Shown one piece after another: positions 1 to 64,000 of a stretch of 64,000 bases of DNA (position 1 is its first letter; every line of letters starts with the position of its first letter). The stretch spans positions 310,001-374,000 of the forward strand of contig JAFCMP010000101.1 of the NCBI GenBank assembly GCA_017506865.1, read 5' to 3'. Source of the DNA: Tribonema minus. Taxonomy: Eukaryota; Sar; Xanthophyceae; Tribonematales; Tribonemataceae. The notes beneath the pieces were generated by a model that saw nothing but the letters and a program-made list of their open reading frames with translations, ran no database searches and had not been told where the DNA came from. The translations under genes were made by a program, and so were the position numbers.

Positions 1-2339
1 TGTTGTATTGCAAACATGTTGGAGAGCTGGCCATGCAGACAGGCACACCGTTGTCAATGCACAGCAGCGGAGGAAGGAGGGGGCACTGGAGGCGCTACAT
101 GTGACAACTGAGTTCCACATGGATTGCTCCAGTGCCTGGGGTCATCGAAAGCATAACCACACACTACGCTGCATCATTGCACACCGCAGATGTATATGTC
201 GGCAAGCATAGCAACGCAGGAGCACATATTCTTGTTGTACTATCTTATGTAGCTTCACCAGGCGCATGTATCGACCAGAGGATTGCAAATACTCCACGCA
301 GGTTTCATGGCAGTATCAGAAGTGTGCTATGACGTCCTGCTGTGCCAGCTTTTTCTGCGCCTCAGCTGCTCTCATACCACATGATGCTGTTGACACCAGT
401 GCGTTGTTGGTAACACCTTGCCCCTTGAAGAACGCATGACCATGGCACCTGCCTTCAAAGCAGCTTTGCCACGACGTTGGCAGTGGTATCCTTGTTACCC
501 TTTGCGACATACTGGGAGGGTGGCACTCAGTGCTAGTTCAAGCAGATCTGCAAGCCTCAGAGATGGACATGTCTTCGGGTGCAACCGGCCCAAGCCAGTC
601 ACCATTGCAAACAGTGGGCAAGGATCGGCCATGGCTGTTCAATGCTCACGAGTCGCCAAGTCCACCGATCGCAGCCTACTGTGTGCTCACTGCATACATG
701 ACCCAGTGTGCCAACATGCACTGGCACTGCGCGTTACTGGCAGCTCTGCATCGCATGTTGCACATGTCTTCAGCTGCAGCCAACCCAAGCCAGTCGCCGT
801 TGCGAAGAGTTGGCAAGTCCTATCCATAAATGATCATTGCTGAAGGACTGCCAGGTCAATCGACCGAAGCCTGCGGCGTGCTCACCGCCCGGTCTGACAG
901 CATGCAGTTCTGCAAGCCTCAAAGTTGTGATTGAGTTATGGCTCCAGCTTCAGCCAGCCAGGCCGGCTTGCCGTTGCGAACAGTTGGCAAGCACCAGCTA
1001 TGGACGTTCATTGCTCATGGGTCGCCAAGTCAACCATAATTTGCTGCATATCTGCATGTCACCTTCATCACCAGTATAGTGCACGTCCTGCTAGTCAAGT
1101 AGCATCACCATGGTTTTGCCAGCCCATCGCCGCAACAGCCACTGAAACTGAAACCCGAACCTTGCGTTCACACCGTTGCTTAAGACACGCTCGTCGATAA
1201 AGCCTGTTCCACAGCTGCACTGGGGCGTATGCTGCAGACACGTATGGTAGGGTGAGCCTAGTCATGCTCAGCAGGTGTCGAAATGGGACCACAAGCTACT
1301 AGGTGCTCATTGCAGCTCCAGTGCGGCTGCTTCTCCCGCCATCACCAGGGGTCAATTCGCCGTCGTCAACACGCCAGCACTTGCTGCCCACGTGGCTCAG
1401 CACTGCTCACCGTGCAGCTAGGGCTGTTGCTGCACCTCACTCTGCACCTGTTCTCGCGTGTGCTGCGTTGGGGTGCCTCGCTCAGGCAGGCGCCACTGCC
1501 ACCGTCCTCCGCGTCGGAGTCCGCGAGCTGCACCGCACTGGCTGCTCCTTCTTCGTGCTGTACGCGCCTAGTCTTTGAGCTAGCCTTACCACTTGCTTAT
1601 GTCTCATGACCATCTCCTCCGCCGCACGGTGCTTGCTTCTTCGAGGCAGCCAGCGTGATTCATGATCATGGATCATGAAAAATCGGCGACAATCATCCGT
1701 TGCCCCTCGGAGCGGAGCGCGCCACGCTGCTTGTTTGAGCCTCGCGGTGTCTCGCCTGGCTGCTGCTTCGCTGGCCGTCTCCGCTTGTCTACGGGCTGTT
1801 GCGCCAGATCTGTGCGCTGCGTCTGGTTGCTTGGCTCAGTTTCTGCTGCTCTCGAAGCTGTCATGCGAGCCCCGATTGGCTTCTCTGCACAACGACTATG
1901 GCCACCGTGGCTCATCAAGTTGCACTAGCGTCTCTGTTGCACCGCGCCTCCACCAGTCTTCGCTATTCGCTTCCTCTCACGAACTCGCAGCAGTTATAGC
2001 AGCAGTTATGTGTATCGGGCCGACATTTCGAGTTTTCGGTGGACAGACAAACTATTTTATTCAATAAAAACTTACTTTGAGGCTTTGTAATTATCCCACT
2101 GCGAGACAGGTCGACGATGAAACATACCTATTGCATGATCATTATACCTCACAGTATGGGATGTACCATGCAACAAACAAAATGCAAAACAGGCTTCTGG
2201 TTCAGGAGTTATTGCGATTTTGGGTGTTTTGCACCATGTGCAAACGGAGGCCTAGTGACTTCGTCCCTAGGAATTTGTTTAGGCGGGCTTTGAATGCAAT
2301 ATACACCTGTCCTGCCAGTTGTGCCCCCCCCGGGGGGGG
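1..2339. other. Gene-poor left edge with degenerate tandem repeats
   Basis: I recognise no coding exon here on either strand. Between about 580 and 1040 a loosely repeated segment recurs three times, beginning near 580, 776 and 952 (spacing about 196 and 176 bp). Each unit holds a variant of GCCAGTCGCCGTTGCGAACAG, a GGCAAG core and often ATGGACGTTCATTGCTCA followed by GTCGCCAAGTC. Open frames across it are short and not family-like. It may be an intron of the NAT10-like gene that starts at 2483 on the minus strand, in which case the repeats would be the same kind of exon-edge duplication seen elsewhere, but no matching parent exon is visible. Confidence 0.4.
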
Positions 2340-2483
2340 TTCAGCTTTGCTGAGGATGTAGTGCAGGTTGACGACCTGATCCTTGCCATGGTCTCCCACC
2401 AGCAGAAAGAAGCTCCTGGTGTTGGTTTTTACCCCATTCTCAATCAGCGCCCTCACGCGAGAGTCCACCTTCTTGCGCACCAT
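2340..2483 (-). CDS. First exon of a NAT10/Kre33-like RNA cytidine acetyltransferase (partial)
   Basis: The 48 residues read from the ATG at 2483 match the conserved N-terminus of NAT10/Kre33/TmcA-type acetyltransferases: MVRKKVDSRVRALIENGV, then a VGDHGKDQVVNLHYILSKA segment. The family makes N4-acetylcytidine in 18S rRNA and tRNA, in the nucleolus. After LSKAE the frame runs into a C/G homopolymer (about 2323-2339) and loses similarity. A possible donor lies at about 2309 (GACAG|gtgtat) but would add a low-complexity tail. The expected next exon, with a tryptophan-cysteine-tyrosine motif, is not found to the left. Either a long intron carries the gene past the left window edge or this is an isolated fragment. 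The reading frame is intact, which favours a real exon. Homology is from memory of the family. Confidence 0.6.
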
Positions 2484-3076
2484 GATGTCAATCTGCTGCT
2501 GCTTGCTGGTGAGAGCTCGAGCAATTCGGCAGGCCCACCGCGAATTTCTAACAAAGTTCAAGTGCGACTCTCCACTCTGGATCTATCCACTCTGGACAAC
2601 CGCTCGTGTGTTGCTTGAACCCCAACCGGCGAGTTTCACTAGAATCAAATGCATGCATCGAATCGAAGCTGTCTACCTATACTTGCCATGCTTGGCCGCA
2701 GAAAGTATGAGGATGCACCCAGCACCTCGTTCCTGTGGGAGACCCTCCCAAACCGATGCCATAGTAGGTCCCATTTTTGGGTCCAAACAACTGCTGCGCT
2801 GCCAAAGAGCGCATTACTACTAGTGGCTGTTGGCTTGAACCCCACACGAGCCGTTTCAAAATCAAGGGCGACTCTCCCCCCACACTCGCGGGGGGAAAAC
2901 CCCCGAGACTGTTACTCTTGGCGTTGCCTGAGATAGCGATCCCTGTGATACTCTCTCAACAACGGCGTGGTAAAAACCCTCGCCAACAACACCATCGACC
3001 GGACACTTGTCATACAACAGGCTGCTGAGCGGACTTCCATCTGCTCGCGCCAACCACCTAGCAGTGCCCAGGCAAC

Positions 3077-4905
3077 TTGAAAGCATCACACAGCCTTCAA
3101 GTTCTTGAGCCACAGCGACAAGCCAGCACACACAAGTTCCGCGGCCTCAACACCAACAGCAGCAGCCACCTTCTCAGGTGGCGAGATAGAAAACTGAGAG
3201 CAACGGTACCCAGGCTTTGCAGACTCGCCGTATTTAAAGGAGAGTGTCAGCGCATCGAGCGAGTGCTTACTCAGCCCGCCAACTCCCTGCTCCACCAGAG
3301 CGACAGGGCGAGATGGGGCAGCAGGTGTGTCATTCCGGGCCTTCCTCCTACTCTGCAGATGCCTCAGAACGCCGATGGCACTGGGGTGGTCTGGTACGAT
3401 GAGGAGCGGGAGGCCCACCGCTACACGAGCACAGCGCCGGCATGGGCTGACCCCGGCCTTCAGGACCTGTCTTCTTCGACCAAGTCCTCCCTCTTCTTCG
3501 GACACGTCCGCAGCGCCTCCGCCAACGTCCTGGGGGAGAGCGCCGCGCCCGTGGGAGACTTCAACGTCCACCCCTTCGTGCACGAGAACATCAGCTTCAT
3601 GCACAACGGCGCCGTGAGCGGCTTCGCAGGCGTGCGGCCGCTGCTGGAGGCCCAGGTCAACGAGGCCGTGGCGCCCGCCATCCAGGGCACCACCGACAGC
3701 GAGCTCCTGTTCAGCATCTACCTCACGCAGCTGGACGCCATCAGCAGCAAGAGCAGCGGCGGCAGCAGCAGCAACAGCGGCAGCAGCAGCGGCGGCAGCG
3801 GCAGCGGGCGCTACACGGCGCCGCAGCTCGCGGCGGCGCTCGACAGGACCATCGGCGTGGTCACCGCGACGACGGTCGCGGCCGGCGTCCCGCACGCGTC
3901 CAGTCTCAACCTCGCCGTGTCCGACGGCGCGAGCGTCGTCGTGAGCCGCTATCGCAACGCGCTCGCCGCCTCCGAGCAGCCGCCCTCGCTGTACATGACG
4001 CACGGCTCGGGGCTGCGCGTCGGCGGCGGCGGCTGCCTGCACTGGGCGCGCCCCGGCGACGGCGGCGGCAACGGCGGCGGCGGCAGCGTCGTGGTCGCGA
4101 GCGAGCCGCTGTGCGAGAACAACCTCAGCAGCTGGTCGCTGGTGCCGAAGAACACCATGGTCGTGGTGAGTGCCGCATCAGTGCTCAATCGTGCTCTCAA
4201 GTAGTTTGTGTGTGTGTGGGTCAGCTGCTTCGCTGTTTGTTCTGCCGATATACAACTGTGTGGGTGGCAACAGTTCTCGCATTGAGTTGTGGCGGTTGTT
4301 TGTGCTTGCCTGCCACAACCGTTGCTCGCCTGCAATGCAAGACGGCGACGGCCCAGCGCATGCACGCATGCGGCGCGGTGTGGTGCCAGTGCCCCACTTT
4401 GTTGCCCCCGCCACACACAGCCTGCCTCTGCGCACTGGCACCGTGCCGCTCACTGCGATCGTATCGCGTGATCCTATCACGCAGTCTTCTCAAGCCACGT
4501 AGCCAAACACCTGTGCTCCGCTTCCTTGACACAGCGCGCGTCACACTGCACAGCTTACTGTGAATCAGCACATTGTACAGCTCACTGCGAATCGGCACCC
4601 CCAACTGACACCCCCCCCCCCCTCCCGCCCCCGCCTCGCAGGTCGAGGCCGACCCCCTGCGCAACGACCGCGTCGGCCGCCTCTGGCTGCGCCCCGTCTA
4701 CCACGGCGTCAACGCGGATGAGGTCAGGCAGCGCGGCGAGCGCTGGGCGCGCGTGCAGCAGCGCTCGGCATGGGCCTCCAGCGACGCTGCTGCGGCGGCG
4801 GCGGCGGCGACAGCGCCGCGCGCCGGCCTGTGCAGCGCCGCCGTGCTCGCCCAGCTGGCCTCCAACGCGCCGCCGTCGCCGTTGACGGCGACTCTCCGTG
4901 CTTGA
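3077..4905 (+). CDS. Class II glutamine amidotransferase, DUG3/EgtC-like
   Basis: Two exons: 3077-4165 and 4642-4905 (donor GTG|gtgagt, acceptor ctcgcag|GTC, phase 0; stop TGA 4903-4905), about 450 aa from the first ATG. Family marks in order: LCRLAVFKG with the would-be nucleophile Cys48, PANSLLHQS, NADGTGVVWYDEE, GHVRSAS, HNGAVSGF, and QGTTDSELLF. These are typical of the Ntn-hydrolase glutaminase domain of DUG3 (gamma-glutamyl/glutathione degradation) and EgtC (ergothioneine synthesis). A Ser/Gly-rich insert follows the TDSE motif. The C-terminal exon reads VEADPLRNDR, then WLRPVYHGVN. Oddity: in this family the catalytic Cys normally follows Met1, yet here 47 residues precede it, so an upstream exon, another start or processing is needed. 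DUG3 versus EgtC cannot be decided. No targeting peptide is obvious. Confidence 0.8.
4611..4641 (+). promoter_or_regulatory. C-run polypyrimidine tract and 3' splice site of the amidotransferase intron
   Basis: The 476-bp intron (4166-4641) ends in an almost pure C tract followed by cctcgcag. The acceptor is supported by restored frame and by the conserved-looking downstream peptide. Long C runs in this role recur before transketolase exons 4 and 6 and the second HIS1 exon. Confidence 0.6.
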
Positions 4906-7508
4906 TGGCTGAGCCGTGCAACTGTTATGGGGCAGTGCTCAATGAGGGGAAGAAGATGGTCGTGGAGGGAATGTCAGTTGCTGCCGCTGCGCGCTTGTGG
5001 TAGCTGGGGTGGCAGCGACGGCGGTTGGGGGGGGGGGGGGGGGGCTGCACGCAGAGTTGCGGTGCAGTGGGTGGTATACTTCAAGTAGCAGTAGTTTGTG
5101 ACATCAAGCAGCCTTCAATAATGGTAAAGCGGCAGTCAGCACCTATCTATGTGTATGTCATAGTACGGGTGGTCCAAGCTTGTTTGGGCGATGCAGGTTG
5201 GGTGGGCGGAACGTTGCCCTGCCCTCAGCAGCGGCGACGGGAGCGCACGGAGTGGTTGGTGTAGGTGGCGGCTGTGGCTGTCGTTTGTAGCGCATTGTTT
5301 GCTTTTTGCACGGTGGTGTCGGCGCTTTTGAGTTCAGCAGCGCGCTCGAGGCAGCAGGCAGAGCGCGTGTCGTGTAACCTCCTTGCGTCTTGATCCGGAG
5401 TGCGCATGAAACACACCACACACCTCTGTTGGGGCAGCAGCAGCGGGGGTCATCACAATGCCTAGTCAGAGCACAAAATGCTTTGTCCATCATCGAATAA
5501 AACACATCTCCATGCACAGCACTGTCGCTGATGTGCCCTCCTCCTTTGTGCTGGACTGCCTTGCTCCTATGCGGTGGTAGTGGGCTTGTGTGTGCGTGCT
5601 GTGCTTCCTTGTGCCCAGCATTTGTATGTGTTGTCCAGTGTCTAGCCCCAGTGACTCTGTGCATGCTGGGGGCCAGAAAGGTGGCGCATAGTTGTTGCAT
5701 GGCGCGCACGTGTTCATCATGTTCACGGGCACATACTCCCGAAGTAAGTGTTTTGTGGTCTCCTGGTTGCCTTGCTCCTCATGAGTGGTTTGTTCTGTAT
5801 GCCCAAGGTCACGCACTAATTGAACAGCTGGTGTTGCTTTGAATCTTTTAGTGCCCCAAGTTTGCACTGGTGCTTGCTGTGCAATATATGATGTGTCATG
5901 TGTGATCGCGGCTGCAGCTGCAAGTGCATCATTGGCGTCATGAACTAAACTTGAACTCAAGAAAGTGAAGAAGTGCGTTCGTGTACATGCTGCCCTCAGA
6001 GACCAGTGCAGATGACATCCAGGCTACGCCGCGGCGCCTGAGAAGAGTTTTTGCTACGCATTGTGGTGGAACATGACATGAATCATGAAAGCACTCGCAG
6101 CCTGGCACGAGGCTGAATGAACCTGTCGAGTATGTCGATGATTGTGAGATGTTTCGTGCCTTTCTGCGACAATAATGAAAGGCACATGCCCATTTAAGTA
6201 GGCATAGCACTGGCGCGCATACGCCCAACTCTGTTGGCAGCTCCGCATGGTGTGTTGTGACGCACATGGTGGAGTCGGGGGGGCGGGGGCCCCGGGGGGG
6301 GAGACGAGGACTTGACGGGGATGCCACTTGGCGATGGCGTGACTAAAGTTCTGTTCAATGCGCACAACGACACTCTCAAGCTTTCACAAGATTTAGGTAG
6401 ATCCTGGAAGCAAGCTGGGCATCTACCATCTGGGCTCTTTTGCGCCCCACGCAAGGATTGATAAGCCGCGGCCATGCCCTCCGGTGTTCTGCTCTAGAGC
6501 TGCACACATCATTTGCGACAGCTGTGGCTAAGACTGAGTACCACTTTGTCTGCGCCCCATTTTACAGTTATGCACAGCCTGCTATACGTCATAGTGTACG
6601 ATAATGCTGGGCCAGATAGCCCCATGGGCCTGTCAGGCCGTTTGGGCTGGCAAACACAACCTGAAAAGTACTTGCGCCAAGTCAACCTGACGACGTGCAT
6701 ACCAATTTTGAAGGCGTCATGGGCAACAGTGCTGCATCTGGCACTATGTAGTTGCGCCCTGCACTGATTACGTCACCACATGCCACACACCCACAACTGT
6801 GAAAAGTCTTTTGACACACAGTATGCCCTGATGATGGCACTCAGTCGGCATGGCTCTGCTATCGCATCATAATACCGCCATGGGCATAGGTGCGGCTCGT
6901 GTTACCACAGGCCGCGCAGCGGTGTTACCCACCCCCAGCGCTCTTGCGGTCCGTGTTCGGATCCTTCTACGCCGCCCTGTTATCGCACCACAGTTGCAGC
7001 CATGCCCAGAGCCCCTGTCATTCTGCGGACAAGCAGCGTTATGGGCCACATTATTGTGCCAAGGACTGGTGCACAGGCTGTTTGCACTGAGGAGCACGCA
7101 TGTCAACGTCAATGAGACTCGTGTAAATGGCTGCTTGTGCCGCGCTCGCCTCAAGTCGTAGATGTGGCAATCTAGATTGCCTCCCGGGCGGACGAACTCA
7201 ACATGCTCAGCAACCCCGTGGCAGCCGCAGCATCAGCACCACTGATCAATCAGAGGGAAGGCGGTAGGAACCTGGTGCGCTGGCCCACGTGAGGTCAATG
7301 AGTCATTTTGCCCACAGAAGTGCCAGCCTCAGCCGCTGCCGAAATACCTATTGCTTCAAGTGGAGTGACAAAGTCTCGCTGATCTTGTGTTAGGCAAAGG
7401 CGGTTACGCGAGGGTATGTATACTGCTTTCGACGACGATACATACCCACGCGCATGCACGTACGTGAGAAAGTCAGCCGTGTGTCCAAAAACACTTCCCC
7501 ACTAAACC
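4906..7508. other. Intergenic region with a retroelement remnant
   Basis: No convincing gene was found; open frames are short and overlap on both strands. It contains an 18-base G run at about 5027-5044 and the LINE 3'-end remnant described separately (6181-6465). The transketolase promoter must lie in its right part, but I see no clear TATA or CAAT element that decides its position. Confidence 0.5.
6181..6465 (+). mobile_element. Degraded 3' end of the LINE family
   Basis: This matches, in order, the last part of the LINE at 36.08-36.33 kb: the GGCAG(C)GCTCC-ACATGG segment, a G-run, GATGCCA-TTGGCG, CAATGCGCACAACGACACT, then CATCTGGGCT-TTTGCGCCC and GATTGATAA in place of GAATTAATAA. It is 5'-truncated, diverged, and in the same orientation as the resident LINE. 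A sister remnant lies at 18398-18668. Confidence 0.6.
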
Positions 7509-10500
7509 ATGAGGGCAGCTGTACCTGTGCTGGCTGTGTGCCTGTTGGCGGCGGAGCAGGCGCGGGCCTTCACAGGCGCCTTCACGGGGAGGGCGGTCAG
7601 CCAGCGCGTGGCTTCCTCTGCCACCCGCAATGGCAGGCAGATCCTCAAGGCGGTGGCGACCGCTCCCGTTGAGACTGCCTCGCTGACCAGGGTGAGTGCA
7701 GCGGTGCAGCAGGCTGGAGTGCAAGGCTCTTGCACAGCTGTTGGGCTAGGAGGCAGGCCCTGCAGGCTGGGAGGGCGTGCCAGGCGCTGAGATTCCCCCA
7801 CACCGCATGTTTATCTTGTGTTGCAGTCGCCTCTCAAACGTCAGCACTCGAAACATGCACACCACACACACCAGGCGCACGCCAGCGAGCCCCCTGAAGC
7901 TGAGACATGCATGCCTGCCTCATTGCCTGCGCTGCTGCAGGCGGCTACCGAGTCCCGTGGCCTTGCCATGGACTCCATCGCCTCCTGCCACTCGGGCCAC
8001 CTGGGTCTCCCCCTGGGCTGCGCTGAGATCGGCGCTGTTCTGTTCGGCCACGAGACAGGCCTCCTGTACAACCCAGAGGACCCTCAGTGGATCAACCGCG
8101 ACAGGTTCATCCTGTCCGCTGGCCACGGCTCCATGTTTCTGTACGCCTGGCTGCACCTTGCCGGTTACGACCTCCCCCTCGAGGAGGTCAAGAACTTCCG
8201 CCGCTACCACTCCATGACCCCCGGCCACCCCGAATTCCCCAACTCTGAGCACAACACCCCCGGTGTGGAGGCCACCACTGGCCCCCTGGGCCAGGGCGTC
8301 GCCAACGCCGCGGGCATGGCCGCCGCCGCTAAGATGGCTGCCGCGAGGTTCAACACCCCCGAGCACGAGATCTTCAGCAACACCATCGTCGCCCTGTGCG
8401 GTGACGGCTGCATGCAGGAGGGCATCTCCGGCGAGGCCGCCGCCTTTGCCGCGCAGGAGGGCCTCGACAACCTCATCATCGTCTACGACAGCAACGATGT
8501 CACCCTGGACAAGATGGCCGAGTTCACCATGAAGGAGGACACCGCCATGCGCTACAAGTGAGTGCGTGTAGGGCGGTGTTTTGTGCGAATGCAGCGCGCA
8601 GTGGCCATTGCGCAGCGCGACGCAGGTTGCCGTCTCTGCGGCGCGAATCTTTAGCGGTGCATGTTCCTGAGGCAAGATCTTTTGTGTTTCATATCCAGGA
8701 TATCCGCCTTGTGGGCATGTTTTACAGCTGGTGGGCATCAAAGGCGATGGAATTCGCGCTGGTGGGGGAGCGACGGCAAATTGCGTGGTGTGCATTTCGT
8801 TCTGCCTGGCAAACAATTTTTCTGATGACACACTGCGACCCCTGTGATATCACGTCCAGCGCCAATGCGAAGAAGTACACTTACATGCATGTCATACCAC
8901 GCCATCAGCAGTTGTACGCCTTCTGCAGCAGCACAACGGCGTGCTCGATGCGCGCGCTGCTTCCAGCGGCATTCATGCAATATCTTTCAACTGCCACAAC
9001 CTCTTCAGAATAACAGTGATTGAGCGCACAGCCATCATCATGCACAAAGAGTTGATGATTGCCCTCACCAGTTCAAGTGGATTTCATGCAACTCAGACAA
9101 AAATTAATGCGTATTCCCATTGTCCGCAGAGCGCACAGCGCTGTCAACTGACATTCGTGTGCCCAGTCAGCCTCAACACCTGTCGTTCAGCGCATGGTAG
9201 TAATAATAAGTTCACTTTGGTAAATACTAACATACCCCCATTTTTTTGCAGCTTCACCACAACTCCCGCTGCTGGAATGCGATGTTATCAATGGCTATGG
9301 ACTGGATGCGTATCTTGTTCAACCAACACACAAACATGCATTTTGTCAGTTTGTTTGTTTCGTTTCGTACCCATGCAGCAAAATTCAAACATCCCACAGG
9401 CCCTACGGCTGGCACCTTGTGACCATCAGTGGCCACAACCTTGCTGCCACGTTCATCCGCTCAACTGCCATATGCATGCATGCGCACATTTCTCATGAAC
9501 CCTTGTAACTGCCGTGATGTTGCAGATCCTACGGCCGTGACATGGTGACCATCAATGGCCACGACCTTGACATTGTGACCAACGCCCTCTGCGACTCATG
9601 AATTCATTCTCATGCAACTGCCACAAAAATCATGCAGGTCCTACGGCTGGGACGTGTCGACGGCCACGGCCTCGACCTTAGTTCACCTTATTGACAAGTC
9701 ATTGTACACGCATTCATGAATTCACTCGCGTCTCATGAATTCATTCCCCTGTCACTGCCACAATTCCCCACGTCCTGCGGCTGGGACGTGGTGACCATCG
9801 ACGGCCACGACCTCGACGCCGTGACCAAGGCGATTCATGACTTCATTATCCTAAACCTGTGCAACTGCCATGATTTCACAGGTCCTACGGCTGGGACGTG
9901 GTGACCATCGACGGCCACGACCTCGACGCCGTGACCAAGGCGCTCGGCGACGCCAAGGCGAGCAAGAACGGCAACCCCACGCTCATCATCGCCAAGACGG
10001 TCATCGGCAAGGGCATTGGCGCCGTGGAGGGCACCAACGCGGCGCACGGCGAGGCCGGCGTCAAGTACGTGGACGAGTCGCGCAAGGCGCTCGGCCTGCC
10101 CGAGGAGAAGTGGTACGTCTCGCCCGAGACGCGCTCGTTCTTCAAGGACAAGGTCGCCGACTCCAAGGTGAGCGCCGACGATGATTTGGTTTGGATAGTG
10201 CGTTTGTTGGAGTAGGCTGGCAAGCTGCAGTTTTTGAAGTTTTCGCGCAAGGCGCTCGGCCTCAGCAGTGATGAGTCATTGAGTGAGTTGCTGAAGTATG
10301 ACGAGCGCTGACTTCTTTTAAAGGTGCAGCTTGTTGAAGTTCATCTTGCCAAGCCAAAAAACCAACTGTCATATGATTTTGTTGAGGTTGCAGCTGTTGA
10401 TGTTGGCGGTATGAATGTCCGCCAACAACCCGACCAGTTCACAGCATTGTGTTTCATGCAATTTCTTGCAATTCACGGTCATTTTTGCATGTATGGTACG

Positions 10501-13500
10501 TGTCAGCAGTGCGTTCGCCCAAGGCGATTGTTACATGTTGTAAGTTGAAATTCTTCTCAACCTTCCTCTGCGCATGCACTGCGTGTCACCACAGACTTTG
10601 CACAGACGAGTAGACACATTACAGCGTATAACATCCCCACGCCTCAGTACTCCACACTTATACATACCCCCCCCCCCCCTTTATATCTACCCCCCTGCAG
10701 GCCAAGTACGCCAAGTGGCAGGAGACCTTCGCGGCGTGGAAGTCCGCCAACCCCGAGCTCGCCAAGCTCCTGCAGAATGGCATCGAGGGCAACGTCCCCT
10801 CCGCCCAGGAGCTCCTCAAGAAGATCCCCGAGTTCGACCAGACCAAGAACATTGCCACGCGCGAGGCGGGCTCCATCGTGCTGCAGCCCGTGGCTGAGGC
10901 CGTGCCCCTGTACGTCAGCGGTTCCGCGGACCTCCACGGCTCCAACAAGAACTACATCAAGAACGGTGGCGACTTTGGCGTCAACTTTGGCAAGAGCTAC
11001 GCCGGCCGCAACTTCTACTACGGCATCCGCGAGCACGCGATGGTGAGCGCTGCGGCCCGAGGAAGGGGGGGGGGGGGAAGGGGGGATGGCTAGGGTTAGA
11101 ACGAGCTGCTAGGGTCAGGGCAAGCTGCTTGAGGCACGAGGGCTGGCATGTACTTATATGGGCGTAGTTTCTGCTGAACATTGTGCATTCATTGCAGCCA
11201 TGACAAAGTCGGACTCAACACGAGTCTGCTGCTGCGTCGTCATCATGACCTAGTTGGCATGACCTAGTTGGCAATACTGCGGGCGCTTTTGAAGCTCTCT
11301 GATACTAGCTGCACTGCTGCTCGGGGGCTACATGCTGCTCGGGGGCTACATACATGCCTGTGTCTCACACAACACGCCGTGCCTCGAAGCTCGCCGGTAG
11401 CCGCACCGCCGTCAGCACCACACACCGACACGCCTGCCTCTCACACTACTCGCCGTGCTGCATATGCGTCTGCTGCGCAGGGTGCCATCCTTAACGGCAT
11501 CAACTACTTCGGCCTCTTCCGCGCATCTGGCGCCACCTTCCTGGTCTTTGCTGACTACCTGCGCGCCACCATGCGTGTCGCGGCCCTGGCGGAGCTGCCC
11601 GTCGGTTACATCCTCACCCACGACTCCATCGGCGTCGGAGAGGACGGCCCGACCCACCAGGTCAGTTTGGATGTTGTGTTGTGACTGGGTGTGACGTGCC
11701 TGGCGTGGCTTGAAGTTTGTACGGCCGTTTATGTGTATCGCGAGGGTGCTTGCGTCTTACTGCCTGCATACGCCCAAGTATAAGTGATTGATTAGTCTAC
11801 TTGAGTCGCTAGGTAATGCTCATACCACACTCCTACTTTCATGTGGTCATTGCCATACCTCAATCACGCATTTTACAGCACTGCAGTACTGGAAGGGATC
11901 GTAACCACTCAACATCGCTCAACCCCTCCCCCCCCCCCCCCCCCCCCCGTGCATCGCTTTCAAGCCCCTGCCCCCTCCAAGCCCATGCTCTGCATCTCGC
12001 ACCCTTCCCCATGTTTGTGCTTTTCTTTCAAGTGCAGTATCCCCCCTCTCGGTGACTGAACAATACCCCCTTCCCCCACCCCCAATCCTGCAGCCTGTTG
12101 AGGCGGTCTCCGGCCTGCGCGTGATCCCCAACCTGGACGTGATATCCCTCATGTTGTGCATCTCGTTCGATAGTGTAATAGTAGAAGCCTCTCCTCAATT
12201 GCTGAACGACCCCCCCCCCCCCCCCCCCCTCTGCGCCCCCCTCATGCGCAGCCTGTCGAGACCGTGTCCGGCCTGCGCGTGATCCCCAACCTGGACGTGA
12301 TCCGCCCCGCCGACCCCGAGGAGACGGCCGCTGCGTACGCGGCCTCCATCGAGCGCAAGGAGGGCCCCACCGCGCTCATCCTGACGCGCCAGAACGTGCG
12401 GACGCTCAGCGAGATCCCCGTGTCTCTGCGCCGCGAGGGGACCCTGAAGGGCGGCTACGTCGCTAAGAAGGAGACGGGCGCCCTGGAGATCATCATCCTG
12501 GCGAGCGGGTCGGAGGTGCAGTGGGCGATGGACGTGGCCAAGGACATGCCGGGGGCGCGCGTGGTGTCCATGCCTTCCATGTACCGCTTCGACAGCCAAC
12601 CCAAGTCCTACAGGTACGCTTTTTCGTGTGTAGGCATGTAACTCCAACTCCTTCGGATATGTGCTTGGCTAGGCATGTATGTATGTAGGTGTGCATTTAG
12701 GCAGTGTGCATGTAGCCGCAGTCTACAGGTACATGTCTTTGTGAATGTGGGCATGTGGCATGTGTTGTCCATGACATTCATGAACTTTTGCTGCTTTGAC
12801 AACATCCCCAAGTCCACAGATATGTGTGTACGTACAGTGTTGAGACTTACGGAAGGTGTTTTGAGAGATTGGATACATTCATTCCCCGAGCCTTATGTAC
12901 AGTACAACCTTCACAGGTACTGTTAAGGTTGAAAACTCTGTTGATATGCACGTCGATGCCAACTTATGTCAGGGAGGCACAGTGCGCTAATGTGAAGGTT
13001 GGTGCGATGTGGACAATTGACAGCGGCATTCAAACTTCAGCGGCAGTTACACGCCTGTTGTCACCAGCTGGTTTGTGAATGCGCATGACATATGCTCACA
13101 GATCAGCAACTTCAAAACACATCATCACCTACAGCGAAGTGGGTTTGATGAAAATTACAGCCTGCTGCATAGAATCAGTAAGAAGGCCAGCAACATTGAG
13201 CCTGCGTTAGGAAAGCTGTCTGTGCCATAGGCTTCATCAAAGCATGATTGTGGCCTTGAGCAGTTCAAGCTGACCTTGAGCAGTTCAGGTTGGAGTTGTA
13301 GCCTTGAGCAGTTGAAGCTGAAACTCGTACTGCAACTGGGCGTGCTTGCAGTCTAGGGCGGGAGACTCGTCGGAAATGTACGAACGTCGTAGCCTTAGGT
13401 ATACAGCTGAACTTCGCCCCTGCTACACAAGACACGAAATCTCAAGGCATCAGGTGTACATGCGCCTGAGCTTTGCCCCTGCTAGACAAGCACTGCAAGA

Positions 13501-13863
13501 CTCTCATTTCGACTCCTCTGTAACTGTACAATGGCTTGCTGCGCAGGGACGAGGTGCTGCCCCCCAGCTGCGCTAAGCGCATTCATGACATTAAATATGC
13601 ACCTCAGCCACACATCGAACTCATCTCTGTAACTGTACGTCGGCTTGCTGCGCAGGGACGAGGTGCTGCCCCCCAGCTGCACCAAGCGCATCTCCATCGA
13701 GGCGGGCGTCACCCCCCTCTGGTGGAAGTACGTGGGTGCGGAGGGCAAGGTCATGGGAACCGACAAGTTCGGCATGTCTGCGCCCGGCGACAAGGTCATG
13801 GAGATCTTCGGGATGACCGCTGCGGGCCTGAAGAAGGAAGTCGACGCACTCATGGCGGCTTAG
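7509..13863 (+). CDS. Plastid-targeted transketolase
   Basis: Seven exons join in frame to 725 aa: 7509-7691, 7941-8557, 9882-10167, 10701-11042, 11481-11660, 12252-12613, 13656-13863 (stop TAG). All introns are GT-AG with matching phases. The thiamine-diphosphate enzyme moves two-carbon units between sugar phosphates in the Calvin cycle and pentose phosphate pathway. Visible family motifs: [36 protein letters not shown] (the GDG cofactor motif), YDSNDVTLD, the KTVIGKG region, [33 protein letters not shown] and [12 protein letters not shown]. The first exon encodes a hydrophobic signal peptide ending in ARA followed by FTGAF, the cleavage context of plastid precursors in secondary red-lineage algae. 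Degenerate copies of the starts of exons 3, 6 and 7 lie just upstream in their introns. Confidence 0.95.
9400..9881 (+). repeat. Four degenerate tandem copies of the start of transketolase exon 3
   Basis: The real exon begins at 9882 (cacag|GTCCTACGGCTGGGACGTG). Earlier copies of the acceptor plus exon start lie at about 9400-9452, 9526-9597, 9638-9681 and 9772-9831, spaced 126, 112, 134 and 110 bp from one to the next. The copy at 9772 is nearly identical to the exon for about 60 bp but its acceptor reads CCCACG, so the AG is lost. The others keep AG but carry indels. The filler between copies also repeats (ATTCATGA...CATGCAACTGCCA...CAG), so each unit is exon start plus intron end. Seen directly in the sequence. 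Confidence 0.9.
12094..12144 (+). repeat. Ghost copy of the start of transketolase exon 6
   Basis: About 50 bp after a ctgcag acceptor at 12092-12093 nearly repeat the start of exon 6 at 12252: [17 protein letters not shown] instead of [17 protein letters not shown]. Similarity stops abruptly at GTGATA, where the real exon continues GTGATCCGCCCC. A C-rich tract precedes both copies. If spliced in, this copy would lose the rest of the exon and break the frame. Confidence 0.85.
12210..12251 (+). promoter_or_regulatory. 20-base C run preceding the acceptor of transketolase exon 6
   Basis: An uninterrupted C run (12210-12229) followed by ctctgcgcccccctcatgcgcag forms the polypyrimidine tract. 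The acceptor is fixed by the conserved peptide [10 protein letters not shown] in frame. Confidence 0.6.
12716..12915 (+). repeat. Weak ghost copies of the transketolase exon 6 donor
   Basis: The real exon end is CCCAAGTCCTACAG|gtacgc at 12613. Similar short strings recur downstream: GCAGTCTACAGGTACATG at about 12717, CCCAAGTCCACAGATATG at about 12807 and CCTTCACAGGTACTG at about 12909. The matches are short and decayed, so this cluster is less certain than the others. Confidence 0.4.
13547..13587 (+). repeat. Ghost copy of the start of transketolase exon 7
   Basis: The stretch GGCTTGCTGCGCAG|GGACGAGGTGCTGC is present twice: as a ghost at 13532-13587 and as the real acceptor and exon at 13642-13690. 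The ghost reads [12 protein letters not shown], then diverges into ATTCATGACATT. The real one reads [18 protein letters not shown]. The intron upstream (TAACTGTAC) is duplicated too, giving a unit of about 109 bp. Confidence 0.9.
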
Positions 13864-13978
13864 GCGCCAGTGCGCTCGCGCGCGTGTGTGTGGTGGTGGT
13901 AGTACCGGTCGTTTCTGAGCACTGCCGGTCTCCCCGGGGGATTACGGGGGGTGGTGGCCCATCGTTTTACGTACAGCT

Positions 13979-13984
13979 AATAAA
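13979..13984 (+). terminator. Polyadenylation signal of the transketolase gene
   Basis: A canonical AATAAA lies 116 bp after the transketolase stop codon, before a T-rich stretch. It is the only such hexamer close downstream. Confidence 0.6.
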
Positions 13985-15888
13985 GTCACCATGTGAAGAT
14001 TCTCCCGCTTTCTTGGATGGTTTGGGTCTGGTGGTGTCAATGTGCCGCTGCTTTGAGGTTGCTGTTGACATATGGCCTTCATAAATGGTTGTAGTCGTGC
14101 TTTTGCCACCCATCTGCTGAGATGGGCACTTTACCTAATGTAAGCTTGGTTTGAAGGGCGCAAAAAAACACCTACATGTACAGGCCATCCCATGCAGCTT
14201 TTGTTGTGTCGTACCGTTATTGACCAAAGTGATGGTAGCAAGCGACTTGGCTCAAGAGGGTGCGCTGCTCATGACATGCGGTGCCGGTGCTGAACCTGAA
14301 TGGAATAGCAAGGTAGAGTCACTATGCTACGTTGCGAATCAGGCTGCCCGCAGTCACATGGAAAAGCAGAGCCAATGCAAAGCATCTGCAATCAACGTGC
14401 ACCAGAGAAGCATCAGGCCAAGGCCTTGTCCCCTGGGCCCCTCCCCTTCCCCCTATTTGACCTATAGGGGGGTATGTAGAGGGGGAGTCCCAGGGGGCAA
14501 GTCAAGACCATGCCCAGTGTGTAGTAAAACGCATGTCACCACTTCACGTGCAAAAAACCAGCTCTGATACTGAGCAATGCGCAAACGCGACACGCAAACG
14601 CGACAGGTAACCGTCATGTTGGCAACGCTACTGCCGCCGCGCAGCCACTTAGCTGAGCACTGCTGTCAATTGTGTGAGCATATCCTATACGCCGGGCGCA
14701 CGAGCAAGGCAGCATGTTGATGTTGCAAAAACTAGTGTATAACTTGGTCTCATGTGCACCGCAAAGGGCCTGCTTTTCTGCCGCTCATGCTGACTTCACG
14801 TTACAGAACTTACTTGTGCAGGTAGGGCAAAGGGGGGTGGGGAGTGCACGATGACATCATTTAAGCACCTGATGTACAGTGCCAGACAGCGCAGACTAGG
14901 CTGCTGCGTTGACGCAAGCTTTTCGATTGCATAGGCAACCCGGCCTCCCTTGGGCCTTTATAAATACAAGTCCATACGTGCCATGCCAGGTTGCTACTTA
15001 CATGCTACATGATGTTCAAGCCATCACCACGCTCACCTTGCCCTTCCATAACGCTTAGGTTTGACAGTTGAAGTACCATGATTGCTTGCTTGCCTCAGGA
15101 TGAGCGCCCTTCACATGACATATTTGCCTCCGCAGTGGATGCCAGTGACCAGCACCATTGGCATTTTGAAGATTCAGTTGTGGCAATTGAGGCCTAGCTG
15201 CTTCTCTGCACTTTGTCAGCATTGCAACACCCACTGACATGCTTTGTGAGCTTAACCGCGCTTCACCAACAATGGGGATGGCAAGCGGTGATCTGCAGCC
15301 CATTGGCAAGGCAACTGGCACACATCCGCAGTGTTCATGTGGTGAGCACTGTTGAGCTGTGCACTGCCTCCAGATTTGCCCAAGGTAACAACATGCAGGT
15401 AGTGTGAGCTGATCACTTCCCTTGCTCTGAGTGATGTGACACCGATCCTTGGCTGTGGATCACATGTGCAACTTCTGAAACCCTGCACTCACAGACTTGC
15501 ATTTGTGCACAAGCAATGGCAGCTCCCCAAAGCACATGGTGGTAGAGATAGAGGCACTGTGACGGCGCATGTAAACCAAACAGACTGTTCTCGAGAGGCA
15601 CACACACCAGACCTTTTTCGTATAATCATTAGCATCCACTGTGAGACTCGCGGCTCTGGCCGAAATTTGACAACCTCGTGGCTTCACTCCAAATCTTTGC
15701 ACATGTCAAACACATAAATGTAGCACAGCAGTACAAATCTGCGCGCTTGCGCCAGCTCATGGATGTGGTCAGATGACCAACTGCGGCACTGCCGCTGCTG
15801 CTGCTGCCGCTGCCGCCGCTGGTGGTGCACCAGCGGCGCTCCCTGCATCATTTGCTGCGCTGCGGCTCCGCTGCCGATTCTGTGGTCT
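13985..15888. other. Intergenic region between convergent genes
   Basis: No recognisable gene. At about 14424-14500 an imperfect hairpin has a CCCCTGGGCCCCTCCCC arm facing a GGGGGAGTCCCAGGGGG arm across an A/T-rich loop. The right end abuts the 3' end of the minus-strand GTPase-like gene. Short open frames on both strands show no family resemblance. Confidence 0.5.
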
Positions 15889-18800
15889 TCAAGGACCATT
15901 ACCCTTGGTTTCCTCCGCCCCTCCGTCATCCAGGCGCCGCTTGGTGCCCCTGGGGCTGTCGTCCCCGTCGCTGCTGCCGTTGCCTTCTGCACCGTTGTCT
16001 CCTCCGCCGTTGCCTTCTGCGCCGTTGCCTTCTGCGCCGTTGTCTTCTGCGCCGTTGTCTTCACCACCGTTGTCTACCGCGCCGTTGTCTTCTGCACCGT
16101 CATCGCCTTCGACGCCGCCGCCGCCGGCAGCAGCGCCGCTGAGCAGCAGCGCCACCTCCGGCCGCAGCGCCTGCTCCACAAACTCTCGCTCGGCAGGGGT
16201 CTCGTACCACTGCTCGAGCAGCTGCTGCAGCGGGACCGTGCTGGCTGTGCTCTCCGCGGTCAGACCGTCATGGGCACGTCGCGCAGCTGCTGCAGCAGCA
16301 TGCACGCCTCCGCGTAGCCGCGCTGGTAGCGCGCCGCGGCGGCGCCGGCGCCGCCGCCTCGGCGGTTGATGTCCACGAGCGGCTCCAGCCAGTTGGCCGC
16401 GAAGCCGTCGAGGGCCGCGAGCACTGCCTCCTTGAAGGCGTGCACGACGTCCCTGCGCAGCTTCTCCTGCAGCTCGGCGACGGCCGCGCGCACGACGTTG
16501 TTGGCCATGGACTGCACGCGCGCGCACATGGCGTCCACGCGCTGCCGGTTCAGCTTGCGCGCCTTGGAGCGGCGCGCGACGCGGTTCACCTCCGCGCGCA
16601 TGTCCTCCATCTGCTCCAGCATCTCCGCGTAGATGGTCGCGCGGTAGCCCTGGCTCATCCAGTGGTGCATGCTCGCGCTCGCCTGCTCCTCGAAGCGGCG
16701 CAGCTGCTTGTCGAGGTCGTGGCGCAGAGCGCCGACGACGACGTGCTGCGCGGTGCGCGGCGCGCCGCCGCCGCCGCCGCCGCCGCCGCCGGGCGGCGCG
16801 TGGCGGCTGTCGAGGAACTGCAGCACGCCGGGGCGCCCGCAGCGCACGATCTTCTTTGCGTCCTCCAGGATCGTGTTGAACATCTCACTGTGCTTGGACG
16901 TATGAGAGGGCCCAGCAGCAGCTTGGTGCCGTCGCGCGTGGCGAAGTCGGCCTTGCCCGCGGGGGTGGCGGCGGTGAAGGCGGTCTTGAGCTCGCGCCCG
17001 AGCGAGCGGTTGCCGGCGACCAGGTACCTGCGCCAGCGGCACCCAACATGACGGCGTTGATGAGGGGCGGCGTGCGCGTATGGCACGGTGTGCGCGTGTG
17101 CTGCACTGCCACTAGCGGCAGATGCGACGAGGCAGCAGCGCTGGTCACCTAGTTGAGAGGTTCGCACACGTGCTGGCACGCGAGGGGGAGCTGCAACCCA
17201 GAGGACCAAACGCAACCTAGGCTGCAGTCAAAAGGCAAGCACGATTGTGCATTGAGGTCACCGGGCAGAAGCATCATTGAAGTTGGGAGATGTCACACTG
17301 TGACCCTATGCCACAGTCAGTCACTAACTACTCTTTTGTTGCAGTGTTGATACTGATCCTGGCGTGTTTGTTGAGCTTTCTAGCGCCATCTGAACCTCGA
17401 CTTCAGGATAATTTCATCTCCAACATAGAATTTTAGTGTTGTTTCAACTTATGATGGTTGGCAGGTGCGACTAAGGGAGGCCTACAACTCGCTACTACTC
17501 AACTTCAACAATTGGTATAACTTGACAGATTTTGCTGCAGCGTAATCGCCTCGGTTGCTTCGTTGGCTTGCTGGCCTGCGCTGGGCCGAGAGGATCCTCG
17601 CAAGATGCCTGCACGGCCTGCTGCACAATTAGGGTTAGGGTCAGGATTAGGTAACCCTGGTCATAGGATCAGGTCAGCTTCGGGTTAGCCGCCTGCAGCG
17701 CCTTAAGGCAACTGGGACCATTTGCGCAATACATAGCAAGGCCTACGACAACGAGCCCTACTCTAAGTTGAATGCTATCAAAGAGCCGCCGTAACTCAAA
17801 AGCGCGCGCTGAGTATGCGTCTGCTGACATTGAGATAGGTGAAATAGTCCCGATAGTGGAAATACACTTCGTTGTTTCAACATGTTAATGACATTGTTTC
17901 ATGTTACTTCAGTTGTGCCGTCTGAACTTCACTTTCATGATGGTTAAACTCCCGGTCCACTCGATTGAGGTTTGAACTTCACTTTCATGATACTTCAATG
18001 TGATACTTGGTGCTGATTGAACTTCACAGTTGTGAGAGTTGAACTCTCAGTCCACGTCGAAATGCCGTATACGCAGCACAGCCTGCATCAGTTTTCTACA
18101 AGACAGGCCAACAATTGTGTGCCACTCACATTTACCAATAGCTCATCTTGACAGACCTCACTATACTGCGCTGCAGGATGGTGTTGTTCGCAGTATAGCA
18201 TGGTGAAATGCATTGAACCTTGTCAGCGTCTGCGCAGCCACTCTACATCCAATACCATTGGCAAACCCTGATGCTTCAGGTATACTTCATTAGTTATTAT
18301 GTAGTGGGTGCATACACCTGAAGACCACTGCAACTTACAGCACTGCAGGCCATGAATAACCTCAAAATGTATACTTTATCAAGTACATGTAGCTTCTAAA
18401 GGCATAGCACTGGCGCATACGCTCAGCTCTATCAGCAGCGCTTCACATTGCATACTCTTTGCTGTGATGGCACACATGGCAGAGTCCACATGAGGCGGTC
18501 ACATGGACAAGGATGAAGAAAGGGGGAGATGCAACGTCGTTGAGAAACATTTGTCAATGCGCCTTAAGAGTTAATTCGAGACACTGGTCACAAGGTTCGT
18601 GTAGATTCTGTCAGCAAGTTTGGCATCAGCCATCTGGGCCTATTCTTGCCCAAAGCAAGAATTGATGATTTTGAGCAGTAGTAGCCGACAACTGTCATAT
18701 TGCTTTACTGTATATGGCATAAAGCCGATGTAACCGTAGCATACCTTCAGAGCCTCCACGCCAGATAGCAACTTGAAGTTGTCTCATGTAGGGTCACCCC

Positions 18801-21800
18801 ATGGTGAGTAAATGTCAAGTGAATGTTGTACAAAGTCAAGCATTGAACTACTAGTATGCAAACTCTCGTTCCCGTTGCAATTTTGAGCGCGGCGTAGAAG
18901 ATTTAGGACTTGGCCCTACTATCAAAACCGTTACAACCCATTGCATTCATTGCACTATGCACTACTAGATGCGTTCGATTTGCATGGGATATAAGTCGCT
19001 TGAACGCCACTTGTATGTTCGCATTTCATCTCAGAAGACTTGGTCTGGCTTGGTGCTTCGCTTGCGCATGCAGCATGGGGGGTAACTCTCTTGAGTCAGA
19101 GGGGCTGCCAACTGACATTTGCGTCGTTGAAAATGACTTCACCTGCGGCACTCGGAGTTGCTGAACTCAGCCAGCGGCTCAGGCAGGTCACGCGCGGGAC
19201 CAGTGATGGCATTGATGCGGTCCCGGTTGCACTGCCCTGCCAGGGCCTGCAGGGTCTGTTGCACCTGCTCCTTGGTCTTCGTCGTCATGTTCTGGAAGGT
19301 TGTTGCATGCTCCAGCATCTGTGATGGCAGCAAGCAGGGGGTTGCGTGGGAAAGTACATAGATCATTGATGTGCAGAGTCGTGAATGCTGCATGGTCTTT
19401 CAAATTGGTATTGAAAACAGCAACGTCGCAAGAGAGAAAGCAAATGCCTGCATGGTGCGACACATTGTACTGTACTGTAGTGTGCTGCTGGTGAACTGCG
19501 ATGTGGCACTGTGTCGTTCACAGTGGTTGGTGACGCTTCCCGTCGTACTGGCTCTGCGAATTACTCATGCGGACACCAACTCACTGCACGCTGTACATGT
19601 GTCTGCACATACAGATTCGCTTAAGAAATCAAGTGAGTTCTATAAACGACCTCAAGCTCTGCTACACCATAGGCGAACTGCAAGTATCAGTGCATGCGTT
19701 GTGCGCAGTGTTGCATGGGGAGCTGCAAGTCAAGCTGTCGATGGGAGGTTCAGCGCTCCACACAGTGGCTGCAGAAGCTGCACACCCGGCAGGCGCCCAC
19801 CACCGCGACGCTGCAAAAGCGCAAAGTGTAGCATGCAAGCACTTCAAGAAGTACACACACGCACACGACTCACGTCCCCGGCCACGAGCTGCTGCAGCCT
19901 GCGGATGGTCGTGCGCACGGCGTCGGGGTCGAACGCGCCGGCGCTGTCGCGGAAGATGCGGTGCCAGAGCAGCTGCGTGTGCGCGCGATGCGCCGGAGCG
20001 CGCGCGAGCTCGCGCCGCACGCGCAGCAGCGCCTGCTCGCGGCGCCACCGCGCGAACTCGCGCAGCTCGCGCAGCAGCGCGCCCAGCTTCACCGCGCCGC
20101 GGTCGCCGTTGAGCATGGCCTCGATCTTCTTGGGGTGGTCCTCCACGGTGACGAAGCGCACGCGCTGGACGAGCTCGTCCAGGCGCGCGGTCGCCTCCGC
20201 CCTGGTGATCTGCTTCGCCTTGACCTTGGCGGCAACGGCGGCCTTGAACACGCCGCGGTACCGGTCGCGCACCTTCTTCTCCACCTTGGCCACGTTCTGC
20301 GCGAGCTGTTGCGCGCTCTGCTCCTGCGCGACCTTGTCGACCGGCAGCACCACCACGATGCGCACGGCGTGCGCGTTGAGCACCATGTGCTCGAGCACGC
20401 CCGCGTCCTCCAGCGCGCGGAACAGCTCCTCGGACACCGCGCCGAAGCCGACGAGGTGCCAGACGAGCACGCCCGAGCGGTCGCGCTGGTCGGGCGCGTT
20501 CACCGCGCGCTCCAGCAGCGCGCGCAGCGTGCCGACAGTCACGCGCGTGTGCTGCGGCTCGCCCGCGGTCACGCCGGGGAGGTCCAGCAGCGTGGCGCTC
20601 AGGCCCGTGCGCGGGTCGTCCAGGTTGGTGCTCGGCAGCAGCAGCGTCGCCGCCTCGACGTGCCCGTAGGGCGACCAGACGCTGTACGTGGGCGCCGTCA
20701 GCATGACGTTGATGGCGCCGAGGCTCTCCACCGTCTCGCGCAGGCTCGCACGCTGCACCTCGAAGTCGACCGTGTGCCCCATGAGCGTCTCGAGGTCGCC
20801 GCGGATGTCCGGCGGTAGCTCGTAGTCGCTCTCGCGGTCGTACCCCTTGCAGTCAAACCCAAAGTCCTCCTCCCCCTCCCCCTCCTCCTCCCCCTCCCCC
20901 CCCTCCGCCTCCCCCTCATCGGCATCAAACTCATCAACATCGTGGATGTCTGCATCTCCGCCGCCGCCATTGCCGCCGCCGCCGGCACCGCCGCCTCCTC
21001 CAAGCAGCTGCTGCCGTGCGGTTTTCGCGTTGACCACTTTGTCTTTGCCGAGAAGGTAGATGGCCTCCAGCACCACCTGCTGCGCGCGCAGGCCCGCCTC
21101 GCTCAGCAGCAGCTGCGGCAGATTCGTGCCGAAGCGGCCGCGGATGACCGCGCGCGCCTCCGCCAGCACCGCCTCGACCGCCTCGCGCGACTTCCAGCGC
21201 ACGCGCAGCGCCGTCGCGCCGCCGGGGCCCGAGGACTGTGTGCACGTCGCGAGCGCGGTCGTCGCGTCGCCGCCCTGCGCGCCGAGCACGGTCATCTTGT
21301 TGTACCCCGTGAGCCCCTCCTGCACCTCCGGGCGCGCCCACAGCTTGTTGACGAGCGCCACGGCCGCCTTGCACACGCGCTCGCGCTGCGGCTCGCTGAG
21401 GTCCTTGCCGTCCACCACGTGCACGGCGATGTTGGTGCGCGCGCCGCCGGCGGCCGCCGCGTAGTGCGCCGCGTCGCGCGGCATGCCCTCCTGCGCCACG
21501 GCGCTGGCGACGACGCTCTTGCCCTCCTTGGGCACGCTGACGAGCGGCACGTCTACCTTTGCGGTCGCTGCCAGCCCATCGCGCCACAGCACGCGCAGTT
21601 CCGCCACCTCCTCCGCGTGCCTCTCTCGCAGCAGCTCGTCCACGATGGGCATGAGCGCGGCGCCGCCGCCGCCGCCGCCGCCGCCGCCAGCGCCGCCACC
21701 GCCGCCATCCTGCGCCTGCGGCAGCTTGTTCAGTCCCATGAATGACCGCAGCAGGCGCCGCACAGCGTGATGTAGTGCCATGGTGGTGGACGCTTCGCTC

Positions 21801-23292
21801 CCGCCTCCGTCGGCGGAGCCCGGCGGACTGTTGTCATCGTCGCCAAGTTGCGCTTCGCGCCGCGCGGCCGTGTCGCGCAGGTTCTGCACCACGTGGTACG
21901 TGGCGTAGGTGGGCTCGGGCAGCCAGCCGCCACCCTTGGCCTCCTTGGTGAGGAAGTCGCAGAGGACGATGCCGGGGTGCTGGGGATGGTGCCGCACCCA
22001 CCAGTGCTGGTGTGGCTGCGGGTCGTCCGGGTCCGCGACGCGCACGCCGCTGGCGCCCGGCGGCGCCGACTTGGGCACGCCCAGCGGCCACGTGTTCCTG
22101 CGCAGCGCCAGCTCGCGCTCCAGCGCCTTGTCCTCCACAAAGTTGCTGGTAGAGTGCGTCGCGACGGTCGCCACCGACGCGGCGTCGCCATGGGGGGCCG
22201 GCCGCACCGGCGCAGCCGCGCCCCCCCCTGCCGCCTCCAGGTGCAGAACGTCCACCTGCACCTGGCGGCGCCGCGGGCGCGCGTCGCCATCAGCGCCGGC
22301 AGCACTGTACACGAGCCGCCTGACGAGGATGATGTGGAGGTCTGCAGGCGCGCTGTCGGTGCCGACGTAGGCGGTGCGCGCCACGTGCTGCGACGAGCCG
22401 TTCTTGCACACGATGAGGGTGAGGTCCACGTTGAAGAGGCGCGCGAGCGCGCGCGCGTCGACGGCGGTGATGTCCTCGTGCGCGCGCTGGCGGTGTGCGT
22501 CGCTGGCCGACAGGCGCGCGACGGCGCGCCGGCGCAGGTCGCGCATGGCGTCTGCCGCGCGCAGCACGTCCTCTGAAAAAAGCGCTTCCGCACCGCGTAC
22601 AGAAGGCTCTGGTGCGTGGAGACCCGGCGGATGCCGCGCCTCTCCAGCTGCGCGATGAGGCGCGAGCGTGCGTCGCCGCTGCGCTCCGGCTGCAGGGCGG
22701 CGACGGCAACAGACAGCGTCCGCGTCGCCAGGGGGTCCGCAAACACCTGCCAGCCCCCGGCCAACGCTTGCTCTGATGCGCCCCCCTCCTCTGACTCGCC
22801 ATCCGCGACGAGAGCAGGGACAGGTACGAAGCTGTTAGGTGGTACAACCGCGACCGCGTCACCACCACCCTCGCCCTCGTCGCCGCTTGACACATCCTCG
22901 GGCTGCACGCGAGGCTCAGCTGCCGGAGGCGGTTGTGCCGCTGCTGCCGTTATAGCCACATCCTCGCTGAATTGTTCCTTGAGTTGCTGCAAGGTGGCCA
23001 CCAGTGTCCCGCCCCTCCAGAGACTGCAATGTCTCCACCCGTCGACAGACCTGGGTGCAGTGCCGACAGGCAGTAGCGCCCGTACGATGGCGGTGAGGTT
23101 GGCAGCGCGCTTGCCAGGGCCGTATGGCCCCCGCGCATTCACTCTGCGATAGAAAACCTGCTTTGCGCTGGTCACGGTCCCCTCCCCGATCTGGTCAGCC
23201 GCAGTGGTATCTTTGTAAAACGTGATGACATCTCCAACCTGCACCAGCCCCAAGTCGATCAGCTTTCCCAAAGTGCAGTACAAAGCTGCCAT
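15889..23292 (-). CDS. Large RAMA-like / OTU-like / P-loop GTPase-like protein, with three apparent frame slips
   Basis: Exons: 19874-23292, 19143-19318, 15889-17027, joined by GT-AG introns with agreeing phases; about 1,578 aa. The N-terminus (LGKLIDLGLVQVGDVITF, later SVDGWRHCSLWRGGTL) resembles the RAMA domain of restriction/adenine-methylase-associated proteins and MPND. Next, HQSLLYAV and a LARLFNVDLTLIV segment resemble an OTU fold whose catalytic Cys position is Ser. Then come SVPKEGKS (about 21510-21535, a P-loop lacking the first Gly), LLDLPGV (about 20570-20590, dynamin-like G3) and VVVLPVDK, so a large GTPase is plausible but unproven. An acidic run, a coiled/helical C-terminal region and an Asn-Gly-Ala-Glu repeat tail ending in a KRR cluster follow. 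The frame slips at 22576-22581, about 16908-16913 and about 16262-16272; each needs one extra base. Function unknown. Confidence 0.6.
15975..16125 (-). repeat. Short tandem repeat encoding an acidic Asn-Gly tail
   Basis: On the minus strand GCCGTTGTCTTC-type 15-base units encode repeated NGAED/NGAEG pentapeptides near the C-terminus of the GTPase-like protein. The reading frame is open through the whole array, which supports it being coding. It is followed by a KRRLDD cluster that could be a nuclear localisation signal. Confidence 0.6.
17028..19142 (-). other. 2.1-kb intron of the GTPase-like gene
   Basis: The donor is at 19142-19141 (CCGCAG|gtgaag) and the acceptor at 17029-17028 (gcgccag... 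ctggcgcag|GTAC), phase 2. The intron contains a short TTAGGG-like tract (about 17631-17655), repeated TTGAACTTCACTTTCATGAT phrases (about 17925-18015) and a LINE remnant (18398-18668). I see no exon inside it. Confidence 0.6.
18398..18668 (+). mobile_element. Degraded 3' end of the LINE family
   Basis: The segments GGCATAGCACTGGCGCATACGC, TGATGGCACACATGGCAGAGTC, GATGCAACGTCGTTGAG, CATCAGCCATCTGGGCC and AAGCAAGAATTGATGAT parallel both the remnant at 6181-6465 and the 3' end of the LINE at 36.1-36.3 kb. It is 5'-truncated and lies in a host-gene intron on the opposite strand. Confidence 0.6.
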
Positions 23293-24324
23293 GGCTTCTC
23301 TGACTCTGCCGCACAGCTATGAGCAATGGCAACACTGTGTTCCCCCTTCCCGCGCTCAGAGTGAAGGTTGAAGATCGATCTGAGATTGAAATTTTCCGAG
23401 CCTCCCACGGAGCTCGGGGGGAAGTGACAGTCACAATGGACAGGATCGCACCGCGCCACAAGTAGTGGGCAACAAAGAAGTAGAGCCCCGACCAAACGCA
23501 TGGTGAGCGGCACGCTGAAGTCTGAAATCTTTCTCTTTCGCAACAACGCGCTCATAGACGGCATTCAAGCTCAGGTTCAGGCGTAGACTCTCGGCTACTG
23601 TGAAGGCCCCGTGCCGTGCACGTGCGCGTGCTGCGTGCATGTGCGCGTGCTGTGTGGCGTGAACACTCCGCACCGCACAGCGACAGCGACATTGCGCACG
23701 CCATGCAGTCACCGTTGAAACGCCATTGAAAACAGCGTGAACGACGACGTTCGGGTTACACCTGTACCGCATGATGAGGACACAGCAATGACAACAGCCA
23801 TGGCAAAGCGTATTAACATGTCGCTAGTGCAGTGTCATGTCAGCGCCTTGTAAGAGCAACCATGTCAGGCATTGTGGGCATGTGCTGAGCACTGATTTAT
23901 CTTATAAGAGCAGGGGTGTGATTTGTTGTTCAACTCGCTTTGTAGCCATGAGGTGCCTGGTGTATAAGCCAGATGACAGCACTTCTAAGGCATGCCTGCG
24001 CTGGAAGTCATCCCATCCCGCCTTCTCTGTTGTCTCTGCGAAGCCACTGCCCAAACCTTGCAGTCTCGCACATTACACAGGCAGCGACTGCGCCTTCGCA
24101 CTATGTAGTGTATAGCGAGACGCTCAGATGACCCCCCTGCCCCTCGCCCTTCCCCTCCGCGACTGTTGCAGCGACCCTTGCTTCTGCACGTCGTGCACGT
24201 CTGTGAAACGACCGACGCACTGCATGCGCCGCACGCTACTGTCGCACGTAGCACGCAGCCAGCAGCTTGGGCAGCCGCGTGCAGCGCATGGCCACGGAGA
24301 TGACCAGCGCGCGCACTTGCAGCG
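23293..24324. other. Region between two minus-strand genes
   Basis: It should hold the promoter of the GTPase-like gene and the 3' UTR of the zinc chaperone gene. A minus-strand frame at 23259-23564 contains a hydrophobic stretch (RLVGALLLCCPLLVARC) but overlaps the N-terminus of the GTPase-like protein in another frame and has no other support. No clear polyadenylation or core-promoter motif decides positions. Confidence 0.4.
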
Positions 24325-27300
24325 CTATTGCACGTAGCGGATGGCGATGAAGTTGGGGAATGCCTCGTCCAGCTTCTTCTGGTCCTTGCGCGACGCTTCG
24401 TACACGGCCCACTCCTCGTCTGTGAGCAGGCACTCGTCTAGCGCGCTGGCAATGATAGACTGGACCTGCGATGGGGAACATGTCGCAAAGTGTGCATCGT
24501 ACAAGGCGCCTGAGTCACAGTATATCAAAAATGCGATGCGGGCAGGCCTTGCAACATTCTTGTAACATACCGAATGGTGCTGTCGCCCATGTGCACGCAT
24601 GACTCATCGCACCAGTTGTCGGCTGTCGCAATTGATCTGGTGAAGCATCTCCATGAATGGTGGAAGCAGCGTGGCACGAGAATTCGCAGCCCTAACTTAG
24701 GGTTTGAGTGGAGGTGGCAGGCTGCACCAGTGAGAGGTGCAGGTCGGCAGCGCAGGATGCGTGACAACATTGCCTTTGCTGTGAAGTTCATGTCAGGGCA
24801 TGGATTCAACGTGCTGGCTGCATCGCTGTGATCAAGCATGCTCAACTGCAAGACCTCCACTGGGGTGCGCTGTTAGCATGAAGTTGAAGTTAGCGTGCAT
24901 GGCAACTCTCACCTGAGTAGCATGACACAAAATGTTGAAGTGGCATGTTCATCTGGTGACACGCCAACACTGGTCAGTCAGCATGGCAACGGAAGATCAG
25001 TTGGGCCTTGAAAGCAGCAACTTGACGATGCAGGCATAACGCCAGGAGTCATTCAGCAAGTGGGTGTACGGGAACGCAGCGCCAAAGCACGGCGTGTTCG
25101 AGGCGAAATCGGAAAACTGAACTCTTGATTGACAGTTGCACCAACAAAAGTCAGCATCGTCTGACAGCTATCGTCCATACCATCCACAAAGCAGCACACG
25201 CACCTTCTGATTGGCTACGTCCAGGCCAATGAAAACCAGCTCCTGCCGTCGGTCCCCGTGCGGCTCCTCAAAGTCCTCGGTGATCGCTGCCTCCTGCCCC
25301 TGCGGCCACGCCGGCCGCGGCACGCTCGCCCACCACCGCCCCAGGCACTGCATCTCGAAGTGGCGCCCCGCGTGGCTCCAGTACCTGCGCATTACGCAGC
25401 AGCACTCAACTTGTCAGCAGTGCTCAAAGCGGTACGCTCGCCCCCCGGGCACTGCGATTCAAAATGACGCCCCGCATGGCTCCATTGCGTAGCTGTCAGC
25501 AGCGCTCAGCTCGCCCACCACCGCCCCAGGCACTGCAACTCGAAGTGGCGCCCCGCGTGGCTCCAGTACCTGCGCATTAGGCAGCAGCGCTCAACTTGTA
25601 AGCAGTGCTCAAAGCGGTACGCTCGCCCCCCGGGCACTGCAATTCAAAATGACGCCTTGTGTGGCTCCATTGCGTAGCTGTCAGCAGCGCTCAGCTCGCC
25701 CACCACCGCCCTAGGCACTGCATCTCATATTGGCGATCCGCGTGGCTTCAGTACCTGCACATTGCGCAGCAATGCTCAAGTTGACAGCAGCGCTCAACAC
25801 GTTGCGCCCACCCCCGGGCTCTGCATCTCACAGTCACGGAGCAGCGCAGCACTGTCATGGTGACATTTTAGAGACGTTGCTTAGCTGCGCAATGGGAAAG
25901 GTCCCCTGGCAGCGCCCATTGCACATTACGGCGTTGTCATCTGTGATGTGAACGCCGGCGAGTACGGGCGTGCTGCATAAGCTGCCTGTCCTACCAGGCT
26001 GTGTGAGGGGTTCCGTGAAGGTACCCGGTGTGCACTGCTGCAGCGCGCATTGTCGCGCGCCAGCAACAAGATGCCTTCTTTCCGCGTCGCTGCGCGCGCA
26101 AAGCAGCGCAGCGCGCTCTGCTGTTTCAGCAGCGCTCAGCTTGTCATTACTAGGGTTAGGTAGGGTAAGTTATCTCTGAGCTGCGCATTTGGCCTGCCTC
26201 TGGCGGCGTCCACCGCGCCCTGAAACGGCGGCGCTCCGCGCGCAATGGCGCGCAGCAGCACCAGCGCTCAGGTCCCGAGCAGCGCCGCGGCCCCACTCAC
26301 ATGGCCGCCACGTCACCGCATGCGCGCCATGGGAAGTCATGAATGATTGAGGCATACACGTATGCTGCCGCAATCAGCTTCATGATGTATATGGTTCAGC
26401 ATGTGGGACTTGTCAACGTGCGGGTGCAGTGGCGTCCATCTGCAGCAGCGCTCATCATTCGAGCATACTCACATGGCCGCCACATCGCTGCACGCGAGCC
26501 ACAGGAACCCCTTCGACCGCACCAGCCGCCTCAGCGCCTGCCTTGCGACCGCCTGCTGCTCCGTCTCCGCAGCGCTGCTGCCGCCGCCGACCTTCTCCGC
26601 CACCGCCGCCGCGCTGCTGCCGCTGCTGCCGTGCCCGCCTGTTGTTGCGCCCACGCTGGCTGCCGCCTCCACCAGCGTCAGCGCGCTGCCCTCTGCTATC
26701 GGCAGCTGCAGCGGCGGGGATTGCAGCAGGGGGGAAGGCATGAGCGGCGGCGGCCGCAACAGGCTAGCGCAACGGTTTAGGGTAGGGTCAGGGTAGCTGC
26801 AGCCCACGGGTGGGTACAGGTACACAACATTGGCATTTCCACAGCCACAAGTGGAATATAATAAAAGTACACAACATTGTTTATACCACACGACGCCACC
26901 GCCATATGGCCCCTTGTGCACCAGCCAAATAGGACTTCTGCTTCTGTATGATGGCCAGCCAGATGCAGCGCACAGCTGCCGAACACTTCTTACCGTGCTG
27001 GGCCAAGCATGTATGTACTTCGAAGTATGATGCTTCTCCACGGCTCGACAGAGAGCTGGCACGTCAGCGCGCAAACGCAAGCGTCATGAGGGGTATCAAC
27101 GCAACTGGTCCGCTTTCAGTGAAAATTTCACAACTACCGCGTCTCATACTTCAAGAAGTCACAATTGACACGCTTCAGGGCACACAAGCGCACGCTACCC
27201 TGCGCGCCACGGCCACCTACATTGGAAACTCACCAGCTTGAGCAGCTGCACGAGGCGCGTCGGGTGGAACGGGCGCCGACGCCGGTACACAAAGTTGTTG

Positions 27301-30300
27301 ACGCCGAAGCGCGCCGCCGCCGTCGTCTCCCCGTGACCGTGCGTGTGGCTATGATCGTGCGTGGGGTCCGTGCACCCCGCCTCTTCACATTCATGATCGT
27401 GAACGTGAGCGTGGTCGTGTGTGGGGTCCGTGCACCCTGGCTCCGCGCATTCATGATCGTGAACGTGCGCGTGGTCGTGCGTCGGGTCCTTGCACCCCGC
27501 GTCCTCGCATTCATGATCGTGAACGCGCGCCGCGTCAGCGCTCCGCACCGCGTGTTCATGATCGTGGTCGCCGTGGCCGTGGTCGTGGGTCGAGTCAGTG
27601 CACTGCGCGTCTTCGCACGCGGAGCCGTGCTGCGCGTGTTCATGATCGTGATCGCCTTCGTGTTCATGATCGTGATCGGCGTGCTCCTGAGCGCTGCTGC
27701 TGTCGCTGCTGGTGAGCGCCGAGAGCGCCTCCTTGTGGTCGTCGATCACGCCGAACTCCGCGATGCCCTGCCCGTCCATGCAGCCTGAGGTGTGAGGGGG
27801 GCGGGGGGGGAGGGGGGGGGGTCGGGGCTCAGACGCGAAGTTGAAGTATATGGTGGCACTGTAAAATGGGGCCAATGACCGCAGCAGCGGCGATCACAGT
27901 TATTGGTGGAAGGCATTCAATTTGACAGGTGACCACACCTTGTCACCTAGAGCTCTATGATCTTTTGATTCGTTTCCATGAAAGCCCGCAAGCAGTGGGG
28001 GACACGCCAGCGAAACGACTCGAGGCAGCGGCAGAGCGTTGCGCAGGCCATGCGGTCTGCTTCGTGGAGCAAGGTAAGTGCACTTTTTGCCGTGCTGCGA
28101 GCCATGATCGTCACGACAGTGCGATGAATTCTGAAAATTCAACTTCAACTTGAAGATGGAAATACGTTTGAGTAAACTGATTGGCGCGTGCACGGCAGCG
28201 CTCATGACTCCTTGAGGTGCAAGATGGCGAGCCATGCTGAGGTCATGCGATCCCCAGCTGCAAGTTGAAGATAGAATGAAGGGCATAGAATCTATAGATC
28301 ATGGAACTACCAGTACTCACAGATCCGTGCAAATCCGATACGCCTCATTGCCCGAACTTCAAGTCTGGATACAGGCACATACACGAGGCTCTGTGCCGCA
28401 AGCCACCACCGGATACTGTAGTACTTGAAGCACTGTGCTTCAAAAGTAGCACTTACCCAGGGCGCTGGCGAGGGGCACCTTGCCATAAGAGCAAGTTATG
28501 ATGTTGGATCGCGGCGCCAGAGCGGTTATGATGTCCCTCAGCAGCTTCTCCTGCTCGCCGCTCATGAGGTCCGCCTTGTTAATGACAACCACGTCGCTGC
28601 ATTCCACCTGCAATCGGGGGGGGCATGTATGCACATGGGTAGGCATGTATACGTGTGTCCTATAGATGCGGAAGGAACCACTGAGGACAGGCATGCATGG
28701 CGGATGACGGTACATGTGCGCTCGCATTCCACGCACTACACAGGGCTGCAGTATTGTATGTGTATGCACCTGTGTATGCAAATGCCTACGCAGAGGTGAT
28801 GTTTGCAGGGGATGTATACACATGGACGACGAACACAACTACCCTTGCAGAATGCCAAGGCTGGCAGCAGAACATAAAGCTCTCAAGTATGCCCTATTCA
28901 GGGATGCATGTACACATAGGCTGCTGCGCTGAATGGCTCTGCAAGAGCTCATAACAGTGCGCACATGCCCGTTGATGATACCCCCCCCCCCCCCCCCCCC
29001 AACATGCAAGCCACCCAGCCCCACTTCACTACACTGGTGTGACATGAGCAGAGTCCTACATCAGGCGATGTGCCAAACAAGTCATGATACCCCCCTCCCC
29101 CCCCCGCCCCCCCCTTGCAACAGCGACCCCAGGGCCTCACCTGTTCCACCAGCAGGTCCACCACCGCGCGCTGAGCACTGCCCTCCATGATTGCAAGCTC
29201 GAACTGCGGGTCCGACACGGCGGCGCCGAGGTCCGGGCGCTGCGCCAGGCGGTCGCCGCTCGCGTACGCATCCAGGAACTCGCCACCGTCCACCTGGTGT
29301 AGGTATGTATGTACAAAACAAAGCAATGAGCTACTTTTTTGAAACACGACCCTTCTTATTTATTTCTAAATAAACAAGTACTTCGAAGTATTGACTTTAT
29401 GAGGTCCAGGCGCTGCGCCAGGCGGTCGCCGCTCGCGTACGCATCGAGAAACTCGCCGCCGTCCACCTGGGTAGGTACGTATGAAACAACATCATGAGAT
29501 ATTGAACATGACCTGTTGTACGCATCAATAAGCCAGGCGGTCGCTGCTCGCGTACGCATCGAGGAACTTGCCGCCGTCCCCCTGTGTACGTATGGAACGA
29601 GATGTCACAAGCTATTTAAACATATGACCTTTGATTTTTTACAAAAGGATTTATCAACAAGTCTTGGTTTTATCCTTAAATCTTTCGCTTTTGAACAAGA
29701 TAAGATCAACTGACTTATCTGTGTTGTGTGAATATAGGAATTGAAAATGCATGGTTTTCCTATAGGCCACGTGGAGCACGCTTGAACTTGAAGTTGTGGC
29801 CGCCCTTCCTTGGCGGCAGTGCAGTCAGTGCGGGACAGCAGCACGCACTTGTGTGTGGGGGGAGGATATGAGGAGGTGCGCAGCCATGATGTACTGCAAA
29901 GTCGCTGCGCGCGTGTACATATTGTAGCGGACTTCAAGCAGGTGTATGGCCGCTGCGCCAGGCAATTGAGCGCGCTCGGAGCGTGAGATGCACACATACC
30001 AGTCACAAGTGTCGGTATTGTGTGGGCACAGTTAAAATGGTGATCGCAAGAGGTCATTTGACGAAGCGAGCTTATAGTTCAGTCAGCGGAGACAGCGACT
30101 GCACTTATGAGAGTTCTAAGCCCCGTTGAGGTCATGAGCGTCACACTTGAAGTGTGAGGGCGTGCGTGAGCACAGTCGACTGCTGTCAGGGGACAGTCTA
30201 CATCTACAAAGCCGTAGTGGCCAGCATGATGCACAAGATAGGCCCATTTTTACAGCCTGTCCTATGACTCTTCACGCGCTCTTATGACTGTAACCAATGG

Positions 30301-33300
30301 CGATCCGCCTGATGTACTGCATCAGCCTCCCACCGTGACCATGGTATTGAGCCTGATGTGCTGCACGAGCTGCTCTGCATGTACCCTCAACCATGACTAC
30401 AGTGTCCAGCTTGCCCCGTGACCATACTGCATGCACTCACCACCGTAACCATGGTGTCGAGCCTCATGTGCTGCACAAGCAGCTCTGCATACACGCATAA
30501 CGGTAACTAAAGCGTCCAGCCCCGATTATTGAAGTCTCTGACCACAGTGTACAGCACAACTGCAGCAACAGTCCCGCATTACTCACCACCGTGACCATGG
30601 TGTCGAGCCTGATGTACTGCATTAGCAGCTCCGCATATACTCAACTTCATGACCATAGGGCCCAGCGGCTGTGACCGCGCTTTTCGGCCTGAGGTTCCTC
30701 GTATGTATATATGAAGGCACCACAGTCAGGACGAGTACGAGTACTTTTGGGGAGTAAGGATTAGGAGTACTACTCGTTTTAAGACAAGGAGTAGTACTCT
30801 TTTACTCGTTTAAATTTTCAAAAATGTCGGGAGTAGTACTCGACGCTATAGAGATGCGGACAGGTATGTAGCTGTAGCATATAGCACCATGGCGTAGCAG
30901 AGATCATGAAAAGGGTATCATGGCGGCGGCGGGAGGCCCGTATTGCCAACTCTGAATCAGCGCAGAAATGCAAGGAATCCGATCTAGCGTGCGCACAAGC
31001 GCAGGACATTAGTACCACTGCTGCAGATGGCAATGGCGCTTGTCAACAGGACGATAGCACGAGTGGCAGCAGCAGAGCAACTGGAGACGGACGCGCAGCG
31101 CACAAACGCAAGAGGGTACAGAATGACGGTTGGTCAATTTCCGATCAAACAGGCGAAGGGGAGCACACGGGCGGGCAAAGTGCAGTCAAGCGCTCTAGAA
31201 CAGGTCACAACAGTCTGGAACAGCAACGTCTGATGCTAGACGACGAAGCTGGAGGTGGAGGCAGTGCGGACCCGGAGTACAAGTGCAACTTATGCGACCT
31301 CGTGGTGACGAAGGGCATGTCGCTGCTCTCGTTACAGCAGAGGTTAAACGCCCACATCGCGGCGAAGCACCAGCGCGAACACCACAGTGGGACAGCAGCA
31401 ACGTTCCTGGAGCGCTCCGACCTCAGCACCTCGCACTTGCAAACCATCTACACCGAGTGTACCTTGTGCAAAAACCTGTTTCATGCCAACAAGACATTCA
31501 CGGTGGACAGCAGCGATCCCAGCGCGGGCAAGCGCTGCCGCAAATGCAGGCCTATCACTTCACCTGCTGCAGTGGCGGCAACATTGTCAACAACAGCATC
31601 AGCAGCACCGCTAGCACCTGATACATCGACGGCAACAGCTACCACGTCGCTGCCACAGCAGCAACCGGCGTGCACACCCATCGGCAACCCCTACGCAAAG
31701 GGACCAGCGCACGCGCAGCAGGCACCTGCTGCTCAGGCTGGTGGCAGCAGCTCCTCCGGCAGCTCAACGAGGCCGGAACGCGGGGGCAGCAGTGCTACAT
31801 GAGGGGGTGGGGGTCGCAGTGGAGGGCGCGGACGTGGCAATGGAGGACGTGTTCGCAGCGGCAGCAATGATGCAGACATCAGCAGTAGCAGAGCGACTAG
31901 CGGCAGCAGAACCGGAGGCGGCAGCAGCAGCGGTGCCGGCGGCGGCAGTGCAGCCGGTACTAAAGACAGCGGCGCTGGCAACGGCCGCAGCAGTGATGCC
32001 AGCAGCCGCAGCGGCGGTGCTAGCAACAGCGGCAGTGGCGCGCGAACTCAAAACGGCCGCGGTGGCCGTGGCAGCGGTCGCAGCAGCGACAGCGGTGGAC
32101 GAGGCTGTGGTCGTGGCGGCCGCGGCGGCGGCGGAGGGGGCCCCCGAGCGCCAGGTGCGGCGACAGCAGCGGCAGCGCCTGCAGGCGCAGCAGGTGGGGC
32201 AGGTGGGCTTTTCACGTGGACCATCTCAACCCCTGCAGTCGCAGCAGTGCTTGACAGCATCAGCCTCGATGAGCTGTGCAAGCTGCAGTTCGCGACAACT
32301 AGAAGCCTTGCTAGACCACGCAATCGCCGCTATGTAGGAGCTGCACTGGAGAACGCAGCAACACATCTGTTGGCACACACAATGACGATGTTCGTCAATG
32401 CGGCGCGAGAGCCAGATTCCGCAGGGCGGGTGCAGCGACTGCAAAGATCCACGATTCTACACCACCTCATGCCATCACTCATCACCTCCACCGATGGCGC
32501 ACCTGGCATCACTCGCTCCGACAGAATCAGAATGTTGGCACGCGGTGAGCTTGACCGGTTGGTGCCAGCGCTCCTCGCACACGCGCGTGCGCACCGGCGC
32601 TGGCGCGCGCGCCAGCAAACGGAGGCAGCGATCAACGCCTACGTCCTACAGTGCATGGGCACACGGGGGGGGCTACAGCAGGCAGCGCGTTTCCTTCAGC
32701 CCAAAACGGTGGCGATACCTGATGATGACTGCTTTGCCGCCATGCAGTCCAAACACCTCCCCGCTGCGCCAGGGGAACAACTCCATGAGCTATCTGGCAT
32801 GGTTGATCAGCTTGTGGCGAAAGCAGCCGACATGCCAGCAGAACTCAGCCTGTTACAGGGGGAGGGAATTGAGCCAGAGACGGTTGCCAAGCTCATCCAG
32901 CGAGCAAGCCCTTACAGTGGAGCAGGCCCATCGGAGCTGCGCTACAGCCACCTGCAGGATGCGCTACGCACAAGCTGGGGACGGCATGAGTTTGCTGCTG
33001 TCCTCACACGGTGGCTTCAGGCCGTTATGCGGGAGGCTGCGCGGCTGCCGGATGCCTTCTGGCAGTTGCATGGTGCGGGGCGCCTGACGCCACTTGCAGA
33101 ACAACAGGAAGATGGTACAGCTAAGCAGCGGCCCATCGTTTGCGGCGAGGTGCTGCAGCAACTATGCACTTCGGTGTACGTGGCAGACCGCAAAGACTTC
33201 CTGGCGGAGCTCCTCGAGCCAGACGGGCAGTATGGGGTAGCCGTCTCAGCAGGAGCGGAGAAAGCGGCCATGGCCGGCAAACTCGCGTATGAGCTTGGTC

Positions 33301-36300
33301 ACTGGCAGTTCATGCTGGACCTCAAGAATGCCTTCAACATGGTGTTCGTCCTGGCGGCAGCGGAATGGGTAGCAGCACAGCTGCCGGACTTCCTCGACTA
33401 CTTCATCGGCACATACGTTCGCACTCGGCCACGCCTGCTGTTCCAGCACGTCGACGGCTCCACGCGCATCATCATGTCTCAGCGCGGGTTTAAGCAGGGG
33501 GACCCCGCAGCACCGATGCTCTTCTGCGGCGCCATTGCTCAGTGCTTGAAACGGTTCAATGAGGCGGCGGCCGCGCAGCGCGCGCGGAGGCGGATGGGCG
33601 CCTACATGGACGATGCCAACGTCCGAACAGGCGCTTGCACGCTGACTCAGGATGACATACAGGCGGTGGCGCAGCTCAAACAACACTTTGCGGAGGTGGG
33701 GCTGGAGCTAAACCTCACCAAGTCACGCGCGCTGCCTGGTAGGGGGCATGTGGTGACAGACCACGAGCGGCATCTGCTGCAGCAGCTGGGCGTTCAGCTA
33801 GTGGGGGATACGGATGAACATCAGAACCGCGGAGCTGTGTTGCTGGGGGTGCCGGTGGGCCACAGCAGCTTTGTGGACGCATGGCTGCGCAGGGAAGCGG
33901 GTGCAGGCGGGGCAGGGGCTCGATTCGCAGAGCGATGCGCGCGCCTGACATCTCCGAGGGCTATGTTCAGGTTACTGCGCTACTGCGTGGTGCCTCGCAT
34001 GACGTACTGCCTGCGCACCATTCCCACTACGCAGACAGCGCCAGCCGCCAAGGAGTGGGATCGTGTCACGCAGTGGGTGCTTGAGCACTCAATGGGCCTG
34101 CAGCCACCAGGCCAGACCTGGCACCAGTTTAAGCAAAGTGGGGCCCACTTCCATCTGGCAGCACACGCCCCAGCCTTACAGCAAGCGCGACTCCCAACAC
34201 GGCATGGCGGCCTTGGCATTACCAGCGCCTGCGACATCGCTGATGCTGCGTATGTGGCGGGCACGTTGCAAGCGCTGCAACCAGCACTCTCTGGATGGGC
34301 GGGGGTGCTGCAGCAGGCGGCTCCTCAAGCGGCTGCAGACGACGCTGCTGAGGATGCGGCAACACAAGCGGCACCGGCAGCAGCGGCAGCAGCACCAGCA
34401 CCAGCAGCATCAGCAGCGGCAACTGTTACAGCGGCAGCGGCGGTTGCCAGTGGAGGCGCGACCGCTCCGGCAGCGGCAACTGCATCAGCGGCAGGCCGCG
34501 CTTATGGCGCAGCCATTCCGGCAACACACGACGCAGCTGCCGCTGGATCAGGGGCCGCGGCGGCAGCACAGGCGGCACCAGCGGCAGCAGCAGCGGCGGC
34601 GCACGGCGCACCTACTCCGGCGGCAGCAGCGGCGGCGGCAGCAGCAGCTGCTCCAGCATCAGAAGCTGCTGCAGCAGCTGCAGCACATGTTGCACCTCAA
34701 GTGGCCTCGGCGGCATCACTAACTGCAGCATCAACAGCAGCTGCTGCGGGCATAGGCAACACAGCTGCTCCAGGCCCTACTAGGGTGCTGCAGCACCTGC
34801 AACAGGAGCAGCGTCGGCAGGCGGCGCCGCAATCATGCCGGCTGCGACAGCGGCAATGGCGGCGGCAGCGGCCAATGCGGCAGGTGCTGCACCAACACCT
34901 GCGGCAGCAGCAACAACACTGGCAGCAGCAGCAACAGCAGGCGGCGCACAGCAGCACCAGCGCACGCACCAGCGGCAGCCGTCAATGCAGGCGCTGCGCG
35001 TTCCACACCAGCAATGCTACAAGGCGCAGCAGCAGCAGAGGTGGCGCGCCTGCCCCTCATGCGGACGATCGCCACAGCTGCCGCATCCCTATGTGCAGCA
35101 ACAGGTGACAAGCTGGAACATACACTGCCACCAGCGCTAACGCCACTGCAGCAGCAACCACCTACGCAGCAGCCGCCGCTGCGGCCGACAGCAGGTGGTG
35201 GCACTGGTGCGGAGGCTGTTTGCGTACTTGACGCCAGTGCTCTGCAGTTGCAGTGTAGCCTGAAGCGCCCCAATCAGAGTGCGCTTGCAGATGCCGTCGC
35301 TACCGAGCTTGCAGATAAGGTGGAGGCGGACCTGCAACAGCTGCCGCAGGGCACGCAACGCACGCAAGCACTTGCTCGATTCCGGTCGCAGCGCCACATG
35401 CACTCGATCGGCATGGCATTCCTCAACGAGCCCATGTACTCCACAACGGCTTCGTTCGACGGCCTATCCTGGCAACTGGCCGTCAAACGCGCCATCGGAG
35501 TAGAGGAACAGACGACAGGCTGCAAGCTGTGCGGGAAGTCGCCGGGCGGCACCCTGCATGCACGGCTATGTCAAGCACCACGCGTCAAGGCGCACGACAC
35601 CATCGTCCATAATAGCGTCAAGAGGGCCACGCAGCGCATCCTGCGGCAATACCTCAAAACGGGACTGGTTGACGAGGACTACACGCCGTTTCTGGGGTCC
35701 GCCGGGCCGCCGGGGAGTCGCAGGATGGACATCGTGCTGCCTGCCGACGCCTTCCCGGTGACCGGCTACGACGACCCGACACGCCACCTACCGCTCATGG
35801 TGGACGTTACCTGCTTCGAGGCACAGGTGGCGTCGCGGGCGGCGAAGACTGCAGCAGACCCTGAGCGATGCTGCCGCGACCAGGAGGCCGCCAAGACTAC
35901 CCACTATTCTGGTCATTATGATCAGAATTGCTACAAACTTGCCACTTTGGCAATAGGGTCATTTGGCAGCATCGGGGAGCAGGGGCGGAAGCTGCTGGAG
36001 GCTGTGGCGACGGACTATGCCAGCAGGATGTCAGTGCTCGGAGGAGCGCGCCCTAAAGCTCTCAAGGGCATCGCCCTGGCGCGCTTACGCTCGGCACTGT
36101 CGGCAGCGCTCCACATGGCGTACTCTGGCCGTGTCATGACACACATGGCAGAATCCAGGGGGGGGGGGCACAGGGAGGAGGACGTAGGGGAGGACCCCGA
36201 GATGCCATTTGGCGGCGGTGGCGTTTGAGTGGTTGTCGTTGCGACACTTTCAGACTGTCATACGACATGTAGATTCCTTACAGCTAGGTGCCAATCATCT

Positions 36301-39300
36301 GGGCTTTTTCGCGCCCTGAGCGAGAATTAATAAAAAGTACTCGTTTAGTACTCTTGTACTTTTATTAATTTCGCTTAGCAAGGGGCGCGAAAAGCCCTCT
36401 CTTTGGATGTGCACTCAATGCAACATTCCTTCTCCGAAGAGAGACTCAAACGCAAACAGGCTTCCTCCTCTTCACACTACCACCAACACCCCACAACCAA
36501 ACCCTACTTGGGGTTGCCCAGCCGTGAGGCACACTTGTTCCGTCTTGAAAAAGATTTATGCAGGCCTGGGTCGCCTTTGACTCTTGTACTCGTTGAGTAC
36601 CGTAAAGTACCGAGTAAAGGCCCCCCTACCGGCAAACGCCCCCTACGGTGTAAACGACCCGTGGGGCGTATAGCGCAGCAGCTTTGTGTCATGTTAGTCC
36701 CCCCCTATACGGTAAACGACCCGGGCGTTGCCTGCTTGCGCCAGCACTATGTACAACATCGGCCTGGACCGGTGTGCACACACGCAAAGGTCACAAAGAC
36801 ACTGCTACTGACGTGGCTGGTGTTATTGCTGACAAGGCCGCAGCACACTGCTGCGCTAGCAGCATCTTACACTGCAAGGAGGTCCTTCGCGAGGTTCTTC
36901 AACTTTGAATTAAGCCGATCGGGCACTTGAACTATGGCGAAGCGTGGCAAACGACCCGTGCCGCGGCAAACGATCCGGTCTTTTACCAAGCACGCCTTGC
37001 CATGAACGCATTGTGCCAGCTTAGTCCCCCCCTCCACGGTAAACGACCCCTGCGATGTAAACGACCCCCGGGACGGCGTTCGCAGGACCCCCTGGCAGCC
37101 AAGACCCGGGGGTCGTTTACTCGGTACTTTACGGTACTCCTGGTACTCGTCAAGTACTCGAGTACTCGCCAAGTACTCGAGTAAGTACCTCGTACTCGGG
37201 GAAATTTTCATTCTCTGGGGGAGTAGTACTCGAGTACTCGTTTAAAAATTCAATTTTTCGAGGAGTAGTACTAGAGTACTCGTTTAAATTTTCAATTTTT
37301 CGGGGAGTAGTACTCGAGTACTCGTTACTCGTACTCGTCCTGACTGTGGAAGGCACTCACCACCGTGACCATGGTGTCGAGCCTGATGTACTGCATCAGC
37401 GGCATCCCCATCGCCTCCGCGTCCTGAAACGCCGTCCTCACGCCACGCGGCTCCGCCACCTGTGCGCGCGTTCAAGCGAGCAGCGCAGTGCTCAGCAAAG
37501 CCAGCCGCCACAAGCCGCTTAATGTTGTGTTGAGCAGCGGCAGGGCTTAACACCCTGGCAAGCCACTTGGTGGCATTGATTTCAGTGGTAACTACAACCT
37601 GTAGATTTCCTGATGGTCACTAACATATCAGCAGCACGGTGTAGATACTGGGGCGTGATTGTTGGTCAAATGCTTTTGGCACGACGGTCCAACAGGGAAC
37701 AATCATGCCTTGTGAGGCGGAAAAACAAAATCTCACAATGAGCAACTATTTGATGAAGAGCATGACAATGCAACGTTGCGGCGTCGCTCATGATTACCCA
37801 AATTACGCCTTCGATGACAGCGGTGTCATGCTGGGAGCCTCACGGGGTCAATTGGAATTGAACGCCTGCCGCTGCAAGCAGCCGCACTGATGCCAGACAC
37901 GGGCGGAAGTCAGTGCTCAGCCCGCAGTGCTCAGCCACTGTTGTCAGTGCTCAGCTACTAATGCTAAGTACCCAGCCATCATCATCAACGCTCTGCTACT
38001 CCTGCTAGTGCCCAGCCATTCTTGTCACCAAAGTTGTTCGTGCGCAGCTGCTCTCGTCCGCAGGTGAACATCATTCAGGTCGCGGCGTTATGATTGCATT
38101 GGTGAACAAGGAAGGTTTCAGGTTGATGTGACAAAATTGTTATGAATGTGAATGTGACAATAACTCACCCCAGATGCCTCGATGAGGTCGTACTGGTAGC
38201 CGCGCTGTTCTCCGCCACCATTGGTCAGCCACTCTTGCGAGTACTCAAGTCACTACTGCACGATTATGTATCAGTTGCAAACTGAACTTGAACTCACCCC
38301 GAACGCCTCGATGACAATGTCATCAACATCAGCCACCCATGGCTCAGCCACTCCTGCTCACAAAACTTCAAAGGTAAGCTACTGTTGTTGAACAATGATC
38401 GGATGCGACAATAACTCACACCGGACGCCTCAATGAACGATGTGGTTGTACTAGTAGCCGCACCATTTTACGCCGCCCATCGCTCACCAACAACAGCTCT
38501 TGCGAGTACACAAGTACTACTGTACGAACATGTATCAAGCTGTTCACTGAACTTGAAGTTGCGACTGAACTTGAACTCACCCCGGACGCCTCGATGACGA
38601 TGTGGTCGTACTGATAGCCGCGCTCCGTGGACATGCTCACGAGCTGGTACACGCTGGTGAAGAGCTCTTCGCTCATGCTGCAGCACACGCAGCCTGCGCG
38701 CGACGGGGGTTGAAGTTCAGATAGTTCAAAGTTGACGAAATGATAGGGGCGAGAGCTGCTGCGTGCAGGTGAGAGTTGTGACCATGGCGGAAAACATGTC
38801 CACAGGTTGCAAACAAACAAGTGTCGACCAGGTAGTGCAATGCGGCACACAATGGGCCACACGACAGTGACTCCAGCAACAGAGCTACCCGAGCGTAGGT
38901 AGGGGCACAGTCACAAGTATCAGCTGCGCTCTCTATTGCACCCCCAGCTTACCGTTTTGCAGTTCCACCGTGTCCAGCATTCCCTTTGAGTCAGCGGTGG
39001 AGCCCCGTACCAGCTTGGCATCCACGTTTATGGACGCGACATCGTTGACAATCATTCCTATCCGCAGCCCCTCCCTGTTCTGCAGCATTTGCTGCAGCAG
39101 CGTGGTTTTTCCTGCGCAGTGGAGAGAGCCGGACACAAAGAGCACAAATTTCGTCACAAAATACATCAGGATCTGCTTGTGTGGCAGCATGCGCTGCGCC
39201 GTCACCCTCTGTGCACGTGCACGCTAGAACAACGTTAATCAGTGACATGCGAGGTACTAAGTGTGTACTCACCGATAATGCACAAGTGAAACCTGCTGTA

Positions 39301-39865
39301 TTGATCAATCATATGTGTCCGTGTTTCACAGCAACTGCCTGAGCGCGTAGCTCCTCTATGGACCATACCCCACGTACACAGAATAAACTCCAACTTCAAC
39401 AACGACGAAAAACATTGGAGCAGGAGACGCAAATCTGCAGCAGCAGCACAGCAGCAGAACCAAGAAGTGCTTCCCACACATCATAATGTTGATTCAGCAG
39501 AGTAAACTGACTTGCTGCACGAGCTGCACAAATACTTCCGTCGTCGCCTCACCTGCGCCCAGGAATCCACTGATCAGGGTGATGGGCACACGGGGTGGGC
39601 CATCATCTTCAGACATGTAAGAGGATGAGAGTTTGCTTCCGTCGACACGCTTGCCAGCAGCGCCAGTGGCTTCCCCTCCGCGCAGCATAGTCAGTGGCGA
39701 CTGCATCTGCAAAGATCGTGGGACCAGGCGATGTTGATGTTGTTGCCTGGCGCGCAGAAAGCGCGACGTGTGGGCGAATGCATCGGCCTGGCAGCCGTGC
39801 TGAAGCACCGCCGCCCATAGCAGCGCTGCCAATCCTTGACACCTGGTCCTCATCCTATGAAGCAA
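24325..39865 (-). CDS. Plastid CobW/COG0523-family zinc chaperone GTPase
   Basis: Ten exons join in frame to 697 aa: 39553-39865, 38953-39111, 38581-38693, 37361-37459, 29141-29293, 28457-28607, 27234-27784, 26473-26705, 25204-25384, 24325-24465 (stop TAG). These G3E GTPases use GTP hydrolysis to deliver zinc or another metal to client proteins. Motifs: Walker A GFLGAGKTTLL split by intron 1; the metal-binding GCVCC; HIVIEASG; VTVVDGGEFLDAY; NKAD (G4); a long His/Cys-rich insert; then the CobW C-terminal domain with FVYRRRRPFHP, RSKGFLWLA, GDRRQELVFIG and a LLTDEEW tail. The N-terminus is a signal peptide ending ADA before FAHTSRF, so plastid import is likely. Intron 4 (29294-37360) contains the nested transposon. 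The gene starts 157 bp from DNAAF3 on the other strand. Confidence 0.93.
25412..25855 (-). repeat. Tandem ghost copies of the zinc chaperone exon 9 start
   Basis: Exon 9 begins at 25384 (gcgcag|GTACTGGAGCCACGCGGGG, minus strand). Upstream in the gene (rightwards) lie copies of its first 50-60 bases at about 25427-25485, 25515-25573 (nearly identical), 25630-25680, 25695-25755 and a fainter one at 25812-25850. Spacing alternates around 90-100 bp, with a higher-order period near 190 bp. Fillers such as CAGCAGCGCTCAACTTG repeat too. Confidence 0.9.
26290..26335 (-). repeat. Ghost copy of the zinc chaperone exon 8 donor
   Basis: The real exon end, in plus-strand letters, is ACTCACATGGCCGCCACATCGC at 26468-26489. 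A second copy, ACTCACATGGCCGCCACGTCACC, sits at about 26294-26316 in the following intron, including the gtgagt donor. It breaks off after about 35 bp. Confidence 0.8.
26833..26866 (+). mobile_element. 34-bp retroelement 3' relic with 13-bp target-site duplication
   Basis: The insert starts GCATTTCCACAGCCACAAG and ends GGAATATAATAAAA. It is flanked by direct repeats GTACACAACATTG at 26820-26832 and 26867-26879. The same 3' end recurs at 51714-51764, 58434-58507 and 60789-60984 with different 5' truncation points. An A-rich 3' end with variable 5' end and target duplication is the hallmark of target-primed retrotransposition. Confidence 0.8.
27340..27670 (-). repeat. 60-bp tandem repeats encoding a His/Cys metal-binding array
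   Basis: Units read on the minus strand as VHDHECEEAGCTDPTHDHAH and near variants, three to four full copies plus flanking HDHEH runs, all inside exon 7 of the zinc chaperone. Each 20-residue unit has about six His and two Cys. COG0523 proteins often have His-rich stretches, but this regular His-Cys array is unusually long. Base-level repetition indicates recent expansion. Confidence 0.85.
28981..29000. repeat. 20-base C homopolymer
   Basis: An uninterrupted run of C in intron 5 of the zinc chaperone gene, with another interrupted C-rich stretch at about 29090-29115 close to exon 5. Length is likely to be unreliable in any assembly. Confidence 0.9.
29400..29585 (-). repeat. Two ghost copies of the zinc chaperone exon 5 start
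   Basis: The real exon start (minus strand from 29293) encodes VDGGEFLDAYASGDRLAQR. Copies at about 29400-29475 (VDGGEFLDAYASGDRLAQRLDL, nearly perfect) and about 29530-29583 lie upstream in intron 4, each behind an acceptor-like acctac/cccag. The following bases GTAGGTA-CGTATG are repeated as well. Confidence 0.9.
30300..30635 (-). repeat. Ghost copies of the zinc chaperone exon 4 end
   Basis: The exon 4 end at 37361, in plus letters, is ACTCACCACCGTGACCATGG followed by TGTCGAGCCTGATGTACTGCATC. Copies occur at about 30330-30375, 30435-30480 and 30581-30632, with a fragment at 30308-30325. They lie in the same intron but are now separated from the real exon by the 6.6-kb transposon, so the duplication preceded that insertion. 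Confidence 0.9.
30713..30720. repeat. Left target-site duplication of the TIR element
   Basis: GAAGGCAC directly precedes the left inverted repeat. The identical octamer follows the right inverted repeat at 37349-37356, where it forms part of the 5' splice-site region of zinc chaperone intron 4. Confidence 0.85.
30843..36336 (+). mobile_element. LINE (non-LTR retrotransposon) with restriction-like endonuclease-type architecture
   Basis: The element ends GAGCGAGAATTAATAAAAA and is followed by GTACTCG at 36337. The same heptamer lies at 30836-30842 just before the inferred 5' end, a tentative target duplication. It sits within the GAGTACTCG-rich arms of the TIR element. Coding content: zinc fingers, RGG-rich linker, reverse transcriptase, Ala-rich linker, CCHC-like finger and an endonuclease-like domain. 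Several other 3' ends of the family are in the window. Confidence 0.8.
30906..36228 (+). pseudogene. LINE polyprotein with reverse transcriptase, broken by one stop and two frame slips
   Basis: One frame runs from 30906 to 35108 with a single internal TGA at 31800-31802; past the stop it encodes an RGG/Gly-Ser-rich linker. N-terminal zinc ligands: CNLC with His residues, CTLC, and CRKC. Reverse transcriptase motifs: LDLKNAFN, RGFKQGDPAAPMLF and AYMDD (about 33.3-33.6 kb). From about 34740 to 35010 the Ala-rich coding drifts through two more frames, each shift equal to one lost base. The final frame to 36228 has CKLCGKSPGGTLHARLC (CCHC-like), then RRMDIVLP and LMVDVT, which fit the restriction-like endonuclease found after the RT in R2/NeSL-type LINEs. 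Probably inactive unless the slips are assembly errors. Confidence 0.85.
36358..36402 (-). mobile_element. Inverted LINE 3'-tail relic next to the full element
   Basis: ACTTTTATTAATTTCGCTTAGC...GCGCGAAAAGCCC is the complement of the LINE tail GGGCTTTTTCGCGCCCTGAGCGAG followed by AATTAATAAAAAGT. It lies tail to tail with the full LINE, 20 bp away, again at a GTAC. Confidence 0.7.
36625..37125. repeat. Sub-terminal GTAAACGACCC motif array in the TIR element
   Basis: About eight copies of a G(T/G)(A/C)AACGACCC-like motif occur in the right arm: near 36632, 36650, 36712, 36946, 36963, 37038, 37054, and inverted (GGGGGTCGTTTAC) near 37108. Repeated sub-terminal motifs are commonly transposase binding sites; that role is inferred. 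Confidence 0.6.
37326..37348. repeat. Right terminal inverted repeat of the nested element
   Basis: TACTCGTACTCGTCCTGAC and TGTG mirror the left end at 30721-30743. The target duplication GAAGGCAC follows at 37349-37356, directly beside the exon 4 donor. Confidence 0.85.
38163..38470 (-). repeat. Three ghost copies of the zinc chaperone exon 3 end
   Basis: The real donor end (plus letters CTCACCCCGGACGCCTCGATG at 38576-38596) is echoed at about 38163-38216, 38291-38335 and 38413-38470, each including the ACTCAC donor and up to 55 bp of exon with changes. The filler TGAACTTGAACTCACC and CCACTCTTGCGAGTAC is repeated as well, so the whole unit of about 125-160 bp was duplicated. Confidence 0.9.
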
Positions 39866-40022
39866 TATGGCCGCACAGGAAACTCAACTTTCACTCTGTA
39901 AGCTTCCAAGTTGAACGGTCCTCAACTGTTTGGACGTTTGTTGATCGCTTTTCTTTTGTGTTGTGTGGGGCAATTGTTGGTGCTGCTGCCTCCTAGACCT
40001 CTTCGTCTATTGTGAAGGAGAA
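39866..40022. promoter_or_regulatory. Candidate bidirectional promoter
   Basis: Only 157 bp separate the start codons of the minus-strand zinc chaperone and the plus-strand DNAAF3 gene. Both promoters and 5' UTRs must fit here or overlap the neighbouring coding exon. No TATA box is evident. A CAATTG and an AACGGTCCTCAACTGTTTGG stretch with near-palindromic CAACTG/GAACGG elements are present but unproven as binding sites. Confidence 0.55.
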
Positions 40023-43000
40023 ATGAGCAGCATGAAGGAGGGCTTAGGCGCCCATGCCATGTGGGGCTTCACACCAGCTCTAGATCTTCTGGCTTACCCT
40101 CCACCGGCATTCGCCGCTGAAGATAGGGGCAGTAGCAGCGGCAGCAGCAGCAGCAAGAAATCTGCCGTGCTGCTTGCTCAGCCAGGAGACCCAGGGCATC
40201 TGCTCAAGACCATCTGCTGCAGACGGCGACATGCGACATTGCAGCAGCTTGATGTATACCTGCACGATGGTCCTCCCGAGGTGCTGGCGAGGCACCTGCT
40301 TCTACTGGCGGTGATTCACGACTGGGAGGTGCCGATGAGACAGAGAGCTGCGTTTTTCTTGGAGATCTATGGCAATTGTCTGCTGCAGGTGGGTCACTAG
40401 GGCTGAATCCTGTGACGGCTATTGCGCTGCACATGTGGGCTCTTCACGCCGTGCCAACATCGTCAGACATGCCTTTTGTCGCAGTGGGCGCTGCATGCAC
40501 AACCATATGGCAACTCGCAGCACAATTTTGCTGTGATGACGCCATCCTCATGGTGACAGCGCGAGGATATTTATGGGCATGTCAAGTACTATATGGTCTA
40601 CAAGAGCGAACAACGTCACACAACGCTGGTCGCAGCACATGCAGTGTCTATGCGAAAGACACATTTTGCTTGCCACCAATCAAACACAAATACTTCGTAA
40701 GCATTACACCTTTAAACTCAGCGAGTCTCTCAGCTCAGAGCCAGGCAACGCACCTACTGTCCTTCTCACACTTTGAAGTGCGCAGCATGCGTGGCCGCAC
40801 GCCGCTAATTATACAACGCAATGCACATCCACCACTACAACCCACCTCACCATCTTGCGTGCGACGAATATCGTCTTAGGAGCGCACGTGCAAGTACGTG
40901 GCGCGCCTCGCGCGGGAGCTGGTGGAGCTGCTGCGGGCAGGAAAGGGACCCATGGCAGGCCTGATTGACTTCTCGCTGCTCAAATACCGGGAGAAGGATG
41001 AGTTGGAGGAGGTGCTGCTGTCCTGGTACAGCGAAACGGGCTGCAGCGATGTCGCGAAGCTGCGCGACCAGAGGCTGCGGAACTTCTTTGGTGAGCGAGT
41101 GCAGTTCAAGCGGGTCTCTTGTGCCGCTTTGTTGATGTGTTTGAGCTTCACAGTCGCGCTTACTCATGGTCGCTCTTATTCTCTCTGAGGCCATGTGAGG
41201 AGCTGCTTGTGTCTGGCTGCGGCGTGCTACATGGCGTAGCAGGCGTAGCGTCGCCTCATGCAAGTGTGGCGCATTTCCGGGATGGTTGTAACGATGTATC
41301 GATCAGCTTGAACTTGTTGGCAAGTGTGCAAGTGCCAGGGCACCGGCTGATGTTATGCGCGTTGACATGAGGTCACATGAGCTCTGGACGTAGTTCACGG
41401 CGTGGTGTGCACTGCACTGTGCAGCTGCAGGAATATTCAAACTTCAAGTGATGTGCACCTCAACTTCAACATGAGCCTTACGCATGTGCTGACGCCATGA
41501 GGTCGTTCTTTTCAACAGCTGATTCAGCCCTCACACAGCCTGAGTCACTTCAAGTAATCTACTTCGCACTGGCGCCGTGTACTGGTGGCCTTGGAGTTGA
41601 AGTGCATTGTTGCGCGCAGTTGGACTTTGCGCCTCACACGCGAAGGGTATTCTGGCGCAGCTCCATCAATTGCTGGCTGCCGTGCCACAGTTGAAGTTTG
41701 GTGTCTTGTAGTGCAGGTAGAGGTACCGGAAAGGAAAATGTACATGTTATCAAACGTTGTGAAATGAGATCGCAGCTTTGCCGTACATGAACAGCACTGT
41801 GAGGACGGTTGCAGTAGCACGGTTTAGCAGATTCCCAACTGAAATGATTTCGGCCACGTCCCGCTCGCAATTGCTGAGATGGCCATGGATGGCAGCTACA
41901 CATTTGCATCTGCCATGCACACAGCAATGATGTCAGGTTGAGTGCACGGTCGGTGCCAGCAATGCCACCATCATAGATGCCTCCAGGAGCAGATCGGTAT
42001 GCTGGTACTTTGAATGTGCAGCACACATACACACACACACACACACACATACACACACGTCCATGCACACAGCTTTGGGTGTCTGCAAAGGCAGGTGCGC
42101 ATTTGCTGCAGCAATGTAGTGAAGCTGTATGTACGGCCGATGTTGGCAACATTGCCAGAATATACTCACATAACCCGGCAAACTGGGTTCTGCCAGTGCG
42201 TTCGTGGCTCTGCTCCAGCGCTGTGAACGCTTGTCATGCAAGTCCTTCCTCACAAACAATCCTTCAGGATCTTCTCACAAATTATTCCAAGTGGCGAGGT
42301 GCTCTGCAAGCCAGGAACATTGTTCTAATGTAGCTGCTACATCATGCATCTGTGGTCTGCTCCAGTGCTTTGGACCATTGTTATATGCAGATATGAAGTA
42401 GTTCCTAAAACAATTCTTCGGGATCTTCACATTTTCCCCCAATTGGTGGCAAATTCCGCAGGCCAGCAGTACGACGCGCGCCACAGCGTGGTGGACTGGG
42501 ACTACACGGCAAGACTGAAGGTATGGGTATGGCACACTTTGATCATACATACCCCCCAAGTGTGTACATTTGATGTTGTGGAGCTGTTGCACTTCTCGTA
42601 GAGTTGGTGGGTTAACTATGGCACCGATTGCGCTTGAACCTCTCAGTGATGACGAGTGTGGTCTGCGCTTGTTCTGTGAAAATTCTGTGAGAGAACAACA
42701 GCTGGCAGCACATGAAGCTAATTTGAGGTGAGCAAGAGGCGTTTGCCACTGACATGCTGCTTAACATCAAGTAGGCAAGGGGGGGGGGGGGGGGGGGGGG
42801 GGGGCAATCCAACTAGCGCCGTTCACATATCGTGCAACCCAGAGCTCACGACAGCACGCAAATCCGCCGCCATGTGCTCAGCAGCAGTGCTCAGCAGCAG
42901 TATGGAGGCACCATGTAACCCCAATAACCTCAAGGCAGTCACTGGGGGATGAGCACGCCCCTTAGGGTTAGGGTTAGGGTTAGGGCACGCCCCTTTGGAA

Positions 43001-46000
43001 TATGAGCACCCACCCTCCCGACTGCGTTCAGTTGCTGTAATTGCCGGGTTGGCGAGCACTTGCAATGCATGTATCATCGCGTTGTGCTGCATCAACCCTT
43101 CAGCATCATAGGCGGTACCGCTGAGCATCCTCCTTCATGTGTCCGCCTATGTGCTATCGAGAGGTGACCGGCTTTACTCACGACAAGCACCACCGCAACA
43201 TGTGCATGCGGCGACGGCGCAGGTGGAGCGGTTTCGTGTCGATTGACCCCATGAAGCCGCCAGGCGCTTTCGTCTTTCCGGTTTTGTGCTATCAGCAAGT
43301 GGTCATTCACTTCAAGCAGTACCGCAAGTGGCGCTCAGTTGGTGCGGTGCTGGCGCAGGTCAAGCTGTTTCTGTTCTTTACCAATTGATCCCCGTAAAGT
43401 TGCTGAGGTTTTGTGCTGTCCAGTTGTGCGCAATTAAGAGCTGGCGGGCGTCTGCACTTCAAGCAGTACCGCAGGTGGCGCTATCAATTGTCCCTGTGAA
43501 ACCGCTGTCGCAATCGATCGTCTCTGAAACCGCTGAGCTGTTGTGTTTTCCGGTTGCGTGCTATTAGGACGTGGCGGGCGTCATCCACTACAAGCAGTAC
43601 CGCAAGTGGCGCACAAATGGCATCGCGTTTGAGTTCGGCGACCAGGTCTATGACAGGCCCAACCTGACCATGCTCAGCTTCGCGGAGGGGCTCGTGAAGA
43701 GCGGGGAGCACAGGGGGCGCAAGAAGGGGGTACGTATGCATGGCTCAGATGTACACGTACATGCCCTTATCTGAACGATGACACTCAGCTTTGCGGAGGG
43801 GCTCGTGAAGAGCGGGGAGCACAGGGGGCGCGAAAGTGAAGAGTGGGGCGCAAGAAGGGGGTATGTATACATTGCTGAGCTGTACACGTACATGCCTTGT
43901 TTGTTTGATGATGCTGCTTAGCTTTTCGGAGGTGCTTGTGAAGAGCGGGGAGCACTGGGGGCGCAAAACGGGGGTTGTGTGCAACTGTTGGATAGGTACA
44001 GTTCCTGTCTACACACCTTGTTTGGTCGATGATGCTCAGCTTTGCAGTGCGTACCGCAGAGTAGAGAGCACAGGTGGGGGGGCAAGAAGGGGGTGCTTTT
44101 ACCTTTCAAAAGTATACAAACCTCAGCAAGGGGTGTATGTATGCATTTCCGAGTATACATACCCAGATTACCTTTTGTCGTCGCGCGAGCAGGTCACGCA
44201 GGACGGCAGCACTTGCAACGTAAAAATGTGAAGTGTCTGCCCATCAGGCATGCTATAATCAAGGCACTCCGGCCACTGAGCGATGCCACTCCTTGGCAGG
44301 CATTCTATAAATAAGGTACTTCTGGAACCCGGCCACTGAGGAATGCCACTCCTTGGCCCACCATGTCATCCGAATCCAGCACGGTACCCTCCCCATAAAG
44401 ATTCGTTTTGTGCTGCCGCTTTCAAATGTACGTAGACACGTTTTGAAGCTATAAAAACCCAGCAGCGAGCGCTGCCGCCGCGCAGCGTTGCTGAGCGCTG
44501 CCTCCTGACCCCCCCCCCGCCGCATCAACGCTCAGGTGCGCGGCTTCTGTCCACCAAATGTAGCGCCACATGCACTGCCATCACATACTTCGAAGTGTGC
44601 GTTATCATCCACTACATACTTCGAAGTGTGCGTTGTCATGAGTAAATAAGTGCTCCAAAGTATACATAAGCCACAGAGCCTTGCCACCGCATCTGAGGAG
44701 CCGTGCCGTCCCCTCACGCTGCTGAGCGCCGCCCCCTGCCCCCTTGTCACATCGCTCAGGTGCGCGGCTTCTGGCTAGACATCCGCGTCGGCCCGTTCAT
44801 GCCCTTCGGCGTTGATTGCGACAGGCCCAACAAGGCCGCCGAGGACCTGTTTCTGGTACACAACAAGGTGAGACCAACACAGCCGCCTAGCTAGGACTGA
44901 TTTATTATTATCAATAATAAGGACCTTAAGGACAATTATACACAAGCGGCTCACAAGTGCCGGCACTGGCGTGATTGTTGGAGTGACAGCGTCTGGCTTC
45001 GACTGCGACTGGCCCAACAAGGCCGCCGATGACCTCTTTCTGGTTTCTGGTGCACAACAAGGTGAGACCAACAAAGCCGCCTGTTTCTGGTACACAACAA
45101 GGTGAGCCAAACAGAGCCGCCTACTGTAGCGCCTGTTTTGTTAAACAACAGGGTGAGACTGATGACAACAGCGCTGCCGAGGGCTTGGACGTGTTGCACT
45201 ACACAGTCAGAAACGGCTCAGCAGTGCTGACACTGACGTGATCCTTGAAGAGACGGCCACGGCGTTGTGCATGTCTTATGGTTTAGCCCTAACCTATCCC
45301 CAGCCCTAGCCCTAAGTGAGCGGAGGCGTCCTAAGCAATGAGAGCGGGTCGTATGGAGCTTTGCGCTGTCGCAATCAGGTGGGCGCACTGTTTGCGGATG
45401 TCAGGAATGTTGCAAGCGTGTTCAAAAGCAAAGCCGTGGGATCGTGCGCAGTGGCGGGCCTTCAATTCTGTTATTGCATATAAACGGAGGCATCATGGCG
45501 ATGAATTCATTCATGATGACAAATGAGGTCAGCAGAGCTGTGTGTGCTCTTTGAGGACAGACGATTGCGCCGCTTGCGGATGATTGACGCAGTGCGCAGT
45601 GGGTGGTCCGCGGTTGGCGCTTCAATACTTGAAGTAATACTTGAAGTAGGTGGCAGCTGATTTCAGTATGTTATCTGCAGGCACAATAGCCGCAACTGAG
45701 AGGGGACGAGGTATGGAGCGAGTTGCTCGTGTCTGTCGGGCAATCAGTTGGGCCCAACAGTACGTGCTCATGTACATTTTGACAAAATGCAGTTAATGGT
45801 GTTCCAAGGCCCCGAGACATCAGTTCATACATTTCAAATGTGAAATCGGCAAAGGTCGATTGACCATATGTGCATAAACTGGCAACCACACAAGAGCACA
45901 GCGTTGGTCGGCCTCATGACGCAAGCATATGCTAACTTCAAGTGTGCAAGTGTACGCGTGCAGGGCACTGGCACCGAGCAGTACCGGCACAACTTTGCGG

Positions 46001-49000
46001 AGGTGGCGGTGTACAACCTTCTGAGCTACATGTGGGAAGCGGAGACGGGCACGATGTACAAGATGAGCAAGCCGCACGACATCTACAGCGGCCTGGGTGA
46101 AGGTGACAAAAACACAGTTCCATGCACTTCTACATAGATTGAAGTTGAAGTACACAAATGCGATATCTACAGCGGTCTGGGGGAAGGTGATGAATGTAAT
46201 GAATTCATTGGTTATTTCGATGAAAACCTGAGATACAGTTGAAGTGCCCATGTGTGCGAGTGACCAATGTCCAGTTCGTAATGCAAAGAAAGCTAAGTTG
46301 AGGTATGCATGTAGGTGTCCGATACCGTACCCTTGATATATCAACTGAAGCCGGCACGATATGCATGATGACCAAGGTCGCAAGACATCTCTACCTAGCG
46401 GCCTGGGTGAAGGTGACAGACGCACAATTTTATGCCGTTGTGATGGCATCATGACCTCAACAAGTCTATCGTACATGAACTAAAGTTGAACTACACATGC
46501 GCATACACTGCCGACGCCAGGCCGATGTGATGTGCACCAACAAACCACACTGCAGCTACTGCGGCCAGGGCAAAGGTGACCAACAACAAGCTGTACACAA
46601 CGTATGCTTCGTAGTAGTACCAGTAGTTGATTTGCGCAAAACAAGCTTTAATCGGGTGGCATGCTGCAGTCGTACACCCGCCGCAATATACATCACTGTG
46701 AAGCGCGCTCCCTCTCAAAGACCTGTATTGCCAGCATCGAAGTGTTGTGAACAGTGACTTGTATGTATGCATGCAGAGGCTGCTCTCTCGTCTCCTCAAA
46801 CACCTATGTTGTACGAGCCTCAAGCCATGTAGACATGTAATCAACTTTATAACCATATCCACACTGATGAATAGTTGTCGAAGAATGTAGGGAGAGGCAG
46901 AGAGAGTCACGGAAGGAGACTTCCGTCCTCAGCTCCCTGAAATCGCCTTGAGATTGAACAACTTGGGGACAACTTCACTCTTGAAAATAAAAATGCAATA
47001 GCATTGCCTATGTGACGGATGCACGTGTGCGCGTGTGCTGCGCGCAGAGGCACCGGAGGGCGAGCGCTGCACAGTTGAAGAGCTGCTGGACACAGTTGAA
47101 GAGGAGCCCGAAGCACAACCCCAAGTTAATATGGACAGCAAACGAGGGGGCGGCGAGACCCAGGGCCCCGTGGCGACTGTTCGGCAAGAACTTCAAGAGG
47201 GGGCACCCGAGGGGGAGCAGAGCCGGCTTGCCGAGCGCTACCGCGCTGAGACGTTTGCGGGTGCGTGAACTCCTTTCAAACTTCAACTGTGTACCCATGG
47301 GCGCCGCTGCCGCGGTAGGCGGCACGATGCTGCAGCATGGGTGGCTGTCTTACGCAGACCATGAAAATGTCAAGAGTTTACTGTAGAAGTCTGTGCTTGC
47401 TGTACGAACTGACAAGCTCAAGTGTCGACGTGGAATCAACGAAAATCGAAGCGTTTCCGAGTCCCGGTACTACGAGCGCAAACAACAGATGCGCTGGGCA
47501 TACTTGTGCAGTGTTGACGCCAAAACCACCACTCGCCTGCTTTGCAGACCAAGATGGCACGCTCATTGCTCCTGGGTCTGCCACACAATCTTACAATGGC
47601 CACTATGTACAGGCAAGCATGCGTCACTGTACTTACGCTCCGTTGCGTGCTCCCCTGCGGCGTTGCAGGCGTAACGATTCACCTGCTGAGCGGGGAGCTG
47701 GGCGCCCACCTGTCGCGGCAGCGCTACCGCAGGTCTGCAAACTTCAACAAACAACTTCAAGTTTGTCTATGTTCGTGGTGTTGTACGTGCGGGTTACTTC
47801 TCCGGCCTCTACAGCAATCCGTGTGTGTAGAGCCTTGCGATGTGTAGCAAGTTAGCACCCTAAAATCACCATTGCTGAACCTCAGTATTTGCACACACCA
47901 GCGCGCACATGTGGGTTGCTTCTCACGCAGTTCAGCTCAATTGCAGTGCATCATGGCTGTTGCAGTTGAATGTCGATTTCGGTTTCCAGATCACGCGCCA
48001 CCATACCATGGACCCGGTACTGTGAACAATTGTTTGTTTTAGTTGCTGGTGTGCGGACGTGGCAGTGCTCATGTTTCACAAGTGAGGTGCTTGACGTCTT
48101 GCCTCAGGGTCACTTTTCTTCCACCATCGCCGCTGGCTCACAGGCAGGGCGCTGCACGGCACTGCAATTTCATACAAAAACAAAAAGCACATAGTCTATG
48201 TGTTCAAGTATACATACATGTAGTGACCCAGAAACGACACACGCAGGACCATCTTGTAAGGCATGCTGTTCATGAGTAAATAAATCACTTCTATGACACA
48301 ATCTTTCATGTACTTTCCTTTTCATCAGTACGGTGGTTGCTCATGTGGGGCGGTATAGCGGCCAGCTGATCATCATCATACTACTTGAGTGTCGAGTGTC
48401 TTGCTCACGGGCATTCTCACATGGTGTGATATACATCTAACGTACATGTGAAGCAGTGTGGCAACAGAAGATAGAGCGTCGCCGTCTGATGCAACCTTGC
48501 ATGTAGTAATGTGGATCGTTGTGCGATCTCTGTTCAGTCTAATACAGCTGTGGCTGCACACACTGCACGGTTGGCGCTGTGCTGAGAAGTTGAACTTTGT
48601 TGCTGAAGCCGTGGTTCACTGCGAACTTGTGTTAGTCACGCATTGCACCTCACCGCTCCTTCCCAATTGTCTCGCTGTTGCTCGCTGCCAGGGCCTTTGA
48701 TCGTGTGCATCTGAGTGGCACAGCTGCTCAGGTGAGAATTTATTATGTGGGGTGTGTGTCGGCGGGGCGGCAAATGAATTGCTGCTTTCCCAGCGCTTTG
48801 TAAAATGATGCAGGCATGCTGAGCAGTCATGAATGCGTTGAAGAGTACATCCGAAGCATGCTGCAGCGGGTTGCGTTTTGCCGCGTTCACGTGCGACAAC
48901 AGCAACTGAAGTTTGAAAGTTTGCAGTACACTGCACTGGGCTACATTCGCGCTCTACTCGATGGACAATGGCAAGTACTACGCTATGCTTGTGCCGCCTA

Positions 49001-51526
49001 CTTTGAAGTACGCACTGCGGGCGGGGGTGGCCATCATAAATCGCCAGCGCCCAGCTGACTAGCGAGTGCGCGTGACACCAGCCGCCGGCGCCTTGATAAC
49101 CGCAATGGAGTGACCGCAAAACCCCCTTGACGTGCAAAGGTACCTGCTGCTGTCAACGAGTTGCAATGCTATCTGCGCTGCCCTGAGGGCAGGCACATGA
49201 CGACCATGACTACTAGCGTTCTGGTATTTCAAACCGTATTTGCATGCGTCAAAAGTGTTGGTGACAGTGCTCTACGGCGGCTGCACGCTCCTGCAATCTC
49301 ATCGATGCATCTGTTGCGGTGCTCGCTGCTGCCGTTACGCTTGCAGTACGCGTCCAGCGCAGCCATCAACGAAGTGCTGGCACCAGAGGCCACCATTTCG
49401 GTACGTATCTTCGCTGAAGAAGAGGTGCATGTGATAGTGATGAACAAATGCTCAGTGAGCATTGCTCCCAAATGCACCTTGGAAGCGGTCATTTGTACCA
49501 GCATGCCAGTTTCGTTTTGGCCGCGCGTATTCAGGAATTGATCCGATGTGTGCCTGGGAAAATCTAAGCACAAACGCAGGTCATGTTATGTCGCTGATGG
49601 ATCGTCACTCAAACGGAGCGTCAGCTGTCAGTGACAGCAAAAAGTTGCCATGCCAAATCTATTGTTGCAGGATCTGCTGTGCCCCCATCGATCAAGGGTG
49701 ATCAAGCCCCGCTTGTCAAAATACCCATGTCTGACTGGGACAGGAAGCCACCTAGCACACCGCTTAAGCCATTTCAGCCTTGCAGATCTGTCTCTTAGCA
49801 TGCGTGCAAGAACTTCTGCGGAGCGCTGCCACGGTGCGCTCGCGACGATGTCATGGCGTGTGCTGGTGCACTGCAGGTGGACACCGCCAAGTGTCACACA
49901 TCCAGATGTCAGCCTTGCGAATCAACTTTGCGCATGCTTGTTTCACTGCAGTAGTGACGCAGAGCACTGCCACTACACGCTGCTGACCCATGTTTTCATG
50001 TGTGCTTTTGACGCCGCAGGTGTTTGCCGCCAAGTACTTGCCCCCCTCATCACATGCTCAGCTCAGCTTCGACTTCTGCATTTATGCGGAGCACTGCCAT
50101 CGCGCGCTTCTGACTTGTGTCCGTGTGTGCTGCTGCACTGCAGGTGGGCACGGTCAAGTAACACACATTCAGCCATTTCAGCCTTGGATATCAGTTTTGA
50201 GCACGCTGACTTACACTGCTGTAGCAACGCGGAGCACTGCCATCGCACGCTTCTGACGATGTTTTATGTGTGCTTCTGACACCACAGGTGGTCACCGCCA
50301 AGTACATCACATGCTCAGCTCAGCTTAGACTTCTGTAGTTATGCGGAGCACTGCCACGGTACGCTCGTGACAATGTGATGCTGCGTGCTGCTGCACTGCA
50401 GGTGGACACCGCCAAGTACCTGGTCCCCTTGCGGCCCGATCAGCAGGAGGCCTGGGTCACAAAGGTGCGCGCGATTCCGGCTGTGTGTGCCACCATCATG
50501 TTCGGTCCATTTCTTATTCTTGTTGAATGAGTCTGCGCTAGCATACCTGCTACATACCACAGTGTATTCAACTCACACCACAATGGACACACTGCGGGGG
50601 CCAAGCAATGGAATGCAACGAAGCCCAGATAGATGGTCAGTACATCTGGAGGCATGATGCATGGGTGCAGCGCAGGATGCACTGCCTTCTCAGCGCGCAA
50701 AGCGGTGGACCAGGCGATGGCCTGCTAAGTACTTGAAGTACACAAACCCTGGTAGCATCCCATGTGGTATTTTTCGCACCCCAAACGAGAATCTATGAGT
50801 AGTGCACGAATCCTGAAGTAGCGTAGTGCCCGCATGCAAGTCTCACATCTCGTCCATGCACTTGGCGCTTCGCCACTTGGCGCGAGAATTGTCAGAGCAC
50901 ATCAACGCTATGTACGAAGATCATGGCGGCACACACGTTGCCCGGCGAACGCGCCATTAGCTTGCTTCCGAAGCACTGAACGTGCTTGCTTTTCTTACAG
51001 AGGTGTGTCTTCCCGGTGTCGGTGCGCACAGTTGAGATCAACTGGCGACTGGCAAGTACCTGCGCCACTAGTCTTCAGGGCGCCCGCGCATGCGCGCACA
51101 GGGTTACGATTGGAGTAGGTAGGTATCAAGTGCGCGCAGCTCAATGGTGTTATCCTCGTGCTGCGCTGCTGCCAATTCTGCGCTCCATCCTCATAATGGG
51201 CAGGGCTTGTTTCCAGCGCGCCGGCCATTTTCACCATTAAACAACTTCAACAACAAAACCCTGTGCAAAGTATGAGGACAAGTGGTGGTGTCGTGCATCA
51301 TTTGTGTACTGAATGTTGCTGGTTTACTTGGCGCTGAGCATCATTACGGCACCATTGCATAATGCTTACTTCCCTCATTGCATTTGCGGCTCCTGGCATA
51401 CGTGCTATTCAGGTGAAAGAGATGGCGGCGGAGCGCAGCTGGACAGAGCCAGCAACTTCAACCTCTGCGCCTTCAAGTAGCGCAGCCAACGATACACTGT
51501 ACTTCCACTACAGGGCGTCGGAGTAG
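40023..51526 (+). CDS. Dynein axonemal assembly factor 3 (DNAAF3/PF22) homologue
   Basis: Twelve exons join in frame to 528 aa: 40023-40388, 40880-41090, 42462-42520, 43568-43729, 44760-44867, 45964-46096, 47048-47260, 47669-47732, 48692-48731, 49347-49400, 50402-50464, 51413-51526 (stop TAG). DNAAF3 acts in the cytoplasm in preassembly of outer and inner dynein arms, so the cell makes motile flagella. Family-like blocks: MWGFTPALDLL at the start, GHLLKT, ARHLLLLAVI, FFLEIYGN, a YDARHSVVDWDYTARLK segment, IHYKQYRKWRTNGIAFE, RGFWLDIRVGPFMPFG, QYRHNFAEVAVYNLL, TIHLLSGELGAHL, VDTAKYLVPLR. The length is close to the animal protein (about 540 aa). Five or more exon edges have ghost copies in the introns. 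Exons 8-10 are short and rest mainly on phase agreement. Confidence 0.9.
42024..42060. repeat. (CA)n microsatellite
   Basis: An ACACAC run interrupted by AT at both ends, in DNAAF3 intron 2. Shorter CA runs lie at about 61497-61512, 63508-63522 and 63829-63840. Confidence 0.9.
42779..42804. repeat. 26-base G homopolymer
   Basis: The longest mononucleotide run in the window, in DNAAF3 intron 3. It could form G-quadruplex-like structures and is a likely assembly-error site. Confidence 0.9.
42963..42986 (+). repeat. Interstitial TTAGGG repeats
   Basis: Four consecutive TTAGGG units (the last reading TTAGGG before CACG) flanked by two copies of GCACGCCCCTT-like sequence. Shorter tracts occur near 17631, 26150, 45280 (as CCCTAA), 58757 and 58850. 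They are likely repair scars or telomerase additions; the motif gives a hint of the species' telomere repeat. Confidence 0.75.
43281..43485 (+). repeat. Ghost copies of DNAAF3 exon 4 start
   Basis: The real exon starts at 43568 (gctattag|GACGTGGCGGGCGTC, then CACTACAAGCAGTACCGCAAG). Copies at about 43281-43336 (TGCTATCAG, then CAAGTGGTCATTCACTTCAAG) and about 43425-43480 keep CACTTCAAGCAGTACCGCA(A/G)GTGGCGC. Spacing is about 143 bp. The intervening GTTTTGTGCT(A/G)TC phrases also repeat. Confidence 0.9.
43787..44095 (+). repeat. Ghost copies of DNAAF3 exon 4 end
   Basis: The exon ends GTGAAGAGCGGGGAGCACAG, then GGGGCGCAAGAAGGGG|gtacgtatg at 43729. Three copies of exon end plus donor follow at about 43787-43870, 43916-43975 and 44037-44095. 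In them the donor context decays to GGTATGTATAC, GGTTGTGTG and GGTGCTTTT. Copies of CTGTACACGTACATGCC in the intron are repeated in step, so each unit of about 120 bp spans the splice junction. Confidence 0.9.
44527..45160 (+). repeat. Ghost copies of both edges of DNAAF3 exon 5
   Basis: The acceptor side GCTCAGGTGCGCGGCTTCTG occurs at 44531-44550 as well as at the real start (44760). The donor side (ACAGGCCCAACAAGGCCGCC ... TACACAACAAG|gtgaga) is repeated at about 44997-45066, 45076-45106 and, faintly, 45143-45160, with gtgagac/gtgagcc donors. The second donor copy would be usable by sequence. Confidence 0.85.
46155..46420 (+). repeat. Ghost copies of DNAAF3 exon 6 end
   Basis: The real end is GACATCTACAGCGGCCTGG|gtgaaggtgac at 46096. 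Copies at about 46160-46190 (GATATCTACAGCGGTCTGGGGGAAGGTGA) and about 46361-46420 (CGCAAGACATCTCTACCTAGCGGCCTGGGTGAAGG, shown here only by position and core) retain the donor-like GTGAAGGTGAC. Confidence 0.85.
49866..50315 (+). repeat. Four ghost copies of DNAAF3 exon 11 start
   Basis: The real exon starts at 50402 (cactgcag|GTGGACACCGCCAAGTACC). Copies after cag lie at about 49877 (GTGGACACCGCCAAGTGTC), 50021 (GTGTTTGCCGCCAAGTACTTG), 50143 (GTGGGCACGGTCAAGTAAC) and 50288 (GTGGTCACCGCCAAGTACATC). The filler (ATGCGGAGCACTGCCA...CGCTC/TTCTGAC) repeats with a period of about 115-145 bp. One copy contains an in-frame TAA. Confidence 0.9.
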
Positions 51527-51666
51527 TTGTCGTAATGTCGCACGGAAGCAGGGGTGTTCCATCACACAAATGAGACTGAACACCCGGTGGTACTCAGATC
51601 TGTGTACTCCATAAGCATTTGAGTGCTATTCGACATTTGGTGGAGCTCAGAGGCAACTTCAGGTTC

Positions 51667-51672
51667 AATAAA
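51667..51672 (+). terminator. Polyadenylation signal of DNAAF3
   Basis: AATAAA lies about 141 bp downstream of the DNAAF3 stop codon, just before a small retroelement insertion (51714-51764). Confidence 0.5.
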
Positions 51673-51713
51673 CGACACTGCCGGTTGGCTGTGGCGTGTA
51701 CCAGCACTGTACT

Positions 51714-51764
51714 TTTATTATATTCCACTTGTGGCTGTGGAAATGCCATGTTGTAGGTGTGTCG
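51714..51764 (-). mobile_element. 51-bp retroelement 3' relic with 13-bp target-site duplication
   Basis: On the minus strand it begins CGACACACCTACAACATGGC and ends GGAATATAATAAA. It is flanked by CCAGCACTGTACT at 51701-51713 and 51765-51777. The duplication contains GTAC, as at the other insertions of this family. Confidence 0.85.
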
Positions 51765-52092
51765 CCAGCACTGTACTACTGTACCAGTGTAATGGGACCG
51801 AGACCGCCAGAAAGCGCTTTGATATGCCATCAGTGATGTCAATACACCGAGTCTTTTTGAGTCTTTTTTTTGGAAACAAACACTTTGGCGCCATTGCAAG
51901 TTTCTGTACTGCAGTGCCTTCAAGTTCAAGTTGAAACGGCCAGTGCACTGGCATACTGTTAGTGTACACGCTCCAGTCCGCTATACAGCTGATTGCAGAT
52001 GCAGCAGCAGCCCACAAAGTTCAACATTTTATGGCCGCCACGGCCCATTTGAAAATCTTCCATCGCGTGCTGCACTGAAAACAACCGTCTAC

Positions 52093-52182
52093 GCCACTTG
52101 CGTTGTTGAACACGCAAAGAGTACGCCATGTGTAGCGCTGCCGACAGAGCTGAGCGGATGCGCGCCAGGTGTACTACGCGTT
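52093..52182 (-). mobile_element. Fragment of the LINE C-terminal coding region
   Basis: The minus-strand frame reads ARIRSALSAALHMAYSLRV, matching LARLRSALSAALHMAYSGRV of the LINE at about 36080-36135. It is short, diverged and lacks a clear tail. Confidence 0.65.
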
Positions 52183-53263
52183 GGCGTGCTGCAGCACAGC
52201 ACACATGTATGACTTGACCTTTCTGCCTGATGTCATGCATTGCCTTGAAGGAGCCTTGTTGAAGTTTGATCATCTGGTGACACTCAAGTAGACAAAGGGC
52301 AGACAAACTGCCACGCATATCATGATGATCATGATGGGCGCCAGTTGCCAGCTATCAGTGAGATGTCTTCACCGGCACAGCATCCAGCATATTGTGCGCG
52401 CAAAGTATTTTGTACAGCTGTAGTGTATTACTACTAGTATGCAGCAGTCATAATGATTCATTGTGACTTGCAACTGGACCACCGTGACTGACCAGCCTGA
52501 GGTGTCTGACATTGTCTCACGACCCACACCCTCACAGCATGACATTCAAGTTGGTGACGCGTTCAGCAGCATGGCGGCACATTACAAATCTGAAAATCTG
52601 AGAGCAGTCGATCACTGTGATGCAGATGACTTTTGATTGCGGGTACCTACTCTCACACACTGTGGCACTGTCATGCGTGCTCATCATGGTGGCGCGCGGC
52701 AGTTTCCTCGTGCTCAAGGCAAACATTAACTTTGAAATCTGAACACCGCCGGCGTACAGCGGTCACTTCAAAAAGCATTTGCGGCCAACGCCGTCGGCAG
52801 TCTGCTTGTCCCGCGAGCCAGCCACGACCTTGGAGTAAGTAACGTGCGGTCAACGGTCGTCGCCCATCAGAGATGGACGCGCGCATGCACTTGCTAAACT
52901 AACTTGCATGGTCACAATTAATTCTACGTGTAGCTGCGTGCGATTGCGCACGCGACATGAAGCTCCCAGGAGCGCACGCCCCCGGCAGAAGACACTCAAA
53001 TGACACCACTGGCAAATCGAACCTGCAGCATGATCCTGTCTCAGACTGTGCACTGCCTCACCCTCAACGCATGCTCTTGCAGTCAGACAACTCGGAGGCT
53101 GCATCAATTGAGCTCAAGCTATTAAGAACCTGCCCTGCCAGTCACGGCGTGCCACTAACTTCTAAAACTTGAAGCAACTTGACTGTGCGGACATCCTGCC
53201 AGTGCCACCGGCACACTGGCAGGCGCACCAGTCGTCGGCGTAGATCTGCTTATAAGTTGATAC

Positions 53264-56200
53264 TCAAGCGATCGTCTTGCCGTCCTCGGTGTAGAAGTCT
53301 GTGCGCGCGACCAGAGTGTAGCCGGCGGGCAGATTCGCCAGGTCGATTTTTGGCTGGTTGAGGCCCTTGCCCTGCACCCCGATGGTGCCGGTGAGGGCGG
53401 CGCCGTCCAACTTGGTGGTGCACCAGTAGTCGTTTTGTTCGGCACTGCTGCTGACGCAATCGCCGCGGACGCAGCGGTCGCCGGTCAAGGTGACTTGATA
53501 GTTGAGGGAGTCGGTGCAGTCGATCTTGAGCGTCACCTTTGCCGTGGCGGCTTTAACGGGCGGCGGCGAAGTACCGCTGCTGGACGTCGAGCTCGAGGAG
53601 GAGTCGTACAGTGGGACCGTGACGGTGGCCTTTGCGGTGATGAGGTTCTGTGATGTCAAGCCGAGCTTGAAGGTGCCCACGCCAGAATCGATGTTCTCGT
53701 AGCCGTAGAGCGACGTGGTGTTGCTGCAGCAGGGGTTCGAGCTGGAGTAGGAGAGGCTGGTTGTGGACAGCTCTGCATCAGTGCAGTCGCGATAAGTTCC
53801 CTTGTCGAACGAGACCCTGACAGAGCTCCCAGAGAAGCTGTTATCGGGCTCGCTGCTGTCGTAACTGAAGCGTTCGAGCCGAACACTCATGGCCACAAAG
53901 TTGCCACTGCAGATGTTGGAGCCGTTGACATCACCTTTCTCGATGCTCATGTGCACGGTCTTGTCCTTGACCGTATACCTGCAGGTGCGGGACCGCACGC
54001 GGGCGGACAGTCAGCAAATCTACATCAGATCAAGATTGAATTTCACAGTGCACAGCTACATGATGATGTGCCACAGTGGTGTTTCTTATTTGCGGCATGA
54101 TCAACATGTTCAACCCGAACTTCTGTGAAGTTGTGTACTCCGAACTTCTTGAAGGTTTGCAAAGAGCAGCTGCCAGTGCAGCACAGGCTAAAGCTTGACA
54201 AACTCCCTGGGGTCATGATGGCAATCTCCGAGACCACTGGCAGCCTGAGGGCCCGCTGCGACAGGCGGCCATCGTGACTCCCAGTGACTCACTGAGCCTG
54301 GGCCAGTGCTAGTGGGTCCGACTGCCAGATTCTGCTAGTAGTAGTCACCGTGACTGTTGGCAACTACTACTACACTAAGTACCGCAGTGACCAGTAAATG
54401 GAATCCGAATCGGATGTTTCAGAATCATCACGCTGGATGTTTGCATCATGCATATGCATACTGAATCATCACGCTAGATGTTTCCATCATGCATATACAA
54501 TGCATATAATGCATTATGATACTGCACTACTGTAACAGTGCAACAGGTGAGTCAGATGCCATCGTGTACTCCTCACAAGGCTCTAACGTGTGGCAATACT
54601 ACTAGTAGGCTCACTGACACTGTCAGCCTGGCTGCCCGCCGCCCAACGGAACGTTCATGGCCCGGGGCACTGGCAGGCAATGCTCTTTCCTACTCTGAGG
54701 CTCCGAGACAAATTCTCAGTGAGTGCAATTTGTTGAACGTGATGTCCCCCTGCGTGCAACTCTGTGGAATCCGTTCCGATAGTTTACGAACTATAAAAAC
54801 TGTTATAACATTCAATTTGTGACCACTGGCAGCTGCTAGATGCAGCAGCACTGCAGTACCTGACGGTCAGCGCATGCTTGTGCCAGCCTAACTTAAAAGC
54901 TATTACTTATTATAGCTATAATACGATCATCTCTGAGACACTGGCAGCTACTAGTACTAGTAGCCACTACTAGTTGCTGTAGCAGAGCACTAACACTCAC
55001 AGCACCACTCAGCCAAAGTGTGTGTGTTAGGAGGCTTGCTTCCGTGCTCTGAAAGCACAGGTCGCAAGACTTGCAGTTGGCAGTTACATCTGACAGGGGG
55101 GGTATGGACCTGTTGGGGCTTCTACTCAGCCAGGTTGAACCCTGACCCTCAGGCTTAGCTACAAAGGTTGCAGCTTTTGTGTGTAAACACTGTGTGCAAA
55201 CACTTGGTGATACTTCAAAATCACCACAACCAGGTGCTGTGCACCCAGATGTGTCGTCGATACAGCGCATCTCGGTACCTGTACGACTGTCACAGTGTGA
55301 TGACAGTGTGTCTCGTACAGGTACTGAGGTGCGTTGTATCGACAACACTTGGGCGCACAGTGCAGTGAGCACCTCAGCTTTTGAATTTAATCTAGTCCTT
55401 TAAACAGCAGATTGAATGACCGAACCTCAAGAATTCTCATGTCACATGAGAATTCCCGGAGTGGCTACCGAAGTAATTCACTGAATTGCCAATGGTTTCA
55501 GCTGCATGCATTCGATTTACAAATCAAATTCAATTCGGTGCTTGTATCCAGTGTGACACATGTGCAATCGATGAACGCTGCACTGACTCAGAGATTCAAT
55601 CGAAGTTCAAATTGTCTAACAGACTGAGCGCGGCCACTGAGTCTGACTCAGACATATTTACCGCTGACACCTGCAGATACCTAGCGCAAGGTACGTCCGA
55701 TCAGCATATTCTACATACACTTGTTCAACTCGAAAATAGCCCCCACTGAGAAGTCACTCTGAGTGTCAAATTGAAATATTACTTTCAACACAGTGACTGT
55801 CAGGCCTGTCGTGCCATCAGTACTGACTGCAGTGATTTGTCGGCCGGGCCCTCCTTGAGCCCTTAATTGACAAGAAAGCGACCTCAGAAGCTAGAAAGCG
55901 ACATGGGTTTACAGCCAACAACTTGAATAATGATCAGCCCAAACGACGCAGTTGAAGTATCTCTATGATGTTGAGTCACCATAACCCCTTATTGTTGTGG
56001 TCGGCGCTGAGGAGAGTTTGTTGATATTGAAGTTTCAAAAGTTCAAAAAAGTGTTGGAGCTCAAAGAGATGAGCTAATAAATCTGAGCATCAGTTAAAGT
56101 TGGGCTGTTGAAGTTACCCATGTCCTGGTAATCAACTTCAATTTAAAGTTGAAGTAGGTCATTCGAATCGTTCGTTTTCTGTGAATGCAATCATAAATTG

Positions 56201-57221
56201 GGCCAGTGGTGCAGTTCACAGTTTTGGCACAACACAAGAAAGGCTACTTTAACCTTTCAAAAAGTTTGCGTCGCTTTTCTGCGTCCGGGTCGTTTCCACG
56301 CCAATCAGGCTGCGGCAGTGGGTTAAACTTTCTTTGGCTTCTTGAATACTATTAGACTGAGTATTACTAATTATCGATACAGTGACGTGGCAAGCACTGC
56401 GGCAGCTAGCAGTTCCACATGTAAATAATGTAAATGGTAATGTTGGGGCTTCGATTTGAGTTACATCACTAGTATCGATGCTCACATTACTAGTATCGAT
56501 GCTTACATTACTAGTATCGATGCTGTTCTTCAGGACCAGGTCCTGGAAGACCCAGGGCCGGTCCGGCAGATTTTGAATCAGCCTTCCGAAATGCTGGTGA
56601 ATCAGATGCTGCAACTTGCTGGTGAATCAGATGATGTATGGGGATTTGCCCTTGTCGTCTTAAGGCAACGCACTCAGAGTCTGCAATCCGCAAGGTTTCA
56701 GGCTTTAGTTACGACAGGCCCTGGGCCTGCGCTGATTCAGAATCTGAAGTTCAATCTTGCTTTGACGTTGCTGCCAGTCACAGTCATCTGTGATTGTGGC
56801 CGTTTGTGTCTGCCACATCGAGCCTCCAGGAAGCTCAGCGCAGATAGTATTACGCGATCGTCAGTCTGCATGACATTGTGTTGTGTGAAGCGCTGTGTCT
56901 GCGTCTCAACGGTCACCGGCCCACTGGGCCATTTGATCGGCCATGACCTACAAGCCTTACGCTGCAGCAGTGCATTGCCAGTCGGCTTGCATATTGCCAA
57001 CCGCAGGATCTCTGGTGTACTACAGTAACAATGCCGTACAGGACCATCATATCTGAATGCACTTACCGGTCACCCTTGGCTGCAAGCTTCTTGAAATGGA
57101 CATCCGAACCGGACCGGGAGTGCACCTCATCAGCAACCTTGAGCTCGGCGTGAGGCACGGCATTGCTGCTTGATGTGCACAGCAAGAGGCTGAGCGCGCC
57201 GATGCACTTGCTGAAGCCCAT
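53264..57221 (-). CDS. Secreted Ser/Thr- and Cys-rich protein of unknown function
   Basis: Two exons, 57067-57221 and 53264-53978, join across a 3.1-kb GT-AG intron (CCG|gtaagt and ctgcag|GTAT, phase 2) to 289 aa. The start is chosen at 57221 because MGFSKCIGALSLLLCTSSSNA is a good signal peptide (n-region, hydrophobic core, SNA-like cleavage). The mature part is beta-rich in appearance, with Cys in NICSG, RDCTD, NPCCSN, KIDCTDS, DRCVRGDC and YWCTTK, and a Ser-rich linker (SSSSSTSSSGTSPPP) dividing two halves. I recognise no family. The Cys pattern and secretion suggest an extracellular or cell-surface protein; that is inference. Confidence 0.7.
55231..55372. repeat. Long imperfect inverted repeat
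   Basis: Left-arm pieces GTCGATACAGCGCATCTCGG and TACCTGTACGAC face right-arm TCGTACAGGTACTGAGGTGC and GTTGTATCGACAACAC. Further out, CAGGTGCTGTGCACCCAGAT faces TGGGCGCACAGTGC...GAGCACCTC. The arms total about 60 bp each around a short TGTCACAGTGTGATGACA centre that is itself palindromic. It may be a foldback transposon or a hairpin RNA source. Confidence 0.7.
56463..56524. repeat. Three 21-bp tandem repeats
   Basis: ACATTACTAGTATCGATGCT with one separating base is repeated at 56463, 56484 and 56505; the first copy differs by ACATCACTAG. Non-coding, inside the intron of the secreted-protein gene. Confidence 0.9.
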
Positions 57222-57827
57222 CTTGCAGGAAGTGTGTTTGCTTGAAGCAAACTTCCGTTGCTTGCTTTTCGCCCAAATTCGTTGCGCAGTCTCAGGGGTA
57301 CGAACGTTGGAGCTCTTCAAATTGCAAGCCTGGCCAGAAGCAGCGCGTGCAAGCCATTGAGAGTCGACATCACCTAGCATGCATGCCTAGCATGCCAATC
57401 TATCAAGCAGCAGCAGCAGCAAAATACCAAATACCGCCCCATCGTGATCGTTCGGGTTGTTCTATTCTCCCGGTTTTAAACGGTTCTAACCGATTCTGGT
57501 CTGCGCCTTTCTGGAAAAGTTCCGGGAAACTACAGCGCCTTTCAGCACTTTTGCAGTGGCGGGCGCAGCTTAGGCAGCAACCAACTGACACAAAACCTGC
57601 AGGACTTTTTTCAGGAATTGGGGGCACTTTTGAAGCAAAACAGGAAAAATAGGAATTGTCTTTTAAGCGCTGTTTTTGCCTGTATCCATCGTCTGAGTGG
57701 TGCATCTGATAGCACTCACCGAGCTGCATCGAATGCACCACTTCCTAGTCGAATCTATGATGTTGGTGTGTTAGTACGGATTAGATCTAATCCGTACTAA
57801 CACAGTTGGTAGCAGTGGCGGTGGCGG

Positions 57828-57915
57828 CAGGGGGGGGGGGCAGGGGGAAAAAAGGGAGAAAAGGGGGGAAAAGGGGCTGGGGGGAGGGGGGGGGGGGGGG
57901 AGGGGGCGGGGGAGT
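57828..57915 (+). repeat. G/A-rich stretch with long G runs
   Basis: Many runs of four or more G, including runs of about 11 to 14, are separated by A-rich spacers. It has strong G-quadruplex potential on the plus strand. It lies upstream of the minus-strand secreted-protein gene. Confidence 0.8.
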
Positions 57916-58433
57916 GGGAAGTTGGACGGGGAGCGGTGCTGGAGCAGGCAACGGCGAGCGGCGGAGGCATCACAAAGTTGCCGTCTACGTTCCATGTGTC
58001 GAATTCATCGCATACAAGCACTCGGGGCCTGAGGGGGCAGTTTTCGCTGCAGGAAAAACAGGATTTTTTTCAGGAATTGGGCGACTTTTGGACAGGAAAA
58101 AAAAAAGGAATTTGGGGGGAAACAAAAAAGGCTTTGTGTCAGGGCCTTCAACAGGCTGACAGCAGCCTGAGAGCGCAATGATATAAGATACTATAATATC
58201 ACTGGCATACTAAGGTTTGTGAGAGATGAACACACTGCCAGTGGCAGCTGCTGCAGCTGCTGCAGCTGTGTGCACGCAGAGCATGTGGGGCTCTCTGTAG
58301 GGCTTTGTAGGGCCTGAGATGTCATAGCCAACAATTGGCGAGTTCTTTTGCAGAAAAACATTTGGGCAACAAGTCGGACTCCGCTGCTGTTTGAAAAGGG
58401 AGTAATTGCTGTCTGTCAGTGCACTACTAGTAC

Positions 58434-58562
58434 TTTTATTATATTCCACTTGTGGCTGTGGAAATGCCATGTTGTAGGTGTGTCGCCTTGTTTTCACTCT
58501 TGCCAATGGGTACTTTTTATTAATTCTCGCTCAGGGCGCGAAAAAGCCCAGATGATTGGCAT
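58434..58562 (-). mobile_element. Mosaic retroelement insertion joining two 3'-tail types
   Basis: Flanked by CTACTAGTAC at 58424-58433 and 58563-58572. On the minus strand the insert starts ATGCCAATCATCTGGGC, runs through the LINE tail to AATTAATAAAAAGTAC, then continues CCATTGGCAAGAGTG into the second tail type, ending GGAATATAATAAAA. So a LINE 3' end plus what would be its downstream flank were inserted as one unit. Confidence 0.75.
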
Positions 58563-58965
58563 CTACTAGTACTATAGTCATGACCGCTGGATCATCGTAT
58601 TGTTTACAAACAAGACCTTGCTGTCTGTCGATTGCATATTGCACAACCACAGTGTCTTCATCGGATTCCGACGATTCGTTGTTGAGAGTCATGGTGCAGG
58701 GTTCCACCTCAGCTAACCCTACACGTAGTTGCGACTAGTCACTGTGACAGCAGATGGACGTAGGGTTAGGGCTTAGCCTAAGGCTACTAACTATTGGAGT
58801 AAGTTACTAACACTTTTAGTTAAAGGTCATGCTATAGCAACTAAGCTGCTATGGGTTAGGGCAGGTTTTCCACAACTAATAGCTCGAACATGGTGCGAAC
58901 ATCAGAATCTGATTCAGTGCGGTCTGACACATTTCAACATGGCTATGCACCCTTAAGCTAGTAGT

Positions 58966-59045
58966 ACTGTCATACGACATGTAGATTCCTTACAGCTAGA
59001 TGCCAATCATCTGGGCTTTTTCGGCCCTGAGCGAGAAGTAATAAA
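58966..59045 (+). mobile_element. LINE 3'-tail relic
   Basis: Starts ACTGTCATACGACATGTAGA and ends CGGCCCTGAGCGAGAAGTAATAAAAAGTAC (given here by core). It closely matches the end of the LINE at 36.26-36.34 kb, with CGGCCC for CGCGCCC. Plus orientation, 5'-truncated. Confidence 0.85.
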
Positions 59046-60788
59046 AAGTACTCAGTAGTATGTACGTATGGACTTGTATTACTGACTGATGTGGTACACT
59101 GTAATATCAGCTCCAGGGCCCGGGCGCCTAACCCACACTTTCAATTGATACATAAAATGACCTATTATAGTCTAAGAACACATTTATAAATCAAGTGACC
59201 TATAATAGGCATGCTGCAGCTGGCCAGCACTTTTTTAAAGATGAAGGTTTAACCCAATGGCATAATACCGTAACGCAAAATAAAACATCGCAGGCCCGCC
59301 ATTCAGCTAGTTGGCTCGTACAGCGCTCTTTGTGCCACTTACACATGGGCGTGTTTCGAAAAAAAAGTTTTCCTTGAGAAAGAGTTGTTGAAAAGTAAAA
59401 ATGCACAATGCCATATGCAACAGTGATTTGAGGTCATGTGCACGCTGTGGAGCATATATTTACACATCAATAGAGATCACAGTTCATCGTCACCATCACA
59501 CTCAGTCTGTAGGTTTGTGTGCCCACTCGCGTGTCAATGTGCGGGTACAGCCACTGGTAGGCGCATGCAAACGATTAGAGGTCAAGTGCTGGCCATTCAA
59601 TAAATTACTGCAGATTCGCGCATGCAACGCATGTTATAGCTGGTTCAACAGCCAGCCTGCTCTGCAAAACGCTAAGTCACAGTGCAACAGTGCTGGCGAC
59701 GTTGTCGCCCGCAACACAGCACTGTCGCCATGGCAGCACACGGCAGGCAGCAAAGCCTGGAGAGAGCGTCTGAATGGATAGTCCGACAATTTGACAAGTA
59801 ATGCAGTACAGGCTGCAAAGGATGGTGCACAGCTTGAAGGCTCTGAGGAATGCCCAACAAAGTACACTGCAAGCTGCAACTTGAAGGACTGATGGAGTGC
59901 TTAGCACAGGCCAAAACATGCATGCGTGCGCTATCATTTGCGAAACTTTTCAAAAGCCCCATCAAACCCCCAGTTGTCAGCAACATCTAGCTGCACGATG
60001 CAGACCGTGCCCGTCCACTCGTGTATGTGCTACCCTCCGTCCTGACGTACGAGGCTGAAGCATGTTCCAGGCCGGCTCGAATGACATTGGTGTGCGCACA
60101 GAAACGAGGCAAAGCAAGTGCACGCCCCTCGCCGGCGTTCCTGCTGCCGCGTGGATATGTTGCGGGGATTTGAAGCAGCTTCATCACTGCGGCGTCAGGC
60201 TGATAGAAGCCGGCCGCAGCTTCTTTGTTTGGCTCACTGGCTCACGCACATGGCAGCTGTCAGGCACCTGGCATGAAGCATGCAACAACGCAAGCACGAG
60301 CACAACGGTCAGCGCCTGTAAGCTGCGAGCAACAGATGAGGGACGAACACTGTACAGCCAACGCTTCGCATCTTGCGACAGTTGTACGCGCCATGGACAG
60401 AGTACGAGCGTGGCACGTTGAATTTGGCTCCGGTGCTAGGGGGCATTACCATGTATCAAATGATGCGGTTGTCTGTGCCCCGGCCATCAGAGCCTGGTAT
60501 ATTATCTTCCGATGCTATCTTAGGTGGCCTCGCCCGGAGGCAACAGTGGGCGGGCCCCCAATGGGTTTTGATCGGTATGTACGGAAAAGGTTGTTGTGTG
60601 TCATAATGAACCACTGAAAAGAAAAGTCTGCAAAATTGACCACCAACGTTGATCGACATGTGTGTCTGAGCGCGCAAGATTGCCACACAGCAATCAATAT
60701 GACGCTGCCAGCAAATGCATCCGAAGCGCGATGCGCATTGAAACAGCTCATGGTCACAACGGCAGAGAGCACCTCTAGAGGTGTGTAC

Positions 60789-60984
60789 TTTTATTATATT
60801 CCACTTGTGGCTGTGGAAATGCCATGTTGTAGGTGTGTCGCCTTGTTCTCACTCTTGGATGTAGCATGCAAAGCTTGCACGCCACACCCCGCCCCCCACA
60901 TCACCCCCAACAAAGCACCCGCAAGCGACTGTCCCCCACATACTAGCAGGGATACCAAACAAAGCTACAAGACTCTCCCCCCAC
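60789..60984 (-). mobile_element. 196-bp retroelement insertion with 12-bp target-site duplication
   Basis: Flanked by AGAGGTGTGTAC at 60777-60788 and 60985-60996. On the minus strand it ends with the same CGACACACCTACAACATGGC ... AATATAATAAAA tail as the relics at 51714 and 58434. It shares AAGAGTGA(A/G)AACAAGG with the latter, then has a different, longer 5' part. Confidence 0.85.
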
Positions 60985-61550
60985 AGAGGTGTGTACGCAC
61001 ACGTATACGTTCACTGAGCTCGCGACCATAGATCCGATGCTGATGGCAACATCAACGATATGAAGCCTAATCAAGACAGCTTTGCGAATGGAGCTCATAG
61101 AGTATGGTCGCTGTTGTTCGCCACGGGCAATCAGGGCCCCGGGTGAGGTGAACCACATCGGCGCTAGCACCGCAGGCTCGAACCTCCCCGTAAGCCAAAG
61201 GTGTTATGATCATTGCTCCAGACACTAGGCTGTGCGCGCATACGATGGATAAGCAGCTTAAGATAACTTATGAAGCGTCGGGTGAGCCAGGCGCCAAGTC
61301 CGGTGAGAGTGCTAGACTTGCCTGATTGTTGTAGAGGAAGATTCGTGCGCCATCGAGAGAGACGCAAGCTTGGGCCCGCTCAGCCCATTGCTGCCATGCA
61401 TAGACGGGCGGCGATGCAGAGGCAGCGCCGGCCTCCTCGATGCCTCACATCTCTGTAGAGCGTGTCTCTCTGGTGTGTGACCCTATCCAACAACCACACA
61501 CACACACACTCCAGCAGCGCTCAACTCAGCTTTGGGGTTTTTAAAAAAAG

Positions 61551-63052
61551 GTGAAAGTGGCAATCCAAGAGCACATCATGGACGGAGACAGCCAGGTGAT
61601 CCCAGACATCCCCAAGGGCAATGTCATCTTCGCCGTGCCGAAGAAGGGGCGCCTGTACGAGCAGTGCATGAAGCTGCTGCTAGGAGCTGGCCTTGACCAC
61701 ATACGGGTACGTTCAAAAGCTCCAGTCTCTGCTGCCGCCCCGTTGCGCGCCGCTGCTGCTGCTGGTCGATGACTCCACAACATTCAGCAAATAATCTTCG
61801 AAGCATCGAAGCATCTCACGTATTGCCGTCATCGATTGCCGGCAGCTGCGAATGTTGGCAACGGGGATCTGGCGGGGAAGCATGAGCGGCAACAAAAATG
61901 CTTTCAACTTAGCACAGAGGTTCTATGTTGATGCTGCTTTCAATCATTAGCAAAAACTTCCAGTTATCACGCTGAATGATGCTGCTTCATCACGATGTGT
62001 GTGATTCACAAAAAACTCAACAATTCAATTGCCGAGCACCAGCACCGCCGCTTCGCAACTTCACAAGCCCAAGGCTTTGTGCTCTGCGTTCTTGTTGCAT
62101 TACACGCATGGTTAAATATGCAGGCGTGATGATGTTTACGATATGCGCCACTTTCAAGATCTGGCCACACTTGCCTGTAGCGTTCCGACCTGCACACCTT
62201 ATCAGTTGACGATTTTTAGACAGGAGCACTAGCTGTTGCATGACAGGATGCGCTGATCTCCAGTCCCCGTGATCAATAATATGCTGACGTTGTCAGTGCA
62301 TCCCACACAGCACAAATTTGTGTCTTGCCTGGCCAGCTCAAGCCCAATCACCGCTGAACTACTTTATGAGCCCTTTTGCTGAACCTTACAGTTTCGACTG
62401 CGTTCTCATCAGGTTGTCATGCTGATGCGCCACCGCATACTGCGCTGCACACAGTTCCTGGCATAATGTCGCCACTCTCACCTCGGCATACCCGCAGATT
62501 GCAGTTTTTCCTTGTCATTGTGCACCCTGCCGCAATTACTCGTCGGCCAACTGCACGGGCCTGGCCGTGCTTCTCGTCCCGCTCCACGCCCACGACATAT
62601 GACACCTTCATTTTCAAGGGGGTAGGTATGATTATGCATTCATACATACCCACAGGGGGTAGGCATAACTATGCACTCATACATACCCACAGCTCACCAC
62701 CGCACCCCTCCCCCCCCCCGCGGCGCGCAGCCGCCGCGGCTAGACATTGCGGAGTGCAAGGGCCTGCCCGTGACGCTCGTCTTCCTCCCCGCGCACGACA
62801 TCGCCACGTACGTCGGCGAGGGCAACGTCGACCTCGGCATCACCGGCTACGACGTACTGCAGGAGAGTGGGGAAGGGGACAACGTCGAGACGGTCATGGA
62901 GCTGGGGTTCGGGAAGTGCCGCCTGTGCGTGCAGGCGCCCGTTACGTCCGCGATCAAGGACGTCTCAGTGCTCGCCGGCAAGCGCATCGTGACGTCGTTC
63001 CCGCACCTGACCAAGAAGTTCTTTGACCAGTTTGGCGACGACAAAGAAACGA
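61551..63052 (+). CDS. ATP phosphoribosyltransferase (HisG/HIS1), partial
   Basis: Two internal exons are visible: 61551-61706 and 62731-63052, phase 0 between them, ending in phase 1 (ACGA|gtgagt). The enzyme makes phosphoribosyl-ATP from ATP and PRPP, the first step of histidine synthesis, usually in the plastid of algae. Motifs: NVIFAVPKKGRLYEQC, LLLGAGLDHIR joined to PPRLDIAE, then VTLVFLPAHDIATYVGEG, DLGITGYDVLQES, and ELGFGKCRLCVQAP; these are the substrate-binding lobes of HisG. An in-frame stop just upstream (61542) supports the acceptor at 61550, so an N-terminal exon is missing from the model. The C-terminal half (PRPP loop, SGSVE..GLGLADA) must lie beyond the right edge; four degenerate copies of that next exon precede it. 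Confidence 0.9.
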
Positions 63053-63393
63053 GTGAGTGGCGCGGCACGTCACTCATGTTGAAGACACGCCATGTAACTT
63101 CAAGTATTTTCAGAGTCTTCCGTGTCATCGTAGCGCCTCAAGGCATCCTGTGAGGGCCGGCATTCGGCGCTGTTTACAGTGTGCTGCAATCAGCAAGCTG
63201 CCTCCTGACCCATGAACTACAACACGCGCATTAACGTTGACATAGGTACTCCAAGCATGCTCCTGAACCTCACAGCAAAAAGCCAGGAATTGTTTCTGGC
63301 TTGGGGACCCAGCGTGCCATCAGTGACTGACAGACGCTGTTGTGGTGTTGGCATGGGATTGTCGTGAATGAGTAACAGTTTTTGATCCTGCAG

Positions 63394-63976
63394 CGATTAA
63401 ATTGGGCTCTGGCTCTGAGGCAGCTCGCTTTCTGGGGGGCTGGCAGATGCGGTGGCTCATCTAGCGGGTATGCGGACCACAAGCAGGCTTTCACGCGATC
63501 GACACAGTCACACACACACACAGCAATGTGTAACTGCCGTAACTGACTCTGAGCAAGCGCAATGCTCCACGTGCGTCGCGGTCCCGCAGAGATCAAATGT
63601 GTTTTCAGAGTTGCAGATGCAGCGTGCGTGCGGTCTGGGCCTGGCAGATGCAGTCAAAGTGGTTACTCGCACGCCCAGCAACATGTAACTGCCGAAACCG
63701 CTGCTGAGCAATGCTCCACTCCTTCGCGTCGCTCCACTGTTTCGCGGCCCCCCGCAGATGTCAAACATGTTTCCGGCTCTGTGGGGCTAGTGCGCGGACT
63801 GAGCCTGGCAGACGCAGTCAATGCGGTCACACACACACACCAATGTGTAACTGCCGTAACTGACTCTGAGCAATGCTCCACTCTCTCGCGGTGCTCCACT
63901 CCTTTGCGCAGAGATCAAATATGTTCCCGGCTCTGTGGAGGCAGCATGCGGACTGGGTCTGGCAGACGCAGTGCAG
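63394..63976 (+). repeat. Four ghost copies of the start of the next HIS1 exon
   Basis: Copies begin after cag at 63394, 63590, 63758 and 63912. The last three read AGATCAAATATGTT-like, then GGCTCTGTGGAGGCAGC, then GGACTGGGTCTGGCAGACGC, that is KYVPGSVEAACGLGLADA in the best copy. This is the conserved HisG segment around the PRPP site. Each copy breaks off after ADAV. The filler TAACTGCCGTAACTGACTCTG and GCAATGCTCCAC repeats with a period of about 154-168 bp. The window ends in acacgcgcag, an acceptor where the intact exon may begin. Confidence 0.88.
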
Positions 63977-64000
63977 TCAGAGTGTTGCTTACACGCGCAG

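Follow-up and report, generated by a model that had tools for sequence, protein, structure and literature searches.

Decayed tandem copies of exon edges recur in the introns of the yellow-green alga Tribonema minus. Protein searches place the sequence with the xanthophytes rather than the green algae, their matches naming Chrysoparadoxa, Phaeothamnion and Ectocarpus as relatives. Within 257 kb of its genome (0.16% of the total), 63 such copies, which we call ghosts, were found at 37 of 250 splice edges and in 31 of 125 introns, as opposed to 12/2500 in a random-intron control, so that the excess over non-adjacent exons, whose absence would have refuted the initial annotation, is present across this sample. 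By ghost we mean a decayed tandem copy of an exon edge, comprising the splice site and adjoining intron, that lies in the neighbouring intron. The sample includes the window, a stretch of 64,000 nucleotides that was itself picked for this feature. Edge-crossing units are commoner at exon edges in this sample than uniform placement predicts. With a probability of roughly 0.6, we take the ghosts to be what neutral decay has left of short tandem duplications of an ordinary kind, which are commoner in and around exons and survive where the spliceosome can ignore the extra edge.

In and just beside the window, 12 exons of four genes (transketolase, a CobW-type chaperone, DNAAF3 and HIS1) have edge ghosts in a neighbouring intron, which bears out the initial annotation's claim of at least a dozen exons in four unrelated genes. 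It was also right that edges may have multiple copies, with a range of 1 to 4 ghosts per copied edge rather than one to five. Self-BLAST of the window returned 33 near matches (<6 kb), of which 32 were direct and one was inverted. In the transketolase gene (+ strand), the exon at 9882..10167, spliced in transcript protein P0001 as the gene model has it, has four acceptor ghosts at 9362-9460, 9488-9590, 9598-9700 and 9732-9832 (self-BLAST, census and alignment), and exons 12252-12613 and 13656-13860 have one each, at 12015..12143 and 13516..13582 (self-BLAST and census). In the CobW gene (- strand), the modelled exons 25204..25384 and 29141..29293 each have two acceptor ghosts, at 25509..25838 (unit 185 bp, 88% identical) and 29401..29594, respectively, all seen by self-BLAST and in the census. 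Two donor ghosts of exon 38581..38676 lie at 38152..38461 (self-BLAST), one of them scored in the census. For exon 37361..37459, three donor-edge copies at 30315..30666 (self-BLAST) lie ~6.7 kb downstream, apparently separated from the exon by a later insertion; the census edge 30586 is itself a copy of this exon.

In the DNAAF3 (DUF4471) gene (+ strand), both edges of the modelled exon 43568..43729 are copied, with three acceptor ghosts at 43142-43198 (weak), 43239-43342 and 43402-43481 (self-BLAST and census), donor ghosts at 43784..44117, two of which are in the census (junctions at ~43861 and ~44093), and an additional donor copy at 43915-43975 from self-BLAST. Exon 44760-44867 is likewise copied at both edges, with an acceptor ghost at 44467..44549 (census) and donor ghosts at 44995..45165 (two in the census, a weaker third by alignment). 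Donor ghosts of exon 45964-46102 occupy 46150..46605, two in the census and a third, 46150-46210, by alignment, while four acceptor ghosts of exon 50402-50464 lie at 49814..50301 (self-BLAST, census and alignment). The HIS1 exon 64069-64274 (+ strand; L028:69-274), just past the window, is copied at both edges, and its three acceptor ghosts at 63545..63965 (census and alignment) are skipped in the annotated protein P0121.

Exon edges were taken from a self-trained gene finder, and single edges remain predictions within confirmed genes, meaning those supported by Pfam, transcript or annotation. Only introns of at least 150 bp entered the edge tests. Copies are tandem, sit beside their own exon and affect acceptor and donor sides alike (22 and 15 positive edges), as the initial annotation had it. 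Under another score, with 35 short or copy-like predicted exons removed before the count, 20/123 acceptors and 17/123 donors were positive, versus 6/1230 and 7/1230 in controls. The wrong-side intron of the same exon gave 0/88 for acceptors and 0/88 for donors at score 50; a more permissive threshold raised these to 2/88 and 1/88. By source, 15 of the 37 positive edges are from the window or L028 and 6 from a kinesin gene (L027) included on purpose for its many exons; the arbitrarily placed loci that remain have 16 ghost-bearing edges of 172 tested, by hand count. Confirmed genes alone gave 25/128. The census also counts edges whose exons are unconfirmed predictions, such as L009 6094, L013 8997 and L023 579, and 2 of its 63 ghosts (CobW 25384, distances 104 and 289) resemble out-of-phase secondary alignments.

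Ghosts were absent from 94 of the 125 tested introns, and from all tested edges of a dynein heavy chain gene (0/16) and a TTL/DnaJ gene (0/12). On an earlier list of 38 edges and 64 ghosts, whose finder allowed a junction self-match and overlooked ghosts near the edge, and which also underlies the unit lengths, array ages and both-edges test given below, genes vary strongly in ghost load (heterogeneity p 2e-4) and the median intron length is 1096 bp with ghosts versus 505.5 bp without. We infer that, through repeated duplications, certain introns became longer while others stayed as they were. The statement that nearly every intron grows in this way was therefore too strong, because only 31/125 are positive and genes are very unequal.

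The spacing of copies in 65 clusters has a median of 172 bp, within the 100-190 bp first suggested, with a wider spread (quartiles 126-232 bp, 5th-95th percentile 87-459 bp). Near repeats are overwhelmingly direct (169 vs. 5 inverted). The alignment fills at least 85% of the spacing in 29 of the 65 clusters, which are thus head to tail; the remainder are too decayed or gapped. The age gradient along arrays is weak (19 versus 12). A single cluster of the 65 spans two edges, and one lies within an exon by a strict rule (in frame, 126 bp, CobW) or four by a looser one. Each of the ghost units spans a splice edge and recurs in the intron beside it, in head-to-tail order wherever preservation is good enough. 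In our preferred reading, break repair by fill-in of staggered breaks would make short tandem duplications (spacing mostly ~90-460 bp) of chromosomal DNA, with a higher frequency in and close to exons than in the depths of introns; decay has blurred the breakpoints at which a repair signature would lie. Duplications confined to an exon, or spanning all of it, would be purged because they alter the protein, and edge-crossing units would survive because the spliceosome keeps to the copy that is attached to the exon body.

The concentration of duplications at exon edges was assessed in several ways. Among gene-body clusters, 27/36 cross an edge, versus 0.19 expected under uniform placement. When repeats were detected blind to exons, 22/27 clusters were edge-derived (11 touching an edge and 11 assigned through overlap with a ghost), versus a mean of 9.3 and a maximum of 18 in 2000 simulations. 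The strictest test, in which whole clusters were randomly placed in their own locus, gave 39/65 exon overlaps versus 28.4 (sd 3.7, largest 40 of 500). The junction link originally proposed is thus upheld as an excess of edge-crossing units and is much thinner in the strictest test. This excess is left unexplained by the tandem duplication mechanism itself. A sliding profile of local copies across edges is rather flat; we dropped it as proof against edge enrichment in favour of the cluster-placement and exon-blind tests, since it cannot discriminate because intronic ghosts themselves score as matches. Terminal CDS edges gave a weak match in 1/24, a small number from which L009 and one mis-called acceptor are omitted; such near-absence is not what a hot zone covering whole exons would lead one to expect.

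Could short tandem duplication instead be uniform genome-wide, with no exon hot spot? Edge copies would then merely be easier to see and longer-lived, since the exonic half of the parent stays conserved and its deletion is not tolerated. The similar rates of local copies of 50-mers in introns (0.078) and unassigned DNA (0.073) speak for this, as do the near-uniform exon part of the units and the modest 39 versus 28.4 of the strictest placement. The corresponding rate for junction 50-mers is 0.123. However, a conserved exon has no advantage in exon-blind detection, which still found 22/27 clusters edge-derived, and in confirmed genes the proportion was 12/16 by hand count. We consider uniform duplication unlikely, and yet the strongest of the competing explanations.

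Less likely again is a mutational process coupled to junctions or transcription, for example through breaks at R-loop or nucleosome borders, that duplicates junctions specifically and on both exon sides. Both kinds of edge are indeed affected (22 acceptors, 15 donors), terminal CDS edges are seemingly spared, and both edges of one exon are copied together above expectation (odds ratio 12, p 5e-4), although this association may perhaps merely reflect hot genes, given the heterogeneity between them (p 2e-4). The exon part of the unit has a median of 52.5 bp (10th-90th percentile 19-85 bp) and a length distribution close to uniform, slightly on the short side (KS p 0.02), which would suit such a process. 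Its breaks, however, are scattered, with no fixed distance to the splice site, and therefore the duplications are not anchored at the splice junction as the initial annotation had described them.

The decay of the ghosts bears on function. Their identity to the parent is 0.889 at GT/AG, 0.863 at codon positions 1 and 2 together (0.857, 0.869), 0.788 at position 3 and 0.780 in intron, the pattern expected of a constrained parent and an unconstrained ghost. Frameshifts occur in 24/63 ghosts and in-frame stops in 2, and the reading frame of the gene model is kept by the copy adjoining the exon body. Judged by sequence comparison, ghosts decay neutrally while the parent exon stays conserved, and the data favour the mutational process among the readings first offered. 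If ghosts fine-tuned splicing as decoy or alternative splice sites, the intact splice bases in 51/63 would fit. Yet these dinucleotides show no better preservation than the first two codon positions, the difference of 0.026 having a 95% interval (-0.042 to 0.089) that includes zero and agrees with neutral expectation. In the protein records of two genes, from which use was judged, acceptor ghosts are unused in transcript protein P0001 (three transketolase introns) and P0003 (two), and in the HIS1 protein P0121. In P0001 and P0121 each array falls within one intron, whose splicing uses the edge at the exon body. The 3' tail of P0003 differs and was not found in the intron, and therefore other isoforms exist. 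With no apparent sign of function in dinucleotide conservation or in these three proteins, a regulatory role appears very improbable.

Local origin is also indicated. For three array stretches, a genome search that skips very common words found no second copy of the arrays and no allelic copies with and without ghosts; matches elsewhere were paralogous exons, a separate dispersed repeat, or short and low-scoring. An assembly artefact, or a collapsed or expanded repeat, would appear to be a negligible prospect: nothing was found in its favour, and most ghosts are 5-30% divergent from their parent, show codon-position structure and, in the three stretches searched, are single in the genome.

In our view, intron growth by means other than transposons is poorly known, and the crowding of copies at exon edges merits a genome-wide test. 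If edge-crossing duplications are frequent and mutational, the Tribonema minus genome would hold thousands, or more, of copies in neutral decay, each beside its parent, a figure simply scaled up from the 63 ghosts of the 257 kb sample, a large part of which was not randomly chosen. Intron growth, the neutral rate and the spliceosome's continued choice of the correct site among several near-identical ones could then be tested directly. A bolder proposal, which we hold only tentatively and think rather improbable, is that a process in Tribonema minus duplicates exon-intron borders several-fold above the level elsewhere, and that many long introns have grown from layered edge copies, most decayed beyond recognition.

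How do these arrays compare with known systems? Introner elements are a shared, dispersed sequence family present in many introns; the likeness is a growth process affecting many introns of one genome, whereas the arrays here are unique to their locus in the three stretches searched, with no shared family. Tandem exon duplication yields alternative exons from a unit that is a whole exon with both splice sites. It too leaves tandem copies of exon sequence in the neighbouring intron, whereas the decayed units here mostly comprise only part of an exon and a single splice site. The arrays agree best with short tandem duplication, being direct, head-to-tail where well enough preserved and, in the three stretches, local rather than dispersed. 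Among the matches listed from open-licence PubMed Central, the titles and abstract openings describe no such edge ghosts in Tribonema or elsewhere. Lehmann 2010 (PMC2891723) describes intron gain in which exonic sequence carrying a proto-splice site is duplicated in tandem; both cases involve coding sequence and splice signals, and there a new intron arises within coding sequence, whereas here an existing one grows. Small tandem duplications made by break repair (staggered-break fill-in, CST-Pol alpha) are mainly short (<100 bp) insertions in the introduction of PMC8355091, whereas the spacings here lie mostly between 100 and 250 bp, with a bias towards exon edges, with the enzyme and break type putative; what the two share is short, direct tandem duplication that involves no mobile element.

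Tribonema minus is a xanthophyte with a genome of 158 Mb in 554 contigs, and the window sits on contig C101. In protein searches, the HIS1 protein of the window matched the annotated ATP phosphoribosyltransferase of T. minus, and its transketolase matched a transcriptome protein at a reported 100% identity across the full query, with one substitution visible on reading both; Vaucheria litorea, at 87%, was among the named matches to the transketolase. Pfam confirmed CobW, DNAAF3 (DUF4471), HisG and several genes at other loci. A long, high-GC3 ORF of 248 aa on the minus strand (53267–54010) had no Pfam match. Gene models came from a gene finder trained on the window and the fetched loci, and are home-made from the same sequence that was tested. 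The sample covers 257 kb out of 158 Mb, with the window picked for the presence of ghosts, i.e. decayed tandem copies of an exon edge inside the neighbouring intron.

The initial annotation had described edge copies that include the splice site and adjoining intron, and aligned arrays bore this out for 12 exons in four genes of the window. Across the 257-kb sample, an edge census limited to introns of at least 150 bp found at least one junction-spanning ghost at 37 of 250 splice edges, or 31 of 125 introns, for a total of 63 ghosts; random introns, used as a control, yielded 12/2500. Ghosts in this sample are local and tandem. The wrong-side intron of the same exon gave none at a score of 50 (0/88 acceptors, 0/88 donors), and 2/88 and 1/88, respectively, at a looser score of 40. 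Near repeats were direct in 169 cases vs. inverted in 5. Searching three array-bearing stretches against the whole genome returned no second copy of an array. The same search found kinesin paralogues on other contigs (e.g. C168) with a similarly repeated exon end, so the ghost habit extends beyond the loci read. By eye, about one of 132 kinesin family matches had a strong adjacent copy, and ghosts are therefore rare at that sensitivity.

Decay of the ghosts is neutral. Identity to the parent edge was 0.857, 0.869 and 0.788 at codon positions 1, 2 and 3; the splice dinucleotide (GT or AG) reached 0.889 and intron sequence 0.780. These values are just what selection on the parent but not on the ghost would leave. 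The splice dinucleotides of ghosts showed no extra conservation relative to codon positions 1 and 2 (difference 0.026, 95% −0.042 to 0.089), and 24 of the 63 ghosts are frameshifted by length. All acceptor ghosts covered by the transketolase transcript proteins P0001 and P0003 and by the annotated HIS1 protein P0121 were left out of the protein. The alternative 3′ tail of P0003 (14 final residues) was not found in the 1.4 kb searched of the transketolase intron after 12613 in this assembly; it may come from an exon so far missed or reflect a difference between strains.

Anchoring of the duplications at splice junctions, as initially proposed, did not hold. The exon part of the duplicated unit had a median of 52.5 bp (10–90%, 19–85 bp; uniform expectation 63.5), and with break positions so scattered the splice site itself is no anchor. 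Edges are nonetheless crossed in excess: 27/36 gene-body clusters of tandem near-copies did so, vs. 0.19 expected and at most 0.36 in 300 simulations. When introns were searched alone, which removes the detection advantage of a conserved exon, 22/27 clusters were edge-derived (11 touching an edge and 11 overlapping a ghost), with uniform placement predicting 9.3 (sd 2.4, largest 18 of 2000). The excess shrank under a stricter null: with whole clusters placed randomly within their own locus, 28.4 overlaps with exons were expected (at most 40 in 500 simulations), vs. 39/65 observed. We judged this null too strict because the pre-duplication unit is shorter; the size of the edge excess is uncertain, as this result warns. 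The local-copy rate of 50-mer tiles was 0.123 across junctions and 0.052 in exons; introns (0.078) and unassigned DNA (0.073) lay in between. Two loci supplied more than half of the unassigned matches: L009 and L016, the latter a CBP20-like gene in which exons had been missed. Terminal CDS edges had a match in 5/34 cases, comprising three in L009, one mis-called acceptor in locus L010 and one weak alanine-rich match. L009 (G000:C1:50001-60000) is a 72% GC stretch with long overlapping ORFs, in a sample of about 57% GC overall; four of its ORFs matched no Pfam family, and it may be foreign, either as an integrated element or as contamination.

Gene chains are heterogeneous in ghost rate (chi-square 59.8, 26 df, p 2e-4). 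Ghosts were found at 6/12 edges in DNAAF3, 6/16 in one kinesin and 3/12 in transketolase, and at none in the dynein heavy chain (0/16), TTL/DnaJ (0/12) and a peroxidase (0/12), although two copies exist for the first peroxidase exon, which had been given a wrong start. Ghost-bearing and ghost-free edges did not differ in GC. Introns with ghosts had a median of 1096 bp vs. 505.5 bp without, and still 811 bp after subtraction of the ghost stretch. Edges without a detected ghost were slightly more similar to their own intron than to random introns (mean score 17.9 vs. 16.4; p 4e-5 for acceptors, p 0.03 for donors), which could reflect older ghosts or mere local composition.

One array of CobW donor ghosts (30315–30666) lies about 6.7 kb from its parent exon (37361–37459), which suggests that some 6.5 kb at 30700–37250 was inserted later into the intron between them. 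The histidine-rich region of a CobW chaperone exon (27332–27617) carries an in-frame 126-bp duplication with 60-bp sub-repeats, retained as protein. Other repeats occur as well. One 50–75 bp element is near-identical (98–100%), on both strands, at 26824–26873, 51708–51766, 58430–58502 and 60782–60857, and a second is common to 36254–36342, 58507–58565 and 58966–59054. At another locus, a repeat of ~190 bp (L013:2110-2300) is dispersed over many other contigs at 86–92% identity. In many cases 40 bp of its end are repeated in inverted orientation some 250–300 bp away, and it resembles a non-autonomous DNA transposon.

Our preferred origin for the ghosts is error-prone repair that left short tandem duplications. 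Such events would be more frequent in or near exons, and the survivors would be only those units that the spliceosome can ignore, other units being purged. The sample itself shows the tandem layout, the locality, the neutral decay and an excess at edges; the repair route, the hot zone at exons and the purging are inferences. In the brown alga Ectocarpus, the median autosomal intron is reported as 524 bp and tandem repeats as relatively evenly distributed genome-wide (PMC12477816); these figures concern a relative and a different measure. For fly lines, PMC2891723 cites 1901 duplications, mostly tandem, with a median of 367 nt and 624 touching exons, and small duplications by error-prone repair are described in other species (PMC8355091).
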